A DNA stretch of 53,860 bases from Geobacteraceae bacterium (GTDB lineage: Bacteria; Desulfobacterota; Desulfuromonadia; Geobacterales; Pseudopelobacteraceae), in the NCBI GenBank assembly GCA_025355325.1, contig JANXZX010000143.1, forward strand, positions 1 to 53,860, in the 5' to 3' direction. Made by a program: the position numbers and the translations under genes. Each line of letters begins with the position of its first letter. Position 1 is the stretch's first letter. Positions 1 to 53,860 of this stretch are shown in pieces. The notes below the pieces were generated by a model. It searched no databases and was not told where the DNA came from. It saw nothing but the letters and a program-made list of their open reading frames with translations.

Positions 1-72
1 GTGTTCAACCAGATGGCGACGCAAAATGGAAACTTTTTCTTCCGGGGTGTAATTGTGACGTTTCTTTCGCAT
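1..72 (-). CDS. IS-type transposase orfA, 5' end only (cut by window edge)
   Basis: Reading the minus strand, an ATG at 70-72 opens a frame that runs off the left edge after 24 codons. It begins MRKKRHNYTPEEKVSILRR, the basic, helix-turn-helix-like N-terminus typical of small transposase-A proteins of IS3-like elements. A good ribosome binding site (GGAGG) lies just upstream, at about 77-83. The IS family is not certain from 24 residues. It marks the left boundary as a mobile-element flank. Confidence 0.6.
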   Translation of the reverse strand, partial: MRKKRHNYTPEEKVSILRRHLVEH

Positions 73-151
73 GGACTTTCCTCCGTTCGTGATGGTTTAT
101 CACAAACGAACCAAAAGTCCTATTCACGCTGAGCCAAAACAGAGGTTCAAC

Positions 152-592
152 ATGACAAAGATTGGTGACCAGCTCAAAGGCTTTGCAAAAGATGTCAAAG
201 ATGTGTCCTCCTCTGCTGGTGAGAAAATTTCAAAGGCTGGTAAGCAGATCTCTAAGTCGGCAAAATCGTCAGCAAAGTTTGCAAAGGAATCAGCCGGTAC
301 CATTGCAACAACGCTACTGGACCAGAACGGCGATGGAAAATTTGATCAAGAAGATGTAAAAATTCTTACAAAAAAAGGCAAGAAACTCGCGAAGAAAGCT
401 TCAGATGAGATTTGTAGTATTGCGAAGGAAACTAAAAACTCAGATTTGTTAAAAGAAGCCGCAGCCGGGGCTGCCGTTGGTGCGGTGATCGCCATTCCGC
501 TTCCGCTCGTTGGCCCAGTAGCCGGTGCAACCGTTGGTGCGGCTATCGGCACATATGCTCAAGTTATGAAGTCTATGAACAAGAAGAGGTAA
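152..592 (+). CDS. EF-hand / glycine-zipper small protein
   Basis: A 146-residue protein of unknown function. The start at 152 is chosen because AGAGG lies seven bases upstream; a longer frame from 71 has no such site. The N-terminal half is rich in Lys and Ser and probably helical. Residues 57-68 form a canonical EF-hand loop (Asp57, Asn59, Asp61, Gly62, Asp65, Asp68), so Ca2+ binding is plausible. Residues 103-134 are a small-residue glycine-zipper-like hydrophobic segment (AAAGAAVGAVIAIPLP), which in other families inserts into or packs against membranes. No signal peptide is evident. It stands alone next to an IS fragment. Function is not known; phasin-like or membrane-associated calcium-binding roles are only guesses. 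Confidence 0.6.
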   Translation: MTKIGDQLKGFAKDVKDVSSSAGEKISKAGKQISKSAKSSAKFAKESAGTIATTLLDQNGDGKFDQEDVKILTKKGKKLAKKASDEICSIAKETKNSDLLKEAAAGAAVGAVIAIPLPLVGPVAGATVGAAIGTYAQVMKSMNKKR

Positions 593-731
593 TAGATTTC
601 TTTGTTTGAGGGGTCTTCAGCGGGACGTCCATTAGAGAGAGGGTAAGGGGTTTGACCCTACTGTGTCCTATACATCGATCTGACCGCTCAATAACGACGT
701 CAGGCCCTGAAAGTACTGAAAGGAGACCACG

Positions 732-1076
732 ATGAACATCGAACAGGCAGCACCTGAGACGAAAGGTGTTACGGTGAAGTTACTTTCAACGGTTGACCTT
801 GGCCCTGAAATCGAGGGCATGGCAGGGCGCCAACTTCGAATGCGTATGGTGACCATTGAGCCTGGAGGCGTCTTCGGCCCGATTCACGACCATAAAGACA
901 GACCAGGTACCGTCTACATTCTGCAAGGAACGATTACTGACCATCGAAATGGAGTCGCTACGGACTATGGCCCGGGAGTGGGCTGGTCCGAGGACAGGAA
1001 CACCACACACTGGCTTGAGAACAGAGGAAAAATTCCGGCGGTGGAGATCTCGGTCGATATAGTAAGGCAGGAGTAA
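732..1076 (+). CDS. cupin-domain protein
   Basis: A 114-residue single-domain cupin. Motif 1 is seen around residues 50-66 (His52, His54, then GTVYILQG) and motif 2 around 84-98 with His93, so a three-His metal site is likely. The RBS (AAGGAG) sits eight bases before the ATG. The gene is followed after 30 bases by the exported decarboxylase-like gene, so the two may be co-transcribed. Cupins of this size are often small-molecule isomerases, dioxygenases or binding proteins. The substrate cannot be inferred. Confidence 0.75.
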   Translation: MNIEQAAPETKGVTVKLLSTVDLGPEIEGMAGRQLRMRMVTIEPGGVFGPIHDHKDRPGTVYILQGTITDHRNGVATDYGPGVGWSEDRNTTHWLENRGKIPAVEISVDIVRQE

Positions 1077-1106
1077 ACTCAGGAAGAGGATAAGGGAGAA
1101 CACAAT

Positions 1107-1925
1107 ATGCAAAGAAGATTTTGGGTCAGTCTGGTTGGATTTCTTCTTTTCTCAGCAGCAACCCGGGTATGTTGTGCTGCCGAGTTCAGTATGCCGTTGT
1201 TCGCTCCGGAATACGGCACTCCGCCGCGCTCATACCATGATTCAAAACTGGTGTCGATTACCTTCAAAACCACAGCCGAGGCTCTGCAGAAATTGGTGCC
1301 CAAGCCGTTGACGCCGAACAAGGACAATCTCGTATCACTTTACATTGGACGCTTCAATACCCCTGACTATCGGAACGATGATCAGCTTTTCAAGGGAGAT
1401 TCCTACCTGGAGGCCGGTTTTGTCGTGCCGGTGAACTTTGAAAAACAGTCTGGGGGTTATTCGCTCGCTCTCTACCTTAACAAGACCGGGCCAGCCATCA
1501 GTGGTAGGGAGATTTGGGGATTCCCGAAGAAGGAGGCTGACATTGCCATGGTTGATGACCAGGGCACGATAACGGTAACCATGGAGCGGCTTGGTGCAAT
1601 GCTGCTGCAAGCTACTTTCCGGAAAGGCGAGAAGGTAGAACCGGTTGTCCAACGCCCTCCGAGAGCCAGGTACAACCTCAAGTACATTCCATCCGTCAAG
1701 AAAAACGCTCCGCCCGACGTCAAGCAACTTACATCGTATCTACAGGAAACCACGCTGAAGGAGTTGTACAAGGGTAAAGCAACGTTATTGCTGGGCGGGA
1801 CCAATGTCGATCCGTTGAGCAGCATTCCCGTTGTAGAGATTGTTAAAGCGGAATATATGATCATAGACGGTACTGTCGATTATGGCGAGGTTATCTACGA
1901 CTATCTGAAACAGCGGAACAAGTAA
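1107..1925 (+). CDS. exported acetoacetate decarboxylase-like protein
   Basis: A 272-residue protein of the acetoacetate decarboxylase (ADC) fold. Residues 1-25 are a clear signal peptide ending in CCAAE. The segment at 133-142 (GREIWGFPKK) matches the ADC active-site region, in which the Schiff-base Lys is the first of a Lys-Lys pair (here Lys141-Lys142). Known ADC enzymes are cytosolic, so a secreted version is unusual and may act on a different beta-keto acid or only bind ligands. RBS-like purines (AAGGGAG) precede the ATG. It follows the cupin gene closely. Confidence 0.75.
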   Translation: MQRRFWVSLVGFLLFSAATRVCCAAEFSMPLFAPEYGTPPRSYHDSKLVSITFKTTAEALQKLVPKPLTPNKDNLVSLYIGRFNTPDYRNDDQLFKGDSYLEAGFVVPVNFEKQSGGYSLALYLNKTGPAISGREIWGFPKKEADIAMVDDQGTITVTMERLGAMLLQATFRKGEKVEPVVQRPPRARYNLKYIPSVKKNAPPDVKQLTSYLQETTLKELYKGKATLLLGGTNVDPLSSIPVVEIVKAEYMIIDGTVDYGEVIYDYLKQRNK

Positions 1926-2002
1926 GTTTCAACCAGGCGGCACATTGACGCTGACGTGCTGGTGCGCACCCACTCCGTTGAACGCACAAGAGGAGGCAAA
2001 AC

Positions 2003-2482
2003 ATGTTTAAAATCAAATTTGTTATGTTGAGTATCATGATTTCGGCACTCGTTTCCGGTTGCGCTTCATCTGGTTCGACCCTCATGCACCAGCACTCTGT
2101 CGTCGAAGCCAATCGAGGTCTTGTCGGAGCATGGGTCGTGACGGCCAGCCGTCCGGCCGGAGTGGGAAAGAACCTGCTTACTTTTTCGTCGGATGGTACT
2201 TTCTTCCGAAGTGGGGATACGCATCCAGTGCTTAGTGGCGGGCATGGTGCCTGGAAGAGAGTCGGAGACAAAGAGTTTGATGCCACTTATATTGCGTTTC
2301 GATTCGATCAAGACAGAAAGTGGATTGGAAGCACCAAAACCCGGATACACATAACCCCTGGCCCTGGTGACAACGAATTTACGGGCGTAGCCAAAGTCAG
2401 TACACGCGACTTGAAGGACATCGAAATAGGAGTTTCAGAAGTGCGTCTTGAGGGAAAACGTATTCAGGTAGAGTCTTTCTAA
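2003..2482 (+). CDS. small lipoprotein, unknown function
   Basis: A 159-residue predicted lipoprotein. The signal sequence ends in a lipobox (LVSGC, Cys20), and an AGGAGG ribosome site lies upstream. After residue 40 the pattern LVGAWVVTASRP... LLTFSSDGTFF followed by GAWKRVG resembles small beta-barrel proteins of the lipocalin-like / 'DGTF' type that occur as secreted or lipid-anchored proteins. No catalytic motif is visible. It is followed by a short dispersed repeat rather than a recognisable terminator. Confidence 0.65.
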   Translation: MFKIKFVMLSIMISALVSGCASSGSTLMHQHSVVEANRGLVGAWVVTASRPAGVGKNLLTFSSDGTFFRSGDTHPVLSGGHGAWKRVGDKEFDATYIAFRFDQDRKWIGSTKTRIHITPGPGDNEFTGVAKVSTRDLKDIEIGVSEVRLEGKRIQVESF

Positions 2483-2515
2483 TATTGCTCCTTAAGGGTG
2501 CAAAACAGTGAGAAA

Positions 2516-2565
2516 GGACGGGTCTCAACACAGTACAAAACTTGGAAATGTATTCGGTTGAGACC
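2516..2565 (+). repeat. dispersed repeat copy 1 with 9-bp inverted repeat
   Basis: The 38-bp core at 2516-2553 matches 3655-3692 closely, with identical spacing. Copy 1 carries a perfect 9-bp inverted repeat, GGTCTCAAC at 2521-2529 against GTTGAGACC at 2557-2565. It lies just after a lipoprotein gene. It looks like a REP/RAYT-type or transposon-end remnant; the family is not established. Confidence 0.6.
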
Positions 2566-2716
2566 TGAAACTGCTCTTTTCTTTCAGGTAATAACCTTAG
2601 ACGATGTTTAATAGTGTATTTCAATAAACCAAATATTTTTTTTTGGTATTTACAAAATATTTTGAAGCGCATATAAAATTATACACAGTACAATATCTAA
2701 TTAGGAGGATATTTAA

Positions 2717-3526
2717 ATGAAAAAAATATTGTTATGCCTGGCCTTTGTTTGTTTCTTTGCGCTTTTGTTAACAGGGTGCGGTGGCTCTTCATCATCAGGT
2801 ACTCCTCAAACTGCATCAGGTGTGTTTATAGATGCACCAGTTGAAGGGTTGTCATATGTGTCCGGTTCTCATTCTGGTGTGACTGGTACAGGAGGAACTT
2901 TTACTTACGAAGTCGGGCAACCTATAACTTTCTCTTTAGGCGGAGTCACTCTTGGATCAGCTACAGGGCAACCAGTAATAACTCCGGTACATATTGCTCT
3001 TTCTTCAAATTCCTCAGCAAATGCATCAACTATTAAGGCATACAGGATTACGCAGTTTCTTATGTCTATAACAAATTCTACTTTAAATTCGACAAGCATG
3101 ACAATCACGCCTGCTATGCGTACAGCAGCACAAAATTTGTCAATAAACTTCGATACCGTGTCAGATGCGGCATTATTGTCTGCCGTCCAAACAATTTCAT
3201 CAGGTGTAACTCAGTTGGTCACCTCCGGAACCGCTATCCAGCATCTATCTAATAGTATCTATAGTAACTTTGCAGGAACTTACAGTGGAACATATAGTGG
3301 AACAAATAGTGGAACCTGGAGCATATCTATTAGCTCCTCAGGTATTGTGAGTGGATCACTGGGAGATGGTTCCTCAGTTACTGGTAGCCTTGTAAATGGC
3401 ACGGTGTTTAGTGGAAATGCAAGTGGTTCTGGTTGGATTGGAAATCTTAACATTATGACAGGCGTCTTCAGTGGAACATGGTCAGGTTCTGGGATATCCG
3501 GAACTTTTACGGGTACTAAGCACTAA
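2717..3526 (+). CDS. Ser/Thr/Gly-rich surface lipoprotein
   Basis: A 269-residue predicted lipoprotein with lipobox LLTGC (Cys21), followed by a Gly/Ser linker. AGGAGG precedes the ATG. The mature N-terminal part (VFIDAPVEGLSYVSG, about residues 37-51) is a segment often seen in large lipoproteins of Geobacter relatives. The C-terminal third (about 190-269) is a run of short beta-forming repeats of the type GTYSGT / GTWSGS, suggestive of an extended surface beta-structure. Local base composition is AT-rich compared with the hydrogenase genes, consistent with an accessory gene. It is bracketed by two copies of the dispersed repeat at 2516 and 3655. Function is unknown. Confidence 0.7.
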   Translation: MKKILLCLAFVCFFALLLTGCGGSSSSGTPQTASGVFIDAPVEGLSYVSGSHSGVTGTGGTFTYEVGQPITFSLGGVTLGSATGQPVITPVHIALSSNSSANASTIKAYRITQFLMSITNSTLNSTSMTITPAMRTAAQNLSINFDTVSDAALLSAVQTISSGVTQLVTSGTAIQHLSNSIYSNFAGTYSGTYSGTNSGTWSISISSSGIVSGSLGDGSSVTGSLVNGTVFSGNASGSGWIGNLNIMTGVFSGTWSGSGISGTFTGTKH

Positions 3527-3546
3527 GCATTCGAGGAAAATGATAG

Positions 3547-3603
3547 TTTCATTCTGGAGGGGGGCAACGGTTCTAATCGTTATGCCCCTCTTTCATTCTG
3601 GAG
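3547..3603 (+). terminator. terminator-like hairpin bracketed by a direct repeat
   Basis: A G-rich/C-rich hairpin (GGGGCA against TGCCCC, with extra pairing in ACG/CGT) lies at about 3557-3590, downstream of the lipoprotein gene. It is followed by CTCTTTC rather than a long T run. It is flanked by an exact 13-nt direct repeat, TTTCATTCTGGAG, at 3547-3559 and 3591-3603. Confidence 0.45.
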
Positions 3604-3649
3604 ACTTTTAAATGTTTACCAACCATCATTTGACAAATAAAGAAAAAGA

Positions 3650-3701
3650 CAGAGGGACGCGTCTCAATACTGTACAATACTTGAAAATGTATGACCCTCT
3701 G
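3650..3701 (+). repeat. dispersed repeat copy 2 with terminal inverted repeat
   Basis: This is the second copy of the repeat seen at 2516. The shared 38-bp core is 3655-3692. Here the outer bases form a 7-bp inverted repeat, CAGAGGG (3650-3656) against CCCTCTG (3695-3701). It ends 33 bases before the rsgA start, so it lies in the rsgA leader. Confidence 0.6.
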
Positions 3702-3734
3702 CTCTTCTTGCCAGTTTATCCGAGGAATAGCTAA

Positions 3735-4811
3735 ATGATTTCTGTTTCTGAAAAACTAGATCAATTTGGATGGGATGAATGGTTTGATGCAAAGGCACAA
3801 GAAATAATCCTGGCAGGGCACCGTCTTGCGCGTGTTGTTGCAGTGGATCGTGAACAACTTCTTGTAATAGATGAATCGGGTGAATATCGCGCAAAGCTTG
3901 CCGGGCGTTTTCTGTACACAACTGAGCGACCGAGTGATTTCCCTTGTGTTGGAGACTGGGTATCCATTCAATCCAGCGGCTCTGACGACTTTGGAATAAT
4001 TCATGACGTCGTTCCGAGAAAGTCGTTTCTTCGTCGCAAGGCTGCAGGAGATAACATTGAATACCAGATGATAGCGTCGAATATTGACGTGGCTTTAATA
4101 GTCCAGTCCTGCCAGTTTGACTTCAATGTTAACAGGCTTGAACGTTACTTGGTAATGGTCAGAAATGGGCACGTGCACCCTGTAGTTTTACTCACAAAAA
4201 CTGACCTGATCAGTCCTGAAAAGCTCAAGGAACTAATTGATGAAATTAGAAGTGCCGGAATAACTACGGAGGTAATCGCGCTTAGTAATATCACCGGTGA
4301 AGGGGTCAGTAATGTGCGCGAAATACTGCAATCCGGAAAGACCTACTGCTTCTTGGGTTCATCAGGGGTTGGCAAAAGCACTTTAATAAACCGGTTGATC
4401 GGCCGTCAGATTCTTGAGACCAAAATGGTGAGTGGTACTGGAGAAGGACGACATACGACGGTGCGACGCGAACTCATACTATTGAGTAATGGCGCAATGC
4501 TGATTGATAACCCAGGTATGCGTGAGTTTGGCATTTTGGGAGCTGAGGAAGGAATTGGCAGCAGCTTTGCCGATATCTATGAGTTGGCATCGAAATGCAA
4601 ATATTCTGATTGCTCTCACTCTAACGAGCCAGGTTGTGCAGTTCTGTGTGCCATTGAGGAAGGACGCCTCCATCTGGCACACTATCAGAATTTTATCAAA
4701 CTCAAGAGTGAATCAGAGTTTCATGACCTGTCTTACCTTGAAAAGCGAAATAAGGATAAGGCTTTTGGTCGCTACATTAAGTCTGCGAAGAAAGATCTGG
4801 GGCGACTTTAG
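3735..4811 (+). CDS. rsgA: ribosome small-subunit-dependent GTPase A
   Basis: A 358-residue circularly permuted GTPase that helps late 30S subunit maturation. The N-terminal OB-fold occupies roughly residues 25-105. The G motifs occur in permuted order: TKTD (G4) at 154-157, GSSGVGKS (G1, Walker A) at 208-215, RHTT (G2) near 239-242 and DNPG (G3) at 258-261. The C-terminal zinc site is complete, with Cys288, Cys293, His295 and Cys301. Length is normal for the family. A GAGG lies about nine bases upstream of the ATG. Confidence 0.95.
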   Translation: MISVSEKLDQFGWDEWFDAKAQEIILAGHRLARVVAVDREQLLVIDESGEYRAKLAGRFLYTTERPSDFPCVGDWVSIQSSGSDDFGIIHDVVPRKSFLRRKAAGDNIEYQMIASNIDVALIVQSCQFDFNVNRLERYLVMVRNGHVHPVVLLTKTDLISPEKLKELIDEIRSAGITTEVIALSNITGEGVSNVREILQSGKTYCFLGSSGVGKSTLINRLIGRQILETKMVSGTGEGRHTTVRRELILLSNGAMLIDNPGMREFGILGAEEGIGSSFADIYELASKCKYSDCSHSNEPGCAVLCAIEEGRLHLAHYQNFIKLKSESEFHDLSYLEKRNKDKAFGRYIKSAKKDLGRL

Positions 4812-4843
4812 GGGACACCATTCGAATATTCATATTTGAAAAA

Positions 4844-4892
4844 TTCGGGGGACGCCTTACTTCTCCCACTCGAATCAGAGGCGTCCCCCGAA
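4844..4892 (+). repeat. 14-bp perfect inverted repeat (hairpin)
   Basis: TTCGGGGGACGCCT at 4844-4857 pairs exactly with 4879-4892 across a 21-nt loop. The related GGGGACAC at 4811-4818 precedes it. It has no T tract. The pattern is like REP elements or the ends of REP-associated tyrosine transposase elements. It may also stop transcription between rsgA and the convergent hsp20 pair. Confidence 0.6.
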
Positions 4893-4898
4893 ATCGTA

Positions 4899-4929
4899 CG
4901 GCAGTTGGATACTTCTGGGAAAACTGCCG
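4899..4929. repeat. 8-bp inverted repeat downstream of hsp20 gene
   Basis: CGGCAGTT (4899-4906) and AACTGCCG (4922-4929) could form a stem with a 15-nt loop in the 210-bp gap between convergent rsgA and the Hsp20 gene. No T run follows on either strand, so a terminator role is uncertain. Confidence 0.3.
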
Positions 4930-5021
4930 AACCTGCTCTCCGAAATAAGGCTCCCATCGCCTTCCTTCCGTTCATGCATGTCCGGCAGCATACCAACACG
5001 CCCTGTCAAATGCTTCTTCCC

Positions 5022-5420
5022 TTACCCAACCTGTACGGAGATCCTTTTTGGTTTAGCCGCTTCAGCCTTGGGCACCCTCAGATTCAGAATGCCGTTTACA
5101 AGCTCTGCCGTAGCTTTCTCGTGGTCGAGGCTTTCAGGTATCGTGAATTGGCGGTAGTAATTGGCAAGTTCGAATTCACGATAGGCAGAGGTTCCCGGCA
5201 AGCTTTGCTGCGCCGGTGCGCTGATAGTCAGGATGCCTTTTTCGACATTTATATCGAGGGCTTCTTTAGATGCACCCGGAATATCTGCAGTAAGGACAAG
5301 GCCTTCTTCGGTCTCAATAATATTCACTGCCGGTCGGATATATGTTTCGTTTGACCGTGTTTCTTCACGGGCCTGCATATTTCTTTCTTCTTTTCTTTCC
5401 GTTAAGCTGTTTGCTGCCAT
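5022..5420 (-). CDS. Hsp20 / alpha-crystallin small heat-shock protein (second gene)
   Basis: A 132-residue small heat-shock chaperone that holds unfolding proteins. The alpha-crystallin domain runs from about residue 30 to 122, with the conserved VNIIETEEGLVLTADIPG entry strand and the GILTI and NGILNLRVPK motifs. The N-terminal arm is short and charged. It is the second gene of a minus-strand pair, 33 bases behind the other Hsp20 gene. Both are probably induced with heat stress, given that rpoH is transcribed divergently next door. Confidence 0.93.
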   Translation of the reverse strand: MAANSLTERKEERNMQAREETRSNETYIRPAVNIIETEEGLVLTADIPGASKEALDINVEKGILTISAPAQQSLPGTSAYREFELANYYRQFTIPESLDHEKATAELVNGILNLRVPKAEAAKPKRISVQVG

Positions 5421-5453
5421 GATAATTACTTCCTTTCCAATTTGATCAGCTTA

Positions 5454-5903
5454 TTACGAAAGTCTGATTTCTATTTTTTTCGGTTTGGCATGTTCAGCCT
5501 TGGCCAGTGTTATCTGCATGATACCGTCTCTGCACTGGGCAGAAATATTTTCGGTGTTGATGTCTACCGGCAGTTCCAGCGTACGGGAAAACTTACCGGA
5601 ACCGAGTTCCGAGCGATGTACAATCTGACCTTCCTTTTCGACAAACGGCTTGCGCTCTCCGCTGATGGTGACCGTGTTCCGCAGCACGGAAAGATCGACA
5701 TCCTTTGGATCTACGCCGGGAACCAGTGCCTCGATGTAGACATGCCCTTCGTCCTCGCTGAAATTGACCAGCGGGAAGCGACGAGTGACTACCGGAGAAA
5801 GAAATGTCGGTCCAAGCGGTCGGCTGTAACCGGCGCCGCGAAACGCCTCATCTATTTCTCTTCTTAGAGTGTCCAATTCTTTGAAAACGTCCCAGGTTGC
5901 CAT
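5454..5903 (-). CDS. Hsp20 / alpha-crystallin small heat-shock protein (first gene)
   Basis: A 149-residue small heat-shock protein. It starts with the helical MATWDVFKELDTLRREIDEAF arm found in this class. The alpha-crystallin domain covers about residues 45-140 (VYIEALVPGVDPKDVDLSV, then GIMQITLAKAE). A strong RBS (AGGAGG) lies seven bases before the ATG. It leads the hsp20 pair and diverges from rpoH across a 220-bp intergenic region. A weak minus-strand sigma-70-like pair (TTGATT, then TATTCA after about 16 bases) lies upstream, and no convincing sigma-32 promoter was found. Confidence 0.93.
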   Translation of the reverse strand: MATWDVFKELDTLRREIDEAFRGAGYSRPLGPTFLSPVVTRRFPLVNFSEDEGHVYIEALVPGVDPKDVDLSVLRNTVTISGERKPFVEKEGQIVHRSELGSGKFSRTLELPVDINTENISAQCRDGIMQITLAKAEHAKPKKIEIRLS

Positions 5904-6066
5904 GTGGATTACCTCCTTTCAGTGTGTGTGTCTAACATATGAATAAACAGATTCTTCCAAAAATCAAGGGGCCAGACCAAATTTTTATTATGCAGTTAAC
6001 TTGCTAATAACGTTGGCGTTAGTACGTATTTGACTCTTGATTTTCATAACAATAATTGCTATATTT

Positions 6067-6093
6067 TTAGCAGTCGATAGATGAGAGTGCTAA
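6067..6093 (+). promoter_or_regulatory. CIRCE operator (HrcA site) upstream of rpoH
   Basis: TTAGCAGTC (6067-6075), a 9-base spacer and GAGTGCTAA (6085-6093) match the CIRCE consensus TTAGCACTC-N9-GAGTGCTAA with one mismatch in the left arm. HrcA repressor binding here would put rpoH under heat-shock repressor control. A possible -35 TTGACT (6030-6035) lies upstream; the -10 is not clear. Confidence 0.85.
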
Positions 6094-6123
6094 GACAAAA
6101 CATACTCAAGCAGGAGGTGCGCT

Positions 6124-6975
6124 ATGGTCGCCAACTATCCGGTTGTAGCCGACAGCCTGACGCTGTATCTGGCTGAAATCAGAAAATTCAAGATTCTGAA
6201 TGAAGATGAAGAACGTTTTCATGCGGAGAGGTTCTTCGAGGAAAAGAGTCTGGAATCGGCACATACGCTTATTACATCTAACCTTCGGTATGTTGTGAAG
6301 GTTGCATCAGAATATCGTCATTATGGTCTCAGGATGCTTGATCTGATTCAGGAGGGAAACATCGGACTGATGATGGCGGTGCGGAAGTTCAACCCATACA
6401 AGGGGGTCCGTCTTATCTCGTATGCTGCATGGTGGATTCGCGCATATATACAGAATTACATTCTTTCTGCATGGAGTCTGGTAAAAATCGGAACAACCCA
6501 GGCACAGCGGAAGCTTTTCTACGGGCTGCGAAAAGCAAAGGAAAAACTCTTTCAGTTGACGGGGCATGAGCCGGATATCACCGGCACTGCTCATATGCTT
6601 CAGGTCTCTGATCAGGATGTGACGGATATGGAGCAGCGCATGATGGGAGAAGTTTCACTTGATGACCATGTTGGTTATAGTGACGACATTACGGTTCTTG
6701 AGACCATAGCGGATGAAAGAATGAATCAGGAGGAGTTGCTGGATACATATCAGCAGGAGCACAATCTGAAACTTTGCGTCAGTAAAGCCCTGGAAGGATT
6801 AAATGAGAAGGAACGCTTTATTATTGAGCATAGGGTGGCAAGTGATGATCCGTTAACTCTTCAGGACATAGCAGATCATTTCCAGATATCACGTGAACGG
6901 GTACGTCAGATTGAAGAACGGGCTTTATCAAAATTGAGAGTCCTGCTGCCCAGGGAGTTAGTCTATTGTGGTTAA
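6124..6975 (+). CDS. rpoH: RNA polymerase heat-shock sigma factor RpoH (sigma-32)
   Basis: A 283-residue sigma-70-family factor of the RpoH group. Region 2 (about 48-120) contains NLRYVVKVASEY and DLIQEGNIGLMMAVRKFNP. Region 2.4/3 has the AAWWIRAYIQNYIL segment and the RpoH-box-like QRKLFYGLRKAK (about 138-149). Region 4 (about 222-280) ends in the helix-turn-helix LQDIADHFQISRERVRQIEE. A strong RBS (AGGAGG) lies five bases upstream. A CIRCE operator 30 bases before the ATG indicates HrcA repression. It diverges from two hsp20 genes, a likely target set. Confidence 0.95.
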   Translation: MVANYPVVADSLTLYLAEIRKFKILNEDEERFHAERFFEEKSLESAHTLITSNLRYVVKVASEYRHYGLRMLDLIQEGNIGLMMAVRKFNPYKGVRLISYAAWWIRAYIQNYILSAWSLVKIGTTQAQRKLFYGLRKAKEKLFQLTGHEPDITGTAHMLQVSDQDVTDMEQRMMGEVSLDDHVGYSDDITVLETIADERMNQEELLDTYQQEHNLKLCVSKALEGLNEKERFIIEHRVASDDPLTLQDIADHFQISRERVRQIEERALSKLRVLLPRELVYCG

Positions 6976-6997
6976 TCAGTCCGGTTGCAGAAGGGTG

Positions 6998-9088
6998 TCA
7001 CCGGCCTTTATCCAGCACATTACGTACCTTTGTCGCCATATTGGACGAGGAAAACGGTTTTTGAATGAAATTAATTCCTTCGGCGAGGACACCATGGTGG
7101 GCAATTACATCGGCGGTATACCCGGACATGTAAATACACTTCAGGTCAGGATACTCGGCTTGCAAACGGTCAGCCAGATCCCGCCCATTCATCTCCGGCA
7201 TGACCACATCAGTTAATAGCAGCTGAATCCTGCCGGCGTGTTGTCTTGCCAGTTGAATTGCTTCTCCGGGTGTGTTTGCCTGCAGTACAGTGTAACCGAG
7301 GCTGGAGAGTATTCTCGTGCCTAAATCCAGTATGACATCCTCGTCCTCTACCAGAAGTATGGTCTCCTGCCCACGTGGGGCTGATTCCTTCCTGTTTAAT
7401 GTTAGCGTCTGATTGTTGCCGTCCTCATGGCAGGGCAGATATATCATGAAAATTGTGCCGATACCCGGCTCGCTTTCAACGTTGATAAAGCCGTTGTTCT
7501 GTTTAACGATTCCGTAAACCGTTGATAACCCCAGACCGGTGCCTTTGCCTAATCCCTTTGTTGTAAAGAACGGTTCAAATATTTGAGACTGCGTTTCCTC
7601 ATCCATCCCGCATCCGTTATCACTGACAGTAAGACGAACGAATTTGCCCGGTAAAATTTTGTCTTCATGTTTGGCAAAACAGGTCTCGTCAACTAGGAAA
7701 TTCTCCGTCTCAATAGAAATTGTGCCGACGTCTGCGATGGAGTCGCGTGCATTAACGCACAAATTCGCCAGAATCTGATCGATCTGGGATGGGTCTACTT
7801 TGACCGACCACAGATTCGGTGCCGGTTGCCAGACAATATGAATGTCCTCACCAATCAGGCGCTGTAGCATTTTGAGCATTCCCGACATGGCATCGTTCAA
7901 ATTGAGAACGATAGGCATAATTGATTGCTTGCTGGCAAAGGCCAGTAATTGTCGCGTCAGATCGGTCGACTTTTCTGCGGCATTATTTATTGTTGTAAGA
8001 AATGAATGTACCGGCTGGCTTGGGTCTGTTTCCGACAGGCCCAATTCAGAGTAACCGGAGATTATTGTCAGCAGGGTGTTGAAGTCATGGGCGACACCTC
8101 CCGCCAGGCGACCCACCGATTCCATTTTTTGCGCCTGCTGTAGTTGGGCCTCCAGTTTAGACCGTTCTTTCGCAATGCGCTTGCGTTCGGTGGTGTCGTG
8201 ATGAAAACTCTGAATGCAGGATACGCCATCGTATGTAATCAGGCTTGCCGAAACATCCAGAGAAAATAAGTGTCCGTCTTTGTGGAAATGTTCAACTTCG
8301 AAAGCCGCGGTTTTCCCGGCCAACATTTGCTGAGTCCGTTCAGGCATCTCTTCTACACCACCCAAACAATCAAGATCTCTGATATTCATACTGAGCATTT
8401 CCGCCCTGCTATAACCATGCATCCTACAGAACGATTCGTTGACTTCAAGTATTCTGCCTTCCAGGGATATGATAAGAATTCCTTCGCCTGCCTGACTGAA
8501 CAAGGCACGGTAGCGATCTTCACTCTCTTGCATTGATTCATAAAGGGAGCGGTATTTTTTTTCGCTTTCTCCGAGCGCCAGATAGGCTTTTCTTATGGTT
8601 TTAACGGGAAATGTATAAAGCAGATTAAACACAAGCACCGAGAGTGCCAAAGACAATAAAGCCAGTAGGGCTGACTTCTGCAGTAATGGTCTCAGGGAGC
8701 GTGAAACCTCTATGTGGGCAACTATGGTGCCGGCATCGTAAATGCTGTTGCTGCGGGTTATACGTGGTGCAGGAATGGTCACATTATTTGATGCAAGAAT
8801 TTCGAGTTTACTATCATGTACGCTTCTGGATTCTGCAACGCCATCGTCCGCATTCCGCTCCAGAATTTCGGAGAGCCTGAGAGTTTCATAGCGCCACATT
8901 ACAGGATTTGAACGTACTATTCCGGATACGGAGTAGGCGCTTAACTCTGAATGCGCATCAAGAACACCCCGTTGGTACTGATATGAAATTACAAAATAAC
9001 CGAGAGGGAGCAGGAGTGCTATTATTACGGAAATGCTCAATGCAGCTCTCAGAGAAAATTGCTCTATGGTACGGTTAAGTTGGTTCAC
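6998..9088 (-). CDS. membrane hybrid histidine kinase (sensor-PAS-HisKA-HATPase-REC)
   Basis: A 696-residue inner-membrane hybrid kinase. Transmembrane helices are at about 15-35 and 138-160, enclosing a ~100-residue periplasmic sensor. A PAS domain spans about 190-305 (DRYRALFSQAGEGILIISLEG). The HisKA box GGVAHDFNTLL gives phospho-acceptor His334; the usual Asn at the second position of 'HDFNN' is Thr here. HATPase motifs (NARDS, DNGCGM, GTGLGLSTV) follow. A receiver domain from about 575 has Asp627 as acceptor and Lys677 in QKPF. The start codon overlaps the stop of the binding-protein gene in an ATGA, so the two are translationally coupled. The binding protein may present a ligand to the periplasmic sensor. 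Confidence 0.92.
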   Translation of the reverse strand: MNQLNRTIEQFSLRAALSISVIIALLLPLGYFVISYQYQRGVLDAHSELSAYSVSGIVRSNPVMWRYETLRLSEILERNADDGVAESRSVHDSKLEILASNNVTIPAPRITRSNSIYDAGTIVAHIEVSRSLRPLLQKSALLALLSLALSVLVFNLLYTFPVKTIRKAYLALGESEKKYRSLYESMQESEDRYRALFSQAGEGILIISLEGRILEVNESFCRMHGYSRAEMLSMNIRDLDCLGGVEEMPERTQQMLAGKTAAFEVEHFHKDGHLFSLDVSASLITYDGVSCIQSFHHDTTERKRIAKERSKLEAQLQQAQKMESVGRLAGGVAHDFNTLLTIISGYSELGLSETDPSQPVHSFLTTINNAAEKSTDLTRQLLAFASKQSIMPIVLNLNDAMSGMLKMLQRLIGEDIHIVWQPAPNLWSVKVDPSQIDQILANLCVNARDSIADVGTISIETENFLVDETCFAKHEDKILPGKFVRLTVSDNGCGMDEETQSQIFEPFFTTKGLGKGTGLGLSTVYGIVKQNNGFINVESEPGIGTIFMIYLPCHEDGNNQTLTLNRKESAPRGQETILLVEDEDVILDLGTRILSSLGYTVLQANTPGEAIQLARQHAGRIQLLLTDVVMPEMNGRDLADRLQAEYPDLKCIYMSGYTADVIAHHGVLAEGINFIQKPFSSSNMATKVRNVLDKGR

Positions 9089-9951
9089 TTGTTTTCTTTC
9101 ATTTCGGCAGTGACAAGAACTCCAGCCCTGGAAGCAATTGCTCGCCCCTGAGGTGAGTAGACAAAGTTAATGAATTTACGTGCTTCCGGTGTTGCCTGTG
9201 AGCCGGTCACAATTGCGATTAACTTGAACAGCGGGTATGCCCCGCTGGCCAGATTTTTTGGAGTAGGCGCAACACCATTGAGAGAAAGGGCATTTAGAGG
9301 AAGTTTCTCCGTAATGTGGCTGGTCAGGCCCGATGCTCCTATGCCGCCAGGGGTCTTAGAAATGGTTGTATAAGCATCAAAATCTGTTACTGCGACAATC
9401 ATTCCGGGCCGTGACCGGGATGTGGTTACGGCACTATTCATGCCGGTGGAAAGCCCTTTCAGGATGTGGGTGTCAATGTCTTCCTTCGGTCTGAGGACCA
9501 GTCTGATGCTTTCACCGTTTTGCCATTTTTTTACCGAACCGGAATAGATTCCTTCTAGCTCCTTTGTGGTAATGTCTGATTTTTTGACACTCTTTTCGGT
9601 GATAATAACAAGCGGTGTGCGGCCAAATTTTCTCAGTTGTGCCCCTTTTGCGATTTCTTCCGCTTTGAGCTCTCTACTCGCGACTACAACATCCAGAGCA
9701 CCAGCCAGCAGGGCTTTGATGGCCCCTGAGCTGCCCAGCGGTTTTTCAAATTCAATACGGACGCCCTTGTTGGTCTTCTGGTATGCTTCTACTATTGGTT
9801 TCAGCATATCAAGGGCATTTCCTGAACCGTTGATACGAACGGAGTTAGCTGCAAAGCCGGCTCCGGGCAGAACGGCAATGAACAGAACAAGGAAAGCAGT
9901 CAATATCACTGGTAGGTTGATTTGAAATTGGAAAGTGAACAGGTTCTTCAC
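9085..9951 (-). CDS. PstS-like periplasmic substrate-binding protein
   Basis: A 288-residue exported binding protein of the phosphate-binding-like (PBP2) class. The GTG start at 9949-9951 is chosen because GGAGG sits five bases upstream; a longer frame to 10158 has no such site and no homologous look. The signal peptide runs to about residue 35 (VLPGAGFAA). The mature start VRINGSGNALDMLKPIVEAY and PLGSSGAIKALLAGALDVVVASREL match PstS-type proteins. There is no ABC permease beside it. It is coupled by an ATGA overlap to a hybrid histidine kinase, so a sensing role rather than uptake is likely. Confidence 0.85.
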   Translation of the reverse strand: MKNLFTFQFQINLPVILTAFLVLFIAVLPGAGFAANSVRINGSGNALDMLKPIVEAYQKTNKGVRIEFEKPLGSSGAIKALLAGALDVVVASRELKAEEIAKGAQLRKFGRTPLVIITEKSVKKSDITTKELEGIYSGSVKKWQNGESIRLVLRPKEDIDTHILKGLSTGMNSAVTTSRSRPGMIVAVTDFDAYTTISKTPGGIGASGLTSHITEKLPLNALSLNGVAPTPKNLASGAYPLFKLIAIVTGSQATPEARKFINFVYSPQGRAIASRAGVLVTAEMKENK

Positions 9952-10398
9952 GGTGACCTCCTTAGATAGATGGAATGATCTACTCATTTGGTGAACCATG
10001 AGACAGATCGTCAATAGTAGGCACCATACGTTTGACTTGTTTTTAATTGTATACAGTCTGCCAAAGTAAACAAGTTCTTTGTTCTCTTCTGAGTTATTCC
10101 TCCGTACTCCATCCAGTACCGCAGCTTGAGAAACGCCAGCCTTCGTCGGTTTTGCCAAGTTCCTGAACTTACTTGTTTCGATATGGACTGATTTGCATCA
10201 AGAGGGTAGGGACAGTCAGGCGGAAAAAACATTTGCTGCCGCGTTGTTGTAATTGAGGAGACAATTTAGTGGCCCTCACCGGGAGAGGATAGGTCAACAA
10301 AAAAGCCGGGACAAGTATTTCCGTTACACTATAGCTTACGGTGTAAAAACGTCAAGTTTTTGATTGAAACATCAACATGTTACCGATACAGTGAGCAC
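9952..10398. other. intergenic region without a convincing gene
   Basis: This 447-bp gap lies between the divergent binding-protein and rlpA genes and must hold both promoters. Short minus-strand frames occur at 10011-10232 but show no family resemblance or ribosome site. I see no tRNA, riboswitch consensus or strong hairpin. Confidence 0.4.
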
Positions 10399-11124
10399 AT
10401 GAAATTAATAACAAGCTCATCTCTGCTCGTTCTCGTCCTCCTGATCTCCGGTTGTGCTTCCCATCGCCCTGTCACTTCTGATTCAAAACCACCGCAATCA
10501 TCAAAACCATACGTTGTTAACGGTAAGCGCTATGAACCGCTGAAAAGTTCCTATAATTTTGAGCAGGAAGGGATGGCCAGCTCTTACGGACGTGACTTTC
10601 ATGGCAGGAAAACCAGCAGTGGTGAACCCTTCGACATGTATGCCATGACGGCGGCGCACAAGACTTTGCCGCTTGGTGTGTATGTCAAGGTAGAGCACAA
10701 AAGGTCTGGTAAAGAGGTAGTTGTGCGTATCAATGACCGTGGTCCCTTTGTCGGTGACCGGATTATTGATCTTTCCGAAGGCGCAGCTTCACGGCTTGGC
10801 ATGCTTCAGGAGGGTGTTGCAGCCGTCAGAGTTTCGGCGCTGGGATATAAAGCGGGTGATGGTTATCAGCAGGTGGCAAGCTATGATAAAGGTAGCTATA
10901 CCGTTCAGGTAGGCGCTTTTGTGGAAAAGAAAAATGCGTACCGCTATATGGAAGAATTGAAGAATAAATACGGCACAGCTGATGTTCAGGAATCCTGGAG
11001 CAAAAATGCCAAATACTACCGGGTCAGACTTGGCCGTTTCGATTCGTTGAAACTGGCACAGAAAAATAAAGAGACCTTTGAGCAAAACGGTTTTAAAGGT
11101 TGTTTTGTTGTTGCCGTAGATTGA
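10399..11124 (+). CDS. rlpA: RlpA septal-ring lytic transglycosylase lipoprotein
   Basis: A 241-residue outer-membrane lipoprotein with lipobox LISGC (Cys18). The start at 10399 places a proper signal sequence at the N-terminus; upstream codons add nothing. The double-psi beta-barrel domain runs from about 55 to 145 (GMASSYGRDFHGRKTSSGE, NDRGPFVGDRIIDLSEGAA, including the catalytic-type Asp of NDRGPF). A C-terminal SPOR domain (about 165-240, YTVQVGAFVEKKNA) binds denuded glycan strands at the septum. RlpA cleaves such strands during daughter-cell separation. It is a single gene, with SOUL protein downstream. Confidence 0.92.
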   Translation: MKLITSSSLLVLVLLISGCASHRPVTSDSKPPQSSKPYVVNGKRYEPLKSSYNFEQEGMASSYGRDFHGRKTSSGEPFDMYAMTAAHKTLPLGVYVKVEHKRSGKEVVVRINDRGPFVGDRIIDLSEGAASRLGMLQEGVAAVRVSALGYKAGDGYQQVASYDKGSYTVQVGAFVEKKNAYRYMEELKNKYGTADVQESWSKNAKYYRVRLGRFDSLKLAQKNKETFEQNGFKGCFVVAVD

Positions 11125-11210
11125 CATCAGGGCGTTAATATCTCCCTGCCGCCTGACAGCTTTTGAATCCCGTTTTTTCGACTTTTAATGTATCATGTGA
11201 TGGAGGGAGT

Positions 11211-11849
11211 GTGTTCTTTATGATATTCACAGCCATCAGCGTTTCCGCAGCACTCTTCTCGCTTTGGGTATTGAGCGGCTACCTGCCGACAAGGAATATC
11301 GACATGCCCGCATACACTGTCATTTCACAACATGCCGAATATGAAATCCGCCACTATGCAGCCTACATCATTGCCGAGACTCCCAATGTGTCTGATCAGG
11401 GTTCAAGCGGTTTCAACGAACTGTTTCAGTTCATTTCCGGCAATAATACCAGCCAGGCAAAGCTCGCAATGACCGCGCCGGTCCTGAAAAATGATACCGG
11501 TGGTGGCAGCAAATTGGCCATGACCGCTCCGGTTATTAAGAGTGAAGGTGATTCCGGCGGCACGATTGCCTTTGTAATGCCGCCCGGGTACAAATTTGAA
11601 GAACTGCCGCAGCCCAAAAGTCGGAGGATCGTCTTGAGAGAAATTTCAGAACATACCGTCGCAGCTGTAACTTTTTCAGGTTACGCCGATGACAAAACCA
11701 TCAAAGAGAAGACAGAACAACTGCTTCGCGCCCTGCAGGTCGATGGTGTTACGGTACTTTCGCCCCCCCGGACGGCCCTCTATAATCCTCCGTGGACCCC
11801 GCCGTTCATGCGCAGAAACGAAATCCTGATGAATGTGAAGTGTTATTGA
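11211..11849 (+). CDS. SOUL-family heme-binding-like protein
   Basis: A 212-residue protein with an N-terminal membrane anchor (about residues 4-24) and a SOUL domain. The typical phrases are YEIRHYAAYIIAET and LAMTAPV. The 'LAMTAPV' phrase occurs twice, 20 residues apart, suggesting a small internal duplication. I chose the GTG at 11211 because GGAGG lies four bases upstream; an ATG at 11220 is also possible, and a TTG at 11163 would give a longer form. SOUL proteins bind heme or related tetrapyrroles in some species; function in bacteria is poorly defined. Confidence 0.8.
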   Translation: MFFMIFTAISVSAALFSLWVLSGYLPTRNIDMPAYTVISQHAEYEIRHYAAYIIAETPNVSDQGSSGFNELFQFISGNNTSQAKLAMTAPVLKNDTGGGSKLAMTAPVIKSEGDSGGTIAFVMPPGYKFEELPQPKSRRIVLREISEHTVAAVTFSGYADDKTIKEKTEQLLRALQVDGVTVLSPPRTALYNPPWTPPFMRRNEILMNVKCY

Positions 11850-11889
11850 TTGCAGGCTTTATCTGATATGGATTTCCCACAGTCTACAA

Positions 11890-11985
11890 AAAATACTCGC
11901 CGTTGATGATGACAAGACCTCTTTGCTGGTACTTGGCGGCTACCCGTTGAAATCAGCTGGTAATAAAATACCGTTCTTTAAATAA
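11890..11985 (+). pseudogene. remnant of a response-regulator receiver domain
   Basis: A frame at 11890-11985 reads KILAVDDDKTSLLVLGGYPL and stops 12 codons later. It resembles the beta1-alpha1 start of a receiver domain, including the acidic triad, but has no start codon or RBS in context and lacks everything beyond the first helix. It lies between the SOUL gene and mvhG. I call it a decayed fragment. Confidence 0.5.
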
Positions 11986-12081
11986 GAAAAGTAGCATCTT
12001 TTAAGCTTCAATAGTACTATCAAGAAGTTGCACAATTTGTTCTGACAGTTCGAGCCGACATAATAATCAAGGAGCGTTCGG

Positions 12082-13083
12082 ATGACCACACAAAAACCGA
12101 AACTGGCCATGTATTGGGCCGCCTCCTGCGGCGGATGCGAAGTTTCTCTGGCTAACATCCATGAAGCGATTCTGGAGGTTGACGCTCACTTTGATTTTAT
12201 GTTCTGTCCCTGTCTGCTGGATACCAAGAAAAAAGATATCGAAGCGCTTCCTGATGGTGATATCTTTTTGACACTGTTCAACGGCGCCCTCCGCACTGAA
12301 GAAAATCTTGAAATGGCAACACTTCTCCGCAGAAAATCCCGACTGTTTGTCGCTTTCGGAAGTTGTGCCGCCACCGGCGGCATTCCTGCCCTGGCCAACC
12401 ATCACGGTATCGCCGATGTGCTGGAAACGGCCTTTTGCTCGGTTCCGAGCATCGATAATCCCGAACGGCTGATACCGGGGACAACGTGTCAGGTGCCGGA
12501 TGGCGAGCTGGAACTTCCGGCTTTTTTAACCCGCGTTCTGGCACTCCACGAGGCGGTACCGGTTGATTACACCATGCCCGGTTGTCCGCCCGAGTCGGAG
12601 CAGATCATCGCTGTAGTGCGCCATGTGGCATCCGGAGCGCCGCTGCCGCCATCTGGGGCACAGATCGGCTGCACTGACCGTGCTGTCTGTGACGAATGTC
12701 CGCGCGAGAAGCGCACCACTCTTGCCTCACGTCTGATCAGGCCGTTTGAAGCTCTTCCCGAACCAGGCTGGTGTCTGGTCGAGCAGGGGTTCTTATGTGT
12801 CGGGAGCTCCACCCGCGGGGGGTGTGTTGCGCTCTGTCCGACCGCAAATATGCCCTGTACCGGGTGTTATGGTTCCCTTGATCAATCAGCTGATCCGGGC
12901 GCAACCGCACTTGCCACCCTGGTGGCCGCTGTGGATCCCGGCAGCGCCGTCGGCGTGGACGAGACCGCCCTGCTGGCCGGTTTAAAAGATGCCCTCTCTG
13001 GCGTGGCTGATCCGCTTGGAACCTTTTATCGCTATTCCCTGTCGGAAACGGTGGTCGCGGATCGTGCCAAGGAGGTTGAATAA
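12082..13083 (+). CDS. mvhG: cytosolic [NiFe] hydrogenase small subunit (group 3c, Mvh-type)
   Basis: A 333-residue small subunit carrying the Fe-S clusters that pass electrons away from the NiFe site. The proximal-cluster motif is at Cys16/Cys19 (ASCGGCE), with further ligands in GSCAATGG (about 93-100) and MPGCPPES (about 165). The C-terminal half has extra Cys motifs (CDECPREK and CVALCPTANMPCTGC) that fit the additional clusters of Mvh-type subunits. No signal peptide is present, so the enzyme is cytoplasmic. AAGGAG precedes the ATG. It is first in a tight six-gene set with mvhA, protease, hdrA, mvhD and a TusA-like gene. Confidence 0.9.
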   Translation: MTTQKPKLAMYWAASCGGCEVSLANIHEAILEVDAHFDFMFCPCLLDTKKKDIEALPDGDIFLTLFNGALRTEENLEMATLLRRKSRLFVAFGSCAATGGIPALANHHGIADVLETAFCSVPSIDNPERLIPGTTCQVPDGELELPAFLTRVLALHEAVPVDYTMPGCPPESEQIIAVVRHVASGAPLPPSGAQIGCTDRAVCDECPREKRTTLASRLIRPFEALPEPGWCLVEQGFLCVGSSTRGGCVALCPTANMPCTGCYGSLDQSADPGATALATLVAAVDPGSAVGVDETALLAGLKDALSGVADPLGTFYRYSLSETVVADRAKEVE

Positions 13084-14573
13084 TGAGCCAGCGCATCACC
13101 ATTGACCCGATTACCCGGTTGGAGGGGCACGGCAAGATAGAAATATTCCTGAACGACGCCGGCGAGGTTTCTTCGGCGTATTTCCAGGTTCCCGAACTGC
13201 GTGGTTTCGAGTCTTTCTGTGTCGGCAGGCATGCCGAAGAGATGCCCAATATTACCAACCGTATCTGCGGAGTTTGTCCCGAGGCTCATCACATGGCGGC
13301 CATAAAAGCGGTGGATGCCGCTTACGGAGTGGAATGTCTGCCTGCTGCCCGGCGCATTCGCGAGCTGATTTATATGGCTTTCTACGTGACCGACCACACG
13401 ACCCATTTTTATTGCCTGGGCGGGCCCGACTTTATCGTCGGCCCGGAAGCGCCGGCATCGGAACGCAATATTCTTGGCGTTATCCGCAAAGTCGGTCTCG
13501 ATATCGGGCAACAGGTGATTAATACCCGCAAACGCAACCATGAACTGATCAAGCAGCTTGGCGGTCGTGGCGTCCATCTGTGCGGAGCGGTGCCCGGCGG
13601 ATGGGCGGTGGCGGTCTCGAAGGAGCAGCAGGCTGAATTCCGGCATTGGGCAACCGAAAACGTGGAGTTTGCCAGGTTTTCGCTGAAAGCCTTTGAGGAT
13701 ATCGTACTCAAGAATCCGGAATATCTTGAGCTTGTTCTGTCCGACCTCTACTATCATGAAACCCACAGCATGGGCACGGTGGACCCGTTCAAGGCCCCCA
13801 ATTTCTACGACGGCCAAATCCGTGTGGTTGACACTCTGGGCAATGAAATTGCCCTCTACAATGCGAATGACTACCTTGATCACGTGGCCGAACGGGTTGA
13901 ACCGTGGAGCTATCTCAAGTTTCCCTATCTCAAAAAAATCGGCTGGAAAGGTTTCGTGGACGGTCAGGAGAGCGGCATTTACCACGCGACACCGTTGTCC
14001 CGCCTCAATGTGTCGGATCGTATGGCGACGCCAGGCGCCCAGGCGGAATTCGAGCGATTGTACGAAACATTCGGTGCGCGCGGCAAAGCGGCAAACGGAC
14101 GCAATCTTCCGATCCATCACCGCCTGGCGACCCATTGGGCCCGTCTTATCGAGCTGCTCTACGCTGCCGAACATATGTGCGAACTGCTTGATCACCCTGA
14201 AATCTGTGATCCGAATGTGCGCCGGGTGGTTCAGGCCCGGGCCGGTGTGGGTATCGGTTCGGTGGAAGCGCCGCGCGGCACCTTGACCCATCATTATGAA
14301 ACCGATGAACGCGGCATTCTGACCAGGGTTAATATGATCGTCGGTACCACCAATAACAACGCCCCGATGTCGCTTTCGATCATGAAAGCCGCCAAGGGGC
14401 TGATTCACGGCGGCAAAGTGTCCGACGGGATCCTGAACAAAGTCGAAATGGCCTTCAGGCTCTATGATCCCTGCTGTTCCTGTGCTACGCATGCGTTGGG
14501 AAAAGCCCCGCTGGAACTGCTGCTTCGCCGGGAGGGCAGCGGTGCGCTGCTTGACCGGGTGGTGCGGGACTGA
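13083..14573 (+). CDS. mvhA: cytosolic [NiFe] hydrogenase large subunit (group 3c, Mvh-type)
   Basis: A 496-residue catalytic subunit that splits or forms H2. The L1 motif RICGVC gives Cys62 and Cys65; the L2 motif DPCCSCATH near the C-terminus gives Cys464 and Cys467, completing the four Ni-Fe thiolate ligands. A 26-residue tail (ALGKAPLELLLRRE...) follows His470. Comparable tails occur in Mvh proteins, and part may be removed by the protease encoded next. The start codon overlaps the mvhG stop by one base (TAATG). A gene-sized opposite-strand frame here is a codon-bias shadow. Confidence 0.93.
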   Translation: MSQRITIDPITRLEGHGKIEIFLNDAGEVSSAYFQVPELRGFESFCVGRHAEEMPNITNRICGVCPEAHHMAAIKAVDAAYGVECLPAARRIRELIYMAFYVTDHTTHFYCLGGPDFIVGPEAPASERNILGVIRKVGLDIGQQVINTRKRNHELIKQLGGRGVHLCGAVPGGWAVAVSKEQQAEFRHWATENVEFARFSLKAFEDIVLKNPEYLELVLSDLYYHETHSMGTVDPFKAPNFYDGQIRVVDTLGNEIALYNANDYLDHVAERVEPWSYLKFPYLKKIGWKGFVDGQESGIYHATPLSRLNVSDRMATPGAQAEFERLYETFGARGKAANGRNLPIHHRLATHWARLIELLYAAEHMCELLDHPEICDPNVRRVVQARAGVGIGSVEAPRGTLTHHYETDERGILTRVNMIVGTTNNNAPMSLSIMKAAKGLIHGGKVSDGILNKVEMAFRLYDPCCSCATHALGKAPLELLLRREGSGALLDRVVRD

Positions 14574-14575
14574 CC

Positions 14576-15046
14576 ATGATAGTCATCGGCCTTGGATCCC
14601 CGTTTCTCAGTGACGACAGTGTTGGTCCGCGCGTTGTGCGCGAGCTGGTCGGTCGGGAACTGGCCGGTGTGCGACTGGTAGAGTCCCATGCCGGAGGGTT
14701 GCTGCTTTTGGAAGAATTGGCCGGATCACAGCGGGCCGTCATCGTCGATGCCCTGCTTGATGAACGGAAAAAACCGGGTGAAGTGGTAATGGCAAACATC
14801 GATACAGCAAGTCATAACGCGGCCTGCAGTCATGACTGCTCGCTGCCCGAAGCCCTGGCAATCGGGCGGGCCATGGGGATTTCTCTTCCGGCTGATGAGA
14901 ATATCCGTCTCGTCGGAATAGTGGCCAAAGATGTCAGCACCTTCAGCGAATCACTCACACCGAACGTGGCCGCAGCTATAGATAAAGCCTGTGACATCGT
15001 ATGTGCATACCTGTCAAGCAATTCTGCCAGTGCGGAGGCCGTATGA
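14576..15046 (+). CDS. hydrogenase maturation protease (HyaD/HycI family)
   Basis: A 156-residue endopeptidase that trims the C-terminus of the hydrogenase large subunit after nickel insertion. The N-terminal MIVIGLGSPFLSDDSVGPRV is the family signature, with the acidic metal ligand in LSDD. Another acidic residue in VIVDALLD and a His in SHDCSLPEAL fit the Ni-sensing site. It starts two bases after mvhA and its stop overlaps the hdrA start in an ATGA. Its target is almost certainly MvhA. Confidence 0.9.
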   Translation: MIVIGLGSPFLSDDSVGPRVVRELVGRELAGVRLVESHAGGLLLLEELAGSQRAVIVDALLDERKKPGEVVMANIDTASHNAACSHDCSLPEALAIGRAMGISLPADENIRLVGIVAKDVSTFSESLTPNVAAAIDKACDIVCAYLSSNSASAEAV

Positions 15047-16980
15047 GCACGCCCATAAAAACCGCCGTAATACTTTGTACCTGTAGCGGCATTATCAGCG
15101 AGCGGATTGACTGGGCAGAGGTGCAAACGCTCCTGGCCGGCCATCCGTCAAAGCCGGTTTTCCTGGTTGATGAGCTGGCCTGCGGCGTTGATAATTTGGA
15201 ACATCTGGCTGCATGGCTCGTTCAAGAGCAGCCATCCCGCGTCGTTGTGGCGGCCTGCTCCCCCCGGGAACATGAAACAACCTTCCGAAAGCTGCTGAGC
15301 GATGCCGGCATAAATCCGTGGTTCATGCAGTTCGTCAATGTACGTGAGCAGGTGGCCTGGGTTACTGAAGATCCCCGGGCGGCAACCGCCAAGGCGGCCC
15401 GCCTGCTGCATGCCGCACTGAACAGGGTACAGCGCCATGAACCGCTCAGCGAGCGGAGTGTGCCGGTACGCACCGAAGTGGCCGTAATCGGTTCCGGCCC
15501 GGCCGGAATGCAGGCGACCCTGACTCTGGCCCGGGCCGGCCGTCAGGTGACTCTGATCGAGAAGGAACCGGTCATCGGCGGGTTGCCGGTGCGATTTGAG
15601 GAATTGTTTCCCAATCTTGAATGCGGCCCCTGTCTGCTGGAGCCGGTCATGGGCGATCTGCTGCATGGCCACGAAAGCGCCAACGTCAACCTGCTGACCC
15701 TTTCCGAGGTGACTGAAGTCAAGGGGAGTTTCGGCAACTGGACGATCACGGTCAAACAGAAGCCGCGCTTCATCAATCCTGATCTTTGTATCGGCTGTAT
15801 GATCTGTGCCGAGGTGTGCCCGGAACGACGCCCCAACCGCTGGAACGGCAGTGGTGAAATTGCTGCGGTGGCTGTACCGTTTGCCGGTACGCTGCCCAAC
15901 CTGCCGCATATCGATGCCGAAACCTGTCTCAGGCTCAAGGGAGAGGAATGCAGTGCCTGTCTGGCCGAATGTCCGGTGGAAGGTTCCCTCGATTTTGATG
16001 ATCAAGAGCGGGAATATACCATCGAGGCGGGGGCAATCATTATTGCCAGCGGTGCGGAGGAAAAACAGGACCTGCCTGCGTCATTCGCCAATCAGGAAGA
16101 CGTTCATACCGCCTATTCCTTTGAACGCCTGCTGGCCATGAATGGACCGAGTGGCGGTGAACTGCTCAAGGCGGACGGTACCGCGCCGAAATCTCTGGCT
16201 ATTGTTCAATGCGCCGGTTCGCTGGACAGCAGCGAAGTCAGCTACTGCAGCGGCACCTGCTGCCGGGCCGCAGCCAAGTATGCCCATTTGGCCTCCGGCA
16301 AGGTGGCGGGGATTTCCGTCTCCCGCCTGGTACGGGAACAGTCGTTCCCCGGCGTGGATGCCGGACGTCAGTTTCATCACGATCACAGCACGGTCGTACG
16401 GTACGGTGCGTTTTCGGAACTGACGGTTACCGGCACGGAATCCGGGAGAAACATAATGATTGACGGCGGAACGACCGTCCGTGCCGACATGATCGTGCTC
16501 TGCCGCCCGATAGTGCCGAGTGCCGGTACCGCCGAATGTCTGTCATTGCTGGATCTTGACCGGGATGAGGCGGGCTTCATCGCCCCGCTGCATTCGCTGT
16601 CGGGGTCGTGCGCGACAACGCTCAAAGGGGTCTATCTTGCCGGAAGCTGCCGCGGCCCCGGTGATATCCGGGACGCCTTTGCCACGGGAACCGCTGCGGC
16701 CGGTTTGGCGCTGTCGGATCTGGTAGACGGTCGCGATCTGGTCATAGACCCGCAGGTGGCGGTGGTTGACGCAACCATATGTGCCGGCTGCAAAACCTGT
16801 ATCCAGCTCTGTCCATACAAGGCTATCTCCTGGAACGATGTCGAGAAGGTTGCGGAAGTTTCCGACATGCTCTGTCGCGGCTGTGGAACGTGTGTGGCCT
16901 CCTGTCCATCCGGAGCTATTACCGGGCGCGGTTTCTCGCGTGAGATGCTGCGTGCTGAGCTTGAGGGGGTATTGTCATGA
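15043..16980 (+). CDS. hdrA: HdrA-like iron-sulfur flavoprotein
   Basis: A 645-residue flavoprotein homologous to the bifurcating subunit of heterodisulfide reductase. The start at 15043 is fixed by the ATGA overlap with the protease. An N-terminal Cys-containing region (LCTCSG, about 11-16) precedes the FAD-binding GSGPAG at 150-155. Fe-S motifs are CIGCMICAEVCP (249-260), Cys295/Cys303/Cys306/Cys310, CAGCKTCIQLCP (580-591) and CRGCGTCVASCP (611-622). In methanogens HdrA accepts electrons through MvhD and bifurcates them to HdrBC and ferredoxin. No HdrB or HdrC occurs in this window, so the partner acceptor is unknown. Confidence 0.92.
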   Translation: MSTPIKTAVILCTCSGIISERIDWAEVQTLLAGHPSKPVFLVDELACGVDNLEHLAAWLVQEQPSRVVVAACSPREHETTFRKLLSDAGINPWFMQFVNVREQVAWVTEDPRAATAKAARLLHAALNRVQRHEPLSERSVPVRTEVAVIGSGPAGMQATLTLARAGRQVTLIEKEPVIGGLPVRFEELFPNLECGPCLLEPVMGDLLHGHESANVNLLTLSEVTEVKGSFGNWTITVKQKPRFINPDLCIGCMICAEVCPERRPNRWNGSGEIAAVAVPFAGTLPNLPHIDAETCLRLKGEECSACLAECPVEGSLDFDDQEREYTIEAGAIIIASGAEEKQDLPASFANQEDVHTAYSFERLLAMNGPSGGELLKADGTAPKSLAIVQCAGSLDSSEVSYCSGTCCRAAAKYAHLASGKVAGISVSRLVREQSFPGVDAGRQFHHDHSTVVRYGAFSELTVTGTESGRNIMIDGGTTVRADMIVLCRPIVPSAGTAECLSLLDLDRDEAGFIAPLHSLSGSCATTLKGVYLAGSCRGPGDIRDAFATGTAAAGLALSDLVDGRDLVIDPQVAVVDATICAGCKTCIQLCPYKAISWNDVEKVAEVSDMLCRGCGTCVASCPSGAITGRGFSREMLRAELEGVLS

Positions 16981-17426
16981 GTTGTCAGACTCTTCCAACT
17001 GAGCAAACTGCCGAAACTTCAAGCGCTAACGTTACTCCCGGACCGCTGAGAATTGTTGCTTTTCTGTGCAACTGGTGCTCTTATGCCGGAGCTGACAAGG
17101 CTGGATCAAACCAGCTTCCGGTGCCTTCCGAACTCTCGGTTATCCGGGTAATGTGCTCGGGTCGCATCGAGCCTCCTTTGATTCTTGAAGCTTTTCAAAA
17201 AGGTGCTGATGGTGTGATGGTCTTGGCCTGCCATCCTGGTGACTGTCATTACAAAGAAGGGAATATACGGGCATTTTGCCGGGCAGAACTGCTGCAGAAT
17301 CTGGTTCCGCAACTCGGCATTGATCCGAAACGCTTCCGGTTTGATTATGTATCAGCAGCGGAGGCTGAAAAATTTTCACGAATAACGAACGAATTTGTTG
17401 ATAAAATGCGGTCAATTAGGCTATAG
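16977..17426 (+). CDS. mvhD: MvhD-type [2Fe-2S] electron-transfer subunit
   Basis: A 149-residue ferredoxin-like adaptor that links Mvh hydrogenase to HdrA. Its conserved Cys pattern is complete: FLCNWCSYAGADKAG (about 29-43), MCSGRI (about 59-64) and ACHPGDCHYKEGN (about 84-96). The start overlaps the hdrA stop in an ATGA, indicating coupled translation. The first ~22 residues are a Ser/Thr-rich extension. It is followed after 30 bases by the TusA-like gene. Confidence 0.92.
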   Translation: MSCQTLPTEQTAETSSANVTPGPLRIVAFLCNWCSYAGADKAGSNQLPVPSELSVIRVMCSGRIEPPLILEAFQKGADGVMVLACHPGDCHYKEGNIRAFCRAELLQNLVPQLGIDPKRFRFDYVSAAEAEKFSRITNEFVDKMRSIRL

Positions 17427-17458
17427 AAATAGTGAATTTATTTTAAAAGGAGAACGTG

Positions 17459-17683
17459 ATGGCCACTCATAATCTTGACTGTATCGGACTTAAATGCCCC
17501 CAGCCAACTCTGAAAGTAACAGTGATGGCGGTAAAAATGAAGCCGGGCGATATTCTTGAAGTCCTGGCGGACTGTTCTACCTTTGAAAAAGATGTGCGTG
17601 ACTGGTGTACCCGTGCCAAGAAAACCATTTTGTGGTGCAAAGATGAAGGTGGCGGAAAGAAGAGAGTTCAGATCAAGTTCTGA
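17459..17683 (+). CDS. TusA/SirA-family sulfur carrier protein
   Basis: A 74-residue protein of the TusA fold. The signature DCIGLKCPQPTLK contains the sulfur-accepting Cys of the CPxP motif. I place the start at ATG 17459, six bases after GGAG; a GTG at 17456 is one codon longer. TusA proteins carry sulfane sulfur to tRNA thiolation or, in sulfur-metabolising bacteria, to dissimilatory enzymes. Extra Cys residues (Cys37, Cys47, Cys60 region) are present. The location directly behind mvhD-hdrA suggests a role in cytosolic sulfur transfer linked to that module; this is inference. Confidence 0.85.
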   Translation: MATHNLDCIGLKCPQPTLKVTVMAVKMKPGDILEVLADCSTFEKDVRDWCTRAKKTILWCKDEGGGKKRVQIKF

Positions 17684-17737
17684 TCTCCATCACGTATAAT
17701 CTTAATGCATAGTAAACCAAACTGATAAGCAGATAGT

Positions 17738-17771
17738 CTCCAGCTGTGCTCATTGCCAGCTGGAGGATTTT
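17738..17771 (+). terminator. probable terminator after the mvh-hdr operon
   Basis: CTCCAGCTG (17738-17746) pairs perfectly with CAGCTGGAG (17757-17765) across a 10-nt loop, followed by GATTTT. The T run is short. It closes the mvhG-to-tusA transcript. Confidence 0.65.
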
Positions 17772-18161
17772 GCAACCATTCTCAAACAGTGCGTGGCTGT
17801 TGTTTAGCCATCATGTTTCCTCTCCTCTATTTCGCCACATTTCCTTAAAATACCCGTCACTCCCCAGGTTGATTCCATAACCTTTTGACTCTGCATCATT
17901 TTATTACCAAGTTGTTTTCGGGCATTTAGTTCGAAATATATCTAAAACGGCTATTTAACGTACCGGTTTACGTCATAAGACCGATTATATTTTAAAATAA
18001 CATTCTATTATCTGAATATATAATTTTCCATATTTAAAACATGTTGTAAACCATATATTTAAATACTGATATGCGTTATAAATTCAAGAATCTATATATT
18101 TGGAATTATGATTGCATTACAGGTTCTATTAAACTCATTATTCTCACCAGAGGGAGGTAGC
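17772..18161. other. AT-rich leader region of the porin gene
   Basis: This 390-bp stretch becomes strongly AT-rich from about 17930 onward and probably holds the promoter of the porin-cytochrome block. I looked for sigma-54 and c-di-GMP riboswitch signatures and found none convincing. No reading frame with a ribosome site is present. Confidence 0.4.
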
Positions 18162-19709
18162 ATGAAAAAGAGAAACATCAGGAAAATTGCATTAGCGCTT
18201 GTACTGGGGATGATGGTTCCATTGTCCGCACATGCGGCAGAGGCTGATCTTCAACTTAAGATCGACCAGCTGACCAAAGAGGTTAATGACCTCAAGGGTT
18301 CAGTCAAGAAGGTCGAGGACAAGTCAATTGGCAAATGGTTGACAATTGGCGGCGATTATCGCTTCCGAGCCGATAGTCTGCATGGGGAGACTGTGGCGTA
18401 TACTAATGCCATGGTTTTGGGTGGGCTTATGCCAAAGGTGATGGGCGGAACAATGACTATGGCGGACGCTATGGCCGCTGCGGCTGTTCCCGCTGATAAG
18501 CCAAAAAATGAATCACTGTATACCAATAAATTCGGGCTTGATCTGCATGCCAAGGCAACTCAGGATGTAACGGTCAATGTTAAACTTGCAATGTACAAAT
18601 CCTTCGGTTCCGAAGGCACTGAGGCAACAACCGGCACCTACTTTGCGGATCGTGTCGGCGTGATGGACGGTACCATCAGCCACGTGCCATCCAGCAGTCT
18701 GCTCAATGTGGATCGGGCGTACGCTACCTGGAGCAACATTGCCGATCAGCCAGTCTGGTTTTCAGTAGGTCGTCGTCCCTCTACGGACGGTGCTCCGAGC
18801 AACCTGCGTTCGAACAAGGAGCGTCCCGGTAACGGTGGAACACCTGCTCTGCTCGTTGATTATGCATTCGACGGTATGACTCTTGGGTATGCCCCTGACA
18901 TTGATATGCTGCCCGGCGCATATGCCAAAGTGTGCTACGGTCGAGGCTTCGACAGCGGCTTCAAGACAGCAAACAACAGCCTTAAAGATACTGACATGCT
19001 GGGTGTTGCAATCATCCCGATTGAAACTGACCCGCTCCGCGTCTGGCTGCAATGGAACAGAGGCTATAATATTTTTGATCAATCAGCAATGAGCACTACC
19101 TCTTTCGGTATGCCGTTTTCTGCTACCACCAATCTTGGATACATCGATTGGTTCGGCGCAGGTGCAATGAGTACCCTCAAAAAAGTTGGTCCCGGCAGTT
19201 TAAATTTCTTTGCGGATTTTGGTGTTAGTATGACTAATCCAAACGGCAACACTTCAAACGGACTTGGCCTCATGACCAATACCTTTGATGGGATTTTCGC
19301 AGGACAGGCAAATGATACGTCCAGCAAAAACGGTTGGGCTGTATATGCTGGCGTACGCTATGACCTGCCATCAAAAACCAAGATTGGTTTTGAATTCAAT
19401 CATGGTTCGGAAAACTGGATTCCCTTTACTCCGGCGGCCGATGATATGTGGACAAGCAAGCTTGGTGTACGCGGTAACGTTTTTGAACCGTACATCATCC
19501 AGGAGCTGAACCTGAAGCCGATTTCCAGCTATTTCGCCAAGGCATTCTTCAAACTTGGCTATCAGTATTATGATTTTGAGTACACCGGCAGCAATAACTG
19601 GGTTGGCGCTCCGGTAAAAATTTCCTCCATACAGCCAACAACGGCATTGATGATGGCACCTGTTAAAACAGCCCACGATGTCTATGCAACATTCGAAGTA
19701 AAGTTCTAA
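18162..19709 (+). CDS. outer-membrane beta-barrel porin-like protein (DUF3373/ExtI-like)
   Basis: A 515-residue exported protein. The start at 18162 follows GGGAGG by six bases; a longer frame from 18108 is unlikely. The signal peptide ends near AHAAEA (residue 26). A short coiled coil (LQLKIDQLTKEVNDLKGSV, about 28-46) precedes a long barrel-type region of alternating hydrophobic/aromatic strands ending in a C-terminal Phe (YATFEVKF), the usual barrel-assembly signal. It resembles barrels found beside rhodanese and cytochrome genes in Geobacter extHIJKL clusters, where ExtI has been linked to selenite/tellurite handling (recalled, not checked). Likely role: outer-membrane passage for the block's substrate. 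Confidence 0.72.
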   Translation: MKKRNIRKIALALVLGMMVPLSAHAAEADLQLKIDQLTKEVNDLKGSVKKVEDKSIGKWLTIGGDYRFRADSLHGETVAYTNAMVLGGLMPKVMGGTMTMADAMAAAAVPADKPKNESLYTNKFGLDLHAKATQDVTVNVKLAMYKSFGSEGTEATTGTYFADRVGVMDGTISHVPSSSLLNVDRAYATWSNIADQPVWFSVGRRPSTDGAPSNLRSNKERPGNGGTPALLVDYAFDGMTLGYAPDIDMLPGAYAKVCYGRGFDSGFKTANNSLKDTDMLGVAIIPIETDPLRVWLQWNRGYNIFDQSAMSTTSFGMPFSATTNLGYIDWFGAGAMSTLKKVGPGSLNFFADFGVSMTNPNGNTSNGLGLMTNTFDGIFAGQANDTSSKNGWAVYAGVRYDLPSKTKIGFEFNHGSENWIPFTPAADDMWTSKLGVRGNVFEPYIIQELNLKPISSYFAKAFFKLGYQYYDFEYTGSNNWVGAPVKISSIQPTTALMMAPVKTAHDVYATFEVKF

Positions 19710-19717
19710 ACGTGGTT

Positions 19718-19752
19718 GACTGTCGGGGGAACTGAACTTTCCCTCGACAGTC
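19718..19752 (+). terminator. hairpin between porin and small exported gene
   Basis: GACTGTCGGGGGAA (19718-19731) pairs with 19739-19752 with a single mismatch across a seven-base loop. No T tract follows, so it may act as an mRNA-stabilising or partial-termination hairpin that sets porin levels apart from downstream genes. Confidence 0.5.
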
Positions 19753-19815
19753 ACTTGCAAAACATAAGCTGCCTGCTACACTACTAATCAGTAAATTCAA
19801 CAAGGAGCATCGACA

Positions 19816-20139
19816 ATGAAAAAAATAATTTCGATAATCATGGTTATGGCACTCATGCTTATTTCTTCGCTTACCGTTGTTAAAACAGCAAGCGCTGAAG
19901 AAATGAAAATGACCGGTACAATTACAAAAATCGCGCTTGCTGCCGATGGTAAATCTGCAACAGCAGTTCTGAAAGACAGCAAGACGGAAGCTTTGGTCAC
20001 TATTACCATTACTGATGACCTTACCCTCGATAAGTTCAAGGACAAGCGAATCGTTGAAGGTGATGAAATCCGTACAAAATATGATGCCGAAGGTGGCAAG
20101 AACACAAGCAAGATGTTCAAAAAAACCGCCGGTTGTTAG
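19816..20139 (+). CDS. small exported protein ending in Gly-Cys
   Basis: A 107-residue protein with a signal peptide (to about residue 28, KTASAEE). The ~79-residue mature part is beta-rich (MTGTITKIALAADGKSA, VTITITDDLTL) and ends in ...KKTAGC, with Cys as the very last residue and the only mature Cys. AAGGAG precedes the ATG. Its C-terminal region (GDEIRTKYDAEGGKNTSKM) resembles residues about 106-127 of the rhodanese protein encoded next, so the two probably share a small domain. Position is between porin and rhodanese, like the small gene in ext-type clusters. Function unknown. Confidence 0.75.
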   Translation: MKKIISIIMVMALMLISSLTVVKTASAEEMKMTGTITKIALAADGKSATAVLKDSKTEALVTITITDDLTLDKFKDKRIVEGDEIRTKYDAEGGKNTSKMFKKTAGC

Positions 20140-20167
20140 GCGGATAACTCAAGGAGGATCATGAACT

Positions 20168-21571
20168 ATGATTACAAAGACTCTTCTGTTTACCGCATCT
20201 GTTTGTATCACAGCGGCAGCCGCGTTTGCTGCTGACCCCTCCGTACCGGCTGCTCCGGCTGCCAAGCCGACTATGGGGAAGGCATGCGCCCTCTGTCACA
20301 AGGCTGAACCGAATGCGGTGCGCGGCAACTTTGATCTCGTGACGTTCAAGGCCAAAACAATCCAGGTGAAGTTGGATGATGCCGCTGAACTGTTCAAGTT
20401 TGACGAGGACGAGATCAAGGTCGTAAACGGAGTTGGAAGGACCGGTGACGGGGAGTTCTTGAAGGATAACCTGGTAAAAAAGGGGCATGAAATCAAAATT
20501 GAGTACGTTGAAAAAAACGGTGTGAAGACGGCAACCAAGCTGATTATGAAGCCTCCGGTTAATATTTCGGATGATATGCTGATGAAAACCGCCGATATCG
20601 AGAAACTCGTTGCCCAGGGACCCGAAAAAGGTAAGTATTTCCTCTATGATTCGCGTCCGCTGCCTCGCTTCCAGGAAGGTTTCATTCCAACAGCCATCAA
20701 TCTTCCGTTTCCCGCTTTCGATAAAATGGCCGATAAACTGCTGCCAAAGGACAAGTCAGCTCTGGTCATTTTCTACTGTGCCGGCGTCACCTGCAACATG
20801 AGTCCCGGTTCGGCTGACAAGGCCAGAAAACTTGGCTACACCAACGTGAAGGTCTACAAAGACGGCATGCCCGGCTGGTCAGAGAAAAACTACGGCACCC
20901 TCTCCACCCAGTTTCTGAAAGAAGCCTATAACGATAAAGCTGTTCCATATGTGCTTCTTGATGCTCGTGATGGAAAAGATGCGGCGAAAGGTTTCATAAA
21001 GGGAGCGGTGACATTTCCGGCCAAAAGTGCGGCGAAAAGCGTAAAAAATCTCGCCGTCAAGAAAAATGCCCCGGTTATGGTATATGACCAAAAGGGTGGC
21101 AAAGATGCGGAAATTGTCGCCAAAGCATTGGTTAAGGCCGGATTCAAAAAAGTGCTGGTGTTGACCGGCGGCTTCGATGCCTGGCAGTCAGCCAAATACG
21201 ATGTTGCAAATGGCAAGCTGGCTGCCAAGGCAGAGTATGTACCTAAAGCAAGACCAGGCGAGATCAGTCTGGATGAGTTTAAGAAATATGCGTCTGCGCC
21301 CCCGACGGATGTCATGATCATTGATACCCGGACTGTTGCTGAGGCAAACCTCGGCATGCTCAAAACCGCCAAGCTGATTCCGGCCGAAGAAATCAAGGAT
21401 CGCCTTGCCGAAATTCCCAAGGACAAGCTGATTGTGTTCTACTGCAATACCGGTGTAATTGCCGAAGTCGCTTATAATTCCCTCAAAAGCCTTGGCTATA
21501 CAAATGTAAAATTTGCCAATGCCAAGGTCGAATTTGACAAAAAGGGCAACTATACTATTTCACAGGATTAA
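20168..21571 (+). CDS. exported monoheme triple-rhodanese protein
   Basis: A 467-residue periplasmic protein. A signal peptide ends near AAFAAD (residue 22). One c-type heme site is at Cys40-Ala-Leu-Cys43-His44. A small beta domain (about 50-130) follows. Three rhodanese-like domains come next: 136-243 with active-site-type Cys204 (FYCAGVTC), 245-345 where the Cys position is Asp307 (VYDQKGG), and 365-463 with Cys426 (FYCNTG). Rhodaneses move sulfane sulfur or bind oxyanions. Joining a heme to two potentially active and one degenerate rhodanese domain suggests redox chemistry on a persulfide or oxyanion. AGGAGG lies 11 bases upstream. It sits between the small exported gene and the octaheme cytochrome. 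Confidence 0.85.
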   Translation: MITKTLLFTASVCITAAAAFAADPSVPAAPAAKPTMGKACALCHKAEPNAVRGNFDLVTFKAKTIQVKLDDAAELFKFDEDEIKVVNGVGRTGDGEFLKDNLVKKGHEIKIEYVEKNGVKTATKLIMKPPVNISDDMLMKTADIEKLVAQGPEKGKYFLYDSRPLPRFQEGFIPTAINLPFPAFDKMADKLLPKDKSALVIFYCAGVTCNMSPGSADKARKLGYTNVKVYKDGMPGWSEKNYGTLSTQFLKEAYNDKAVPYVLLDARDGKDAAKGFIKGAVTFPAKSAAKSVKNLAVKKNAPVMVYDQKGGKDAEIVAKALVKAGFKKVLVLTGGFDAWQSAKYDVANGKLAAKAEYVPKARPGEISLDEFKKYASAPPTDVMIIDTRTVAEANLGMLKTAKLIPAEEIKDRLAEIPKDKLIVFYCNTGVIAEVAYNSLKSLGYTNVKFANAKVEFDKKGNYTISQD

Positions 21572-21579
21572 TGCTGCGC

Positions 21580-21614
21580 CGCACGCTATTTCGACTCGTT
21601 TGAAATAGCGTGCG
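21580..21614 (+). terminator. 13-bp perfect hairpin after the rhodanese gene
   Basis: CGCACGCTATTTC (21580-21592) pairs exactly with GAAATAGCGTGCG (21602-21614) over a nine-base loop, six bases after the stop codon. TGCTTAACC follows rather than a T run, so termination may be partial. Confidence 0.6.
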
Positions 21615-21746
21615 TGCTTAACCCGGTGTTGTTGCCACCATTTTTATTTACCCTGTTATATCTAATTATTCATATAAATAGATGCAACATGTTCCGGAAG
21701 CAAATCATTCAAAGTTTACAAATATATCAACAGTCGAAAGGAAACG

Positions 21747-23120
21747 ATGCACATGTCTCGAAGAATCACGGCAATCATGCTTGGATGTCTCGTGCTGGCT
21801 ACATTCGCACAGGCCAAGGACCATCCGGGAAAAGCGCAAATACTTAAAGATGGCTATCAGGGGCCGAAAACCTGTGAAAAGTGCCACCACGGCAAAGCCA
21901 AGGAGTTTTTGGGGACTGTCCATTGGAAACATGCCTCAAAGGTTGATCACGTTGACAATATTAACCCCAATGAAGAATATGGCATGAAAAACCGCATCTA
22001 TACGATGTGCAACGGCAACGATATTGTCAATAACCTGAAGGAAGTTCCTCCGAACGCACTTGGGAAGACAAAGTTCACCGGTTGCAATACCTGCCATCCA
22101 GGCGATCACACGAGTGACGTCGGCAGTACCGGTCCCGAAGCGGAGCAGGCTATCGACTGTCTGATCTGTCATTCAAGCAAGTACGACTTCAGCAAGAGAA
22201 AGCCGGTTAAGGATAATAACGGCAAGGTTGTGATGACTCAGGATCGCAGCACCGAGGCGGCGGCAAACATTGGCCGGCCGACGATCAAGAATTGCATGGT
22301 CTGTCACGAAGCTGCCGGTGGCGGTGCCATGATCAAGCGGGGCTTTTCAATGTCCAAGGAAGCTGAAGTTCATGTTTCCAAGGGTATAATCTGCGTTGAC
22401 TGTCACCAGGTGAAAAATCACAAATTCCCCACCGGTCGCGATCCCAACAACTGGGCTCATGACGGCATCTATATGACCTGTGCCGGCGAATGCCACAGTG
22501 AAACACCACATAAGGATGCAGACTATAACAGACACACAGCAAAAATTGCCTGCCAGACCTGTCATATACCTAAAACCGGTGGTGCCTTTTCAAAGGATTT
22601 CACCAAATGGGAAAAGCAGTCCAATGGTTTCTATGAACCTTCGACCCTGAAGCGTGAGGTTAATGAAACTTCCCCTGTCTACGCCTGGTATAATTTGACT
22701 GTCAGCAATACTCCGCAGTTTATTGGCCCCAAAGGAAGCAGAACTGACGGCAAAAGCAAAATTTACCCGTTCAAGATTTTCCAGGGAAAAGCGTACTTCA
22801 ACAAGAAGAACGGACAACTGCTGTCAATGGACTTTGCACCACCTATTGCAAACGGTGATTCACTGGCCGGGGTTGCATCTGCAGCTAAAATACTTGGCAT
22901 CAAGGATTATGAACCGGTTCCCGGCTGGCAGACAATTTACTTCGGCAGCAACCATCAGGTAACACCCAAGAACAAGGCGTTAAGCTGTGCCAACTGCCAC
23001 GCAGTTAATGGTGTGCTTAACTTTAAAGAGCTGGGATATGGTAGCAAGGAAGTTGATAAGCTGACAAATCCTGAACTTTATTTTGAAAAACTGCTCAAGC
23101 AACAGCAGGAGAACGAATAG
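21747..23120 (+). CDS. octaheme c-type cytochrome with one CX3CH site
   Basis: A 457-residue secreted multiheme cytochrome with a signal peptide (to about residue 23). Seven CXXCH sites occur at Cys43, 113, 138, 183, 216, 269 and 414. An eighth site reads Cys245-Ala-Gly-Glu-Cys249-His250, a CX3CH variant. Size, heme number and spacing recall the octaheme tetrathionate reductase (OTR)-like family, although no CXXCK site is present. Residues 285-405 form a heme-free domain. AAAGGAA precedes the start. It is followed by a strong terminator and then the molybdoenzyme operon. Substrate could be a sulfur or nitrogen oxyanion or it may only carry electrons. Confidence 0.85.
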   Translation: MHMSRRITAIMLGCLVLATFAQAKDHPGKAQILKDGYQGPKTCEKCHHGKAKEFLGTVHWKHASKVDHVDNINPNEEYGMKNRIYTMCNGNDIVNNLKEVPPNALGKTKFTGCNTCHPGDHTSDVGSTGPEAEQAIDCLICHSSKYDFSKRKPVKDNNGKVVMTQDRSTEAAANIGRPTIKNCMVCHEAAGGGAMIKRGFSMSKEAEVHVSKGIICVDCHQVKNHKFPTGRDPNNWAHDGIYMTCAGECHSETPHKDADYNRHTAKIACQTCHIPKTGGAFSKDFTKWEKQSNGFYEPSTLKREVNETSPVYAWYNLTVSNTPQFIGPKGSRTDGKSKIYPFKIFQGKAYFNKKNGQLLSMDFAPPIANGDSLAGVASAAKILGIKDYEPVPGWQTIYFGSNHQVTPKNKALSCANCHAVNGVLNFKELGYGSKEVDKLTNPELYFEKLLKQQQENE

Positions 23121-23135
23121 TAGTGAGAATGAGAG

Positions 23136-23168
23136 AAGGGGTGTGATTAATTCATACCCCTTTTTTTT
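23136..23168 (+). terminator. rho-independent terminator after octaheme gene
   Basis: AAGGGGTGTGA pairs with TCATACCCC(TT) with one G-T wobble, and a run of eight T follows at 23161-23168. This is a classical intrinsic terminator separating the porin/rhodanese/octaheme genes from the molybdoenzyme genes. Confidence 0.85.
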
Positions 23169-23241
23169 GCCATTATAATTTTAGCTTCAACTTCTTACCA
23201 AATTTTCTCTTACACCTAAGGTTTAACTCCGGAGGTAAATC

Positions 23242-25440
23242 GTGTCACAGAAATTCTCGCGCAGAACATTTTTGAAGGCAGCTGGAGCAGTAACTGCCGG
23301 CGTTGCGACTGTAACGACGGTCTCAAATAAGTTTCTTTCCTGGGCTGAGGAAGAAGGGCAGAAGGATTTGAAGCAGATTCCCACTTTTTGTGAACTCTGC
23401 TTTTGGAACTGTGGTTTGATTGCAAAGGTTGAAAATAACAAAGTGGTCAAGGTCGATGGCAACCCGCTCAGTCTTCGAGGACGAGGCCGTCTCTGCGGTC
23501 GTGGCAATGCTGCACTGGGAGCGTTGTACGATCCGGATCGGCTCAAATACCCGATGATCAATACCGGCAAGCGTGGCGAGCCTGTGTGGAAGCGGGCTAC
23601 CTGGGATGAGGCCCTGGGGCTGATCGCCCAAAAGATGAAAGGTATCAAGGAAAAGTACGGGCCGGAATCAATGGCGCTGATTTATCACGGTACCGGTGCC
23701 TCTTTTTGGAAGCACCTGATGCATGCCTACGGAAGCACACTTGCGGCGGCACCGTCATTTGCCCAGTGCCGCGGGCCGCGCGATATCGGCTTTATGCTCA
23801 CCTTCGGCGCGGATGTCGGCTCTCCGGAATACTACGATTTCAGCAAGAGCAAGTACATTGTTCTGTTTGGATCTCACCTGGGGGAAAATGCCCACAACAG
23901 TCAGGTACAGGATATAGTCAAAGGTTATTCCGGCGGCGCCAAACTGACGGTAGTTGATCCGCGCCTGTCCAATATAGCTTCCAAGGCGGAACGCTGGCTG
24001 CCGATCAAGCCGGCTACCGATCTTGCTCTGATACTGGCCTGGATCAGAATCGTCATAGAGGAGGAACTGTACGACAAAGAGTATGTTGCCAGGTATGCCA
24101 TCGGCTTTGATGAGTTGCGCGCAGAAGTGCAGCAATATACTCCCCAATGGGCGGAATCCGAGACATCCATCGACAGTGATGTGATCGTCAAGGTGGCTCG
24201 GGAAATGGGTCAGTATGCACCTAATGTCTGTATCGGTGCCGGTCGGTACTCTACGTGGTATGGCGATGACACCCAGCGTAGCCGGGCTATTGCCATCCTA
24301 AATGCCCTGCTCGGAACCTGGGGGCGTGAGGGAGGCTATTTCTTCCCGACCGGAGCGAAAGTTCCTGAATATCCGGGACTGCCGGAGTATCCCGAGCACG
24401 TGGAAGTGGCTAAGCTGGATGAGGCCTATCCCTTCGCACTTCTGCAAACCACTACCTCAATCAAGCAGGCCACCATCACAAATCAACCACGACCGGTTAA
24501 AGCCTGGTTTGTCTATGGATCAAATCTGATGAAGACCATGCCGGACAAGCAGGAAACCATCAAGGCGATCCTGAATCTTGATCTGATGGTGACAATTGAC
24601 ACCATGCCGATGGACATCATCAATTATTCCGATGTGGTGCTGCCGGAATGTACCTACATGGAACGTTATGACAATATCAATGTCGGCAAGTTCAAGGGTG
24701 AGGCCGAAATTGCCCTGCGACAGCCGACGGTAGAACCCTTTTGGGAATCCAAACCGTCCTGGTGGATTACCAAAGAGTTGGGCAGTAAACTGGGTCTGGC
24801 TGATTTTTTCCCTTGGAAAGACGGAGAAGAATACCTTGCCAAACGATGTGAGGCGGGGGAGATAGATTTTGCTCAACTGAAGCGGGACGGCGTCATTATC
24901 AAGAAGGGCGGTGCTCCTTATATAACTGCTGACAGCCAGCCCGAATTTGGTACGCCGTCAGGTAAGATAGAGCTTTACTCCAAACAATTGGCTGAAAAAG
25001 GGTTTGATCCGGTGCCAAAGTACACCAGACATCCAACTCCGCCGGATGGATATTTTCGGCTGCTGTTTGGACGATCACCGCTTCACACGTTTTCCCGTAC
25101 CTCTAATAATTTTATGCTGACGGATCTTCAAAAGGAAAATGCCCTTTGGCTCAATGCGAAAAAGGGCCGGGAGTTGGGATTGAAAAGTGGTGACTATGTG
25201 TCGCTGGTTAATCAGGACGGTGTGACTGCAAACGGCCGTATCAAGGTAAAGTTGACTCAGCGTCTGCGGGACGATGCCGTCTACATGAACCATGGCTTCG
25301 GTGTTCACGCAAAAGGGATGTCACGTGCTAATGGACAGGGGATAGCTGATGATGACTTGATCACAAAGCCCGCCATTGACCCGATCATGGGAGGAACCGC
25401 TATGCGGGGAAAATTCGTCAAGATTGTGAAGGGGGCCTGA
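23242..25440 (+). CDS. Tat-exported molybdopterin oxidoreductase, PsrA/PhsA-like catalytic subunit
   Basis: A 732-residue enzyme of the DMSO-reductase superfamily. The GTG start follows GGAGG. A twin-arginine signal (SRRTFLK, Arg7-Arg8) directs folded export. A [4Fe-4S] site is formed by Cys50, Cys53, Cys57 and Cys85. The likely Mo ligand is Cys176 in SFAQCRGPRD. Length and the NrfD-type partner fit the polysulfide/thiosulfate reductase group (PsrA, PhsA) or SoeA-like sulfite enzymes better than arsenate, nitrate or tetrathionate reductases. The 'AQC-GPR' ligand context differs from the usual 'SLC' of PsrA, so the substrate is open. It is followed one base later by the NrfD gene. Confidence 0.85.
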   Translation: MSQKFSRRTFLKAAGAVTAGVATVTTVSNKFLSWAEEEGQKDLKQIPTFCELCFWNCGLIAKVENNKVVKVDGNPLSLRGRGRLCGRGNAALGALYDPDRLKYPMINTGKRGEPVWKRATWDEALGLIAQKMKGIKEKYGPESMALIYHGTGASFWKHLMHAYGSTLAAAPSFAQCRGPRDIGFMLTFGADVGSPEYYDFSKSKYIVLFGSHLGENAHNSQVQDIVKGYSGGAKLTVVDPRLSNIASKAERWLPIKPATDLALILAWIRIVIEEELYDKEYVARYAIGFDELRAEVQQYTPQWAESETSIDSDVIVKVAREMGQYAPNVCIGAGRYSTWYGDDTQRSRAIAILNALLGTWGREGGYFFPTGAKVPEYPGLPEYPEHVEVAKLDEAYPFALLQTTTSIKQATITNQPRPVKAWFVYGSNLMKTMPDKQETIKAILNLDLMVTIDTMPMDIINYSDVVLPECTYMERYDNINVGKFKGEAEIALRQPTVEPFWESKPSWWITKELGSKLGLADFFPWKDGEEYLAKRCEAGEIDFAQLKRDGVIIKKGGAPYITADSQPEFGTPSGKIELYSKQLAEKGFDPVPKYTRHPTPPDGYFRLLFGRSPLHTFSRTSNNFMLTDLQKENALWLNAKKGRELGLKSGDYVSLVNQDGVTANGRIKVKLTQRLRDDAVYMNHGFGVHAKGMSRANGQGIADDDLITKPAIDPIMGGTAMRGKFVKIVKGA

Positions 25441-25441
25441 T

Positions 25442-26599
25442 ATGCAACTATTCGGAGTTCTTATTCCTGAAAAGGAGCAGCTTCTTGCCACGGCGACCGA
25501 TGTGGTCAAAGGAAAAGCCGGGCTGTCACTGTACGCATCACTGGTCGGCCTGGTGGTGGGATTTTATGCTATCGCAGCCATATTCATTCAGGGCCACGCC
25601 CACACCATCAACACATCCAATTTGATCCCCTGGGGATTGCAGATTTCCACCTATATCTATTTTGCATTGCTGAGTACCGGCTGCACCTTTGTCAATTTCT
25701 TCGGTCACGTGTTCTTTGAGAAACAGTACAAGCCGTTTGCGTCACGGATCATTTTTGTCGGCATCATTACCGCTGTTGCAGCTTTTTTCTCCCTGGCAAC
25801 CGAGATGGGACGCATTGACCGGATGTACAATTTTCTGTTGTCGCCAAATCCCAAGTCTCCGATGTTCTGGATGGCCATCTGGTACACCAGTTACCTGATT
25901 GCCATCACGTGGGAATACGTCAATATCCAGACCAACAGGCATTCCAACAGGGTCATGTGGGGGGCTTTTTTTGTCGCAATATTCACCCACAGCACATTGG
26001 GAAGTCTGCTTGGCTCGGTTAGTTCACGCGTTTATTACTATAGTGCCTTGATGCCGATTTACTTCCTGTTTATTGCCTTTCTGACCGGCTGCTCACTTAC
26101 TACGATTATCGCGGCTATAACCGTCAAGCAGAAAAAACTTGATGAAAATTACCATCTTCATCCGTTTATAACGTTGCTGAAAATTGGTTTGGGACTGGCG
26201 CTGTTAATTACCTTCTGGCGCACCATGATCGGGCTTTCTGCCCACCTGGAGGGTTCGGAGGTGTTCTCGCTGACGCTGATCAACAGTGTGTTGTTCGGGA
26301 TTATAGTCGTCATTATTATCCCGTATATCCTGCTCAAAATCGGCAAAAGTGCAAACTGGCTCATCTTTGTCGGGCTTTTTATCATGGGCACCCAGCTGAA
26401 AGCCCGTAACGATCTGGTGATTGGCGCGTTCAAGATCCCGGTCTTCAGGGTCTATGATATGCCTGAGGTGGTTCACTATACTCCGTCCATTTACGAGAAT
26501 CTCGTTGTTGTGGCATCTGCTTCGCTTGTGTTGGTGCTGTACATAGTTTTCGAACGTTCAGGTGTTTTTGAAGCCCGGAATATCAAGGAGGAGTATTGA
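25442..26599 (+). CDS. NrfD/PsrC-like membrane quinone subunit
   Basis: A 385-residue integral membrane protein with about nine to ten hydrophobic helices. It belongs to the NrfD/PsrC/HybB class, which exchanges electrons with menaquinone. It starts one base after the molybdoenzyme stop, with AAGGGGG as ribosome site, and overlaps the next gene. It most likely anchors the molybdoenzyme and its Fe-S subunit at the periplasmic face of the inner membrane. The paralogue HybB is encoded at 47380 in the hydrogenase operon. Confidence 0.88.
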   Translation: MQLFGVLIPEKEQLLATATDVVKGKAGLSLYASLVGLVVGFYAIAAIFIQGHAHTINTSNLIPWGLQISTYIYFALLSTGCTFVNFFGHVFFEKQYKPFASRIIFVGIITAVAAFFSLATEMGRIDRMYNFLLSPNPKSPMFWMAIWYTSYLIAITWEYVNIQTNRHSNRVMWGAFFVAIFTHSTLGSLLGSVSSRVYYYSALMPIYFLFIAFLTGCSLTTIIAAITVKQKKLDENYHLHPFITLLKIGLGLALLITFWRTMIGLSAHLEGSEVFSLTLINSVLFGIIVVIIIPYILLKIGKSANWLIFVGLFIMGTQLKARNDLVIGAFKIPVFRVYDMPEVVHYTPSIYENLVVVASASLVLVLYIVFERSGVFEARNIKEEY

Positions 26600-26601
26600 C
26601 C

Positions 26602-27318
26602 ATGGAACAGTTTGACGGAAAAGATCCTCTGGATATCATGCACGAAGATCTGCAGCGTGCTCTGAAAAAACCGCGCAGTGAACGTCGCTGGGCCATGGCA
26701 ATTGACCTCAAAAAATGTATCGGGTGCCATGCCTGCACTACCGGCTGCATGTCTGAGAACCTGACTCCCCCCGAGATTCACTACCGCCCGGTCAAGGAGG
26801 AGGAGATCGGTGAGTTCCCCAACACCGGTATGCGTTTCCTGCCGCGCCCCTGCATGCAGTGTGATGCACCGACCTGCACGCCGGTCTGTCCGGTTACTGC
26901 CACGTACAAGCGCGATGACGGCCTGGTGGTGATAGATTATAAGAAGTGCATCGGATGCCGGTATTGCCTGGTGGCCTGCCCCTACGGCGCCCGCTCGGCT
27001 GATGTAGGGCATTATTACACCGGTGATTTTCACGATAAGACCTACGAAGTGGAAAATTCCGGAGAATATGGAAAGAGCTTTAAGCGCAAGAGTCATTGGC
27101 ATTCCCCTATTGGTAATGCCAGAAAATGTCATTTCTGCATCCATCGTGTGGAGAAAGGTGAGTTAACCAGATGCACAACCACATGCCTCGGGCAGGCTAC
27201 CTATTTTGGTGATGTCAACGACCCGAAAGCCCTGATTACCCGGCTGGTATCAAAACCAAATGTAATAAAATACAAAGAAGAGCTTGGCACCAAGCCGATG
27301 GTGTATTACATCGTATAG
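26602..27318 (+). CDS. four-cluster ferredoxin subunit (PsrB/DmsB type)
   Basis: A 238-residue Fe-S protein with four cysteine clusters: CIGCHACTTGC (about 38-48), CMQCDAPTCTPVCP (about 83-96), CIGCRYCLVACP (about 115-126) and CHFCIHRVEKGELTRC (about 170-185). ATG 26602 is chosen, eight bases after GGAGGAG; a TTG at 26596 overlapping the NrfD stop would add two codons. There is no signal peptide, so export would have to occur bound to the Tat-exported catalytic subunit, as known for several family members. It wires the Mo site to the NrfD subunit. Confidence 0.9.
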   Translation: MEQFDGKDPLDIMHEDLQRALKKPRSERRWAMAIDLKKCIGCHACTTGCMSENLTPPEIHYRPVKEEEIGEFPNTGMRFLPRPCMQCDAPTCTPVCPVTATYKRDDGLVVIDYKKCIGCRYCLVACPYGARSADVGHYYTGDFHDKTYEVENSGEYGKSFKRKSHWHSPIGNARKCHFCIHRVEKGELTRCTTTCLGQATYFGDVNDPKALITRLVSKPNVIKYKEELGTKPMVYYIV

Positions 27319-27329
27319 ATATCTGGACA

Positions 27330-27350
27330 TTTTAGCTAAATATGCTAAAA
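27330..27350. promoter_or_regulatory. 7-bp inverted repeat, possible operator or attenuator
   Basis: TTTTAGC (27330-27336) and GCTAAAA (27344-27350) are a perfect inverted repeat with a seven-base spacer, in the short gap between the Fe-S subunit gene and the Lys-rich gene. No binding protein can be named. Confidence 0.3.
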
Positions 27351-27404
27351 CTTGAATACTTTGCTTTAACCGGTTCGCCGGAAACAGACAAAAGGAGAAT
27401 ACAC

Positions 27405-27647
27405 ATGAAAAAAATTGTAGCGATGATGGTGGCAGCAATGGTGGCTCTGAGTTTTTCGATGGTTGCTGTGGCAGAAGAGAAGGCCTCAGAAAAACCGGCT
27501 GCTGAAAAAACAGAAAAAGTAGAGAAGAAAGATGCCAAGAAAGACACCAAGAAAGATGTAAAAAAAGACAAAAAGAAAGACGACAAGAAAAAAGACGCTG
27601 ATGCCAAGCCGGCTGCCAAGGGTAAAAAAGAAGTTTCCGGTTGTTAG
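27405..27647 (+). CDS. small exported Lys-rich protein ending in Gly-Cys
   Basis: An 80-residue protein with a signal peptide (to about residue 24, VAVAEE). ATG 27405 follows AAAGGAG by seven bases; a longer frame from 27342 lacks a site. The mature part is highly charged and low-complexity, dominated by Lys, Asp and Glu (KKDAKKDTKKDVKKD), and ends in ...KEVSGC. Cys is the last residue and the only one. This terminal Gly-Cys is shared with the small exported protein at 19816. A basic periplasmic tail protein could bind acidic cytochromes or anionic polymers; that is speculation. Confidence 0.7.
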   Translation: MKKIVAMMVAAMVALSFSMVAVAEEKASEKPAAEKTEKVEKKDAKKDTKKDVKKDKKKDDKKKDADAKPAAKGKKEVSGC

Positions 27648-27660
27648 TGTTCTTAGATAG

Positions 27661-29532
27661 ATGAACGGTGTACAGGTAATAAAAAGCAGGGCACGCCAAT
27701 TGGCGGCCCTCTTTTTTTTGACAATACTGCTTGCAGTGGTGTGTGCAGGGTGCGTCGTGCAGAAGAAGGCCGAAGGGTGCATATCATGTCACGGCAACCT
27801 TGAACACGCTTCAAAAAGCCACTCCGGCTGTGTTGACTGTCATGGCGGGAATAGCTCTTCCCGTGACAAGGATGGAGCACATACCACTCTTCACAGCAAA
27901 GCCAACCCGTCGTCTCCCGACAGTTGGGAGAAAAGCTGCGGCAAATGTCATCGCTATCAACTGGAACGGGTAAAATCAACCCTCATGCAGACTAATGAAG
28001 GCATGATTCGCAATATCCAGCTGACCTGGGAGGGGATGGATGATCACTCGTATAACTCGACCGGTGGAAAGTTCTTTGATGCCGCAGGCAAACCGGTTGA
28101 ATATGATTCAGTAGAGCATCTGGACAATCTCTCCGGTGAACTCTACCGCAAATTTTGCTCCCGATGCCACGTCGGTTCTAGCAATTCAGAATCATATGGG
28201 GCTGCCCATGCCTCCGGTTGTGCGGCCTGCCACTTTCCATGGAATGATACCGCTACCTATGAGGGGAGCGACAAAACCATGAAGGGGAGGGGGGGGCATT
28301 CTGCCAATCACAGTATGACACCGCTCCCGGAGACCCAGGTCTGTGCGCGCTGCCACAACCGCAGTGGCAGGATAGCTTTATCCTATCAGGGGCTGTATGA
28401 CGGCAATAATGGCCTGGTGCCGACCAGCCAGGGCGAAGCGGGGCCGTTGATGACCAGCGGCGCCCGCAATCTGACCCGGATCTCGCCCGACGTCCATTTT
28501 GCCGCCGGGATGGAGTGCATTGACTGCCATACATCGCGGGATGTCATGGGTGACGGCTTTGCCTATCGGAACATGTACCAGCAGACCGAGATCAGCTGCG
28601 AGGATTGTCACGGAAGCTCCAGTGTCGTACCGCGCTTTCGAGAAGTTACCCGCGAAAACGATGAAGCGCTGCGAGAATCAAAAAGCTATAAACAGCCGGT
28701 TACGTCAGGTATGCGAATGATTCAGACCGCCAAAGGGCGGAGCTATTCAAATGTGTTCTTTAAAGATGGTGCAGTCTGGCTGCAGGGCAAGAAGAGCGGC
28801 AAACTTCATCGCAGCAAGGTCATCACCGGCACAGCCGAACACACCATCGCCGGTCATGGCCGTCTGGAGTGTTATGCCTGCCATTCGCACACCTCGGTGC
28901 AGTGTTATGGTTGTCATACTCGCTACGATAGGGGCAAGCCGGGGATGGATTTCATCAAGGGTGAAGAGACCGCCGGTGCTTTCAGTGAAACGGAGGATTA
29001 CCGTATGCTCTTTCCTTTCCCGTTGGCACTTAACCAGCGCGGTCGGATATCGCCGGTGACGCCCGGTTGTCAGACTTTTGTTACGGTGGCGGAGGCGGAC
29101 GGCTCTACCTCAAAGACTGAATATGTTGCAAAATTCAAGGGAAAGCAGCAGCTCCGTTTTGCGCCATTCTACTCGCATAACAGTACCAAAAAAGCGATAA
29201 CCTGCGCCGAATGCCATGGCAATCCGGCATTTCTCGGCTTTGGACAGCATATTGTTGAAGGCAGCAGCATCAAGGGAACGCTGATTTGTGAGCGTTCTGA
29301 CAGCAAGCCGCTCGATGGTTTCCTGACAATGGAACATGGTCGGGTAAACGCCTTTTCCGCCATTACCCGTGAGAATTCGCGTCCATTAAGTGGAACTGAA
29401 GTAAAACGGACATTATCGGTAAATCTCTGTCTTCCCTGTCACGACAAGGCTCGCGACCCGATCTACCGGAAAGGAATAAATCTACGTGCGTTGGATGATA
29501 CTCTTCATCGTCGGCTTCTGTCTGCTCCCTGA
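27661..29532 (+). CDS. 12-heme c-type cytochrome
   Basis: A 623-residue multiheme cytochrome. I count 12 CXXCH motifs (CISCH, CVDCH, CGKCH, CSRCH, CAACH, CARCH, CIDCH, CEDCH, CYACH, CYGCH, CAECH, CLPCH). The N-terminus has a hydrophobic export segment (about 13-29) ending VVCAGC; Cys31 may be lipidated, although Cys at -3 is not typical of a lipobox. The ribosome site is weak. It overlaps the next cytochrome gene by 47 bases. Position ahead of Rieske and cytochrome b genes matches heme-rich menaquinol:cytochrome c oxidoreductase clusters (Cbc type) of Geobacter. Confidence 0.88.
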   Translation: MNGVQVIKSRARQLAALFFLTILLAVVCAGCVVQKKAEGCISCHGNLEHASKSHSGCVDCHGGNSSSRDKDGAHTTLHSKANPSSPDSWEKSCGKCHRYQLERVKSTLMQTNEGMIRNIQLTWEGMDDHSYNSTGGKFFDAAGKPVEYDSVEHLDNLSGELYRKFCSRCHVGSSNSESYGAAHASGCAACHFPWNDTATYEGSDKTMKGRGGHSANHSMTPLPETQVCARCHNRSGRIALSYQGLYDGNNGLVPTSQGEAGPLMTSGARNLTRISPDVHFAAGMECIDCHTSRDVMGDGFAYRNMYQQTEISCEDCHGSSSVVPRFREVTRENDEALRESKSYKQPVTSGMRMIQTAKGRSYSNVFFKDGAVWLQGKKSGKLHRSKVITGTAEHTIAGHGRLECYACHSHTSVQCYGCHTRYDRGKPGMDFIKGEETAGAFSETEDYRMLFPFPLALNQRGRISPVTPGCQTFVTVAEADGSTSKTEYVAKFKGKQQLRFAPFYSHNSTKKAITCAECHGNPAFLGFGQHIVEGSSIKGTLICERSDSKPLDGFLTMEHGRVNAFSAITRENSRPLSGTEVKRTLSVNLCLPCHDKARDPIYRKGINLRALDDTLHRRLLSAP

Positions 29533-30685
29533 ACCGGATGCGATGGCCGCCCACACGGGATTGGTCTGCAGTTCGTGTCATCGTCAGGGAGGAGGTTACA
29601 GCGATCCCGCTTCACGTTTGAACCGTGCAGGAGGGTGCGCTGTCTGCCATCAGGGGCATGAGCGGATCTTTGACCACGCTATGGGGCAGCGCAGTGGCGA
29701 GGAGCAGTTTGTGCAACGGAGCTATGCCCGCTTTGATTCCGGGTTCTGGGAGAAAAACTGCAACTCCTGCCATCTGAAGGGGTGTCTTGACTGCCATGGA
29801 GAAAAGGGACTGGCAAAGCCGACAGTTGCTGCCTGCCAGCGGTGCCATACCGGCTATTTCACCGGATGGGATTATTCAGGTCGTGCTCCCCGTGAAGACA
29901 ACATGCGCTACCAGCGGGGCATTGCCGTTAATGGTGAAACCTTTCTGAAGATGCTCCCTGACGTCCACTATAGTGCCGGCATGACTTGTGGTGCCTGTCA
30001 TTCAATGAAGAGCCTGGCAGAGGGACAGAAATCCTCAAAAGGGTGCCGCGACTGTCACAAGCCGAGCCAAAAGCCGCTTGAACACCGCATAGCCGCACAT
30101 ATGGAACGGCTGGAGTGCTACGCCTGCCATTCAGCCTGGGCGCCCCAGGAGTACGGCACATTTTATCTGCGCTTTCGCGATCAGCGGATGAAAGAGGATT
30201 TTGACCTTACGCCGACGTCAAGTGCGGAATATCTGCGCAGCGCCTATCTGAAAAAGCAGGATGCGCCGCCGCTGGGCATAAATGCCGCCGGCCGGATCAG
30301 CCCGATCAGGCCGATGTTCATCGCCTATTACACTGATATAATGACCGCCAGAAACAACGGTCCCGAGAATACGCTGCTTGCCGCCGAATGGCGGGCATAT
30401 TTCCCGCATACCATCCGAAGGGGGAGTGTGACCTGTGAAGGATGCCACGATAATCCGACCCGTTTTCTCCTTGAACCGGAGTCGCGGCGAATCTACAATC
30501 TCAAAAAAGATGGTTTGGGGCTTGAATCATTCTGGTCTCAGAAAGAACAGCGTGTCAGCAACGGCAGTTTCATGGACGCTGCCCGTTATCTGCGCATGAG
30601 CAGCAAATCTCCGGCCTACACGAAAGCATATGTGGAAAAATGGAAAACGTTCCTCAATCACGTCGAAAATTCATCACGACCCTGA
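29486..30685 (+). CDS. 9-heme c-type cytochrome
   Basis: A 399-residue cytochrome with nine CXXCH sites (CSSCH, CAVCH, CNSCH, CLDCH, CQRCH, CGACH, CRDCH, CYACH, CEGCH). The signal peptide covers about residues 1-21 (ending AMAAH). The GTG at 29486 is used; ATG at 29495 is an alternative. Its 5' end overlaps the 12-heme gene by 47 bases and its 3' end overlaps the Rieske gene by 46 bases, so translation is coupled. It shares paralogous stretches with the 12-heme protein (for example LECYACHS and the SPDVHF/LPDVHY-SAGM region), pointing to duplication. Confidence 0.88.
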   Translation: MRWMILFIVGFCLLPEPDAMAAHTGLVCSSCHRQGGGYSDPASRLNRAGGCAVCHQGHERIFDHAMGQRSGEEQFVQRSYARFDSGFWEKNCNSCHLKGCLDCHGEKGLAKPTVAACQRCHTGYFTGWDYSGRAPREDNMRYQRGIAVNGETFLKMLPDVHYSAGMTCGACHSMKSLAEGQKSSKGCRDCHKPSQKPLEHRIAAHMERLECYACHSAWAPQEYGTFYLRFRDQRMKEDFDLTPTSSAEYLRSAYLKKQDAPPLGINAAGRISPIRPMFIAYYTDIMTARNNGPENTLLAAEWRAYFPHTIRRGSVTCEGCHDNPTRFLLEPESRRIYNLKKDGLGLESFWSQKEQRVSNGSFMDAARYLRMSSKSPAYTKAYVEKWKTFLNHVENSSRP

Positions 30686-31038
30686 CCCTACTGCTCGCCT
30701 CGGGCGGCCTGCTGGTGCGGTATCTCAAGCCTCTCACGCCTGCCAGGCGCCGGGTACTCGTATCTGTTGCCGCTGCGGATGTGCCGCTTAACGGGGCATT
30801 GGTGTTTCAGAACGAGCGACTGGCGGTTATGAAGGACAACAACGGTGTATATGCTCTAAGCCTGGTCTGTACCCATCTTGGTTGTACGGTTACGGTCACG
30901 GAGAATTCATTCTCATGTCCCTGTCACGGAAGTTTGTTCAATCGACAGGGAAAGGTCGAACGTGGGCCTGCGAACGGGCCTCTCGGAAGGTTGCACGTGG
31001 TAACGGAAAACGGCATGATTCAGGTTTTAGGCGCATGA
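30640..31038 (+). CDS. Rieske [2Fe-2S] protein
   Basis: A 132-residue Rieske subunit. The N-terminus carries a twin-arginine-type signal/anchor (SRRKFIT, Arg8-Arg9, then a hydrophobic stretch to residue 27). Cluster box 1 is CTHLGC (77-82) and box 2 CPCHGSLF (93-100). The ligands are Cys77, His79, Cys93 and His96, and Cys82 and Cys95 form the disulfide. It oxidises menaquinol with the cytochrome b encoded next. The start lies inside the end of the 9-heme gene and the stop overlaps the cytochrome b start (ATGA). Confidence 0.93.
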   Translation: MENVPQSRRKFITTLTLLLASGGLLVRYLKPLTPARRRVLVSVAAADVPLNGALVFQNERLAVMKDNNGVYALSLVCTHLGCTVTVTENSFSCPCHGSLFNRQGKVERGPANGPLGRLHVVTENGMIQVLGA

Positions 31039-31655
31039 TACAGGATTTCCTCAAGCATCTTTTTCCTCGCGTCGTACTGGAGAGGAATCTGCGCTTCAGC
31101 TATACCTTCTGTCTGGGTGGATTGGCATTTACCGCCTTTCTCATAATGCTGGCCAGTGGCATGCTGCTGCTTGTCTACTATCAACCGACGCCTGAGAGGG
31201 CATTCAGTTCAGTCCTTTTTCTGGAAGCATCCGTCTGGGGGGGGAAGTATCTGCGCAGCCTGCACCGTCTTACCTCTCATACGCTTCTTATTCTGATTCT
31301 GTTGCATACACTGAGGGTAATCCTGACAGGGGCATATCAAAGACCACGGCAGCTTAATTGGGTGATTGGCTGCCTCCTGCTGTTCCTTGCACTCTTTGAG
31401 GCATACACCGGTTATCTTCTGCCGTTTGACCAACTGGCATTCTGGGCAACCCAGACCGGAATGGAGCTGCTGGCAACGCTGCCGTTCGGTTCCTTCTTCC
31501 GCTCCCTGCTTGTTCCGGATGAAGTCGGGCATGGTCTGTCATTGCTCCGTTTTTACGCACTGCATATTGCGATCATTCCACTCAGCGTGCTGTTACTCTC
31601 GTTTCTGCATTTCTACCGGGTCAGAAAGAACAAGGGAGTTCTGCCATACTTATGA
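31035..31655 (+). CDS. cytochrome b, b6-type N-terminal subunit
   Basis: A 206-residue four-helix cytochrome b. The start is set by the ATGA overlap with the Rieske gene. Heme b ligands are His77/His91 in helix B and His177/His192 in helix D. Their spacings are 14 and 15, and the second spacing is the b6 rather than mitochondrial-b pattern. It binds two b hemes and forms the quinol sites with the separate subunit IV that follows in another ATGA overlap. Confidence 0.92.
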   Translation: MIQDFLKHLFPRVVLERNLRFSYTFCLGGLAFTAFLIMLASGMLLLVYYQPTPERAFSSVLFLEASVWGGKYLRSLHRLTSHTLLILILLHTLRVILTGAYQRPRQLNWVIGCLLLFLALFEAYTGYLLPFDQLAFWATQTGMELLATLPFGSFFRSLLVPDEVGHGLSLLRFYALHIAIIPLSVLLLSFLHFYRVRKNKGVLPYL

Positions 31656-32062
31656 AAAGTGGATTCGTTAAAAGCTCCCCCCGTTTTTTCAAGCTCATCA
31701 GTCGTTCGATGTATGCGCTGGTCGTGGCTCTTTTTGCCTTGGCGGCGTTTGTTCCGGCACCACTACAGGAACAGGCCAGCCCGGCAATTACCCCTAATCC
31801 GGTTAAATCTGCCTGGTTCCTGCTCTGGATTCAGGAACTGGTCAGTTGGTCGTGTTTGATGATTTATCCGGTTTTACTTCTCGGATGTTTGTTTGTCATG
31901 CTTCCCTGGCTCCCCGTCGGGCCTCATCTCCACAAAGCCAGCTGGTTTGCGGGCAGTCAAAAGAAAGTTTCCGTAATTACCATTGCGCTGGTTGCCATTA
32001 TCGCAGGCTTAACGTTAATGGCCATGTTTTTCAGGGGGGCTAATTGGTCTCTCGTGTTCTGA
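31652..32062 (+). CDS. cytochrome b C-terminal subunit (subunit IV-like)
   Basis: A 136-residue protein with three transmembrane helices (about 17-35, 52-80, 105-127). The segment ITPNPVKSAWFLLWIQEL corresponds to the quinol-site region of subunit IV / cytochrome b C-terminal halves, where PEWY is found in other complexes; here the motif is altered. It overlaps the cytochrome b stop by four bases and the tetraheme gene start by 19 bases. Together with the b6-type protein it makes a split cytochrome b. Confidence 0.82.
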   Translation: MKSGFVKSSPRFFKLISRSMYALVVALFALAAFVPAPLQEQASPAITPNPVKSAWFLLWIQELVSWSCLMIYPVLLLGCLFVMLPWLPVGPHLHKASWFAGSQKKVSVITIALVAIIAGLTLMAMFFRGANWSLVF

Positions 32063-32850
32063 TTGCACTACTTTTTTTAATAGCCGTTCCCGCCTGGGGC
32101 AGTCAGCTCTGCGTTACGTGCCATTCAGCTCATTATGTTGGACGAGGAAGTTGCATCGACTGTCACAGGGGCAATCCGGATTCTGAACGAAAAAATATAG
32201 CCCATGAGAGGATACGTGCCGGTAAATATGTCCGTTTCACTCTCGGAGAAGCCGCGTTGATGAAGGAGGGACAGCGCGTGATCGATCTGCTTGCCTGTCG
32301 GCGCTGTCATAGTAGTGCCGGTCGTGGCAACAGCCTGACAACGAACCTTGACGGTGCGGCACTACGGAAAACTCCCAAGGAACTGGTTCAGTCGATACGG
32401 AATCCCGCAACGAATATGCCTGATTTTGCCCTGACTGAAGAGCAGATGACTGTATTGATAAATGCCATTTATTCAGGTTCGCTGGCACGGAAGCCGGATC
32501 AGATTGCGCCGGTTAAAGTTCATTTTAATTCGGCTGGCAGAAAGGATCCGGATATTTTTTCCACAAAGTGCGGCAGCTGTCATCGAATTATCAGTGCCCG
32601 TCTTGGTGCCGTCGGTACTGGTGATATCGGCCCTAACCTGTCCGGACTATTTTCTGGATTTTATCCAAAGACATTCAGGAATGATGAAGTCTGGACTACC
32701 AAAAATCTGGATACGTGGCTGAAAAATCCGCGAGTGATCCGACCGTGGGCGAGAATGCAGCCGGTATTGCTGAACGAAATTGAAACAAGAGAAATTGAGT
32801 CTGTTATTGGTTCAGTTTCCAATAACAGTGCATCGAAGGAGGGGCGCTGA
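32044..32850 (+). CDS. tetraheme c-type cytochrome
   Basis: A 268-residue secreted cytochrome with a short signal peptide (to about residue 19, PAWGS). It uses a TTG start four bases after GGGGGG, overlapping subunit IV; no in-frame ATG would leave a usable signal sequence. Heme sites are CVTCH and CIDCH (N-terminal, closely spaced), CRRCH (about 85) and CGSCH (about 178). The last two sit in cytochrome-c-like domains with candidate Met ligands (TNMPDF, RMQPVL). It is the last gene of the block, likely the electron exit of the Rieske/cytochrome b complex. It converges with the HD-GYP gene with one base between stops. Confidence 0.85.
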   Translation: MVSRVLIALLFLIAVPAWGSQLCVTCHSAHYVGRGSCIDCHRGNPDSERKNIAHERIRAGKYVRFTLGEAALMKEGQRVIDLLACRRCHSSAGRGNSLTTNLDGAALRKTPKELVQSIRNPATNMPDFALTEEQMTVLINAIYSGSLARKPDQIAPVKVHFNSAGRKDPDIFSTKCGSCHRIISARLGAVGTGDIGPNLSGLFSGFYPKTFRNDEVWTTKNLDTWLKNPRVIRPWARMQPVLLNEIETREIESVIGSVSNNSASKEGR

Positions 32851-32851
32851 T

Positions 32852-34090
32852 TTAAATGTGCCCATCATTTTCATCCGGATCCAGTTGGCCATGCTCTGAA
32901 TCGGACGTTTTTTGAGATTCGCGGGGAGCGGGTTGAGGTGGTGGCGTGACGTCACTACGTGATGCTATGATTACCCGCTTAAGTATATTCAAAAAATTGC
33001 GGGTCAGGAGTGGATGAAATTCAGTGCCGGACTTATGACGCATCATGAGAACAACGGTTTTTAAATCCAAAGGCTTGCGGTAGGAACGCCGGGTGCGCAT
33101 GGCATCAAAAAAATCGGAGATCATCGTCATCTGGCTGGACAGGTTGGGTTGCCATCCTTGCGGGGCGTGAGGGTAACCGGAAAGGTCATATCTCATATGG
33201 TGTTCGTAGGCTGTTATGACGGCTAATCGCGGTATTCCGGGGGTTTCCAGGAGCTGACGGGCGCCGTTTGCCGGATGTTCCCGCATGAGATCAAATTCCT
33301 GGTCCGTCAGCGGTTTTGTCGTGGTGAGGATTTCTTCAGGCAGTGAAAGTTTACCGATGTCGTGAAGCATTGCGGCGATTCCGATGTCATGCAACAACTT
33401 TCCCTCAATGCCGAGCTCCATTGACTGTACCAGATTAAGGATGCAGACATTTGCAGCATGGGTGAAATCGTACAGCTCACTGCTGCGGAGTGCCGCCATG
33501 ACAAGCCGTGTTTCTCCCTCCTGATGGATTGTATCGATAAAGGCCGAAACTATCTCGCCAAGACCATGTATTTTAAGCTTCTTCCTGTTTTTGAGCAGTT
33601 CATAGATTTCTGTAAAGCGGGCCAGTTCTTCGGCTGGAAGCTCTTCGAACGAAATCTGTTTCGGATTGTCTGAAGAGTTGCCTTCATCACTCTGAGGGAG
33701 ATCAACCTGGCCAAGTCGCAGGTGTTCGCTTGATTCAATTGTTTTTTCACTGTGGATCTGGCTGGCAAATGCGCTGATAAACGTAGTGAGTTCTTCAAGG
33801 GTCAGCCCTGAAATTAATTTTATATGACCTATTCTGTTGGAATCGAGTGTGTCGGCAAAATGGTTCAGAAAGAGGCTGTCGATCGGCGGTTCGCCATTAA
33901 TTACCAGCTCGCCTTCGACTACTACCAGTGATATCTCGGGTAATTCGTCCAGGGCGGTGAGAATGCCTCTGTAGGCTGATTCGGCGAGCCGCGCCACCTG
34001 TGGATGCCCCATTCCGTAAAGCGAGGCGTTGGTGATTGCTGCGAGCAGCAGTCGCAGAGATTCATGTATAACGTTGACTTCAAAGCTCAT
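32852..34090 (-). CDS. HD-GYP-type phosphodiesterase with N-terminal sensory domain
   Basis: A 412-residue cytosolic protein. Residues 10-110 form a domain shared with the HEAT-repeat protein upstream (YGMGHPQVARLAE, then GLTLEELTTF). The HD-GYP region spans about 205-375 with His211, HDIGK (243-247), His272 (HPANG), His297-His298 and DLSGYP (302-307). These are the metal and signature residues of cyclic di-GMP phosphodiesterases; the usual 'R-D-G-x-GYP' reads R-Y-D-L-S-GYP here. A disordered charged tail follows residue 385. The start overlaps the HEAT gene by 11 bases. Confidence 0.85.
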   Translation of the reverse strand: MSFEVNVIHESLRLLLAAITNASLYGMGHPQVARLAESAYRGILTALDELPEISLVVVEGELVINGEPPIDSLFLNHFADTLDSNRIGHIKLISGLTLEELTTFISAFASQIHSEKTIESSEHLRLGQVDLPQSDEGNSSDNPKQISFEELPAEELARFTEIYELLKNRKKLKIHGLGEIVSAFIDTIHQEGETRLVMAALRSSELYDFTHAANVCILNLVQSMELGIEGKLLHDIGIAAMLHDIGKLSLPEEILTTTKPLTDQEFDLMREHPANGARQLLETPGIPRLAVITAYEHHMRYDLSGYPHAPQGWQPNLSSQMTMISDFFDAMRTRRSYRKPLDLKTVVLMMRHKSGTEFHPLLTRNFLNILKRVIIASRSDVTPPPQPAPRESQKTSDSEHGQLDPDENDGHI

Positions 34091-36224
34091 TTTTCTTCAT
34101 CCTGATGGAGCGCAGAGTTTCGTTAATATGAAGTGCCACTTCATCATGACCGCCGGAACGTGCCATTAAAATCGGCAGCACAGCTTCCGGAGGGTACGAT
34201 TCAAGGGAGCGGACCACATCAATCTTCAGTTTTGTCAAGGCTTTGGAGCGGAGTAAATTTGATGAGTCCAGAACCTTTATCAGCACTGGAAGAGCTTCAA
34301 TCCTCCCCATTTCCTTAAGCGTGGCGATCACGGCACTTTTGAATTCCACGTCAAGTTGTAACAAGCCGCTTTTAGAGATAATTGCCAAAAGCTGATTGAA
34401 TACCTCCGGGGTGTGGTGTTTTTTTGCCGCGTTGATTGCAGTTAGTTTTGTCTCGCTATTGATGCTTCCCAGATCACGAAGTAATTGCCGTTCGGCAACC
34501 GGGTCGCCATAGTGGAGCAGGCAGAGCAGAGCATCCTGCCGTACTTTGATGTTTTGGTGTTTGAGAAGAGGACGAAGGTGTGGCGCCAGACCGGGATCAT
34601 CAAATGATTGCAGCATGATCAGAAGGTTGCGCAGAAAGTACCAACGGTGGTCTTTTATGCGTGACAGGACTGGCTGTTTGGCAGCCGGTCCGAACTCCTG
34701 AATGCGCTCCATAATGAAACGCCGCAGCGACATATTTTCTTCGGTTGCCAACTTATCGAGGAGCGGTTCGATGAAAGGTATGCCGATCTCTTCGATCAGC
34801 ATATGTATGTCATAATAGCGGCTTTTGCCCCAGATAGTGAGACCGTTGAGGATTTCCTCCAGAAAATTGCGCTGTGTGAATCGATCTGCCAGCATTGACC
34901 TGAAAACAGCAGGAAGGGTGGGGTCAGATGCTTGTCCGATTATTTTATGAAGCTGGTGGTAGTCGCCGGTTTGCAGAAGAAAACTGCACATTTCAGCCAG
35001 ATTTTCAGCAAGATTCTCTGAAGCTGACAGGTCGTTTCCGGTGGCGGCAAGGCGTAAAATTATCTGACCAATTTGGTTTTCCACCAACTGTGCGTCCAGA
35101 CTGTTTTTCAAAATTGCAAGTTCTGACGGGTCAAAACCGGGCTGGTTTCCAGATAGTTCTGTAGGCTGAGGAGTGTGCTGAGAATCGGATGCCAGGTGCT
35201 CCTCAATGCAATGTTCGCTGAAAATGAGGCGCATTTTTGCCTCATACGGGTCTTGCGGTGGGATGTCCCTGTGGGAGGTGCCGGAACTGTTTGCCAGCTT
35301 CTCCAAAAGCTGTATAAGCGGAGCCGGGACATCATCGTCGCTGCGCTTGAGCTCCTCAAGGGTTTCAAGCGCCTTCTGAGGGAGCATGCAGCTGACTATT
35401 TCCTCGGCTGCGGTATTTCCCTCTATGGTACGGATATCAAATGATGCCGAGAGAAAATGGCGTCGAAGTTCGGGGTTCAGGTGTGCCGCAAAAAGTGCGA
35501 TCTGTTTGTAGGGGAGCCTTTTAAGTTGGGATCCTTCCTGTCGTTTTTCTTCCAGTTGCAGCATGTCGGAAAAGTCTTCGATAAAGCTCGTTCCAACTTC
35601 CTGATACCGTTTGTTGAGTATATCGGCAACCGACTCAGGATCAAAGCCGCTGTCACCGAACAGACCGTTTCCGAGGGTACCGTTTACCAATCCATGGGCA
35701 AATCGCTCCCAGAGGCCTTTAATTGTATTGCCGTCATAACGGATATCCCCCTCTATGCCACTAAAGAGGTCATAACGGATTGCTTGGATCCCCAGGGAGG
35801 ATAGATGTGCTTTTTCCCACAGAGCTTCTATACCGCCCTGCTCAGCGATTTCTTCACGTTTAAGTACTAATATTGAGTTGAATGCCTTGAGTTCTTTGAC
35901 GGTCAGGCCTTGTCGCATTGCCAGTGCGCCGATGCCGTGTTCGAACAGGATACCGGCAAAATCGCGAAAAACCAGGTTGTTCCTGTCGAGGAAGTTGTTC
36001 TCTGCTATCAGTGCGTCTTTAGCCACGGCGATGATTATTTCGCCGACGTTTCCAAGGAGTTGTTCATAGCGGGTAATGACTTTGTTCAATGAGGTAGTAA
36101 CAACAGGATGCCCCATCGGGTAGGCTTTGAAAAACCGATGCGAAGTATTTAACTCGATTATCAGCGAGGCAAGCAGGCCGGTATCAACACCGTCAAGCGG
36201 TATTTCAGGAGATACATTCTGCAT
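34080..36224 (-). CDS. HEAT-repeat protein with shared N-terminal domain
   Basis: A 714-residue protein without signal peptide or membrane segment. Residues about 15-120 (FFKAYPMGHPVVTTSLNK ... GLTVKELKAF) match the N-terminal domain of the HD-GYP protein it is coupled to. The C-terminal part (about 470-710) is a helical HEAT/armadillo-like repeat array (for example LAPHLRPLLKHQNIKVRQDA and ALPVLIKVLDSSNLLRSKA). It likely acts as a scaffold or sensor for the phosphodiesterase. The coupled order HEAT then HD-GYP, with an 11-base overlap, supports joint function. Confidence 0.8.
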   Translation of the reverse strand: MQNVSPEIPLDGVDTGLLASLIIELNTSHRFFKAYPMGHPVVTTSLNKVITRYEQLLGNVGEIIIAVAKDALIAENNFLDRNNLVFRDFAGILFEHGIGALAMRQGLTVKELKAFNSILVLKREEIAEQGGIEALWEKAHLSSLGIQAIRYDLFSGIEGDIRYDGNTIKGLWERFAHGLVNGTLGNGLFGDSGFDPESVADILNKRYQEVGTSFIEDFSDMLQLEEKRQEGSQLKRLPYKQIALFAAHLNPELRRHFLSASFDIRTIEGNTAAEEIVSCMLPQKALETLEELKRSDDDVPAPLIQLLEKLANSSGTSHRDIPPQDPYEAKMRLIFSEHCIEEHLASDSQHTPQPTELSGNQPGFDPSELAILKNSLDAQLVENQIGQIILRLAATGNDLSASENLAENLAEMCSFLLQTGDYHQLHKIIGQASDPTLPAVFRSMLADRFTQRNFLEEILNGLTIWGKSRYYDIHMLIEEIGIPFIEPLLDKLATEENMSLRRFIMERIQEFGPAAKQPVLSRIKDHRWYFLRNLLIMLQSFDDPGLAPHLRPLLKHQNIKVRQDALLCLLHYGDPVAERQLLRDLGSINSETKLTAINAAKKHHTPEVFNQLLAIISKSGLLQLDVEFKSAVIATLKEMGRIEALPVLIKVLDSSNLLRSKALTKLKIDVVRSLESYPPEAVLPILMARSGGHDEVALHINETLRSIRMKKNEL

Positions 36225-36281
36225 AATGATCTATACTCCATATACGGACTTTTTCTGTATCGTACCGAGTTGATATATCCG

Positions 36282-36335
36282 CTACGCTGTGGGAGCCATA
36301 CCGGTTGTCACTCCGCTTTCTGCGACGAGTTTCAT
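36282..36335 (-). other. possible 17-codon leader ORF upstream of the HEAT gene
   Basis: On the minus strand an ATG at 36333-36335 opens a 17-residue frame (MKLVAESGVTTGMAPTA). It ends 57 bases before the HEAT gene start. A candidate promoter lies just upstream: TTGACA (36363-36368), a 17-base spacer and TAGGGT (36340-36345). No family is recognised; it may be chance. Confidence 0.25.
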
Positions 36336-36381
36336 TAACACCCTAGCAACGACCGTTGCGTATGTCAAGATTGCAGGAATA

Positions 36382-36402
36382 TTGAATAATATACTTATTC
36401 AA
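36382..36402. promoter_or_regulatory. palindrome TTGAATAA-N5-TTATTCAA
   Basis: A perfect 8-bp inverted repeat with a five-base centre lies 93 bases upstream of the Spy-like gene and beyond the divergent HEAT promoter candidate. The layout is that of a dimeric repressor or activator site. Confidence 0.4.
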
Positions 36403-36494
36403 GTTACATCCGAAATTGACCGTAGAATTCGAATGAATGTTAGTGTAATGTGTTAACAGATGCAGAAAGCTGAATATAATAAAGCGGAGGTAGT

Positions 36495-36899
36495 ATGATG
36501 AGAAGGGTGTACGTAGCGGTAGTTGCTCTAAGCTTGGCAGTGTCACTGTTCAGTATGGCTAATGCCGGTATGGGAGGCGGATGTGGAAATTGTGATCAGC
36601 AGGGTACTTCTTCAGATCCATATCGGAAGTTTCAGGCAGCCACCATTGATTTGCGTCAGGAAATGATGACGAAACGTTTTGAGGTGCAGCGTGAAAATCT
36701 GAAGGCTTCCCCGGATAAGGCTAAAGTTGCTGCGCTGCAAGCGGAAATAAAGGTGCTTCAATCAAAAATCATGGATATTCGCAGCCAGAGCGGCCTGCCA
36801 GTTGACAAGTGTGATGGTGAATGCGGCCCGAAAATGAACGGCGGCTGCAACAAGGCGATGGGAGGGTGCAATAAAGGCCCATGCGGCGCTCAGAAGTAA
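36495..36899 (+). CDS. Cys-rich Spy/ZraP-like periplasmic protein
   Basis: A 134-residue exported protein (signal peptide to about residue 24, ANAGM). A helical central part (about 40-100, FQAATIDLRQEMMTKRFEVQ ... LQAEIKVLQSKI) resembles the Spy/CpxP/ZraP group, periplasmic chaperones that respond to metal or envelope stress. Both ends carry Cys clusters: Cys30/Cys33, and Cys106, 110, 118, 125 and 130 in a Gly-rich tail, suggesting metal binding. GGAGG precedes the ATG. An intrinsic terminator follows, so it is a single-gene unit. Confidence 0.75.
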   Translation: MMRRVYVAVVALSLAVSLFSMANAGMGGGCGNCDQQGTSSDPYRKFQAATIDLRQEMMTKRFEVQRENLKASPDKAKVAALQAEIKVLQSKIMDIRSQSGLPVDKCDGECGPKMNGGCNKAMGGCNKGPCGAQK

Positions 36900-36954
36900 G
36901 TTTTTAGGCGATTTGAATACGAGCTCCTCGTCTCTTTAAAGTAACTTTTTCAGT

Positions 36955-36988
36955 CCCCCCACCATCTATTGGTGGGGGGATTTTTTTT
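36955..36988 (+). terminator. rho-independent terminator
   Basis: CCCCCCACC (36955-36963) pairs perfectly with GGTGGGGGG (36971-36979) over a seven-base loop, followed by A and eight T. It ends the Spy-like transcript. Confidence 0.92.
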
Positions 36989-37330
36989 ATTTCTGTGATT
37001 CATTTACTGAGTTGGTAATTAATGCCGGTCATTTAACAATACTTAACGTTATATGACTGAATTCCAGTGATATAAAATATAAAATAATGTGCAATATATA
37101 ATAATACTCAGTAAGTTTTTGTGAAATTACCATTGTCCTGCCAAACATTGTTTATCGATAGCCCACTGTATTACGGTGTATTCGTGGATACACCACTCGT
37201 TGTAATCTCTGCTATAAGAGCATTCTGTAAAACATTACTGTAGATTATAAATTAAATAGTGAAAATCTTATGCCGTTGTGGTATTAGAAGGTATGTATAT
37301 AATTAATTTTAAATCACCGCATAAAATTAA
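36989..37330. other. AT-rich non-coding region
   Basis: About 340 bases of AT-rich DNA lie between the terminator and the sigma-54-like promoter of the receiver gene. It could hold enhancer sites for a sigma-54 activator. I see no gene, RNA motif or strong repeat. Confidence 0.4.
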
Positions 37331-37347
37331 TTGGCATGTTCTTTGTA
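37331..37347 (+). promoter_or_regulatory. sigma-54-type promoter for the receiver gene
   Basis: TTGGCATG-N4-TTGTA with GG at 37333-37334 and the -12 GT at 37345-37346 keeps the invariant ten-base spacing. It deviates from consensus in the -12 C. It lies 106 bases before the receiver start codon. Confidence 0.6.
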
Positions 37348-37452
37348 TGTATAAAATCGAACACGGTTAGTTCATAACACCGCGAAAAGCGGGACATTAA
37401 AATATACGTCTTTCATCATGTATTAGGGGCGTATGGAGAGAAAGGCAAAAAA

Positions 37453-37923
37453 ATGACAAATATTCTGATAATTGAGGATGATCCTACGGTAACAGTCATG
37501 TTGGAAACGGCCATTTCAAATAACGGCTATCGTGTCAGATCAACTCGCAACGGGCCCGCAGCGTATAAAGCACTCAAGGATGGGCTCTTTGATCTGGTTA
37601 TTGTTGACATCAACGTGCCGAACTATAACGGTTTTGAGATGATCATGGATATCAACTGCATGAAGCCCCGACCGCAGGTCATCGCCATGACCGCTCTTGC
37701 AGGAAGCCAAGACCGGAAGTACATAACAAAAGTTGCCGACGCCCTTAATGTTTATCGTGTGTACTTCAAGCCGTTCTCTGTTACGGAAATGTTAAAAACG
37801 ATCATGCAGCATGCCGGTGGAAATCAGTTTGCAGAAAAACCGTCGCACGCCTTCGGGGAATTTTTGCCATACGGAGCGGAAAAGGTATGGGAAATGGGAG
37901 AAAGAAAGTATTTGATGAGTTGA
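37453..37923 (+). CDS. single-domain response regulator
   Basis: A 156-residue stand-alone receiver. Acidic pocket residues are in IIEDD (7-10), the phospho-acceptor is Asp52 (LVIVDINVP), the conserved Thr is in AMTAL, and the conserved Lys is in YFKPF (about 115). The ~35-residue tail carries no DNA-binding or enzymatic domain. The ATG follows AGAAAGG. A sigma-54-like promoter lies upstream. It probably relays phosphate within a larger network, perhaps for the neighbouring PAS/GGDEF gene. Confidence 0.85.
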   Translation: MTNILIIEDDPTVTVMLETAISNNGYRVRSTRNGPAAYKALKDGLFDLVIVDINVPNYNGFEMIMDINCMKPRPQVIAMTALAGSQDRKYITKVADALNVYRVYFKPFSVTEMLKTIMQHAGGNQFAEKPSHAFGEFLPYGAEKVWEMGERKYLMS

Positions 37924-38076
37924 TGATATCAATGAGACCGCTTTGTAAAATGCAATGTATGTTGTCCTCTTCTGCGGAATCTTATTTCTATTGAAGAAGA
38001 TATATCGCCATTGTCCCTCAATTAGTCCTATCCCTTATGGGTCGCTATACGTCTTTTCATATTACATGCCATATCA

Positions 38077-38114
38077 AACGCCGTAGAACCAATTACCCAT
38101 GGTTTTACGGCGTT
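38077..38114. terminator. 15-bp hairpin after the receiver gene
   Basis: AACGCCGTAGAACCA (38077-38091) pairs with 38100-38114 with a single G-T wobble over an eight-base loop. No T tract follows. It lies in the 297-bp gap before the PAS/GGDEF gene. Confidence 0.5.
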
Positions 38115-38220
38115 CTAACGGGTGATTGTCCAGTGTTTTGCAAGAATCATGATTTCTAATCATTGCCGGAAAAAGGTCTTAAACTAGTATTTTCCTGTTG
38201 TAATCTGTTGGAGGCATCGC

Positions 38221-39312
38221 ATGGATATTTCAGAAATAAGTTTTGATCTATCGAATAATTCCTCGTCACAGTTATTGTCGAGCCAGTCAGAATATTCCGG
38301 GAAGCAGCCGACCGAGTCTCGTACGGCCTATGCCTCCCCATGCGCGTACAGACGAGCCATTAGCGTTAAAGAGCAACAATTGCATGCCCTTTTGGAAACA
38401 TCGTCGGCAGGAATATTTGTCACTAAATCAAATGTTTGGACAATTGCTTTTGCAAACAGACGGTTTGCTGAATTGTTTGGATGTGTGGCAGATGAGCTTG
38501 GTGGGTGTGATTATATTGATTTTATCCACCCGGATGAAGCCGAACTGTTTATGGATAAAATTCTTTTGTTGGCTTCAGGAGAAATTGAACTGTCGGCATT
38601 TGAGCAACGGTTTATCCGAAATGACGGAACTGACTTTTTTGAATATCTGTCAGTTCATCGACTGGCAAGAAGAGATGGAAGCCTGCATGGGATGATGTTT
38701 ACCGTCTATGATACCAGCGAGATTCGCGAATCAGAAAAACAGTTGAAAAGAATTGAGAGTAACTATTGGGAAATATTTAACGCCACCAACGATGCAATGT
38801 TTGTGCATGACGCATATACCGGGGCTATTGTGGATGCGAATAAAACGGTAGAAAAGATGTACGGCTATATCAGTGCTCACGATTCACTGACCGGCCTGTT
38901 CAATCGATCCTATTTTGAAACGGAGTTTGAACGTATCTCTAAAGGGAGAAATTATCCGATTAGCGTTATAATGGCCGATCTGGATGGGCTGAAGGCGGTG
39001 AATGATACCGGTGGACACGTAGCTGGAGATCTTTTGATTAAAACGGCGGCAGAGGTACTTACCGGAGTTCTTAGGCCCGGTGATCTAGTGGCCCGTGTAG
39101 GTGGAGATGAATTTGTTGTTCTCGTGCCGAATGCTGATGAGGAAATTATTAATGATCTTATGAGCCGTATCCATGCAGCGGGAAGAAATATTGATGTGGA
39201 AGATGTTTCACATAAGGTTCAGTTTTCACTTGGAAGTGCAACGGCTCATTCACCTGAAGAAATCGGCAACATGCTTATCAGAAGCTTCTTCAGCAGAGTA
39301 GTCAACTGGTAA
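38221..39312 (+). CDS. PAS-GGDEF protein with truncated second PAS and frameshifted end
   Basis: A 363-residue regulator. PAS 1 spans about 50-170. A second PAS starts (NYWEIFNATNDAMFVHDAY) but stops at MYGY (about residue 217) and runs directly into SAHDSLTGLFNRSYFE, the start of a GGDEF domain, so roughly 80 PAS residues are missing. The diguanylate cyclase signature VGGDEF (about 297-302) is intact. At its end the frame diverges after IGNML and terminates early, while the +2-related frame from about 39273 reads KLLQQSSQLVSISDRLQDK, a coiled coil continuing into the next frame. It looks like a once longer multidomain gene reduced by deletions; the GGDEF core could still work. Confidence 0.65.
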   Translation: MDISEISFDLSNNSSSQLLSSQSEYSGKQPTESRTAYASPCAYRRAISVKEQQLHALLETSSAGIFVTKSNVWTIAFANRRFAELFGCVADELGGCDYIDFIHPDEAELFMDKILLLASGEIELSAFEQRFIRNDGTDFFEYLSVHRLARRDGSLHGMMFTVYDTSEIRESEKQLKRIESNYWEIFNATNDAMFVHDAYTGAIVDANKTVEKMYGYISAHDSLTGLFNRSYFETEFERISKGRNYPISVIMADLDGLKAVNDTGGHVAGDLLIKTAAEVLTGVLRPGDLVARVGGDEFVVLVPNADEEIINDLMSRIHAAGRNIDVEDVSHKVQFSLGSATAHSPEEIGNMLIRSFFSRVVNW

Positions 39313-39338
39313 GCATCAGCGACAGACTGCAGGATAAA

Positions 39339-39836
39339 ATGTTCAAGTTGCAGGATGAGCTAAAAAACGCACTCATAGATGTACAGAAAACCAGGAAAAT
39401 AGACTTGGAAAATCATCAGACGGATATTGTTGTCGGTTTGGCTCCTGGTCAGGCTGCTCAACGGATTCTTGTTGCTGATGATGTTGATGATAACATGTTG
39501 TTTATAGTCAAACTGCTCAAAATAACAGGTTTTGAAGTGCAAAAAGCTGAAAATGGCAATAAGGCGTTGGAAGTAGCGACAGAATGTTGCCCGGATCTGA
39601 ATCAGCTTGAATCCACAAGTAGACTTTCTCGTCGGCAACTGAAAAATGAATTAACTCAGGATCAGATTGATGAATTACGAAATGCGGTTATCGCTCTTGA
39701 TACTTCTAAAACCATGAGTGTTCTACAAAAGATTGTTTTGTCTAATAGTGCTTGCGGTAATGCTCTTGTTAAACTGGCAGAAAATCTGGATTATGAAGCT
39801 ATTCTATGGCTACTGGATGATGTAAGCAATGAATAG
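39339..39836 (+). pseudogene. truncated receiver domain fragment of a former hybrid kinase
   Basis: A 165-residue frame, probably the 3' remnant of the preceding gene. A coiled-coil segment (1-30) leads into a receiver start (RILVADDVDDNMLFIVKLL, about 42-60) that breaks off at CCPDL, exactly before the phospho-acceptor Asp. It then continues as a helical tail (LTQDQIDELRNAVIALDTSK) typical of the extreme C-terminus of hybrid kinases. The essential Asp and Lys are missing, so phosphotransfer is not possible. No ribosome site is obvious. Confidence 0.6.
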
Positions 39837-40120
39837 GTTAACGTTTAAAATAGACCAAAGCAGATCTGTTTTTGTTGTTCTAAGACTCTCCCCTCACTTG
39901 GTTTGTAGGGCAAGACTTAATTGATAAGTCGTTCTACAAGCAACTCACCTCAACTTCCAAGTCGTATTTGGGTCGCATAAGTTTTTCTGACAGGTAGCAT
40001 TAGTCTCAGATATTCATTGACTCTTCAGGTTATTGGCGTATTTTTGCGCCTTGCCGGGAGGTGCCTGTTTCCGGGGGCGGCACGATTTCCTCGAATAACT
40101 AATTGAAGGATAACCAAAAT

Positions 40121-40663
40121 ATGGCGTTACCATCTACAATATACCGTGTTGCTATACAGCTCTCCGATATCGACCGTGGCGTGTACGAATCGTTGCAGTC
40201 AACTGTTGCCCGTCATCCGTCGGAAACTGAAGAGCGCCTCGTGGCCAGGCTGCTGGCGTATGCTCTTTTCTACGAGCCGGAACTTACGTTTGCCAAGGGT
40301 GTTGGTGCCGGTGATGAACCGGATCTTTGGGTGAAGGGACCCGATGGGCGTGTGCTGCTGTGGGTCGAAGCAGGTTTGCCGGAAGCGGATCGCCTGATCA
40401 AGGCTGGTCGTCATGCCGAGCGGGTTGCTTTGGTGGCCTGTGGAAGGACACTTGTCCTTTGGGAACAGCAGCATCTGCCGAAGCTTGAAAGTGTCTCAAA
40501 CCTGACGATAGTGCGTTTCAATCAAGCTTTTATCAACAGTCTGGTGGCTACGTTGGATCGCTCCATAAACTGGTCTGTGACTATTACCGATGGAACCCTG
40601 TACATTAATGTTGGTGACGATACCTTTGAAACGCCGATTCAGGAACGTGCAGAATTTGGATAA
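40121..40663 (+). CDS. yaeQ: YaeQ-family protein
   Basis: A 180-residue protein of the YaeQ family (PD-(D/E)XK-like fold, biochemical role unclear). The start MALPSTIYRVAIQLSDIDRGVY and ARHPSETEERLVARLLAYAL are family hallmarks. The acidic Asp/Glu in DEPDLWVKG and WVEAG form the nuclease-like centre, but activity is not established. ATG 40121 is preferred over TTG 40103; AAGGA lies about 12 bases upstream. A single gene between the eroded GGDEF gene and pirin. Confidence 0.85.
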   Translation: MALPSTIYRVAIQLSDIDRGVYESLQSTVARHPSETEERLVARLLAYALFYEPELTFAKGVGAGDEPDLWVKGPDGRVLLWVEAGLPEADRLIKAGRHAERVALVACGRTLVLWEQQHLPKLESVSNLTIVRFNQAFINSLVATLDRSINWSVTITDGTLYINVGDDTFETPIQERAEFG

Positions 40664-40900
40664 TGCGCTATAATTCGAATGTAACATAATATATCCCTGA
40701 ATCCATGACGCCTTCATGCCTTCGCTTGCCCGAAAAGCCTTACGCCAGGGTTCCTTGATGCTTCGAAGCTGTCCGGCGAAGGACATCAGGTGTAGCCTTT
40801 ATGCACCATCAGCAGCGGCGGGCGGCTTCAGGCTTTCCGTGCACTTCGGCATTCCGGAGTCACGTATTCAGGATTTCGATATGAACGAAAGGAGCAGATC

Positions 40901-41803
40901 ATGACCACGCGCCGTATCGCCAAAATATTCAAGAGCCGTCCCACCGTTGAAGGAGCCGGTGTCCATCTGAAGCGTGCCTTCGGCTTTTCGCAGGTGCCGC
41001 AGTTCGACCCGTTCCTCATGCTGGATGATTTCCATACCTCAAATCCTGATGAATATCTGGCCGGATTCCCCTGGCATCCTCATCGGGGGATTGAGACCAT
41101 TACCTATGTGCTTGAAGGGGTGGTGGAACATGGCGACAGCATGGGTAACAAAGGAACCATCGGAGCGGGAGACGTGCAGTGGATGACCGCCGGCAGCGGC
41201 ATTATCCATCAGGAGATGCCGCAACTGAGCCCCACCGGCACGATGTGGGGGTTCCAATTCTGGGCGAACCTGCCGGCAGCCCAGAAAATGATGGCGCCCC
41301 GTTATCGTGACGTCAAGGCGGCCGACATTCCTGAAGTTGTTTTAGACAACGGCGTTGCCGTTAAGGTTATTGCCGGTGAAGTCGGAGGGGTCAATGGACC
41401 GGTGGGGGATATTGTCATTGAACCGGAAATGCTTGATATCACTGTGCCGGCGGGGACAGTGTTTACTCATCCGCTGTCGCTGGGACATACCGCCTTTGCA
41501 TACATTCTGACAGGGGAGGGGTACTTTGATGATCAGCGGGATGCCTATGCCTATGAGATGGTTGGACATGGCTGGTCGGATACCGAGCGGCGCTGCATCT
41601 GCGGGGCCGAAACCGTGGTGCTGTTCGAGCATGCCGGTTCTGCCGTTCAGGTGACGACGATGGACAAACCGGTGCGCTTCCTGTTTGTTTCCGGAAAGCC
41701 GCTTGGTGAACCGGTTGCCTGGTACGGCCCGATAGTGATGAATACTCAAGAGGAACTGAAAGTTGCATTTGAGGAGTATCAGAAAGGCACGTTTGTTAAG
41801 TAG
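40901..41803 (+). CDS. pirin-family bicupin protein
   Basis: A 300-residue two-domain cupin. The metal site is intact in the N-terminal domain: His59, His61, His103 and Glu105 (WHPHRGIETITYVLEG, then GSGIIHQEMP). The C-terminal domain (about 185-290) lacks metal ligands, as usual. Bacterial pirins have quercetinase or redox-regulatory roles; which applies here is unknown. GAAAGGAG lies upstream. The 236-bp gap before it holds no recognisable gene. Confidence 0.92.
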   Translation: MTTRRIAKIFKSRPTVEGAGVHLKRAFGFSQVPQFDPFLMLDDFHTSNPDEYLAGFPWHPHRGIETITYVLEGVVEHGDSMGNKGTIGAGDVQWMTAGSGIIHQEMPQLSPTGTMWGFQFWANLPAAQKMMAPRYRDVKAADIPEVVLDNGVAVKVIAGEVGGVNGPVGDIVIEPEMLDITVPAGTVFTHPLSLGHTAFAYILTGEGYFDDQRDAYAYEMVGHGWSDTERRCICGAETVVLFEHAGSAVQVTTMDKPVRFLFVSGKPLGEPVAWYGPIVMNTQEELKVAFEEYQKGTFVK

Positions 41804-41867
41804 GAAGCAATTGACATTACAGAAAAATTCTTACAATATTACTAAAAGTAAGGAATGGAGGTGTCCA

Positions 41868-42086
41868 ATGTTGGCGACTATTACGTCCAAAGGCCAGACA
41901 ACAATACCAAAGGAAATCCGTGACTGTCTTGGTTTACATGCAAAAGACCAAATCCAGTTCACTTTGTTGCCAGATCAGACAGTTCTCTTGCGGGTCAAGA
42001 AAAGAAGCATGAGCGAACTTTATGGTATGCTTCATGATGAGAATAGAGAAGCCATTCCTGTCGAGAAGATGAAGGCCTGGCGCTGA
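41868..42086 (+). CDS. vapB: VapB-type AbrB-fold antitoxin
   Basis: A 72-residue antitoxin with the swapped-hairpin AbrB/SpoVT fold at residues 1-48 (TITSKGQTTIPKEIRDCLGL) and a C-terminal toxin-neutralising tail (ELYGMLHDENREAIPVEKMK). The ATG follows GGAGG; longer upstream frames are not needed. A promoter candidate lies ahead (TTGACA 41811-41816, TACAAT 41832-41837, 15-base spacing). Its stop codon overlaps the VapC start. It is expected to repress its own promoter. Confidence 0.9.
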   Translation: MLATITSKGQTTIPKEIRDCLGLHAKDQIQFTLLPDQTVLLRVKKRSMSELYGMLHDENREAIPVEKMKAWR

Positions 42087-42499
42087 TGTACGGACTTGAT
42101 ACAAACGTTCTGGTCAGATTTCTCCTGCGCGACGACATTATACAAGCGGAGCAGGCGAGGGCAGCCATTGATTGGGCTGTTAAAAATGGGACAACTGTAA
42201 TTGTAAGCCTGCTCACCATACTGGAAACTGAATGGGTATTACGCTCTTGCGCGAAGCTGGAAAAAAATAAAATTGTAACTGTATTCAGAATGCTGTTGGA
42301 AGTCAGAGAATTGCAGATTGAGCAGGAAGAAGTTTTGGAGGAGGCTCTGTATTTGTACGAAAACAGCAAGGCTGACTTTGCTGACTGCTTGCTATCGGCC
42401 CGATATTCGAGGCTTGGGTGTTCAGCAATGCTTACCTTTGATCAGAAAGCCTCTCAGTTGGCGGGAAACAAACTGTTACCGCTTGACATTGTCGGTTGA
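42086..42499 (+). CDS. vapC: VapC-type PIN-domain toxin ribonuclease
   Basis: A 137-residue PIN endoribonuclease. The acidic active site is visible: Asp5 (LDTNVLVRF), Glu47/Glu49 (ILETEWVL), Asp97 and Asp100 (DFADCLL), and Asp119 (TFDQK). VapC toxins cut tRNA or rRNA and are held inactive by VapB. The start overlaps the vapB stop by one base (TGATG), the standard coupling for this module. Confidence 0.93.
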   Translation: MYGLDTNVLVRFLLRDDIIQAEQARAAIDWAVKNGTTVIVSLLTILETEWVLRSCAKLEKNKIVTVFRMLLEVRELQIEQEEVLEEALYLYENSKADFADCLLSARYSRLGCSAMLTFDQKASQLAGNKLLPLDIVG

Positions 42500-42572
42500 A
42501 ATATCGAGCTTCTAACCCCATTCCTCTCCTGACTCCCCCTTAAAGGTGGAAAAATAACAAACTTCCTTATTG

Positions 42573-43751
42573 TTACGGAGAATTCTGGATGTTCTGTTGA
42601 ACCGGCAGTGCTACAACGAATGTGGTGCCGTGCCCCGGTTCGCTCTCAACTTTAATATCACCGCCATGATCCTTGACGATTCCGTATGATACCGCCAGTC
42701 CCAGGCCGGTTCCTCCCGTCTTGGTGGTGAAAAACGGGGTGAACAGTTTTTCCTGCACGTCTTTGGTTATGCCGATACCACTGTCGCCAATCGTGACCGA
42801 GCAATAACCCTCCGTTTGCCCCACCTCCGTTGAAACTGTCAAAGTCCCACCATACTCCATAGCCTGCAGGCCGTTGAGGATCAAATTGGTAAACACCTGG
42901 CGAAGCTGATCTTCGTCGCCTTCAATGGTGTCCCTGACGGTACTGTATTTCCGTTCGATACGGAACGTTTCCAGCGGAATCTGATGGCCGATCTGGTCAA
43001 AAATATCGTCAAGAAGATCTTCAATGTTGAGGGGGCGGACGACCTTCTTCTTGGTCCTGGCAAATGTCAGCAGATTGGAGACAATCCGCTCCACCCGACC
43101 GACCTGCCGGATAATGGTTGCCACTTCCGATTGGCCCGATTCATCAAGATGTGCCGACATTTCCAGCAGTTCGGCGTTGCCCCGGATAATGGCCAGCGGG
43201 TTGTTGATCTCGTGGGCTACCCCTGATGCCAGAATGCCGATGCCGACGAGCCGTTCGGCGCGGGCAAGCTCCTGCTGGGCTACCAGCAGCCATTGGTTTT
43301 TCTCATCAAGTTGCGCGGTACGCTCTGCAACTTTCTCCTCCAGGGTCCGGTTAAGCTGCAGAATTTCATTTTCCCGTTCAATAAGGCGATGCTTCATGAT
43401 GTTGAATTCTTCGGCCATGACGGAAATCTCGTCGTGTCCGCCGACGACGATGTCCGGGATATGCTCGCCAAGGGCAAGCAGGCGGGCTCCCTCCTCAACC
43501 GCCTTGATCGGGCGGGCCAGACTCGAACCGAGCCATGCCGAAAGGGAAACGCCGATTATCGTGACAAACAGGAGAATAGCCGAAAAGATGATGTGAATCC
43601 GGGAGCGCATATCGAAAAGGTATATTTCGGGCAAGCCCAGATAGAGCGTTGAGGCGCCGATCACCCAGATAAGGACTACGGCGGTTACCAGCGGCGTCAG
43701 CGTCGCCAGCGTCAGTTTGAGGCGGATGGAATAGCGCAGGTACGGTCTCAC
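42573..43751 (-). CDS. membrane sensor histidine kinase beside Hyb hydrogenase
   Basis: A 392-residue kinase. Two transmembrane helices (about 15-35 and 52-75) enclose only ~15 periplasmic residues, so it senses the membrane, cytosol or a partner rather than a large periplasmic ligand. A HAMP domain (about 75-130) and coiled coil lead to the HisKA box GVAHEINNPLA with His180. HATPase motifs (NLILNGLQAM, GDSGIGI, GTGLGLAVSYG) follow. It overlaps the sigma-54 activator stop in an ATGA. Together they probably control the divergent hyb operon. Confidence 0.93.
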   Translation of the reverse strand: MRPYLRYSIRLKLTLATLTPLVTAVVLIWVIGASTLYLGLPEIYLFDMRSRIHIIFSAILLFVTIIGVSLSAWLGSSLARPIKAVEEGARLLALGEHIPDIVVGGHDEISVMAEEFNIMKHRLIERENEILQLNRTLEEKVAERTAQLDEKNQWLLVAQQELARAERLVGIGILASGVAHEINNPLAIIRGNAELLEMSAHLDESGQSEVATIIRQVGRVERIVSNLLTFARTKKKVVRPLNIEDLLDDIFDQIGHQIPLETFRIERKYSTVRDTIEGDEDQLRQVFTNLILNGLQAMEYGGTLTVSTEVGQTEGYCSVTIGDSGIGITKDVQEKLFTPFFTTKTGGTGLGLAVSYGIVKDHGGDIKVESEPGHGTTFVVALPVQQNIQNSP

Positions 43752-45118
43752 GCGGGATCCTTGTCCGTTAGACGATACTCGGCGATCTTGCGGTCAAGCG
43801 TTTTGCGTGAAATGCCCAGAATTGCAGCGGCGCGGCTTTTGTGATAGCCGGTTTCCTTCAGAATCGACGTGATGTGCTGCCGTTCAATATCATCAAGGGG
43901 AATCATCTGGGGTGCTCCTGTTGCGGCGATGAGTGCTTCTTTGCGGGCGCCGAGCGGCAGCAGATCGATGGTAATCATACCGCTCCGGGCCAGGATAACG
44001 GCCCGTTCCATGACATTTTCCAGCTCGCGCACATTTCCCGGCCAATCGTACTGCAGCATTGCCAGCATTGCGTCGTCGCTGATGTCGAGGACACTTTTTT
44101 TCATGCGCCGGGTTGAGGCTTTCAGGAAATGGCGGGCGAGCGGTTCGATGTCGTCACGCCGATCCCGTAGCGGGGGCAGGTTTATGGATATAACATTCAG
44201 GCGGTAGTACAGATCCTCCCGGAAGCGTCCTTCCCTGACTTCGGTCATCAAATCCTTGTTCGTGGCGGCCACGAAACGCACATCCACCTTGCGGGAGCGG
44301 GTTGAGCCAAGTACGATGAAATCTTTTTCCTGAGTAACCCGCAGCAGTTTTGCTTGCACCGCCGGACTGACGTCACCGATTTCGTCGAGAAACAACGTGC
44401 CGCCGTCCGCCTCCTCCAGCAAGCCCTTCTGATTCATAACCGCACCGGTAAAAGCGCCGCGCACATGCCCGAACAGCTGGCTTTCCAACAGTGTATCAGA
44501 CAGCACGGCGCAGTTGAGCGACACAAACGGCTTGTCCCGGCGCGGGCTGTTGCGGTGAAGGGCGCTGGCAATCAGCTCCTTACCGGTTCCGGATTCACCC
44601 ATGACCAGAATATTGGCGTCGCTTTCGGCAACCTGGAGCGTCAGGTCGTACACTTCGCGAAACGTCTGGCTGCGGAATATTATGTCGTCCGAAGTACCGC
44701 TGCTGCGCTGCAGGCCTTCTCTCAGTTCGCGGTTTTCCCGGGCCAGTCGGCGATGATCAAGCAGTCGTTCGAGCATCCCAAGCAGTTTCTCCTTGGGAAA
44801 TGGTTTGGTAATGTAATCGTACGCCCCTTGCTTGATCGCGTTGATCGCGTCGTCAATCGTGCCGTGGGCGGTCATGATCACTACCGGTATCTCCGGCCAG
44901 CGTTTACACAGCTGGTCAAGCATCTGCAGGCCATCCAGGTCCGGCATGCGCACGTCCTGAAGGATTACATCACAGGGTGTCCCGCCTCCACTTCCCAGCC
45001 GCACCAACAGATCCGTTCCGCGCGGAAACGTCTCCACCTTATAGCCGCTGGCTTGCAGCAGCTTATCCAGATAACGCAGGATTTCCGTTTCATCATCACA
45101 AATGAATATGGTCGGCAT
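43748..45118 (-). CDS. NtrC-type sigma-54-dependent response regulator
   Basis: A 456-residue activator. Receiver domain 1-115 has acceptor Asp55 (LQDVRMPD). The AAA+ domain (about 145-375) has Walker A GESGTGKE (174-181) and the sigma-54-contacting GAFTGA (221-226). The C-terminal Fis-type helix-turn-helix (about 415-450) ends in YHKSRAAAILGISRKTLDRK. It is first in a minus-strand pair with the sensor kinase. The sigma-54 promoter of hybS, 167 bases from its start on the other side, is the obvious target. Confidence 0.95.
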   Translation of the reverse strand: MPTIFICDDETEILRYLDKLLQASGYKVETFPRGTDLLVRLGSGGGTPCDVILQDVRMPDLDGLQMLDQLCKRWPEIPVVIMTAHGTIDDAINAIKQGAYDYITKPFPKEKLLGMLERLLDHRRLARENRELREGLQRSSGTSDDIIFRSQTFREVYDLTLQVAESDANILVMGESGTGKELIASALHRNSPRRDKPFVSLNCAVLSDTLLESQLFGHVRGAFTGAVMNQKGLLEEADGGTLFLDEIGDVSPAVQAKLLRVTQEKDFIVLGSTRSRKVDVRFVAATNKDLMTEVREGRFREDLYYRLNVISINLPPLRDRRDDIEPLARHFLKASTRRMKKSVLDISDDAMLAMLQYDWPGNVRELENVMERAVILARSGMITIDLLPLGARKEALIAATGAPQMIPLDDIERQHITSILKETGYHKSRAAAILGISRKTLDRKIAEYRLTDKDPA

Positions 45119-45284
45119 TCGGTATGGTTCCTTCCGGATTTGTATAACAAGTTAGACAAAATGATACATGCCCGGACAAAAAGAAGCAATTGTTGTTTTG
45201 ATATGCCGTTTACATCATTTTGCAAGTAAAGCATAACTCACCGTAATTACATAATATTTAGTGAATACATCCTACGTTCTGCGT

Positions 45285-45301
45285 TTGGCACGGCTGTTGC
45301 C
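45285..45301 (+). promoter_or_regulatory. sigma-54 promoter of the hyb operon
   Basis: TTGGCACGGCTGTTGCC matches the -24/-12 consensus at every conserved base, with GG at 45287-45288 and GC at 45299-45300 separated by ten bases. Transcription would start near 45312, about 33 bases before the hybS ATG. A sigma-54 activator gene is divergent on the other side. Confidence 0.93.
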
Positions 45302-45345
45302 GTATACGGTCGGTTTGCTTAACTATGTAAAGAGCGGAGGATGGA

Positions 45346-46458
45346 ATGGGTAAAGAAAGTATGTTCCCCACAGTGACACGTCGGGATTTCATGAAAACGT
45401 GCATTACTGTCTCGGCCATGTTGGGCCTGCCCATGAGTATGGTCAGCAAAGTTGCTGCCGCAGCACAAAAGGGTGATAACCGGCCTGCGGTTATCTGGCT
45501 CCATTTTCAGGAGTGTACCGGCTGCTCGGAATCGCTGCTGCGGTCGTCGCACCCGGCGGTGGCAAATCTGATCCTTGACATGATTTCTCTCGATTATCAT
45601 GAAACGCTCATGGCCGGCTCCGGACATCAGGCCGAAAAATCGCTGCACGATTCAATGGTGGCCAACAAGGGAAAATATATCCTGGTGGTGGAAGGAGGCA
45701 TTCCAACCAAGGATCACGGCATCTATTGCAAGGTCGGCGGCAAGACCGCGCTGGAATCTCTGCGCAAAGCTGCCGAGGGTGCTGCCGCGATCATTGCCAT
45801 CGGCACCTGTGCCAGCTACGGCGGGATTCAGTCGGTGGGCCCCAATCCAACCGGTGCGGTTGGTGTGCGGGACATCATCAAGGATAAACCAATCATCAAC
45901 ATCCCCGGCTGCCCCCCCAATCCGTACAACTTCCTGTCTACCGTGCTCCATTATGTGACGTTTGCCAAGCTGCCCGAACTGGATCAGCTGGGTCGTCCCA
46001 AGTTTGCCTATGGGCGCAAGATCCACGAACACTGCGAGCGCCGCGCTCATTTTGATGCCGGCCGTTTTGCCAAGGCGTATGGCGATCCGACCCACGCTGA
46101 AGGCTATTGTCTCTACAAGCTGGGCTGCAAAGGGCCGGCAACCTATGCCAACTGCTCGGTAATCCGCTTCAACGACGGCGTTGCCTGGCCGGTCGGAATC
46201 GGCCATCCCTGCATCGGCTGCACCGAACCGGACCTGCTCTTTAAAACCGCCATTGCCGATAAGGTCCAGATCCATGAGCCGACGCCGTTTGACAGCTACG
46301 CGCCGGTTGATCTCAAGAACAAGGGCAAAGGACCTGATCCATTGACCACCGGAATTATCGGTCTGGCCGCCGGTGCGGCAATCGGTGCCGGTGTGATGAT
46401 GGCGAAAAAGCTCCCGGACGGGCCCGACAAGGGGGATGACCATGGCAAAACCGAGTAG
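45346..46458 (+). CDS. hybS: periplasm-facing [NiFe] hydrogenase small subunit
   Basis: A 370-residue small subunit of the membrane-bound Hyb uptake hydrogenase. A twin-arginine signal (TRRDFMK, Arg12-Arg13) exports the folded dimer. The proximal cluster motif ECTGCSES has Cys57 and Cys60; further ligands lie in IGTCASYGG, PGCPPNPY and the C-terminal GHPCIGCTEPD. A C-terminal hydrophobic helix (TTGIIGLAAGAAIGAGVMM, about 336-354) anchors it in the membrane. AGCGGAGG lies upstream. Its end overlaps the start of hybA. Symbols follow Geobacter usage (hybS, A, B, L, P). Confidence 0.95.
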   Translation: MGKESMFPTVTRRDFMKTCITVSAMLGLPMSMVSKVAAAAQKGDNRPAVIWLHFQECTGCSESLLRSSHPAVANLILDMISLDYHETLMAGSGHQAEKSLHDSMVANKGKYILVVEGGIPTKDHGIYCKVGGKTALESLRKAAEGAAAIIAIGTCASYGGIQSVGPNPTGAVGVRDIIKDKPIINIPGCPPNPYNFLSTVLHYVTFAKLPELDQLGRPKFAYGRKIHEHCERRAHFDAGRFAKAYGDPTHAEGYCLYKLGCKGPATYANCSVIRFNDGVAWPVGIGHPCIGCTEPDLLFKTAIADKVQIHEPTPFDSYAPVDLKNKGKGPDPLTTGIIGLAAGAAIGAGVMMAKKLPDGPDKGDDHGKTE

Positions 46459-47380
46459 GCGTCAGTTTCTCAAGCTTATGGGTGCAACCGGCGCAGCCCT
46501 GATGGTAGGGCGGGGCGGGGCATCGGCTTCCGAGGTGCATCAAGTCAATAACGAAACCATCGGTATGCTCTATGACGCCACCAAATGCGTCGGCTGCAAG
46601 GCCTGCATGTCTGCCTGCAAGCGGGTCAACAGCGATTACGGCAGCCTCTCGTATGAACAGGCAAAATTCGACAAGGATGGACTCTGGGATGCTCCCGAAG
46701 ATCTGTCCGGCAGCACCCGTACCCTGATCAAGCTCTTCAAGGAATCTGAAAAAAAGTGGTCGTATGTAAAATATTCCTGCATGCATTGCCAGAAACCATC
46801 GTGCGTTTCGGTCTGCCCGGTCAGCGCCATGACCCGCGATCCGCTGACCGGTACGGTGGACTACAACAAGAATGCCTGCATCGGCTGCCGCTACTGCCAG
46901 ATCGCATGCGCCTTCAATATCCCCAAATTTCAGTGGGAAAAAGCGCTCCCCCAGATCGTCAAGTGCGACCTGTGCAAAAACACCAATCTGGTAAAAAAGG
47001 GCATCACGGCCTGTGCCGAAACATGTCCGACCGGAGCGATTCTGTTCGGCAAGCGGAAGGATCTGCTGGCGGAGGCGAAGAAGCGTCTGGCGGAGAATCC
47101 GGGTACGTATCAGGATCACATCTACGGCGAAAAAGAGGTGGGCGGCGCCAACCATCTGTATCTGTCAGGTATGGAGTTCAGTAAACTCGGGCTCCCGGTT
47201 CTGAAGGATGAAGCTCCGGCCGAATTTTCCGAGAAGATCCAGCACACGATCTACAAAGGTTTTATTGCTCCGGTGGCGCTTTACAGCACTCTCTGTTTCG
47301 TGGCGCTCAAGAATATGAAGGGGCACAGCGAGGCGGACAAGAAACATGGTGAACAGTCTGATCACGGGGAGAAACAGTAA
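46442..47380 (+). CDS. hybA: hydrogenase Fe-S electron-transfer subunit HybA
   Basis: A 312-residue Tat-exported ferredoxin-type subunit (SRRQFLK signal). Four cysteine clusters are visible: CVGCKACMSACK, CMHCQKPSCVSVCP, CIGCRYCQIAC and CDLCKNTNLVKKGITAC...CP. A C-terminal hydrophobic helix (about 275-292, GFIAPVALYSTLCFVAL) anchors it. I use ATG 46442 since GGGGG at 46431-46435 is too close to the ATG at 46436. It passes electrons from the small subunit to HybB. The stop overlaps the hybB start by one base. Confidence 0.93.
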   Translation: MAKPSRRQFLKLMGATGAALMVGRGGASASEVHQVNNETIGMLYDATKCVGCKACMSACKRVNSDYGSLSYEQAKFDKDGLWDAPEDLSGSTRTLIKLFKESEKKWSYVKYSCMHCQKPSCVSVCPVSAMTRDPLTGTVDYNKNACIGCRYCQIACAFNIPKFQWEKALPQIVKCDLCKNTNLVKKGITACAETCPTGAILFGKRKDLLAEAKKRLAENPGTYQDHIYGEKEVGGANHLYLSGMEFSKLGLPVLKDEAPAEFSEKIQHTIYKGFIAPVALYSTLCFVALKNMKGHSEADKKHGEQSDHGEKQ

Positions 47381-48669
47381 TGGGCCATGACGAATATCAA
47401 ACACATGACGCGAAGATACTTACCCCTTCATTTATTGTGCTGCTGACGTTGACTCTGATCGGATTCGCCCTGATTGCGGTACGTTTCATCAAGGGGATTG
47501 GTGCAGTGACAAACATGAGCGACGGCTATCCCTGGGGAATCTGGATCACCTACGACGTGGCGACCGGCACGGCCATCGCCTGCGGCGGCTATGCAATGGC
47601 GATTCTGATCTACATCAGAAACCGCATGCACTACCATCCGATGATCCGCTCCGCCGTGCTGACCAGTATGTTCGGTTACGGACTTGCCGGTTTTTCGGTT
47701 ATGGTGGACGTGGGTCGTCCCTGGAATGCTTATAACTTCTTCATCCCGTCAAAATGGCAGGCCAACTCGGCCATGTTCGAGGTCGCTCTGTGTGTTATGG
47801 CCTATACGACGGTGCTGCTGCTGGAGTTTCTGCCGGCAGTGCTGACAACACTGGAAAAGACGGAATGGAAAACGCTCCAGTTTTTCATGGAACGGCTGCA
47901 CCACTACACCGGCATTAACCGTCCGGAGCGTATGGAAGAGCGACTGGAAGCGGTCAAAGATCTGGCCGCCTGGCTGAAGCCGCGCCTGGACAAGGTACTT
48001 ATTTTTATCATCGTTCTCGGTATCACGCTGCCGACCATGCACCAGTCATCGCTCGGCTCACTGCTGCTGATCGCATCCACAAAACTGCACCCGCTCTGGC
48101 ATACCGGCTTTCTGCCGCTGCTGTTCCTGATCAACTGCATGTTCATCGGGTACTCCATCGCAATTCTCGAATCAGTCATATCCTGTTACGCCTTCAAGCG
48201 GCCGTACGAAACGAAAGAATTGTCCGGCATGGCCAGAATCATCCCGCTACTGACGGTCATCTGGCTCTGCGTAGTTATTGGTGATCTGGCGTGGCGAGGG
48301 CAGCTACGTACCGCTCTGTCATTCGATTTCTATTCCTGCTTTTTCCTGCTGGAATTTTGCCTGGTTGCCGGCGGCTCACTGCTGATGTTCAGCGGTAAAA
48401 AGCGCGAATCGATCCGCTGGCTGTTCGCTTCTGCGGCGCTGATCGTGCTGGGCGGCGCACTGTACCGTTTCAATGTGTACCTGATCGGCTTCAACCCCGG
48501 CAAAGGGTGGCATTATTTCCCGGCGTTGGCGGAACTTATGATCACGGTCGGCATCGTCGCCTTCGAGATTCTCGGCTATCAGGTGCTCGTCAAGATCCTG
48601 CCGGTTCTGCCGAAACTGCATACGCGTCAGCAGACTGATGTGGCGCATGGTTTGGCGGAGAAGGCGTAA
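47380..48669 (+). CDS. hybB: hydrogenase membrane subunit HybB (NrfD family)
   Basis: A 429-residue polytopic membrane protein, about ten helices, of the NrfD/HybB family. It delivers electrons from H2 oxidation to menaquinone, or the reverse. Conserved loop features include GDGYPWGIWITYDVATG near the second helix. The one-base overlap with hybA (TAATG) indicates coupling. A 160-bp gap carrying a long inverted repeat then separates it from hybL. Confidence 0.93.
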   Translation: MGHDEYQTHDAKILTPSFIVLLTLTLIGFALIAVRFIKGIGAVTNMSDGYPWGIWITYDVATGTAIACGGYAMAILIYIRNRMHYHPMIRSAVLTSMFGYGLAGFSVMVDVGRPWNAYNFFIPSKWQANSAMFEVALCVMAYTTVLLLEFLPAVLTTLEKTEWKTLQFFMERLHHYTGINRPERMEERLEAVKDLAAWLKPRLDKVLIFIIVLGITLPTMHQSSLGSLLLIASTKLHPLWHTGFLPLLFLINCMFIGYSIAILESVISCYAFKRPYETKELSGMARIIPLLTVIWLCVVIGDLAWRGQLRTALSFDFYSCFFLLEFCLVAGGSLLMFSGKKRESIRWLFASAALIVLGGALYRFNVYLIGFNPGKGWHYFPALAELMITVGIVAFEILGYQVLVKILPVLPKLHTRQQTDVAHGLAEKA

Positions 48670-48683
48670 CGTAAGTCAAAGGC

Positions 48684-48789
48684 AATAGAACGCGGAAGAA
48701 CCGGATTGAGCGGATCAAATCTGATAGTTCAAAGTAAAACCCGATTAATCCGCCGTTATCCGTTCAATCCGCCTTTTCCGCGTTCTATT
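48684..48789. repeat. 106-bp MITE-like inverted repeat between hybB and hybL
   Basis: Two 32-base arms (48684-48715 and 48758-48789) match in 28 of 32 positions; the outer 14 bases (AATAGAACGCGGAA) are perfect. The 42-base centre is not paired. The structure is like a small non-autonomous element or a dispersed intergenic palindrome. It lies inside the hyb operon. Confidence 0.75.
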
Positions 48790-48828
48790 AAACGTATTTA
48801 GATTTAAAAATTTTTTGGAGGTAACATA

Positions 48829-50508
48829 ATGGCCCGTATTACCCTTGACCCGGTCACCCGTATCGAAGGTCACCTGAGAATTGATGTGGAAGTAAACGGT
48901 GGCGCTGTCACCAACGCCTGGTCGTCGGCCCAGATGTGGCGCGGTATTGAAACCATTTTGCAGGGGCGTCCTCCGGAAGATGCCTGGATTTATGCCCAGC
49001 GTTTCTGCGGCGTATGCACCACGGTGCATGCGATCTCGTCGATCCGTTCGGTGGAACATGCTCTTAATATGGAAGTGCCGCTCAACGCGCAATATATCCG
49101 CAACATGATCATGGCCCAGCATTCGGTGCAGGATCATATCGTCCATTTTTATCATCTGTCGGCTCTTGACTGGGTTGATGTGGTTTCGGCGCTCAAGGCC
49201 GATCCGAAGAAGACCGCCCAGTTGGCGCAGAGCATTTCCGACTGGTCCGGCAACAGTGAAACCGAATTCAGGGCTGTGCAGGCAAAGCTGAAATCATTCG
49301 TGGAGACCGGCCGACTTGGCATATTCTCGTCCGGTTACTGGGGGCATCCGGCTATGAAGCTGCCGCCCGAGGCCAATCTCATGGCTGTGGCGCATTACCT
49401 TAAGGCGCTTGATTATCAGCGCAAGGCGGCACAGGTCGGCGCCATTCTGGGGGGCAAAAATCCGCATATCCAGAACCTCTGCGTCGGTGGCGTTGCCACT
49501 GCCGTAAATATGGATAACCTGGCGACGATTAATATGGAAAGAATTTCTGCACTGCGTGCCCTGATGGAAGAGACCCGTGATTTTGTGCAGAAGGTCTATT
49601 ATCCTGACATGCTGGCGATTGCTTCTGCCTACAAGGAATGGTTCAAGTACGGAAAAGGGGTGACCAATTATCTTGCCGTACCGGAAATGCCGGAAGATAC
49701 CAGAAACACCAAATTCGCGCTGCCGGGCGCAATCATCAACAATGGCGACATCAAAGGAGCCCGCATTATCAGCAATCATCAGGATCCGGCTTTGATAGGC
49801 GGCATCACCGAGAACGTGGCTCATGCCTGGTATGAAGGAAACGGCAGCCACCATCCGTGGGAAGGTGAAACCAAGCCGAATTACACCGATTTTCAGGATA
49901 ACGGCAAATATACCTGGTGCAAGGCTCCCCGTCTCGATGGCCGTCCGGTGCAGGTTGGCCCCCCTGCCCAGTTGTTCGCCGCCTATGCCGGCGGCAACCA
50001 GAAAGTCAGGAAGCTGGTGGATGATTCCTGCAAGAAGATCGGCGTTGGCGTAGGCGACCTCCACTCAACCATGGGCCGCCTCGGCGCCAGGGCTATTCGT
50101 GCCCACCTGATGGCCGACCTCTCGCTTGAGTACCTGGATAAATTTGTCGAGAATATCGCCAAAGGTGACAAAGCGTACGCCAATCACACGGAAATACCCA
50201 AGGGTGAGTTCCGTGGTGTCGGTTTCCATGAAGCGCCGCGTGGTACGCTGTCGCACTGGATCGTCATCAAGGACAGGAAAATCAAGAACTACCAAGCGGT
50301 CGTGCCGTCCACTTGGAACGCCTCTCCGCGAGATGAAAAAGGCGCCTTGGGCCCTTATGAAGCATCTCTGGTCGGTAATCCGGTGGCAGACAGCGAAAAG
50401 CCGCTGGAAGTATTGCGCACGATTCACTCCTTTGACCCCTGTATCGCCTGCGCGGTGCATACGATTGACCCGGAAGGGAAGGAAATTACGAAAGTTAAAG
50501 TGATGTAA
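48829..50508 (+). CDS. hybL: periplasm-facing [NiFe] hydrogenase large subunit
   Basis: A 559-residue catalytic subunit. The L1 motif RFCGVC gives Cys60 and Cys63, and L2 DPCIACAVH gives Cys538 and Cys541. A 15-residue C-terminal extension after His544 (TIDPEGKEITKVKVM) is the expected target of the maturation protease HybP encoded next. There is no signal peptide; it is exported with HybS by the Tat system. GGAGG precedes the ATG. Unusually, hybL is separated from hybB and hybP by two dispersed repeats. Confidence 0.96.
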   Translation: MARITLDPVTRIEGHLRIDVEVNGGAVTNAWSSAQMWRGIETILQGRPPEDAWIYAQRFCGVCTTVHAISSIRSVEHALNMEVPLNAQYIRNMIMAQHSVQDHIVHFYHLSALDWVDVVSALKADPKKTAQLAQSISDWSGNSETEFRAVQAKLKSFVETGRLGIFSSGYWGHPAMKLPPEANLMAVAHYLKALDYQRKAAQVGAILGGKNPHIQNLCVGGVATAVNMDNLATINMERISALRALMEETRDFVQKVYYPDMLAIASAYKEWFKYGKGVTNYLAVPEMPEDTRNTKFALPGAIINNGDIKGARIISNHQDPALIGGITENVAHAWYEGNGSHHPWEGETKPNYTDFQDNGKYTWCKAPRLDGRPVQVGPPAQLFAAYAGGNQKVRKLVDDSCKKIGVGVGDLHSTMGRLGARAIRAHLMADLSLEYLDKFVENIAKGDKAYANHTEIPKGEFRGVGFHEAPRGTLSHWIVIKDRKIKNYQAVVPSTWNASPRDEKGALGPYEASLVGNPVADSEKPLEVLRTIHSFDPCIACAVHTIDPEGKEITKVKVM

Positions 50509-50520
50509 AAGCTTAAATCT

Positions 50521-50648
50521 CTCACCGCAGAGGACACAGAGAAACGCCGGGAAAAACAAGTCCAAAAAAGAATAAAAATTTATAGACTTTTTTTACCCTT
50601 AAAGATTCAGACTTTCCTCTGTGTCCCTCAGCGTCCTCTGCGGTAAAA
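50521..50648. repeat. dispersed inverted repeat between hybL and hybP
   Basis: ACCGCAGAGGA (50524-50534) pairs exactly with 50634-50644. Nested inside, CTCTGTGTCC at about 50617-50626 offers an alternative partner for GGACACAGAG at 50532-50541. The 'CACCGCAGAGG / CTCTGTGTCC' sequence style is common to intergenic repeats in many bacterial genomes. It sits within the hyb operon. Confidence 0.65.
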
Positions 50649-50662
50649 AAAGGTCATAAAAA

Positions 50663-51148
50663 ATGCAAACACTCATATTCGGAGCAGGAAACCTGCTCTG
50701 TTCGGACGAAGGTTTTGGCGTACATTTTATCAAATACCTGGAGCGGAACTATCTGTTTCAGGATGATGTGGAGTTGTACGATGGCGGTACCCTGGGAATC
50801 ATGGTTACCCATCTGCTGGAGGATGCCGACCGGGTCTTTCTGGTTGATGTGATCGATGCTCCGGGTGAACCGGGAGATGTTTACCGGTACGAGAAAGAAG
50901 AATTTCTGCTCGGGAAACTGCCGATCAAGATGTCACCGCATCAGATCGGCATCCAGGAGGTGCTGACGCTTTCGGAATTGCGTGGCAGGATCCCCGATCA
51001 GGTTTCTCTCTTCGGAATCATCCCGCAATCATATGAAGCCGGTGTGGAACTTTCACCATTGCTGGAAGGGAAGCTGTCCGGTCTGGCGGAACTGGTGGTG
51101 GGGGAGTTGCGAGCGGTTGGGCACGAGATCACTTCCGCCATTCGCTGA
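50663..51148 (+). CDS. hybP: hydrogenase maturation protease HybP (HybD family)
   Basis: A 161-residue endopeptidase that removes the HybL C-terminal extension once nickel is in place. The nickel-sensing triad is at the same numbers as E. coli HybD: Glu16 (SDEGFG), Asp62 (LVDVID) and His93 (SPHQIG). It closes the hyb operon; a bidirectional terminator follows 18 bases later. Confidence 0.94.
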   Translation: MQTLIFGAGNLLCSDEGFGVHFIKYLERNYLFQDDVELYDGGTLGIMVTHLLEDADRVFLVDVIDAPGEPGDVYRYEKEEFLLGKLPIKMSPHQIGIQEVLTLSELRGRIPDQVSLFGIIPQSYEAGVELSPLLEGKLSGLAELVVGELRAVGHEITSAIR

Positions 51149-51166
51149 ACGATACAGACATTGCAC

Positions 51167-51202
51167 AAAAAAAAGCCGGGCCCACATGGGTCCGGCTTTT
51201 TT
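51167..51202. terminator. bidirectional rho-independent terminator
   Basis: A-rich flank, GCCGG and CCC pair with GGG and CCGGC (one mismatch pair inside), followed by TTTTTT. It serves hybP on the plus strand and the DUF1450-like gene on the minus strand. Confidence 0.9.
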
Positions 51203-51204
51203 AC

Positions 51205-51441
51205 TCATTCTGATGCGGCATCTTTGCGGATCAGCTCGATTATTTTTCTGTACAAATCATCGCCATCTTTACCGGTTACTTTGACCTTATCAACGACTGC
51301 AACCGGTACTTCCCGACAGACGCCGCACTGCTTGACGCATTTCTTGATTTTGATGTTCAGGTCAGGAAATTCTTCTTCCAGCCGTCTGACCACTTTGCCT
51401 TTTCCCTTGTTATGCTCGCAAAAACGAATTTTCATTGACAT
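51205..51441 (-). CDS. DUF1450-like [2Fe-2S] thioredoxin-fold small protein
   Basis: A 78-residue protein with Cys8 at the start and a compact KKCVKQCGVC motif (about 33-42), followed by the VPVAVVDKVKVTGKDGDDLY pattern seen in YuzB/DUF1450 proteins. These resemble thin thioredoxin-fold ferredoxins; redox function is inferred. It is two bases behind ferritin on the same strand, so the two form an operon for iron or redox handling. Confidence 0.75.
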   Translation of the reverse strand: MSMKIRFCEHNKGKGKVVRRLEEEFPDLNIKIKKCVKQCGVCREVPVAVVDKVKVTGKDGDDLYRKIIELIRKDAASE

Positions 51442-51443
51442 CT

Positions 51444-51965
51444 CTACACCGCCAGCGGTGAGCCGACCGGAGCAACAAAAACGCGCTGGCCCATTTCTCC
51501 GTCAATCATCAGGATGCCGTGCCCATTGTCGCCAACCAGCTTCAGCTTGGCAATCAGGTCACGGTCGTTATTTTCCTCTTCGATCTGCTCGGTAATAAAC
51601 CATTGCAGGAAAATCTGGGTGGCGTGGTCTTTCTCCTGAACAGCCTGCTCGCTGAGGTTGTTGATGCAGGAGGTTATCATCTGCTCATGGGCCAGGGTTT
51701 TCTGAATCATTTCGAGCAGCGATTTATATTTGTTCGGCACCGCTTTACCGGCCGGCATTGATACTACAACTCCCTGATCGGTCAGGTAGGTATAGAATTT
51801 CAGAAAATGAATCATCTCTTCGCGGTACTGGACGAAAAACCAGTTGGCAGCCCCTTTCAGCCCCATTTCGTTGGCGCAGGACGACATGACAAGGTAGAGG
51901 TGGGCGGAGAAAAGTTCAATGTTCATATGGGTGTTAAGCGAATCCGACATTTTTTTGCTGATCAT
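51444..51965 (-). CDS. bacterial non-heme ferritin
   Basis: A 173-residue ferritin subunit storing iron in a 24-mer cage. Ferroxidase residues align with standard numbering: Glu17, Tyr24, Glu50, His53, Glu94, and acidic residues at 126-130 (TEQIEEE). No heme-binding Met typical of bacterioferritin is evident. GGAGG precedes the ATG, and a sigma-70-type promoter lies upstream. Iron storage fits the heavy heme and Fe-S load encoded nearby. Confidence 0.94.
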   Translation of the reverse strand: MISKKMSDSLNTHMNIELFSAHLYLVMSSCANEMGLKGAANWFFVQYREEMIHFLKFYTYLTDQGVVVSMPAGKAVPNKYKSLLEMIQKTLAHEQMITSCINNLSEQAVQEKDHATQIFLQWFITEQIEEENNDRDLIAKLKLVGDNGHGILMIDGEMGQRVFVAPVGSPLAV

Positions 51966-51994
51966 GATTGTGAACCTCCAGAGTATTTTCTTTA

Positions 51995-52022
51995 ACTATA
52001 GCGTAAATAAGAATGTTTTCAA
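51995..52022 (-). promoter_or_regulatory. sigma-70 promoter of ferritin gene
   Basis: On the minus strand TTGAAA (complement at 52017-52022) and TATAGT (complement at 51995-52000) are 16 bases apart, 30 bases upstream of the ferritin ATG. No clear Fur box was seen. Confidence 0.7.
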
Positions 52023-52278
52023 TCAGGAATAAAAGGTTATGGTCTGCGACAAATTTGCTGGAAGTCACCACTTTGAAGTATTTATATCCTCCTCCCGCAA
52101 GTGGATGGAAGGTTGTTGTTGAATCTACCTGCATTTTTAACGTACTCCAGGTGATAACAATTCCAAATTCGATGCTATAGTTGATCCGTCAATCAACATC
52201 GCTTCACAATCGGTTGCAAACATGGTATGACAAAAAACGGCACTCTGATGTCACGTCTCTTCATATAAAGGTTTATCT
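52023..52278. other. intergenic region before efflux operon
   Basis: The remaining 256 bases of the divergent ferritin/efflux gap show no gene, RNA motif or strong palindrome. It must carry the promoter of the efflux genes. Confidence 0.35.
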
Positions 52279-53496
52279 ATGTCTGCTGACTCGCTTGACA
52301 CCCTCACCATTGATAAAAAACGCCAGACGGTTCCCCGTCGCAAAAATGCTGCCCGCATCCGCTTTGCGGTCATCCTGATCGGCGCGCTTGTTGTCTTCGC
52401 TGCCGTACTGGTCGCGGTGCGCAATCGCGCCGTAACGATAGAAACGACCAGCGTCTCGCTGATCTTCCCGACCCAGTCTTTTACCCTGCTTAATTCCAGC
52501 GGTTATGTGGTTGCCCAGCGCAAGGCGGCGGTTGCGGCAAAAACAACCGGAAGAATGGAATGGCTTGGTGTGGAGGAGGGGAGCAGAGTTACAGCGGGAC
52601 AGATTATCGCCCGCCTGGAAAACAAGGATCTGGAAGCGGCTGTTCGCCAGGCGGAAGCTGCACTCCAGAGTGCGAAAGCGAACCGGGATCAGTCCCGGGC
52701 CGAGTTGGCCGATGCTGACACCTCTTTCAACCGTCAAAAGGGACTGCTCAAGATGGGCATCATTTCTCAAGCGGACTACGATGCAGCCGAGGCTCGTTAC
52801 AAGCGTGCCGTTGCTGCAACAGCTGCCGCAGAAGGGGGCATTGCAAATGCTGCTGCCGCGCTTCAGGGCACCAGGGTCAACCTTGATTACAGTCTGATCC
52901 GGGCTCCATTTGATGCCGTTGTGCTCACCAAAAATGCTGACGTCGGTGATATCATCACGCCGCTGGGAGCCGCCGCAAATGCCAAAGCTGCGGTTGTGAC
53001 GATTGCCGATCTTGCGTCACTCCAGGTAGAGGCGGATGTTTCCGAGTCGAACCTTGCGCAGATCAAACAGGGACAGCCATGTGAAATTACTCTGGATGCC
53101 GTTCCGGGGAGCCGTTTTCAAGGGGTTGTGCATACGATTGTGCCGACCGCTGATCGCAGCAAGGCTTCCGTCATGGTAAAAGTCCGATTCCTTGAGCGGG
53201 ACCAGCGCATATTTCCCGAGATGAGCGCCAAAGTTGCATTTCTGGAGCGTGCTGCGCAGGCCAAGGATAAAGTGGCGCGGGTAGTGGTTAATCCTGCTGC
53301 GGTTATCACCAGGGACGGTAAAAAAGGTGTCTATCTGGTGGTTGGTAGCACTGTCCGCTTTACCCCGGTGACCCCCGGTGCAAAAATAGTGGATCTGCTG
53401 GAAGTGGCGGGTGTGAAATCGGGAGAAAAAGTGGCGCTTTCACCGCTTGATACACTGAAAGACGGCAGTAAAATCGCCTTTCCGGAGAAAAAATAG
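52279..53496 (+). CDS. MacA/HlyD-type efflux membrane-fusion protein
   Basis: A 405-residue periplasmic adaptor. One N-terminal transmembrane helix (about 26-47) anchors it. A lipoyl half-motif (about 78-115, [18 protein letters not shown]), an alpha-helical hairpin (about 115-195, Ala-rich coiled coil), the second lipoyl half ([17 protein letters not shown]) and beta-barrel domains follow. It would join an inner-membrane ABC pump (next gene) to an outer-membrane channel. Stop and next ATG are two bases apart. Cargo is unknown. Confidence 0.9.
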
Positions 53497-53498
53497 TC

Positions 53499-53768
53499 AT
53501 GCCGGAAACAAGTGACCAGCCGACGATTGTCACGCTCAACGCGGTTTCGAAATCGTATCGACGGGGCAATCAGCCGGTTCCGGTGCTGGAGGGGATCTCT
53601 TTTGAAATTGCCAGAGGGGAATTTCTGGCGTTGATGGGGCCATCAGGTTCCGGAAAATCGACGCTGCTCAACCTGATTGCGGGGATTGATACCGTTGACA
53701 GCGGTACCATAGTAATTGACGGCGTTGACCTTGCGACTCTGAACGAGTCGGAGATGGCGGCCTGGCGG
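53499..53768 (+). CDS. MacB/LolD-type ABC transporter ATPase, 5' part, interrupted
   Basis: The first 90 residues of an ABC ATPase: [14 protein letters not shown]-loop Tyr20 and Walker [10 protein letters not shown] (47-55), then [22 protein letters not shown]. Family members continue with an R-x-x-x-GFVFQ Q-loop, but here the sequence abruptly changes after 53768 and no Q-loop follows. The gene is therefore broken by a chimeric junction or rearrangement near the window edge rather than simply cut by it. Confidence 0.85.
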
Positions 53769-53770
53769 GT

Positions 53771-53860
53771 CATCCGGGTCCGGCGTCCGGTGACGTCCCG
53801 GGCATTGATGACCACGCCTTCGACCGCCGGGTCGTCCAGCAGGTTGGTGGCCAGCCCCTC
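53771..53860 (-). CDS. foreign PAS-domain fragment at window end (likely chimera)
   Basis: Read on the minus strand, 53860 down to about 53771 encodes [19 protein letters not shown] followed by VTGRR. This is the hallmark end of a PAS domain in GC-rich sensor kinases ('[17 protein letters not shown]'). It is markedly richer in GC than the rest and runs opposite to the ATPase gene it interrupts. No start is in the window. I consider it an assembly chimera or recent insertion. Confidence 0.6.

Follow-up and report, generated by a model that had tools for sequence, protein, structure and literature searches.

The ~21-kb region at positions 12082–32850 of the analysed DNA consists of two adjacent units, a hydrogenase/HdrA/TusA operon (12082–17683) and a variant (18108–32850) of the ext cluster, known from Geobacter and linked to selenite and tellurite, the latter combining the known ext back half with a Psr/Phs-type molybdoenzyme set in place of the usual front half. 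The window, that is, the whole stretch analysed, covers positions 1–53,860 of contig JANXZX010000143.1 (GCA_025355325.1) of a Geobacteraceae bacterium of the Pseudopelobacteraceae. All 20 genes counted in the region lie on the + strand (Table 1), and profile matches place there the gene families named in the initial annotation. Its 34 c-hemes are reproduced by a count of motif sites, with one in the heme-rhodanese RhoH, eight in the octaheme protein (seven CXXCH and one CX3CH), 12 in ExtM, nine in ExtN and four in ExtS; a CXXCH of the FeS protein is left out as part of a ferredoxin motif.

Table 1 Genes of the hydrogenase operon and the variant ext cluster.
Feature	Coordinates	Strand	Supporting match
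MvhG/VhuG-type [NiFe]-hydrogenase small subunit	12082..13083	+	NCBIfam VhuG 200.5 bits (cut-off 450); best PDB match MvhG 5odc
MvhA/VhuA-type hydrogenase large subunit	13083..14573	+	Pfam, NCBIfam
Hydrogenase maturation protease	14576..15046	+	TIGR00072 84.9 bits (cut-off 47.45)
HdrA-like flavin/FeS protein	15001..16980	+	Pfam, NCBIfam
MvhD/FlpD	16977..17426	+	PF02662 161.6 bits
TusA	17459..17683	+	PF01206
DUF3373 protein, putative outer-membrane barrel; start of the ext-variant unit	18108..19709	+	PF11853 506.6 bits
Small protein at ExtJ position	19816..20139	+	Signal-like N-terminus by eye
RhoH, monoheme protein, beta domain and three rhodanese domains	20168..21571	+	Signal-like N-terminus by eye
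Octaheme c-type cytochrome, distant octaheme tetrathionate reductase relative	21747..23120	+	TIGR04315 157.7 bits (cut-off 375); 1SP3 87.6 bits
MoA, Mo-enzyme catalytic subunit, PsrA/PhsA/SrrA family	23242..25440	+	Tat-signal match; Cys176 at Mo-ligand position
NrfD-type membrane subunit, weakly DsrP-like	25442..26599	+	PF03916 75 bits; DsrP 36.5 of 350 bits
4Fe-4S ferredoxin subunit, DsrO/TtrB-like	26596..27318	+	DsrO 171 of 200 bits
Small lysine-rich protein	27342..27647	+	
ExtM, dodecaheme cytochrome c	27661..29532	+	NF040943 1018.9 bits (cut-off 800)
ExtN, here nonaheme cytochrome c	29486..30685	+	NF040967 595 bits, NF040968 602.1 bits (cut-offs 200)
ExtO, Rieske FeS protein	30640..31038	+	PF00355 49 bits
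ExtP, cytochrome b	31035..31655	+	NF040969 226.7 bits (cut-off 290)
ExtQ membrane protein	31652..32062	+	NF040970 169.4 bits (cut-off 150)
ExtS tetraheme cytochrome c	32044..32850	+	NF040971 310.7 bits (cut-off 100)

Genes within both units are spaced by –47 to 175 bp, and the single larger gap, of 424 bp, separates TusA from the DUF3373 gene. TusA is assigned to the first unit because 9 of 11 related hydrogenase loci have it after MvhD. This operon carries the MvhG-MvhA-HdrA-MvhD set of Mvh/HdrA hydrogenases, at scores that do not reach the equivalog cut-offs, and its genes include neither HdrB nor HdrC. The initial annotation had read the whole region as one H2-driven sulfur pathway, a reading that we regard as highly improbable. 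While the shared strand and the short gap speak for it, a search of 89 related loci gave no match to MvhG, HdrA, MvhD or TusA; 17 of these loci include the DUF3373 gene together with 3 kb or more of the sequence before it. The hydrogenase genes, mostly accompanied by TusA, form a conserved operon by themselves, and five genomes (G113–G116 and G118) possess it with neither a MoA match nor a full-length ExtM match; in other genomes of the window's genus MvhG is ~54% identical or less, or absent. The proposed H2 coupling thus finds no genomic support, the hydrogenase operon being separate in relatives, nor do sulfane-sulfur carriers on both sides of the membrane, since TusA belongs to that operon. 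As to whether the genes are co-located elsewhere, neighbourhood comparison gives a divided answer: the hydrogenase operon was seen joined to the ext variant only in the window's genome, whereas the genes at 18108–32850 recur together in many genomes and their grouping is therefore more than chance. The DUF3373 protein, heme-rhodanese, Mo enzyme with NrfD/FeS partners and heme-rich bc complex hence stand as a recurring unit in a sulfur/chalcogen context, as had been suggested.

In the back half of this unit, ExtM, ExtN, ExtQ and ExtS all score above their NCBIfam cut-offs, and the order of ExtM, N, O, P, Q and S is that of extHIJKLMNOPQS in Geobacter sulfurreducens (GSU2940–GSU2930). For ExtP, whose start we placed at the ATG at 31035, NF040969 is the best model, at a score below its cut-off, and ExtO is a Rieske protein by its Pfam match; the order and overlaps of the two genes are as in relatives. 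Upstream, both clusters also encode a rhodanese protein, a small protein and a presumed outer-membrane protein. By contrast, neither RhoH nor the DUF3373 protein matches the ExtH and ExtI models (NF040901, NF040900), which do match the classic proteins of the order; a search of the window's genome for the selenoprotein ExtKL at E<=1e-30 found nothing, and the octaheme protein does not match NF040886, used to test for ExtKL. Nor does a divergent LysR regulator lie directly upstream of the DUF3373 gene, where the 424 bp lead straight into the + strand TusA/hydrogenase operon and leave no room for one. The window instead encodes the DUF3373 protein, the heme-rhodanese, the octaheme protein and a Psr-type Mo complex. 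Although the initial annotation knew of no described system with its full gene set, the ext half has been described (PMC5877670, PMC6148476), with cytochromes among the few conserved across all Geobacter species compared (PMC5877670), and so has a Psr operon that encodes a triple-rhodanese protein (PMC12142623); the combination of the ext half with a Psr-type Mo module was not found in the open-licence papers searched.

MoA is nearest to Thermus thermophilus PsrA, at 670.7 bits; the next PDB sequence scores 216.2, 454 bits lower. Cys176 of MoA is invariant in 12 sequences and aligns with a PsrA cysteine, which we take to be the Mo ligand. Cys at the ligand position, a Tat-signal match and FeS and NrfD partner genes beside the catalytic subunit are features that the window shares with PsrABC, PhsABC and SrrABC; the score of MoA against the PhsA equivalog (505.5 bits) falls below the cut-off of 694 and counts against our reading. 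Compared with clade B, the form that Geomonas sp. Red32 carries in a full arrangement, the MoA clade of the window has FeS (DsrO/TtrB-like) and NrfD (weakly DsrP-like) subunits of another type. PsrA, PhsA and SrrA, with their Cys ligand, reduce polysulfide, thiosulfate and selenite (PMC10100899). Most Deferribacteres with psrABC-type clusters are reported not to reduce S0 (PMC6896113), so that family membership is no proof of a sulfur substrate. In Desulfurivibrio dismutans, the Psr operon encoding a triple-rhodanese protein (RS06465–06490) is up in sulfur disproportionation (PMC12142623). Compared by description, it shares with the window a Psr-type Mo complex and a secreted triple-rhodanese protein, but the rhodanese there is a predicted lipoprotein and the account of the operon mentions no Ext bc complex.

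The DUF3373 protein occupies the place of ExtI and is presumably an outer-membrane barrel; it matches no NCBIfam model, Pfam gives its family as function-unknown, and the fold model is too poor for use. The small protein that follows has no Pfam or NCBIfam match and recurs downstream of the DUF3373 gene in relatives. In RhoH, a CX4C motif (Cys204/Cys209) lies in the first rhodanese domain and Cys426 in the third. The motif YCxG(x)xU-xxS of the UxxS form of rhodanese selenoproteins (PMC13188914) aligns with the first domain, and from this motif RhoH probably belongs to the same family. The window has Cys209 instead of Sec at the YCxGxxU site, whereas an in-frame TGA occupies this column in all 19 TGA-bearing homologues fetched; a twentieth has no TGA. 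Outside the order, RhoH is found near MoA in 1 of 20 loci (L209, at 8 kb), a rarity that counts against our reading. The octaheme cytochrome, which is optional in the cluster, shares eight c-heme sites with octaheme tetrathionate reductase, yet its match to that family is weak and far below the cut-off.

Across 141 genomes, MoA occurs in 52 copies in 48 genomes. Forty copies share a contig with ExtM, 39 of them lying 1.8–17 kb upstream on the same strand. ExtKL and the Mo enzyme are near-exclusive within the order: among 91 ExtM genomes, 46 have the Mo enzyme only, 30 ExtKL only and one (G125) both; in G125 one ExtK copy is by ExtM, while a second precedes MoA by ~7 kb and shares its strand. 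Counting against our reading are G125, the remaining 14 ExtM genomes, which have neither, the 12 MoA copies on contigs other than that of ExtM, and a genome (G101) with no MoA within 16 kb upstream of ExtM. Also against it, the switch can be explained by only five changes on the ExtM tree, and a kinship-aware pair test of MoA against ExtKL (none the same way, a median of 2 opposite, p 0.5) has little power and is not significant.

In other phyla, the MoA-FeS-NrfD genes of a third group are followed by YeeE sulfur-transporter genes in 32/32 loci with room, and by a gene of the rhodanese cluster in 28 of 38 loci (one representative confirmed by Pfam). YeeE is termed a thiosulfate uptake protein in a paper on cable bacteria (PMC13047784), and within the order two loci (L037, L047) have a YeeE pair placed between the RhoH and MoA genes. 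A Nitrospirota locus (L118) has TusA, DsrE, Pyr_redox_2 and DUF1641 genes in the neighbourhood of MoA, with clustered relatives of most of them in L115 and L116. ExtK-like genes occur near MoA in L116, L118 and L119, and the two are therefore not exclusive outside the order, a further point against our reading. At another locus (L163) an ExtP-ExtQ-ExtM fusion lies beside MoA. We tentatively suggest, as an idea with somewhat less than even chances, that the Ext Rieske/cytochrome b/multiheme complex is more than a selenite device of Geobacter and forms the conserved electron-handling part of an ancient sulfur respiratory module spread across phyla, together with a Psr-type Mo enzyme, a rhodanese and a YeeE pair, with ExtP-ExtQ-ExtM as one protein in Acidobacteriota and Ignavibacteriota; Geobacter relatives may have swapped the substrate half several times between two Mo clades and the selenoprotein cytochrome, one Mo clade exchanging its electron-transfer pair.

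In the variant cluster, the Psr/Phs-type MoA complex, a redox-active RhoH, a presumed outer-membrane channel and the octaheme cytochrome probably replace ExtH-ExtI-ExtKL as the substrate half, linked via menaquinone and periplasmic cytochromes to ExtMNOPQS. The system is most likely a periplasmic sulfane-sulfur/thiosulfate oxidoreductase, menaquinone-linked to the Ext bc complex, a role that we infer, as to substrate and direction, from gene content and context. A sulfane-sulfur compound (thiosulfate, polysulfide or a selenium analogue) would enter through the DUF3373 channel, and the CX4C rhodanese site of RhoH would accept a sulfur atom. MoA would cleave or reduce the compound, drawing electrons from menaquinol through the NrfD and FeS subunits, while in parallel the Ext bc complex would oxidise menaquinol and pass electrons to ExtM/N/S and the octaheme protein. 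High-potential acceptors such as selenite or metals suit a Rieske/b complex better than sulfur or thiosulfate reduction does, a point against this scheme.

This preference of a Rieske/b complex fits the opposite direction, in which MoA would oxidise periplasmic sulfide, polysulfide or thiosulfate, pass electrons via NrfD to menaquinone, and thence through the Ext bc complex and multihemes to a high-potential acceptor such as Fe(III) or Mn(IV), making a sulfur-oxidising, metal-reducing chain. Two quinone-reactive parts in the operon (NrfD and Rieske/cytochrome b) make such a loop plausible. In its favour, too, G. sulfurreducens without extHIJKL retains only ~66% of wild-type Fe(III) citrate reduction (PMC6148476). 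Since the named PsrA/PhsA/SrrA members are reductases (PMC10100899) and the known ext phenotype is selenite and tellurite reduction (PMC5877670), we consider the oxidative direction rather unlikely. Slightly less likely still, the Mo module might replace ExtKL within the same selenite pathway as a selenite/tellurite reductase like SrrA of Bacillus selenitireducens. It is near-exclusive with ExtKL beside the same ExtM, and SrrA belongs to the PsrA/PhsA/SrrA family (PMC10100899). The window's genome yielded neither SelA nor SelB, so ExtKL probably could not be made there, and RhoH carries Cys at a position where an in-frame TGA stands in many homologues. However, SelB is kept in 40/47 Mo-only genomes, and Sec loss therefore does not explain the swap; the sulfur gene context in other phyla (YeeE, rhodanese, TusA, DsrE) also argues against a selenite reductase.

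The role of the ext cluster is unsettled, spanning selenite and tellurite reduction and partial effects on metals. The association of the bc half with a sulfur-type molybdoenzyme, both in this genome and in other phyla, gives the cluster a concrete, testable substrate class, and the alternation of ExtKL with the Mo module amounts to a natural swap experiment. In addition, the Ext pathway becomes connected with a heme-rhodanese from a family that probably comprises selenoproteins.

The plus strand between 12082 and 32850 carries 20 genes with 34 c-heme sites, bearing out the one-strand run and heme count of the initial annotation. The genes are spaced by –47 to 175 bp, save for one 424-bp gap between the hydrogenase operon (unit 1) and the downstream genes (unit 2). 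Within 17300-23400 we count 13 promoter-like sites, where shuffled sequence gives 8.4 on average (sd 3.0), and 6 terminator-like sites, where it gives 6.2; Rfam and tRNA scans of the window return no matches. In unit 2, curated models match ExtM (1018.9 bits, cut-off 800), ExtQ (169.4 bits, cut-off 150) and ExtS (310.7 bits, cut-off 100), and the models named ExtN and ExtO score 595 and 602 bits (cut-off 200). The cytochrome b has ExtP as its best model, below cut-off (226.7 bits, cut-off 290), and the Rieske protein is detected by Pfam. The "heme-rich bc complex" of the initial annotation is real, and these matches of the last six genes therefore identify it as the Ext complex found in Geobacter as part of the extHIJKLMNOPQS cluster. 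NCBIfam NF040968 (416 positions), named ExtO/FeS, matches the multiheme ExtN, while the Rieske protein matches no ext model; the ext model names look mixed up. A Geobacter extI mutant shows impaired reduction of selenite and tellurite (PMC5877670), and extHIJKL was examined for metals as one among five conduit clusters (PMC6148476).

Coordinates of features in the window
Feature	Coordinates	Strand	Remark
SOUL-family heme-binding protein gene	11163-11849		directly upstream of hydrogenase operon
Unit 1, hydrogenase operon	12082-17683	+	Mvh-type hydrogenase, protease, HdrA, MvhD, TusA; TusA ends at 17683
Unit 2, ext-cluster variant	18108-32850	+	DUF3373 gene starts at 18108
RhoH, heme-rhodanese	20168-21571	+	
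MoA, Mo-enzyme catalytic subunit	23242-25440	+	
NrfD	25442-26599	+	
Sigma-54 response regulator	43748-45118	opposite to second hydrogenase	adjoins second [NiFe] hydrogenase
Second [NiFe] hydrogenase	45346-50508		
Small subunit of second hydrogenase	45346-46458		with C-terminal domain
Large subunit of second hydrogenase	48829-50508		

We are confident that unit 2 is a variant ext cluster carrying a Psr-type Mo module. The recurring order is DUF3373, small protein, heme-rhodanese, optionally octaheme, Mo enzyme, NrfD, FeS protein and ExtM-N-O-P-Q-S, with Mo enzyme, FeS protein, NrfD as an alternative order within it; the arrangement is shared by the window's family, and three further families of the order have it with some parts absent or relocated. 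The initial annotation looked to joint recurrence of the barrel, heme-rhodanese, octaheme and PsrA-like genes: DUF3373, heme-rhodanese and Mo enzyme do recur together, but the octaheme gene is present in only 11 of 80 ExtM loci, so it is optional in the cluster. An assignment of the octaheme protein as a tetrathionate reductase was dropped on a model score under the cut-off, and the AlphaFold model of the DUF3373 protein was set aside (mean pLDDT 35.6). Of 141 genomes examined in the order, 48 carry MoA at E<=1e-180, in 52 copies altogether; 40 of the copies share a contig with an ExtM gene, 39 of them lying 1.8-17 kb upstream of ExtM on the same strand. For the remaining 12 the contig is a different one: some belong to fragmented assemblies, others stand apart. 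One genome (G101) has 16 kb upstream of ExtM without MoA, and the Red330 locus has neither a DUF3373 gene nor a same-strand RhoH near MoA. The cultured Geomonas sp. Red32 (L125) carries the genes for DUF3373, ExtJ-like protein, RhoH, MoA, FeS protein, NrfD and ExtMNOPQS consecutively, its Mo enzyme being of clade B. Near the cluster, two genomes (loci L019 and L030) carry a 9-heme ExtM-like paralogue of 581 aa.

A single pathway that includes the hydrogenase, proposed in the initial annotation as one coupling H2 or menaquinol to a sulfur or chalcogen substrate, is rejected on gene neighbourhoods. MvhG, HdrA, MvhD and TusA are all unmatched at E<=1e-5 across 89 related loci (80 centred on ExtM and 9 on MoA), of which 29 include the DUF3373 gene, with at least 3 kb of upstream sequence in 17 of these and at least 6.1 kb in 7. 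One locus (L036) has an MvhA-like gene (37%) 9 kb upstream of ExtM. Outside the window's genome, MvhG (at least 50% identity) shares a contig with MoA only in G098 (~24 kb apart), G068 (~50 kb), G020 (~141 kb) and G117 (~490 kb), as read from match coordinates in assemblies many of which are drafts. MvhG itself matches in 62 of the 141 genomes, and its best matches (72-86% identity) all come from genera other than the window's. The hydrogenase genes are instead conserved as their own operon: MvhG, MvhA, the protease, HdrA and MvhD are all present in each of 11 loci chosen by MvhG identity (L171-L181), and TusA follows MvhD in 9 of the 11 and therefore belongs with the hydrogenase unit. Both in the window (12082-17683) and in these 9 of L171-L181, TusA is tied to an HdrA-hydrogenase without HdrB/C.

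MoA has a Tat-signal match and the cysteines for FeS binding, and its Cys176, within a QCRG motif, is invariant. Its nearest solved relative is T. thermophilus PsrA (670.7 bits versus 216.2 for the next), which has a Cys aligned with Cys176, and MoA falls below the PhsA equivalog cut-off. A tree of 84 rows, drawn from the best 80 among the matches listed and rooted on PsrA alone, resolves clade A (window type), clade B and a third group whose labels, among those matches, are Ignavibacteriota, Chlorobiota, Bacteroidota, Gemmatimonadota, Acidobacteriota, Verrucomicrobiota and Armatimonadota; Nitrospirota sequences among them lie at the base of clade A and at the base of clade B. A shorter NrfD and FeS pair accompanies clade B and the third group, and a longer NrfD with a DsrO/TtrB-like FeS protein accompanies clade A and the sequences closest to it (L115, L116 and L119, the last a long branch). 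L117 and L118, next outward at starred support, carry the B-type pair. We read this distribution over the tree as a likely exchange of the electron-transfer pair beneath a kept catalytic subunit. Within clade-A loci, NrfD is ~90%, ~70% or ~50% identical to that of the window and the adjoining Mo and FeS subunits mostly 80-93%, which suggests that NrfD may have been replaced alone.

By eye, the N-terminus of RhoH is signal-like, and the protein contains a CXXCH and three rhodanese domains; among 18 sequences, the CXXCH and Cys426 in domain 3 are invariant, and Cys204 and Cys209 in domain 1 nearly so. The structural model (mean pLDDT 84.6) comprises a beta domain and three rhodanese folds, and its PDB matches are rhodaneses and sulfurtransferases. 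A relation of the ExtJ-like protein to RhoH as a free-standing copy of the beta domain was dropped (BLAST E 0.13). In a sample of the phylum, homologues at E<=1e-60 occur in 38 of 395 genomes, and 28 of the 41 matched places contain one in-frame TGA. We fetched 20 of these places from other families of the phylum (L191-L210), chosen mostly for TGA. The TGA lies exactly at the Cys209 column (YCxGxxU) in all 19 TGA-bearing homologues, the twentieth (L195) has no TGA, and in 7 of the 20 the matched part contains no heme motif. Given this fixed position, many family members are probably selenoproteins. PMC13188914 lists selenoproteins of the rhodanese type, among them one with a UxxS motif; together with the TGA column they make the window's RhoH a probable Cys-containing member of a family of selenoproteins. 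In a rhodanese that bears heme, a CX4C/CX4U pair would point to redox chemistry on bound sulfur, not simple transfer. A RhoH-MoA pairing outside the order was discarded, appearing in only 1 of 20 loci (L209, 8 kb apart).

In other members the classic front half consists of LysR, ExtH, ExtI, a small protein and the selenoprotein ExtKL (in L060, ExtH, ExtI and ExtK match curated models). ExtK, an in-frame TGA and then ExtL occur in succession in 19 loci from the order (20 places), and also in Nitrospirota L116; one further match to this pattern (L051) is not ExtK-like. Among 91 ExtM genomes, 46 have the Mo enzyme only, 30 ExtK only, 1 both (two genomes if the ExtK of G065 is counted) and 14 neither (Fisher p 3.5e-12, kinship ignored). 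Six of the 97 ExtM genomes found by the tool, with a sole match of E 1e-6 or weaker, and two of its 33 ExtK genomes (G053 and G065, 33-35% identity) are left out, giving 91 and 31; kept among the 91 are G011 and G052, whose ExtM-like proteins reach just 31-38% identity, and genomes that are not complete, among them G132 (53%) and G016 (78%). In G125, the sole genome with both, ExtK lies beside ExtM, MoA is 29 kb off on the far side, and a second ExtK lies ~7 kb upstream of MoA. On the ExtM tree (70 rows), the Mo/ExtK state requires 5 changes and the three states Mo-A, Mo-B and ExtK require 10; an independent-pairs test of Mo versus ExtKL, underpowered by too few pairs, is not significant. ExtH and ExtI together accompany the Mo module without ExtK in L021, L022, L025, L026, L031, L033 and L039. 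ExtH-ExtI-ExtM clusters are also present in L035, L036, L041 and L043, whose genomes show neither ExtK nor a Mo enzyme under the thresholds applied. Among the matches listed, L116, L118 and L119 from outside the order have ExtK-like genes close to the Mo enzyme, so the exclusiveness holds at most within this order.

Replacement of ExtKL owing to loss of the Sec machinery would match the window's own genome, where SelB finds no match at E<=1e-50 and SelA none at E<=1e-5, and where the best tRNA-Sec match, at 41.4 bits, is below the 47-bit gathering score. We reject this explanation since most Mo-only genomes retain SelB: it is above cut-off in 40 of 47 (G084, without ExtM, counted) and absent from 3 of 30 ExtKL-only genomes, all 84-85% complete (Fisher p 0.73); of these three, G050 has a fragment.

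The surroundings of MoA in other phyla are rich in sulfur genes. Among the matches listed, 32 of 38 third-group loci extend at least 2.6 kb beyond MoA, and in all 32 YeeE is matched 3.6-4.6 kb downstream of where MoA starts; the next cluster, with one representative matching rhodanese, follows in 28 of the 38, and some of these loci have MerR and MobA-like genes upstream. YeeE falls into two clusters, a single representative from each matching PF04143, and PMC13047784 describes it as a protein for thiosulfate uptake. In the window's order, L037 and L047 have a YeeE pair between RhoH and MoA. MoA of Nitrospirota L118 adjoins TusA, a Pyr_redox_2 protein, DUF1641 and DsrE, and L115 and L116 have clustered relatives of most of these genes. 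Among the matches listed, ExtM-like matches occur in 10 of 38 third-group loci and ExtO-like (Rieske) matches in 5. A single protein in L163 has ExtP (15-183), ExtQ (192-300) and ExtM (336-905) matches, and L160 shows ExtP and ExtM parts; this fusion suggests that ExtM may be a physical partner of cytochrome b. Open-licence PubMed Central papers yielded no description of a Mo module in an ext cluster or of an ExtPQM fusion; subscription papers may hold one.

A Rieske/cytochrome b half suits a high-potential acceptor. Because of this, while the named members of the MoA family are reductases according to PMC10100899, we regard a reductive direction as an even call. DsrA has no match at E<=1e-5 in the window's genome. 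Compared by description, the nearest described parallel for the Mo half is Desulfurivibrio dismutans, with a Psr operon that includes a secreted triple-rhodanese protein and is induced in sulfur disproportionation (PMC12142623); Dethiobacter alkaliphilus likewise has octaheme and rhodanese genes in one cluster, but without Mo enzymes (PMC10376724). Among Deferribacteres that carry psrABC-type clusters, the majority show no S0 reduction (PMC6896113), which cautions against reading the substrate from the family. Inorganic sulfur is the likely main substrate class.
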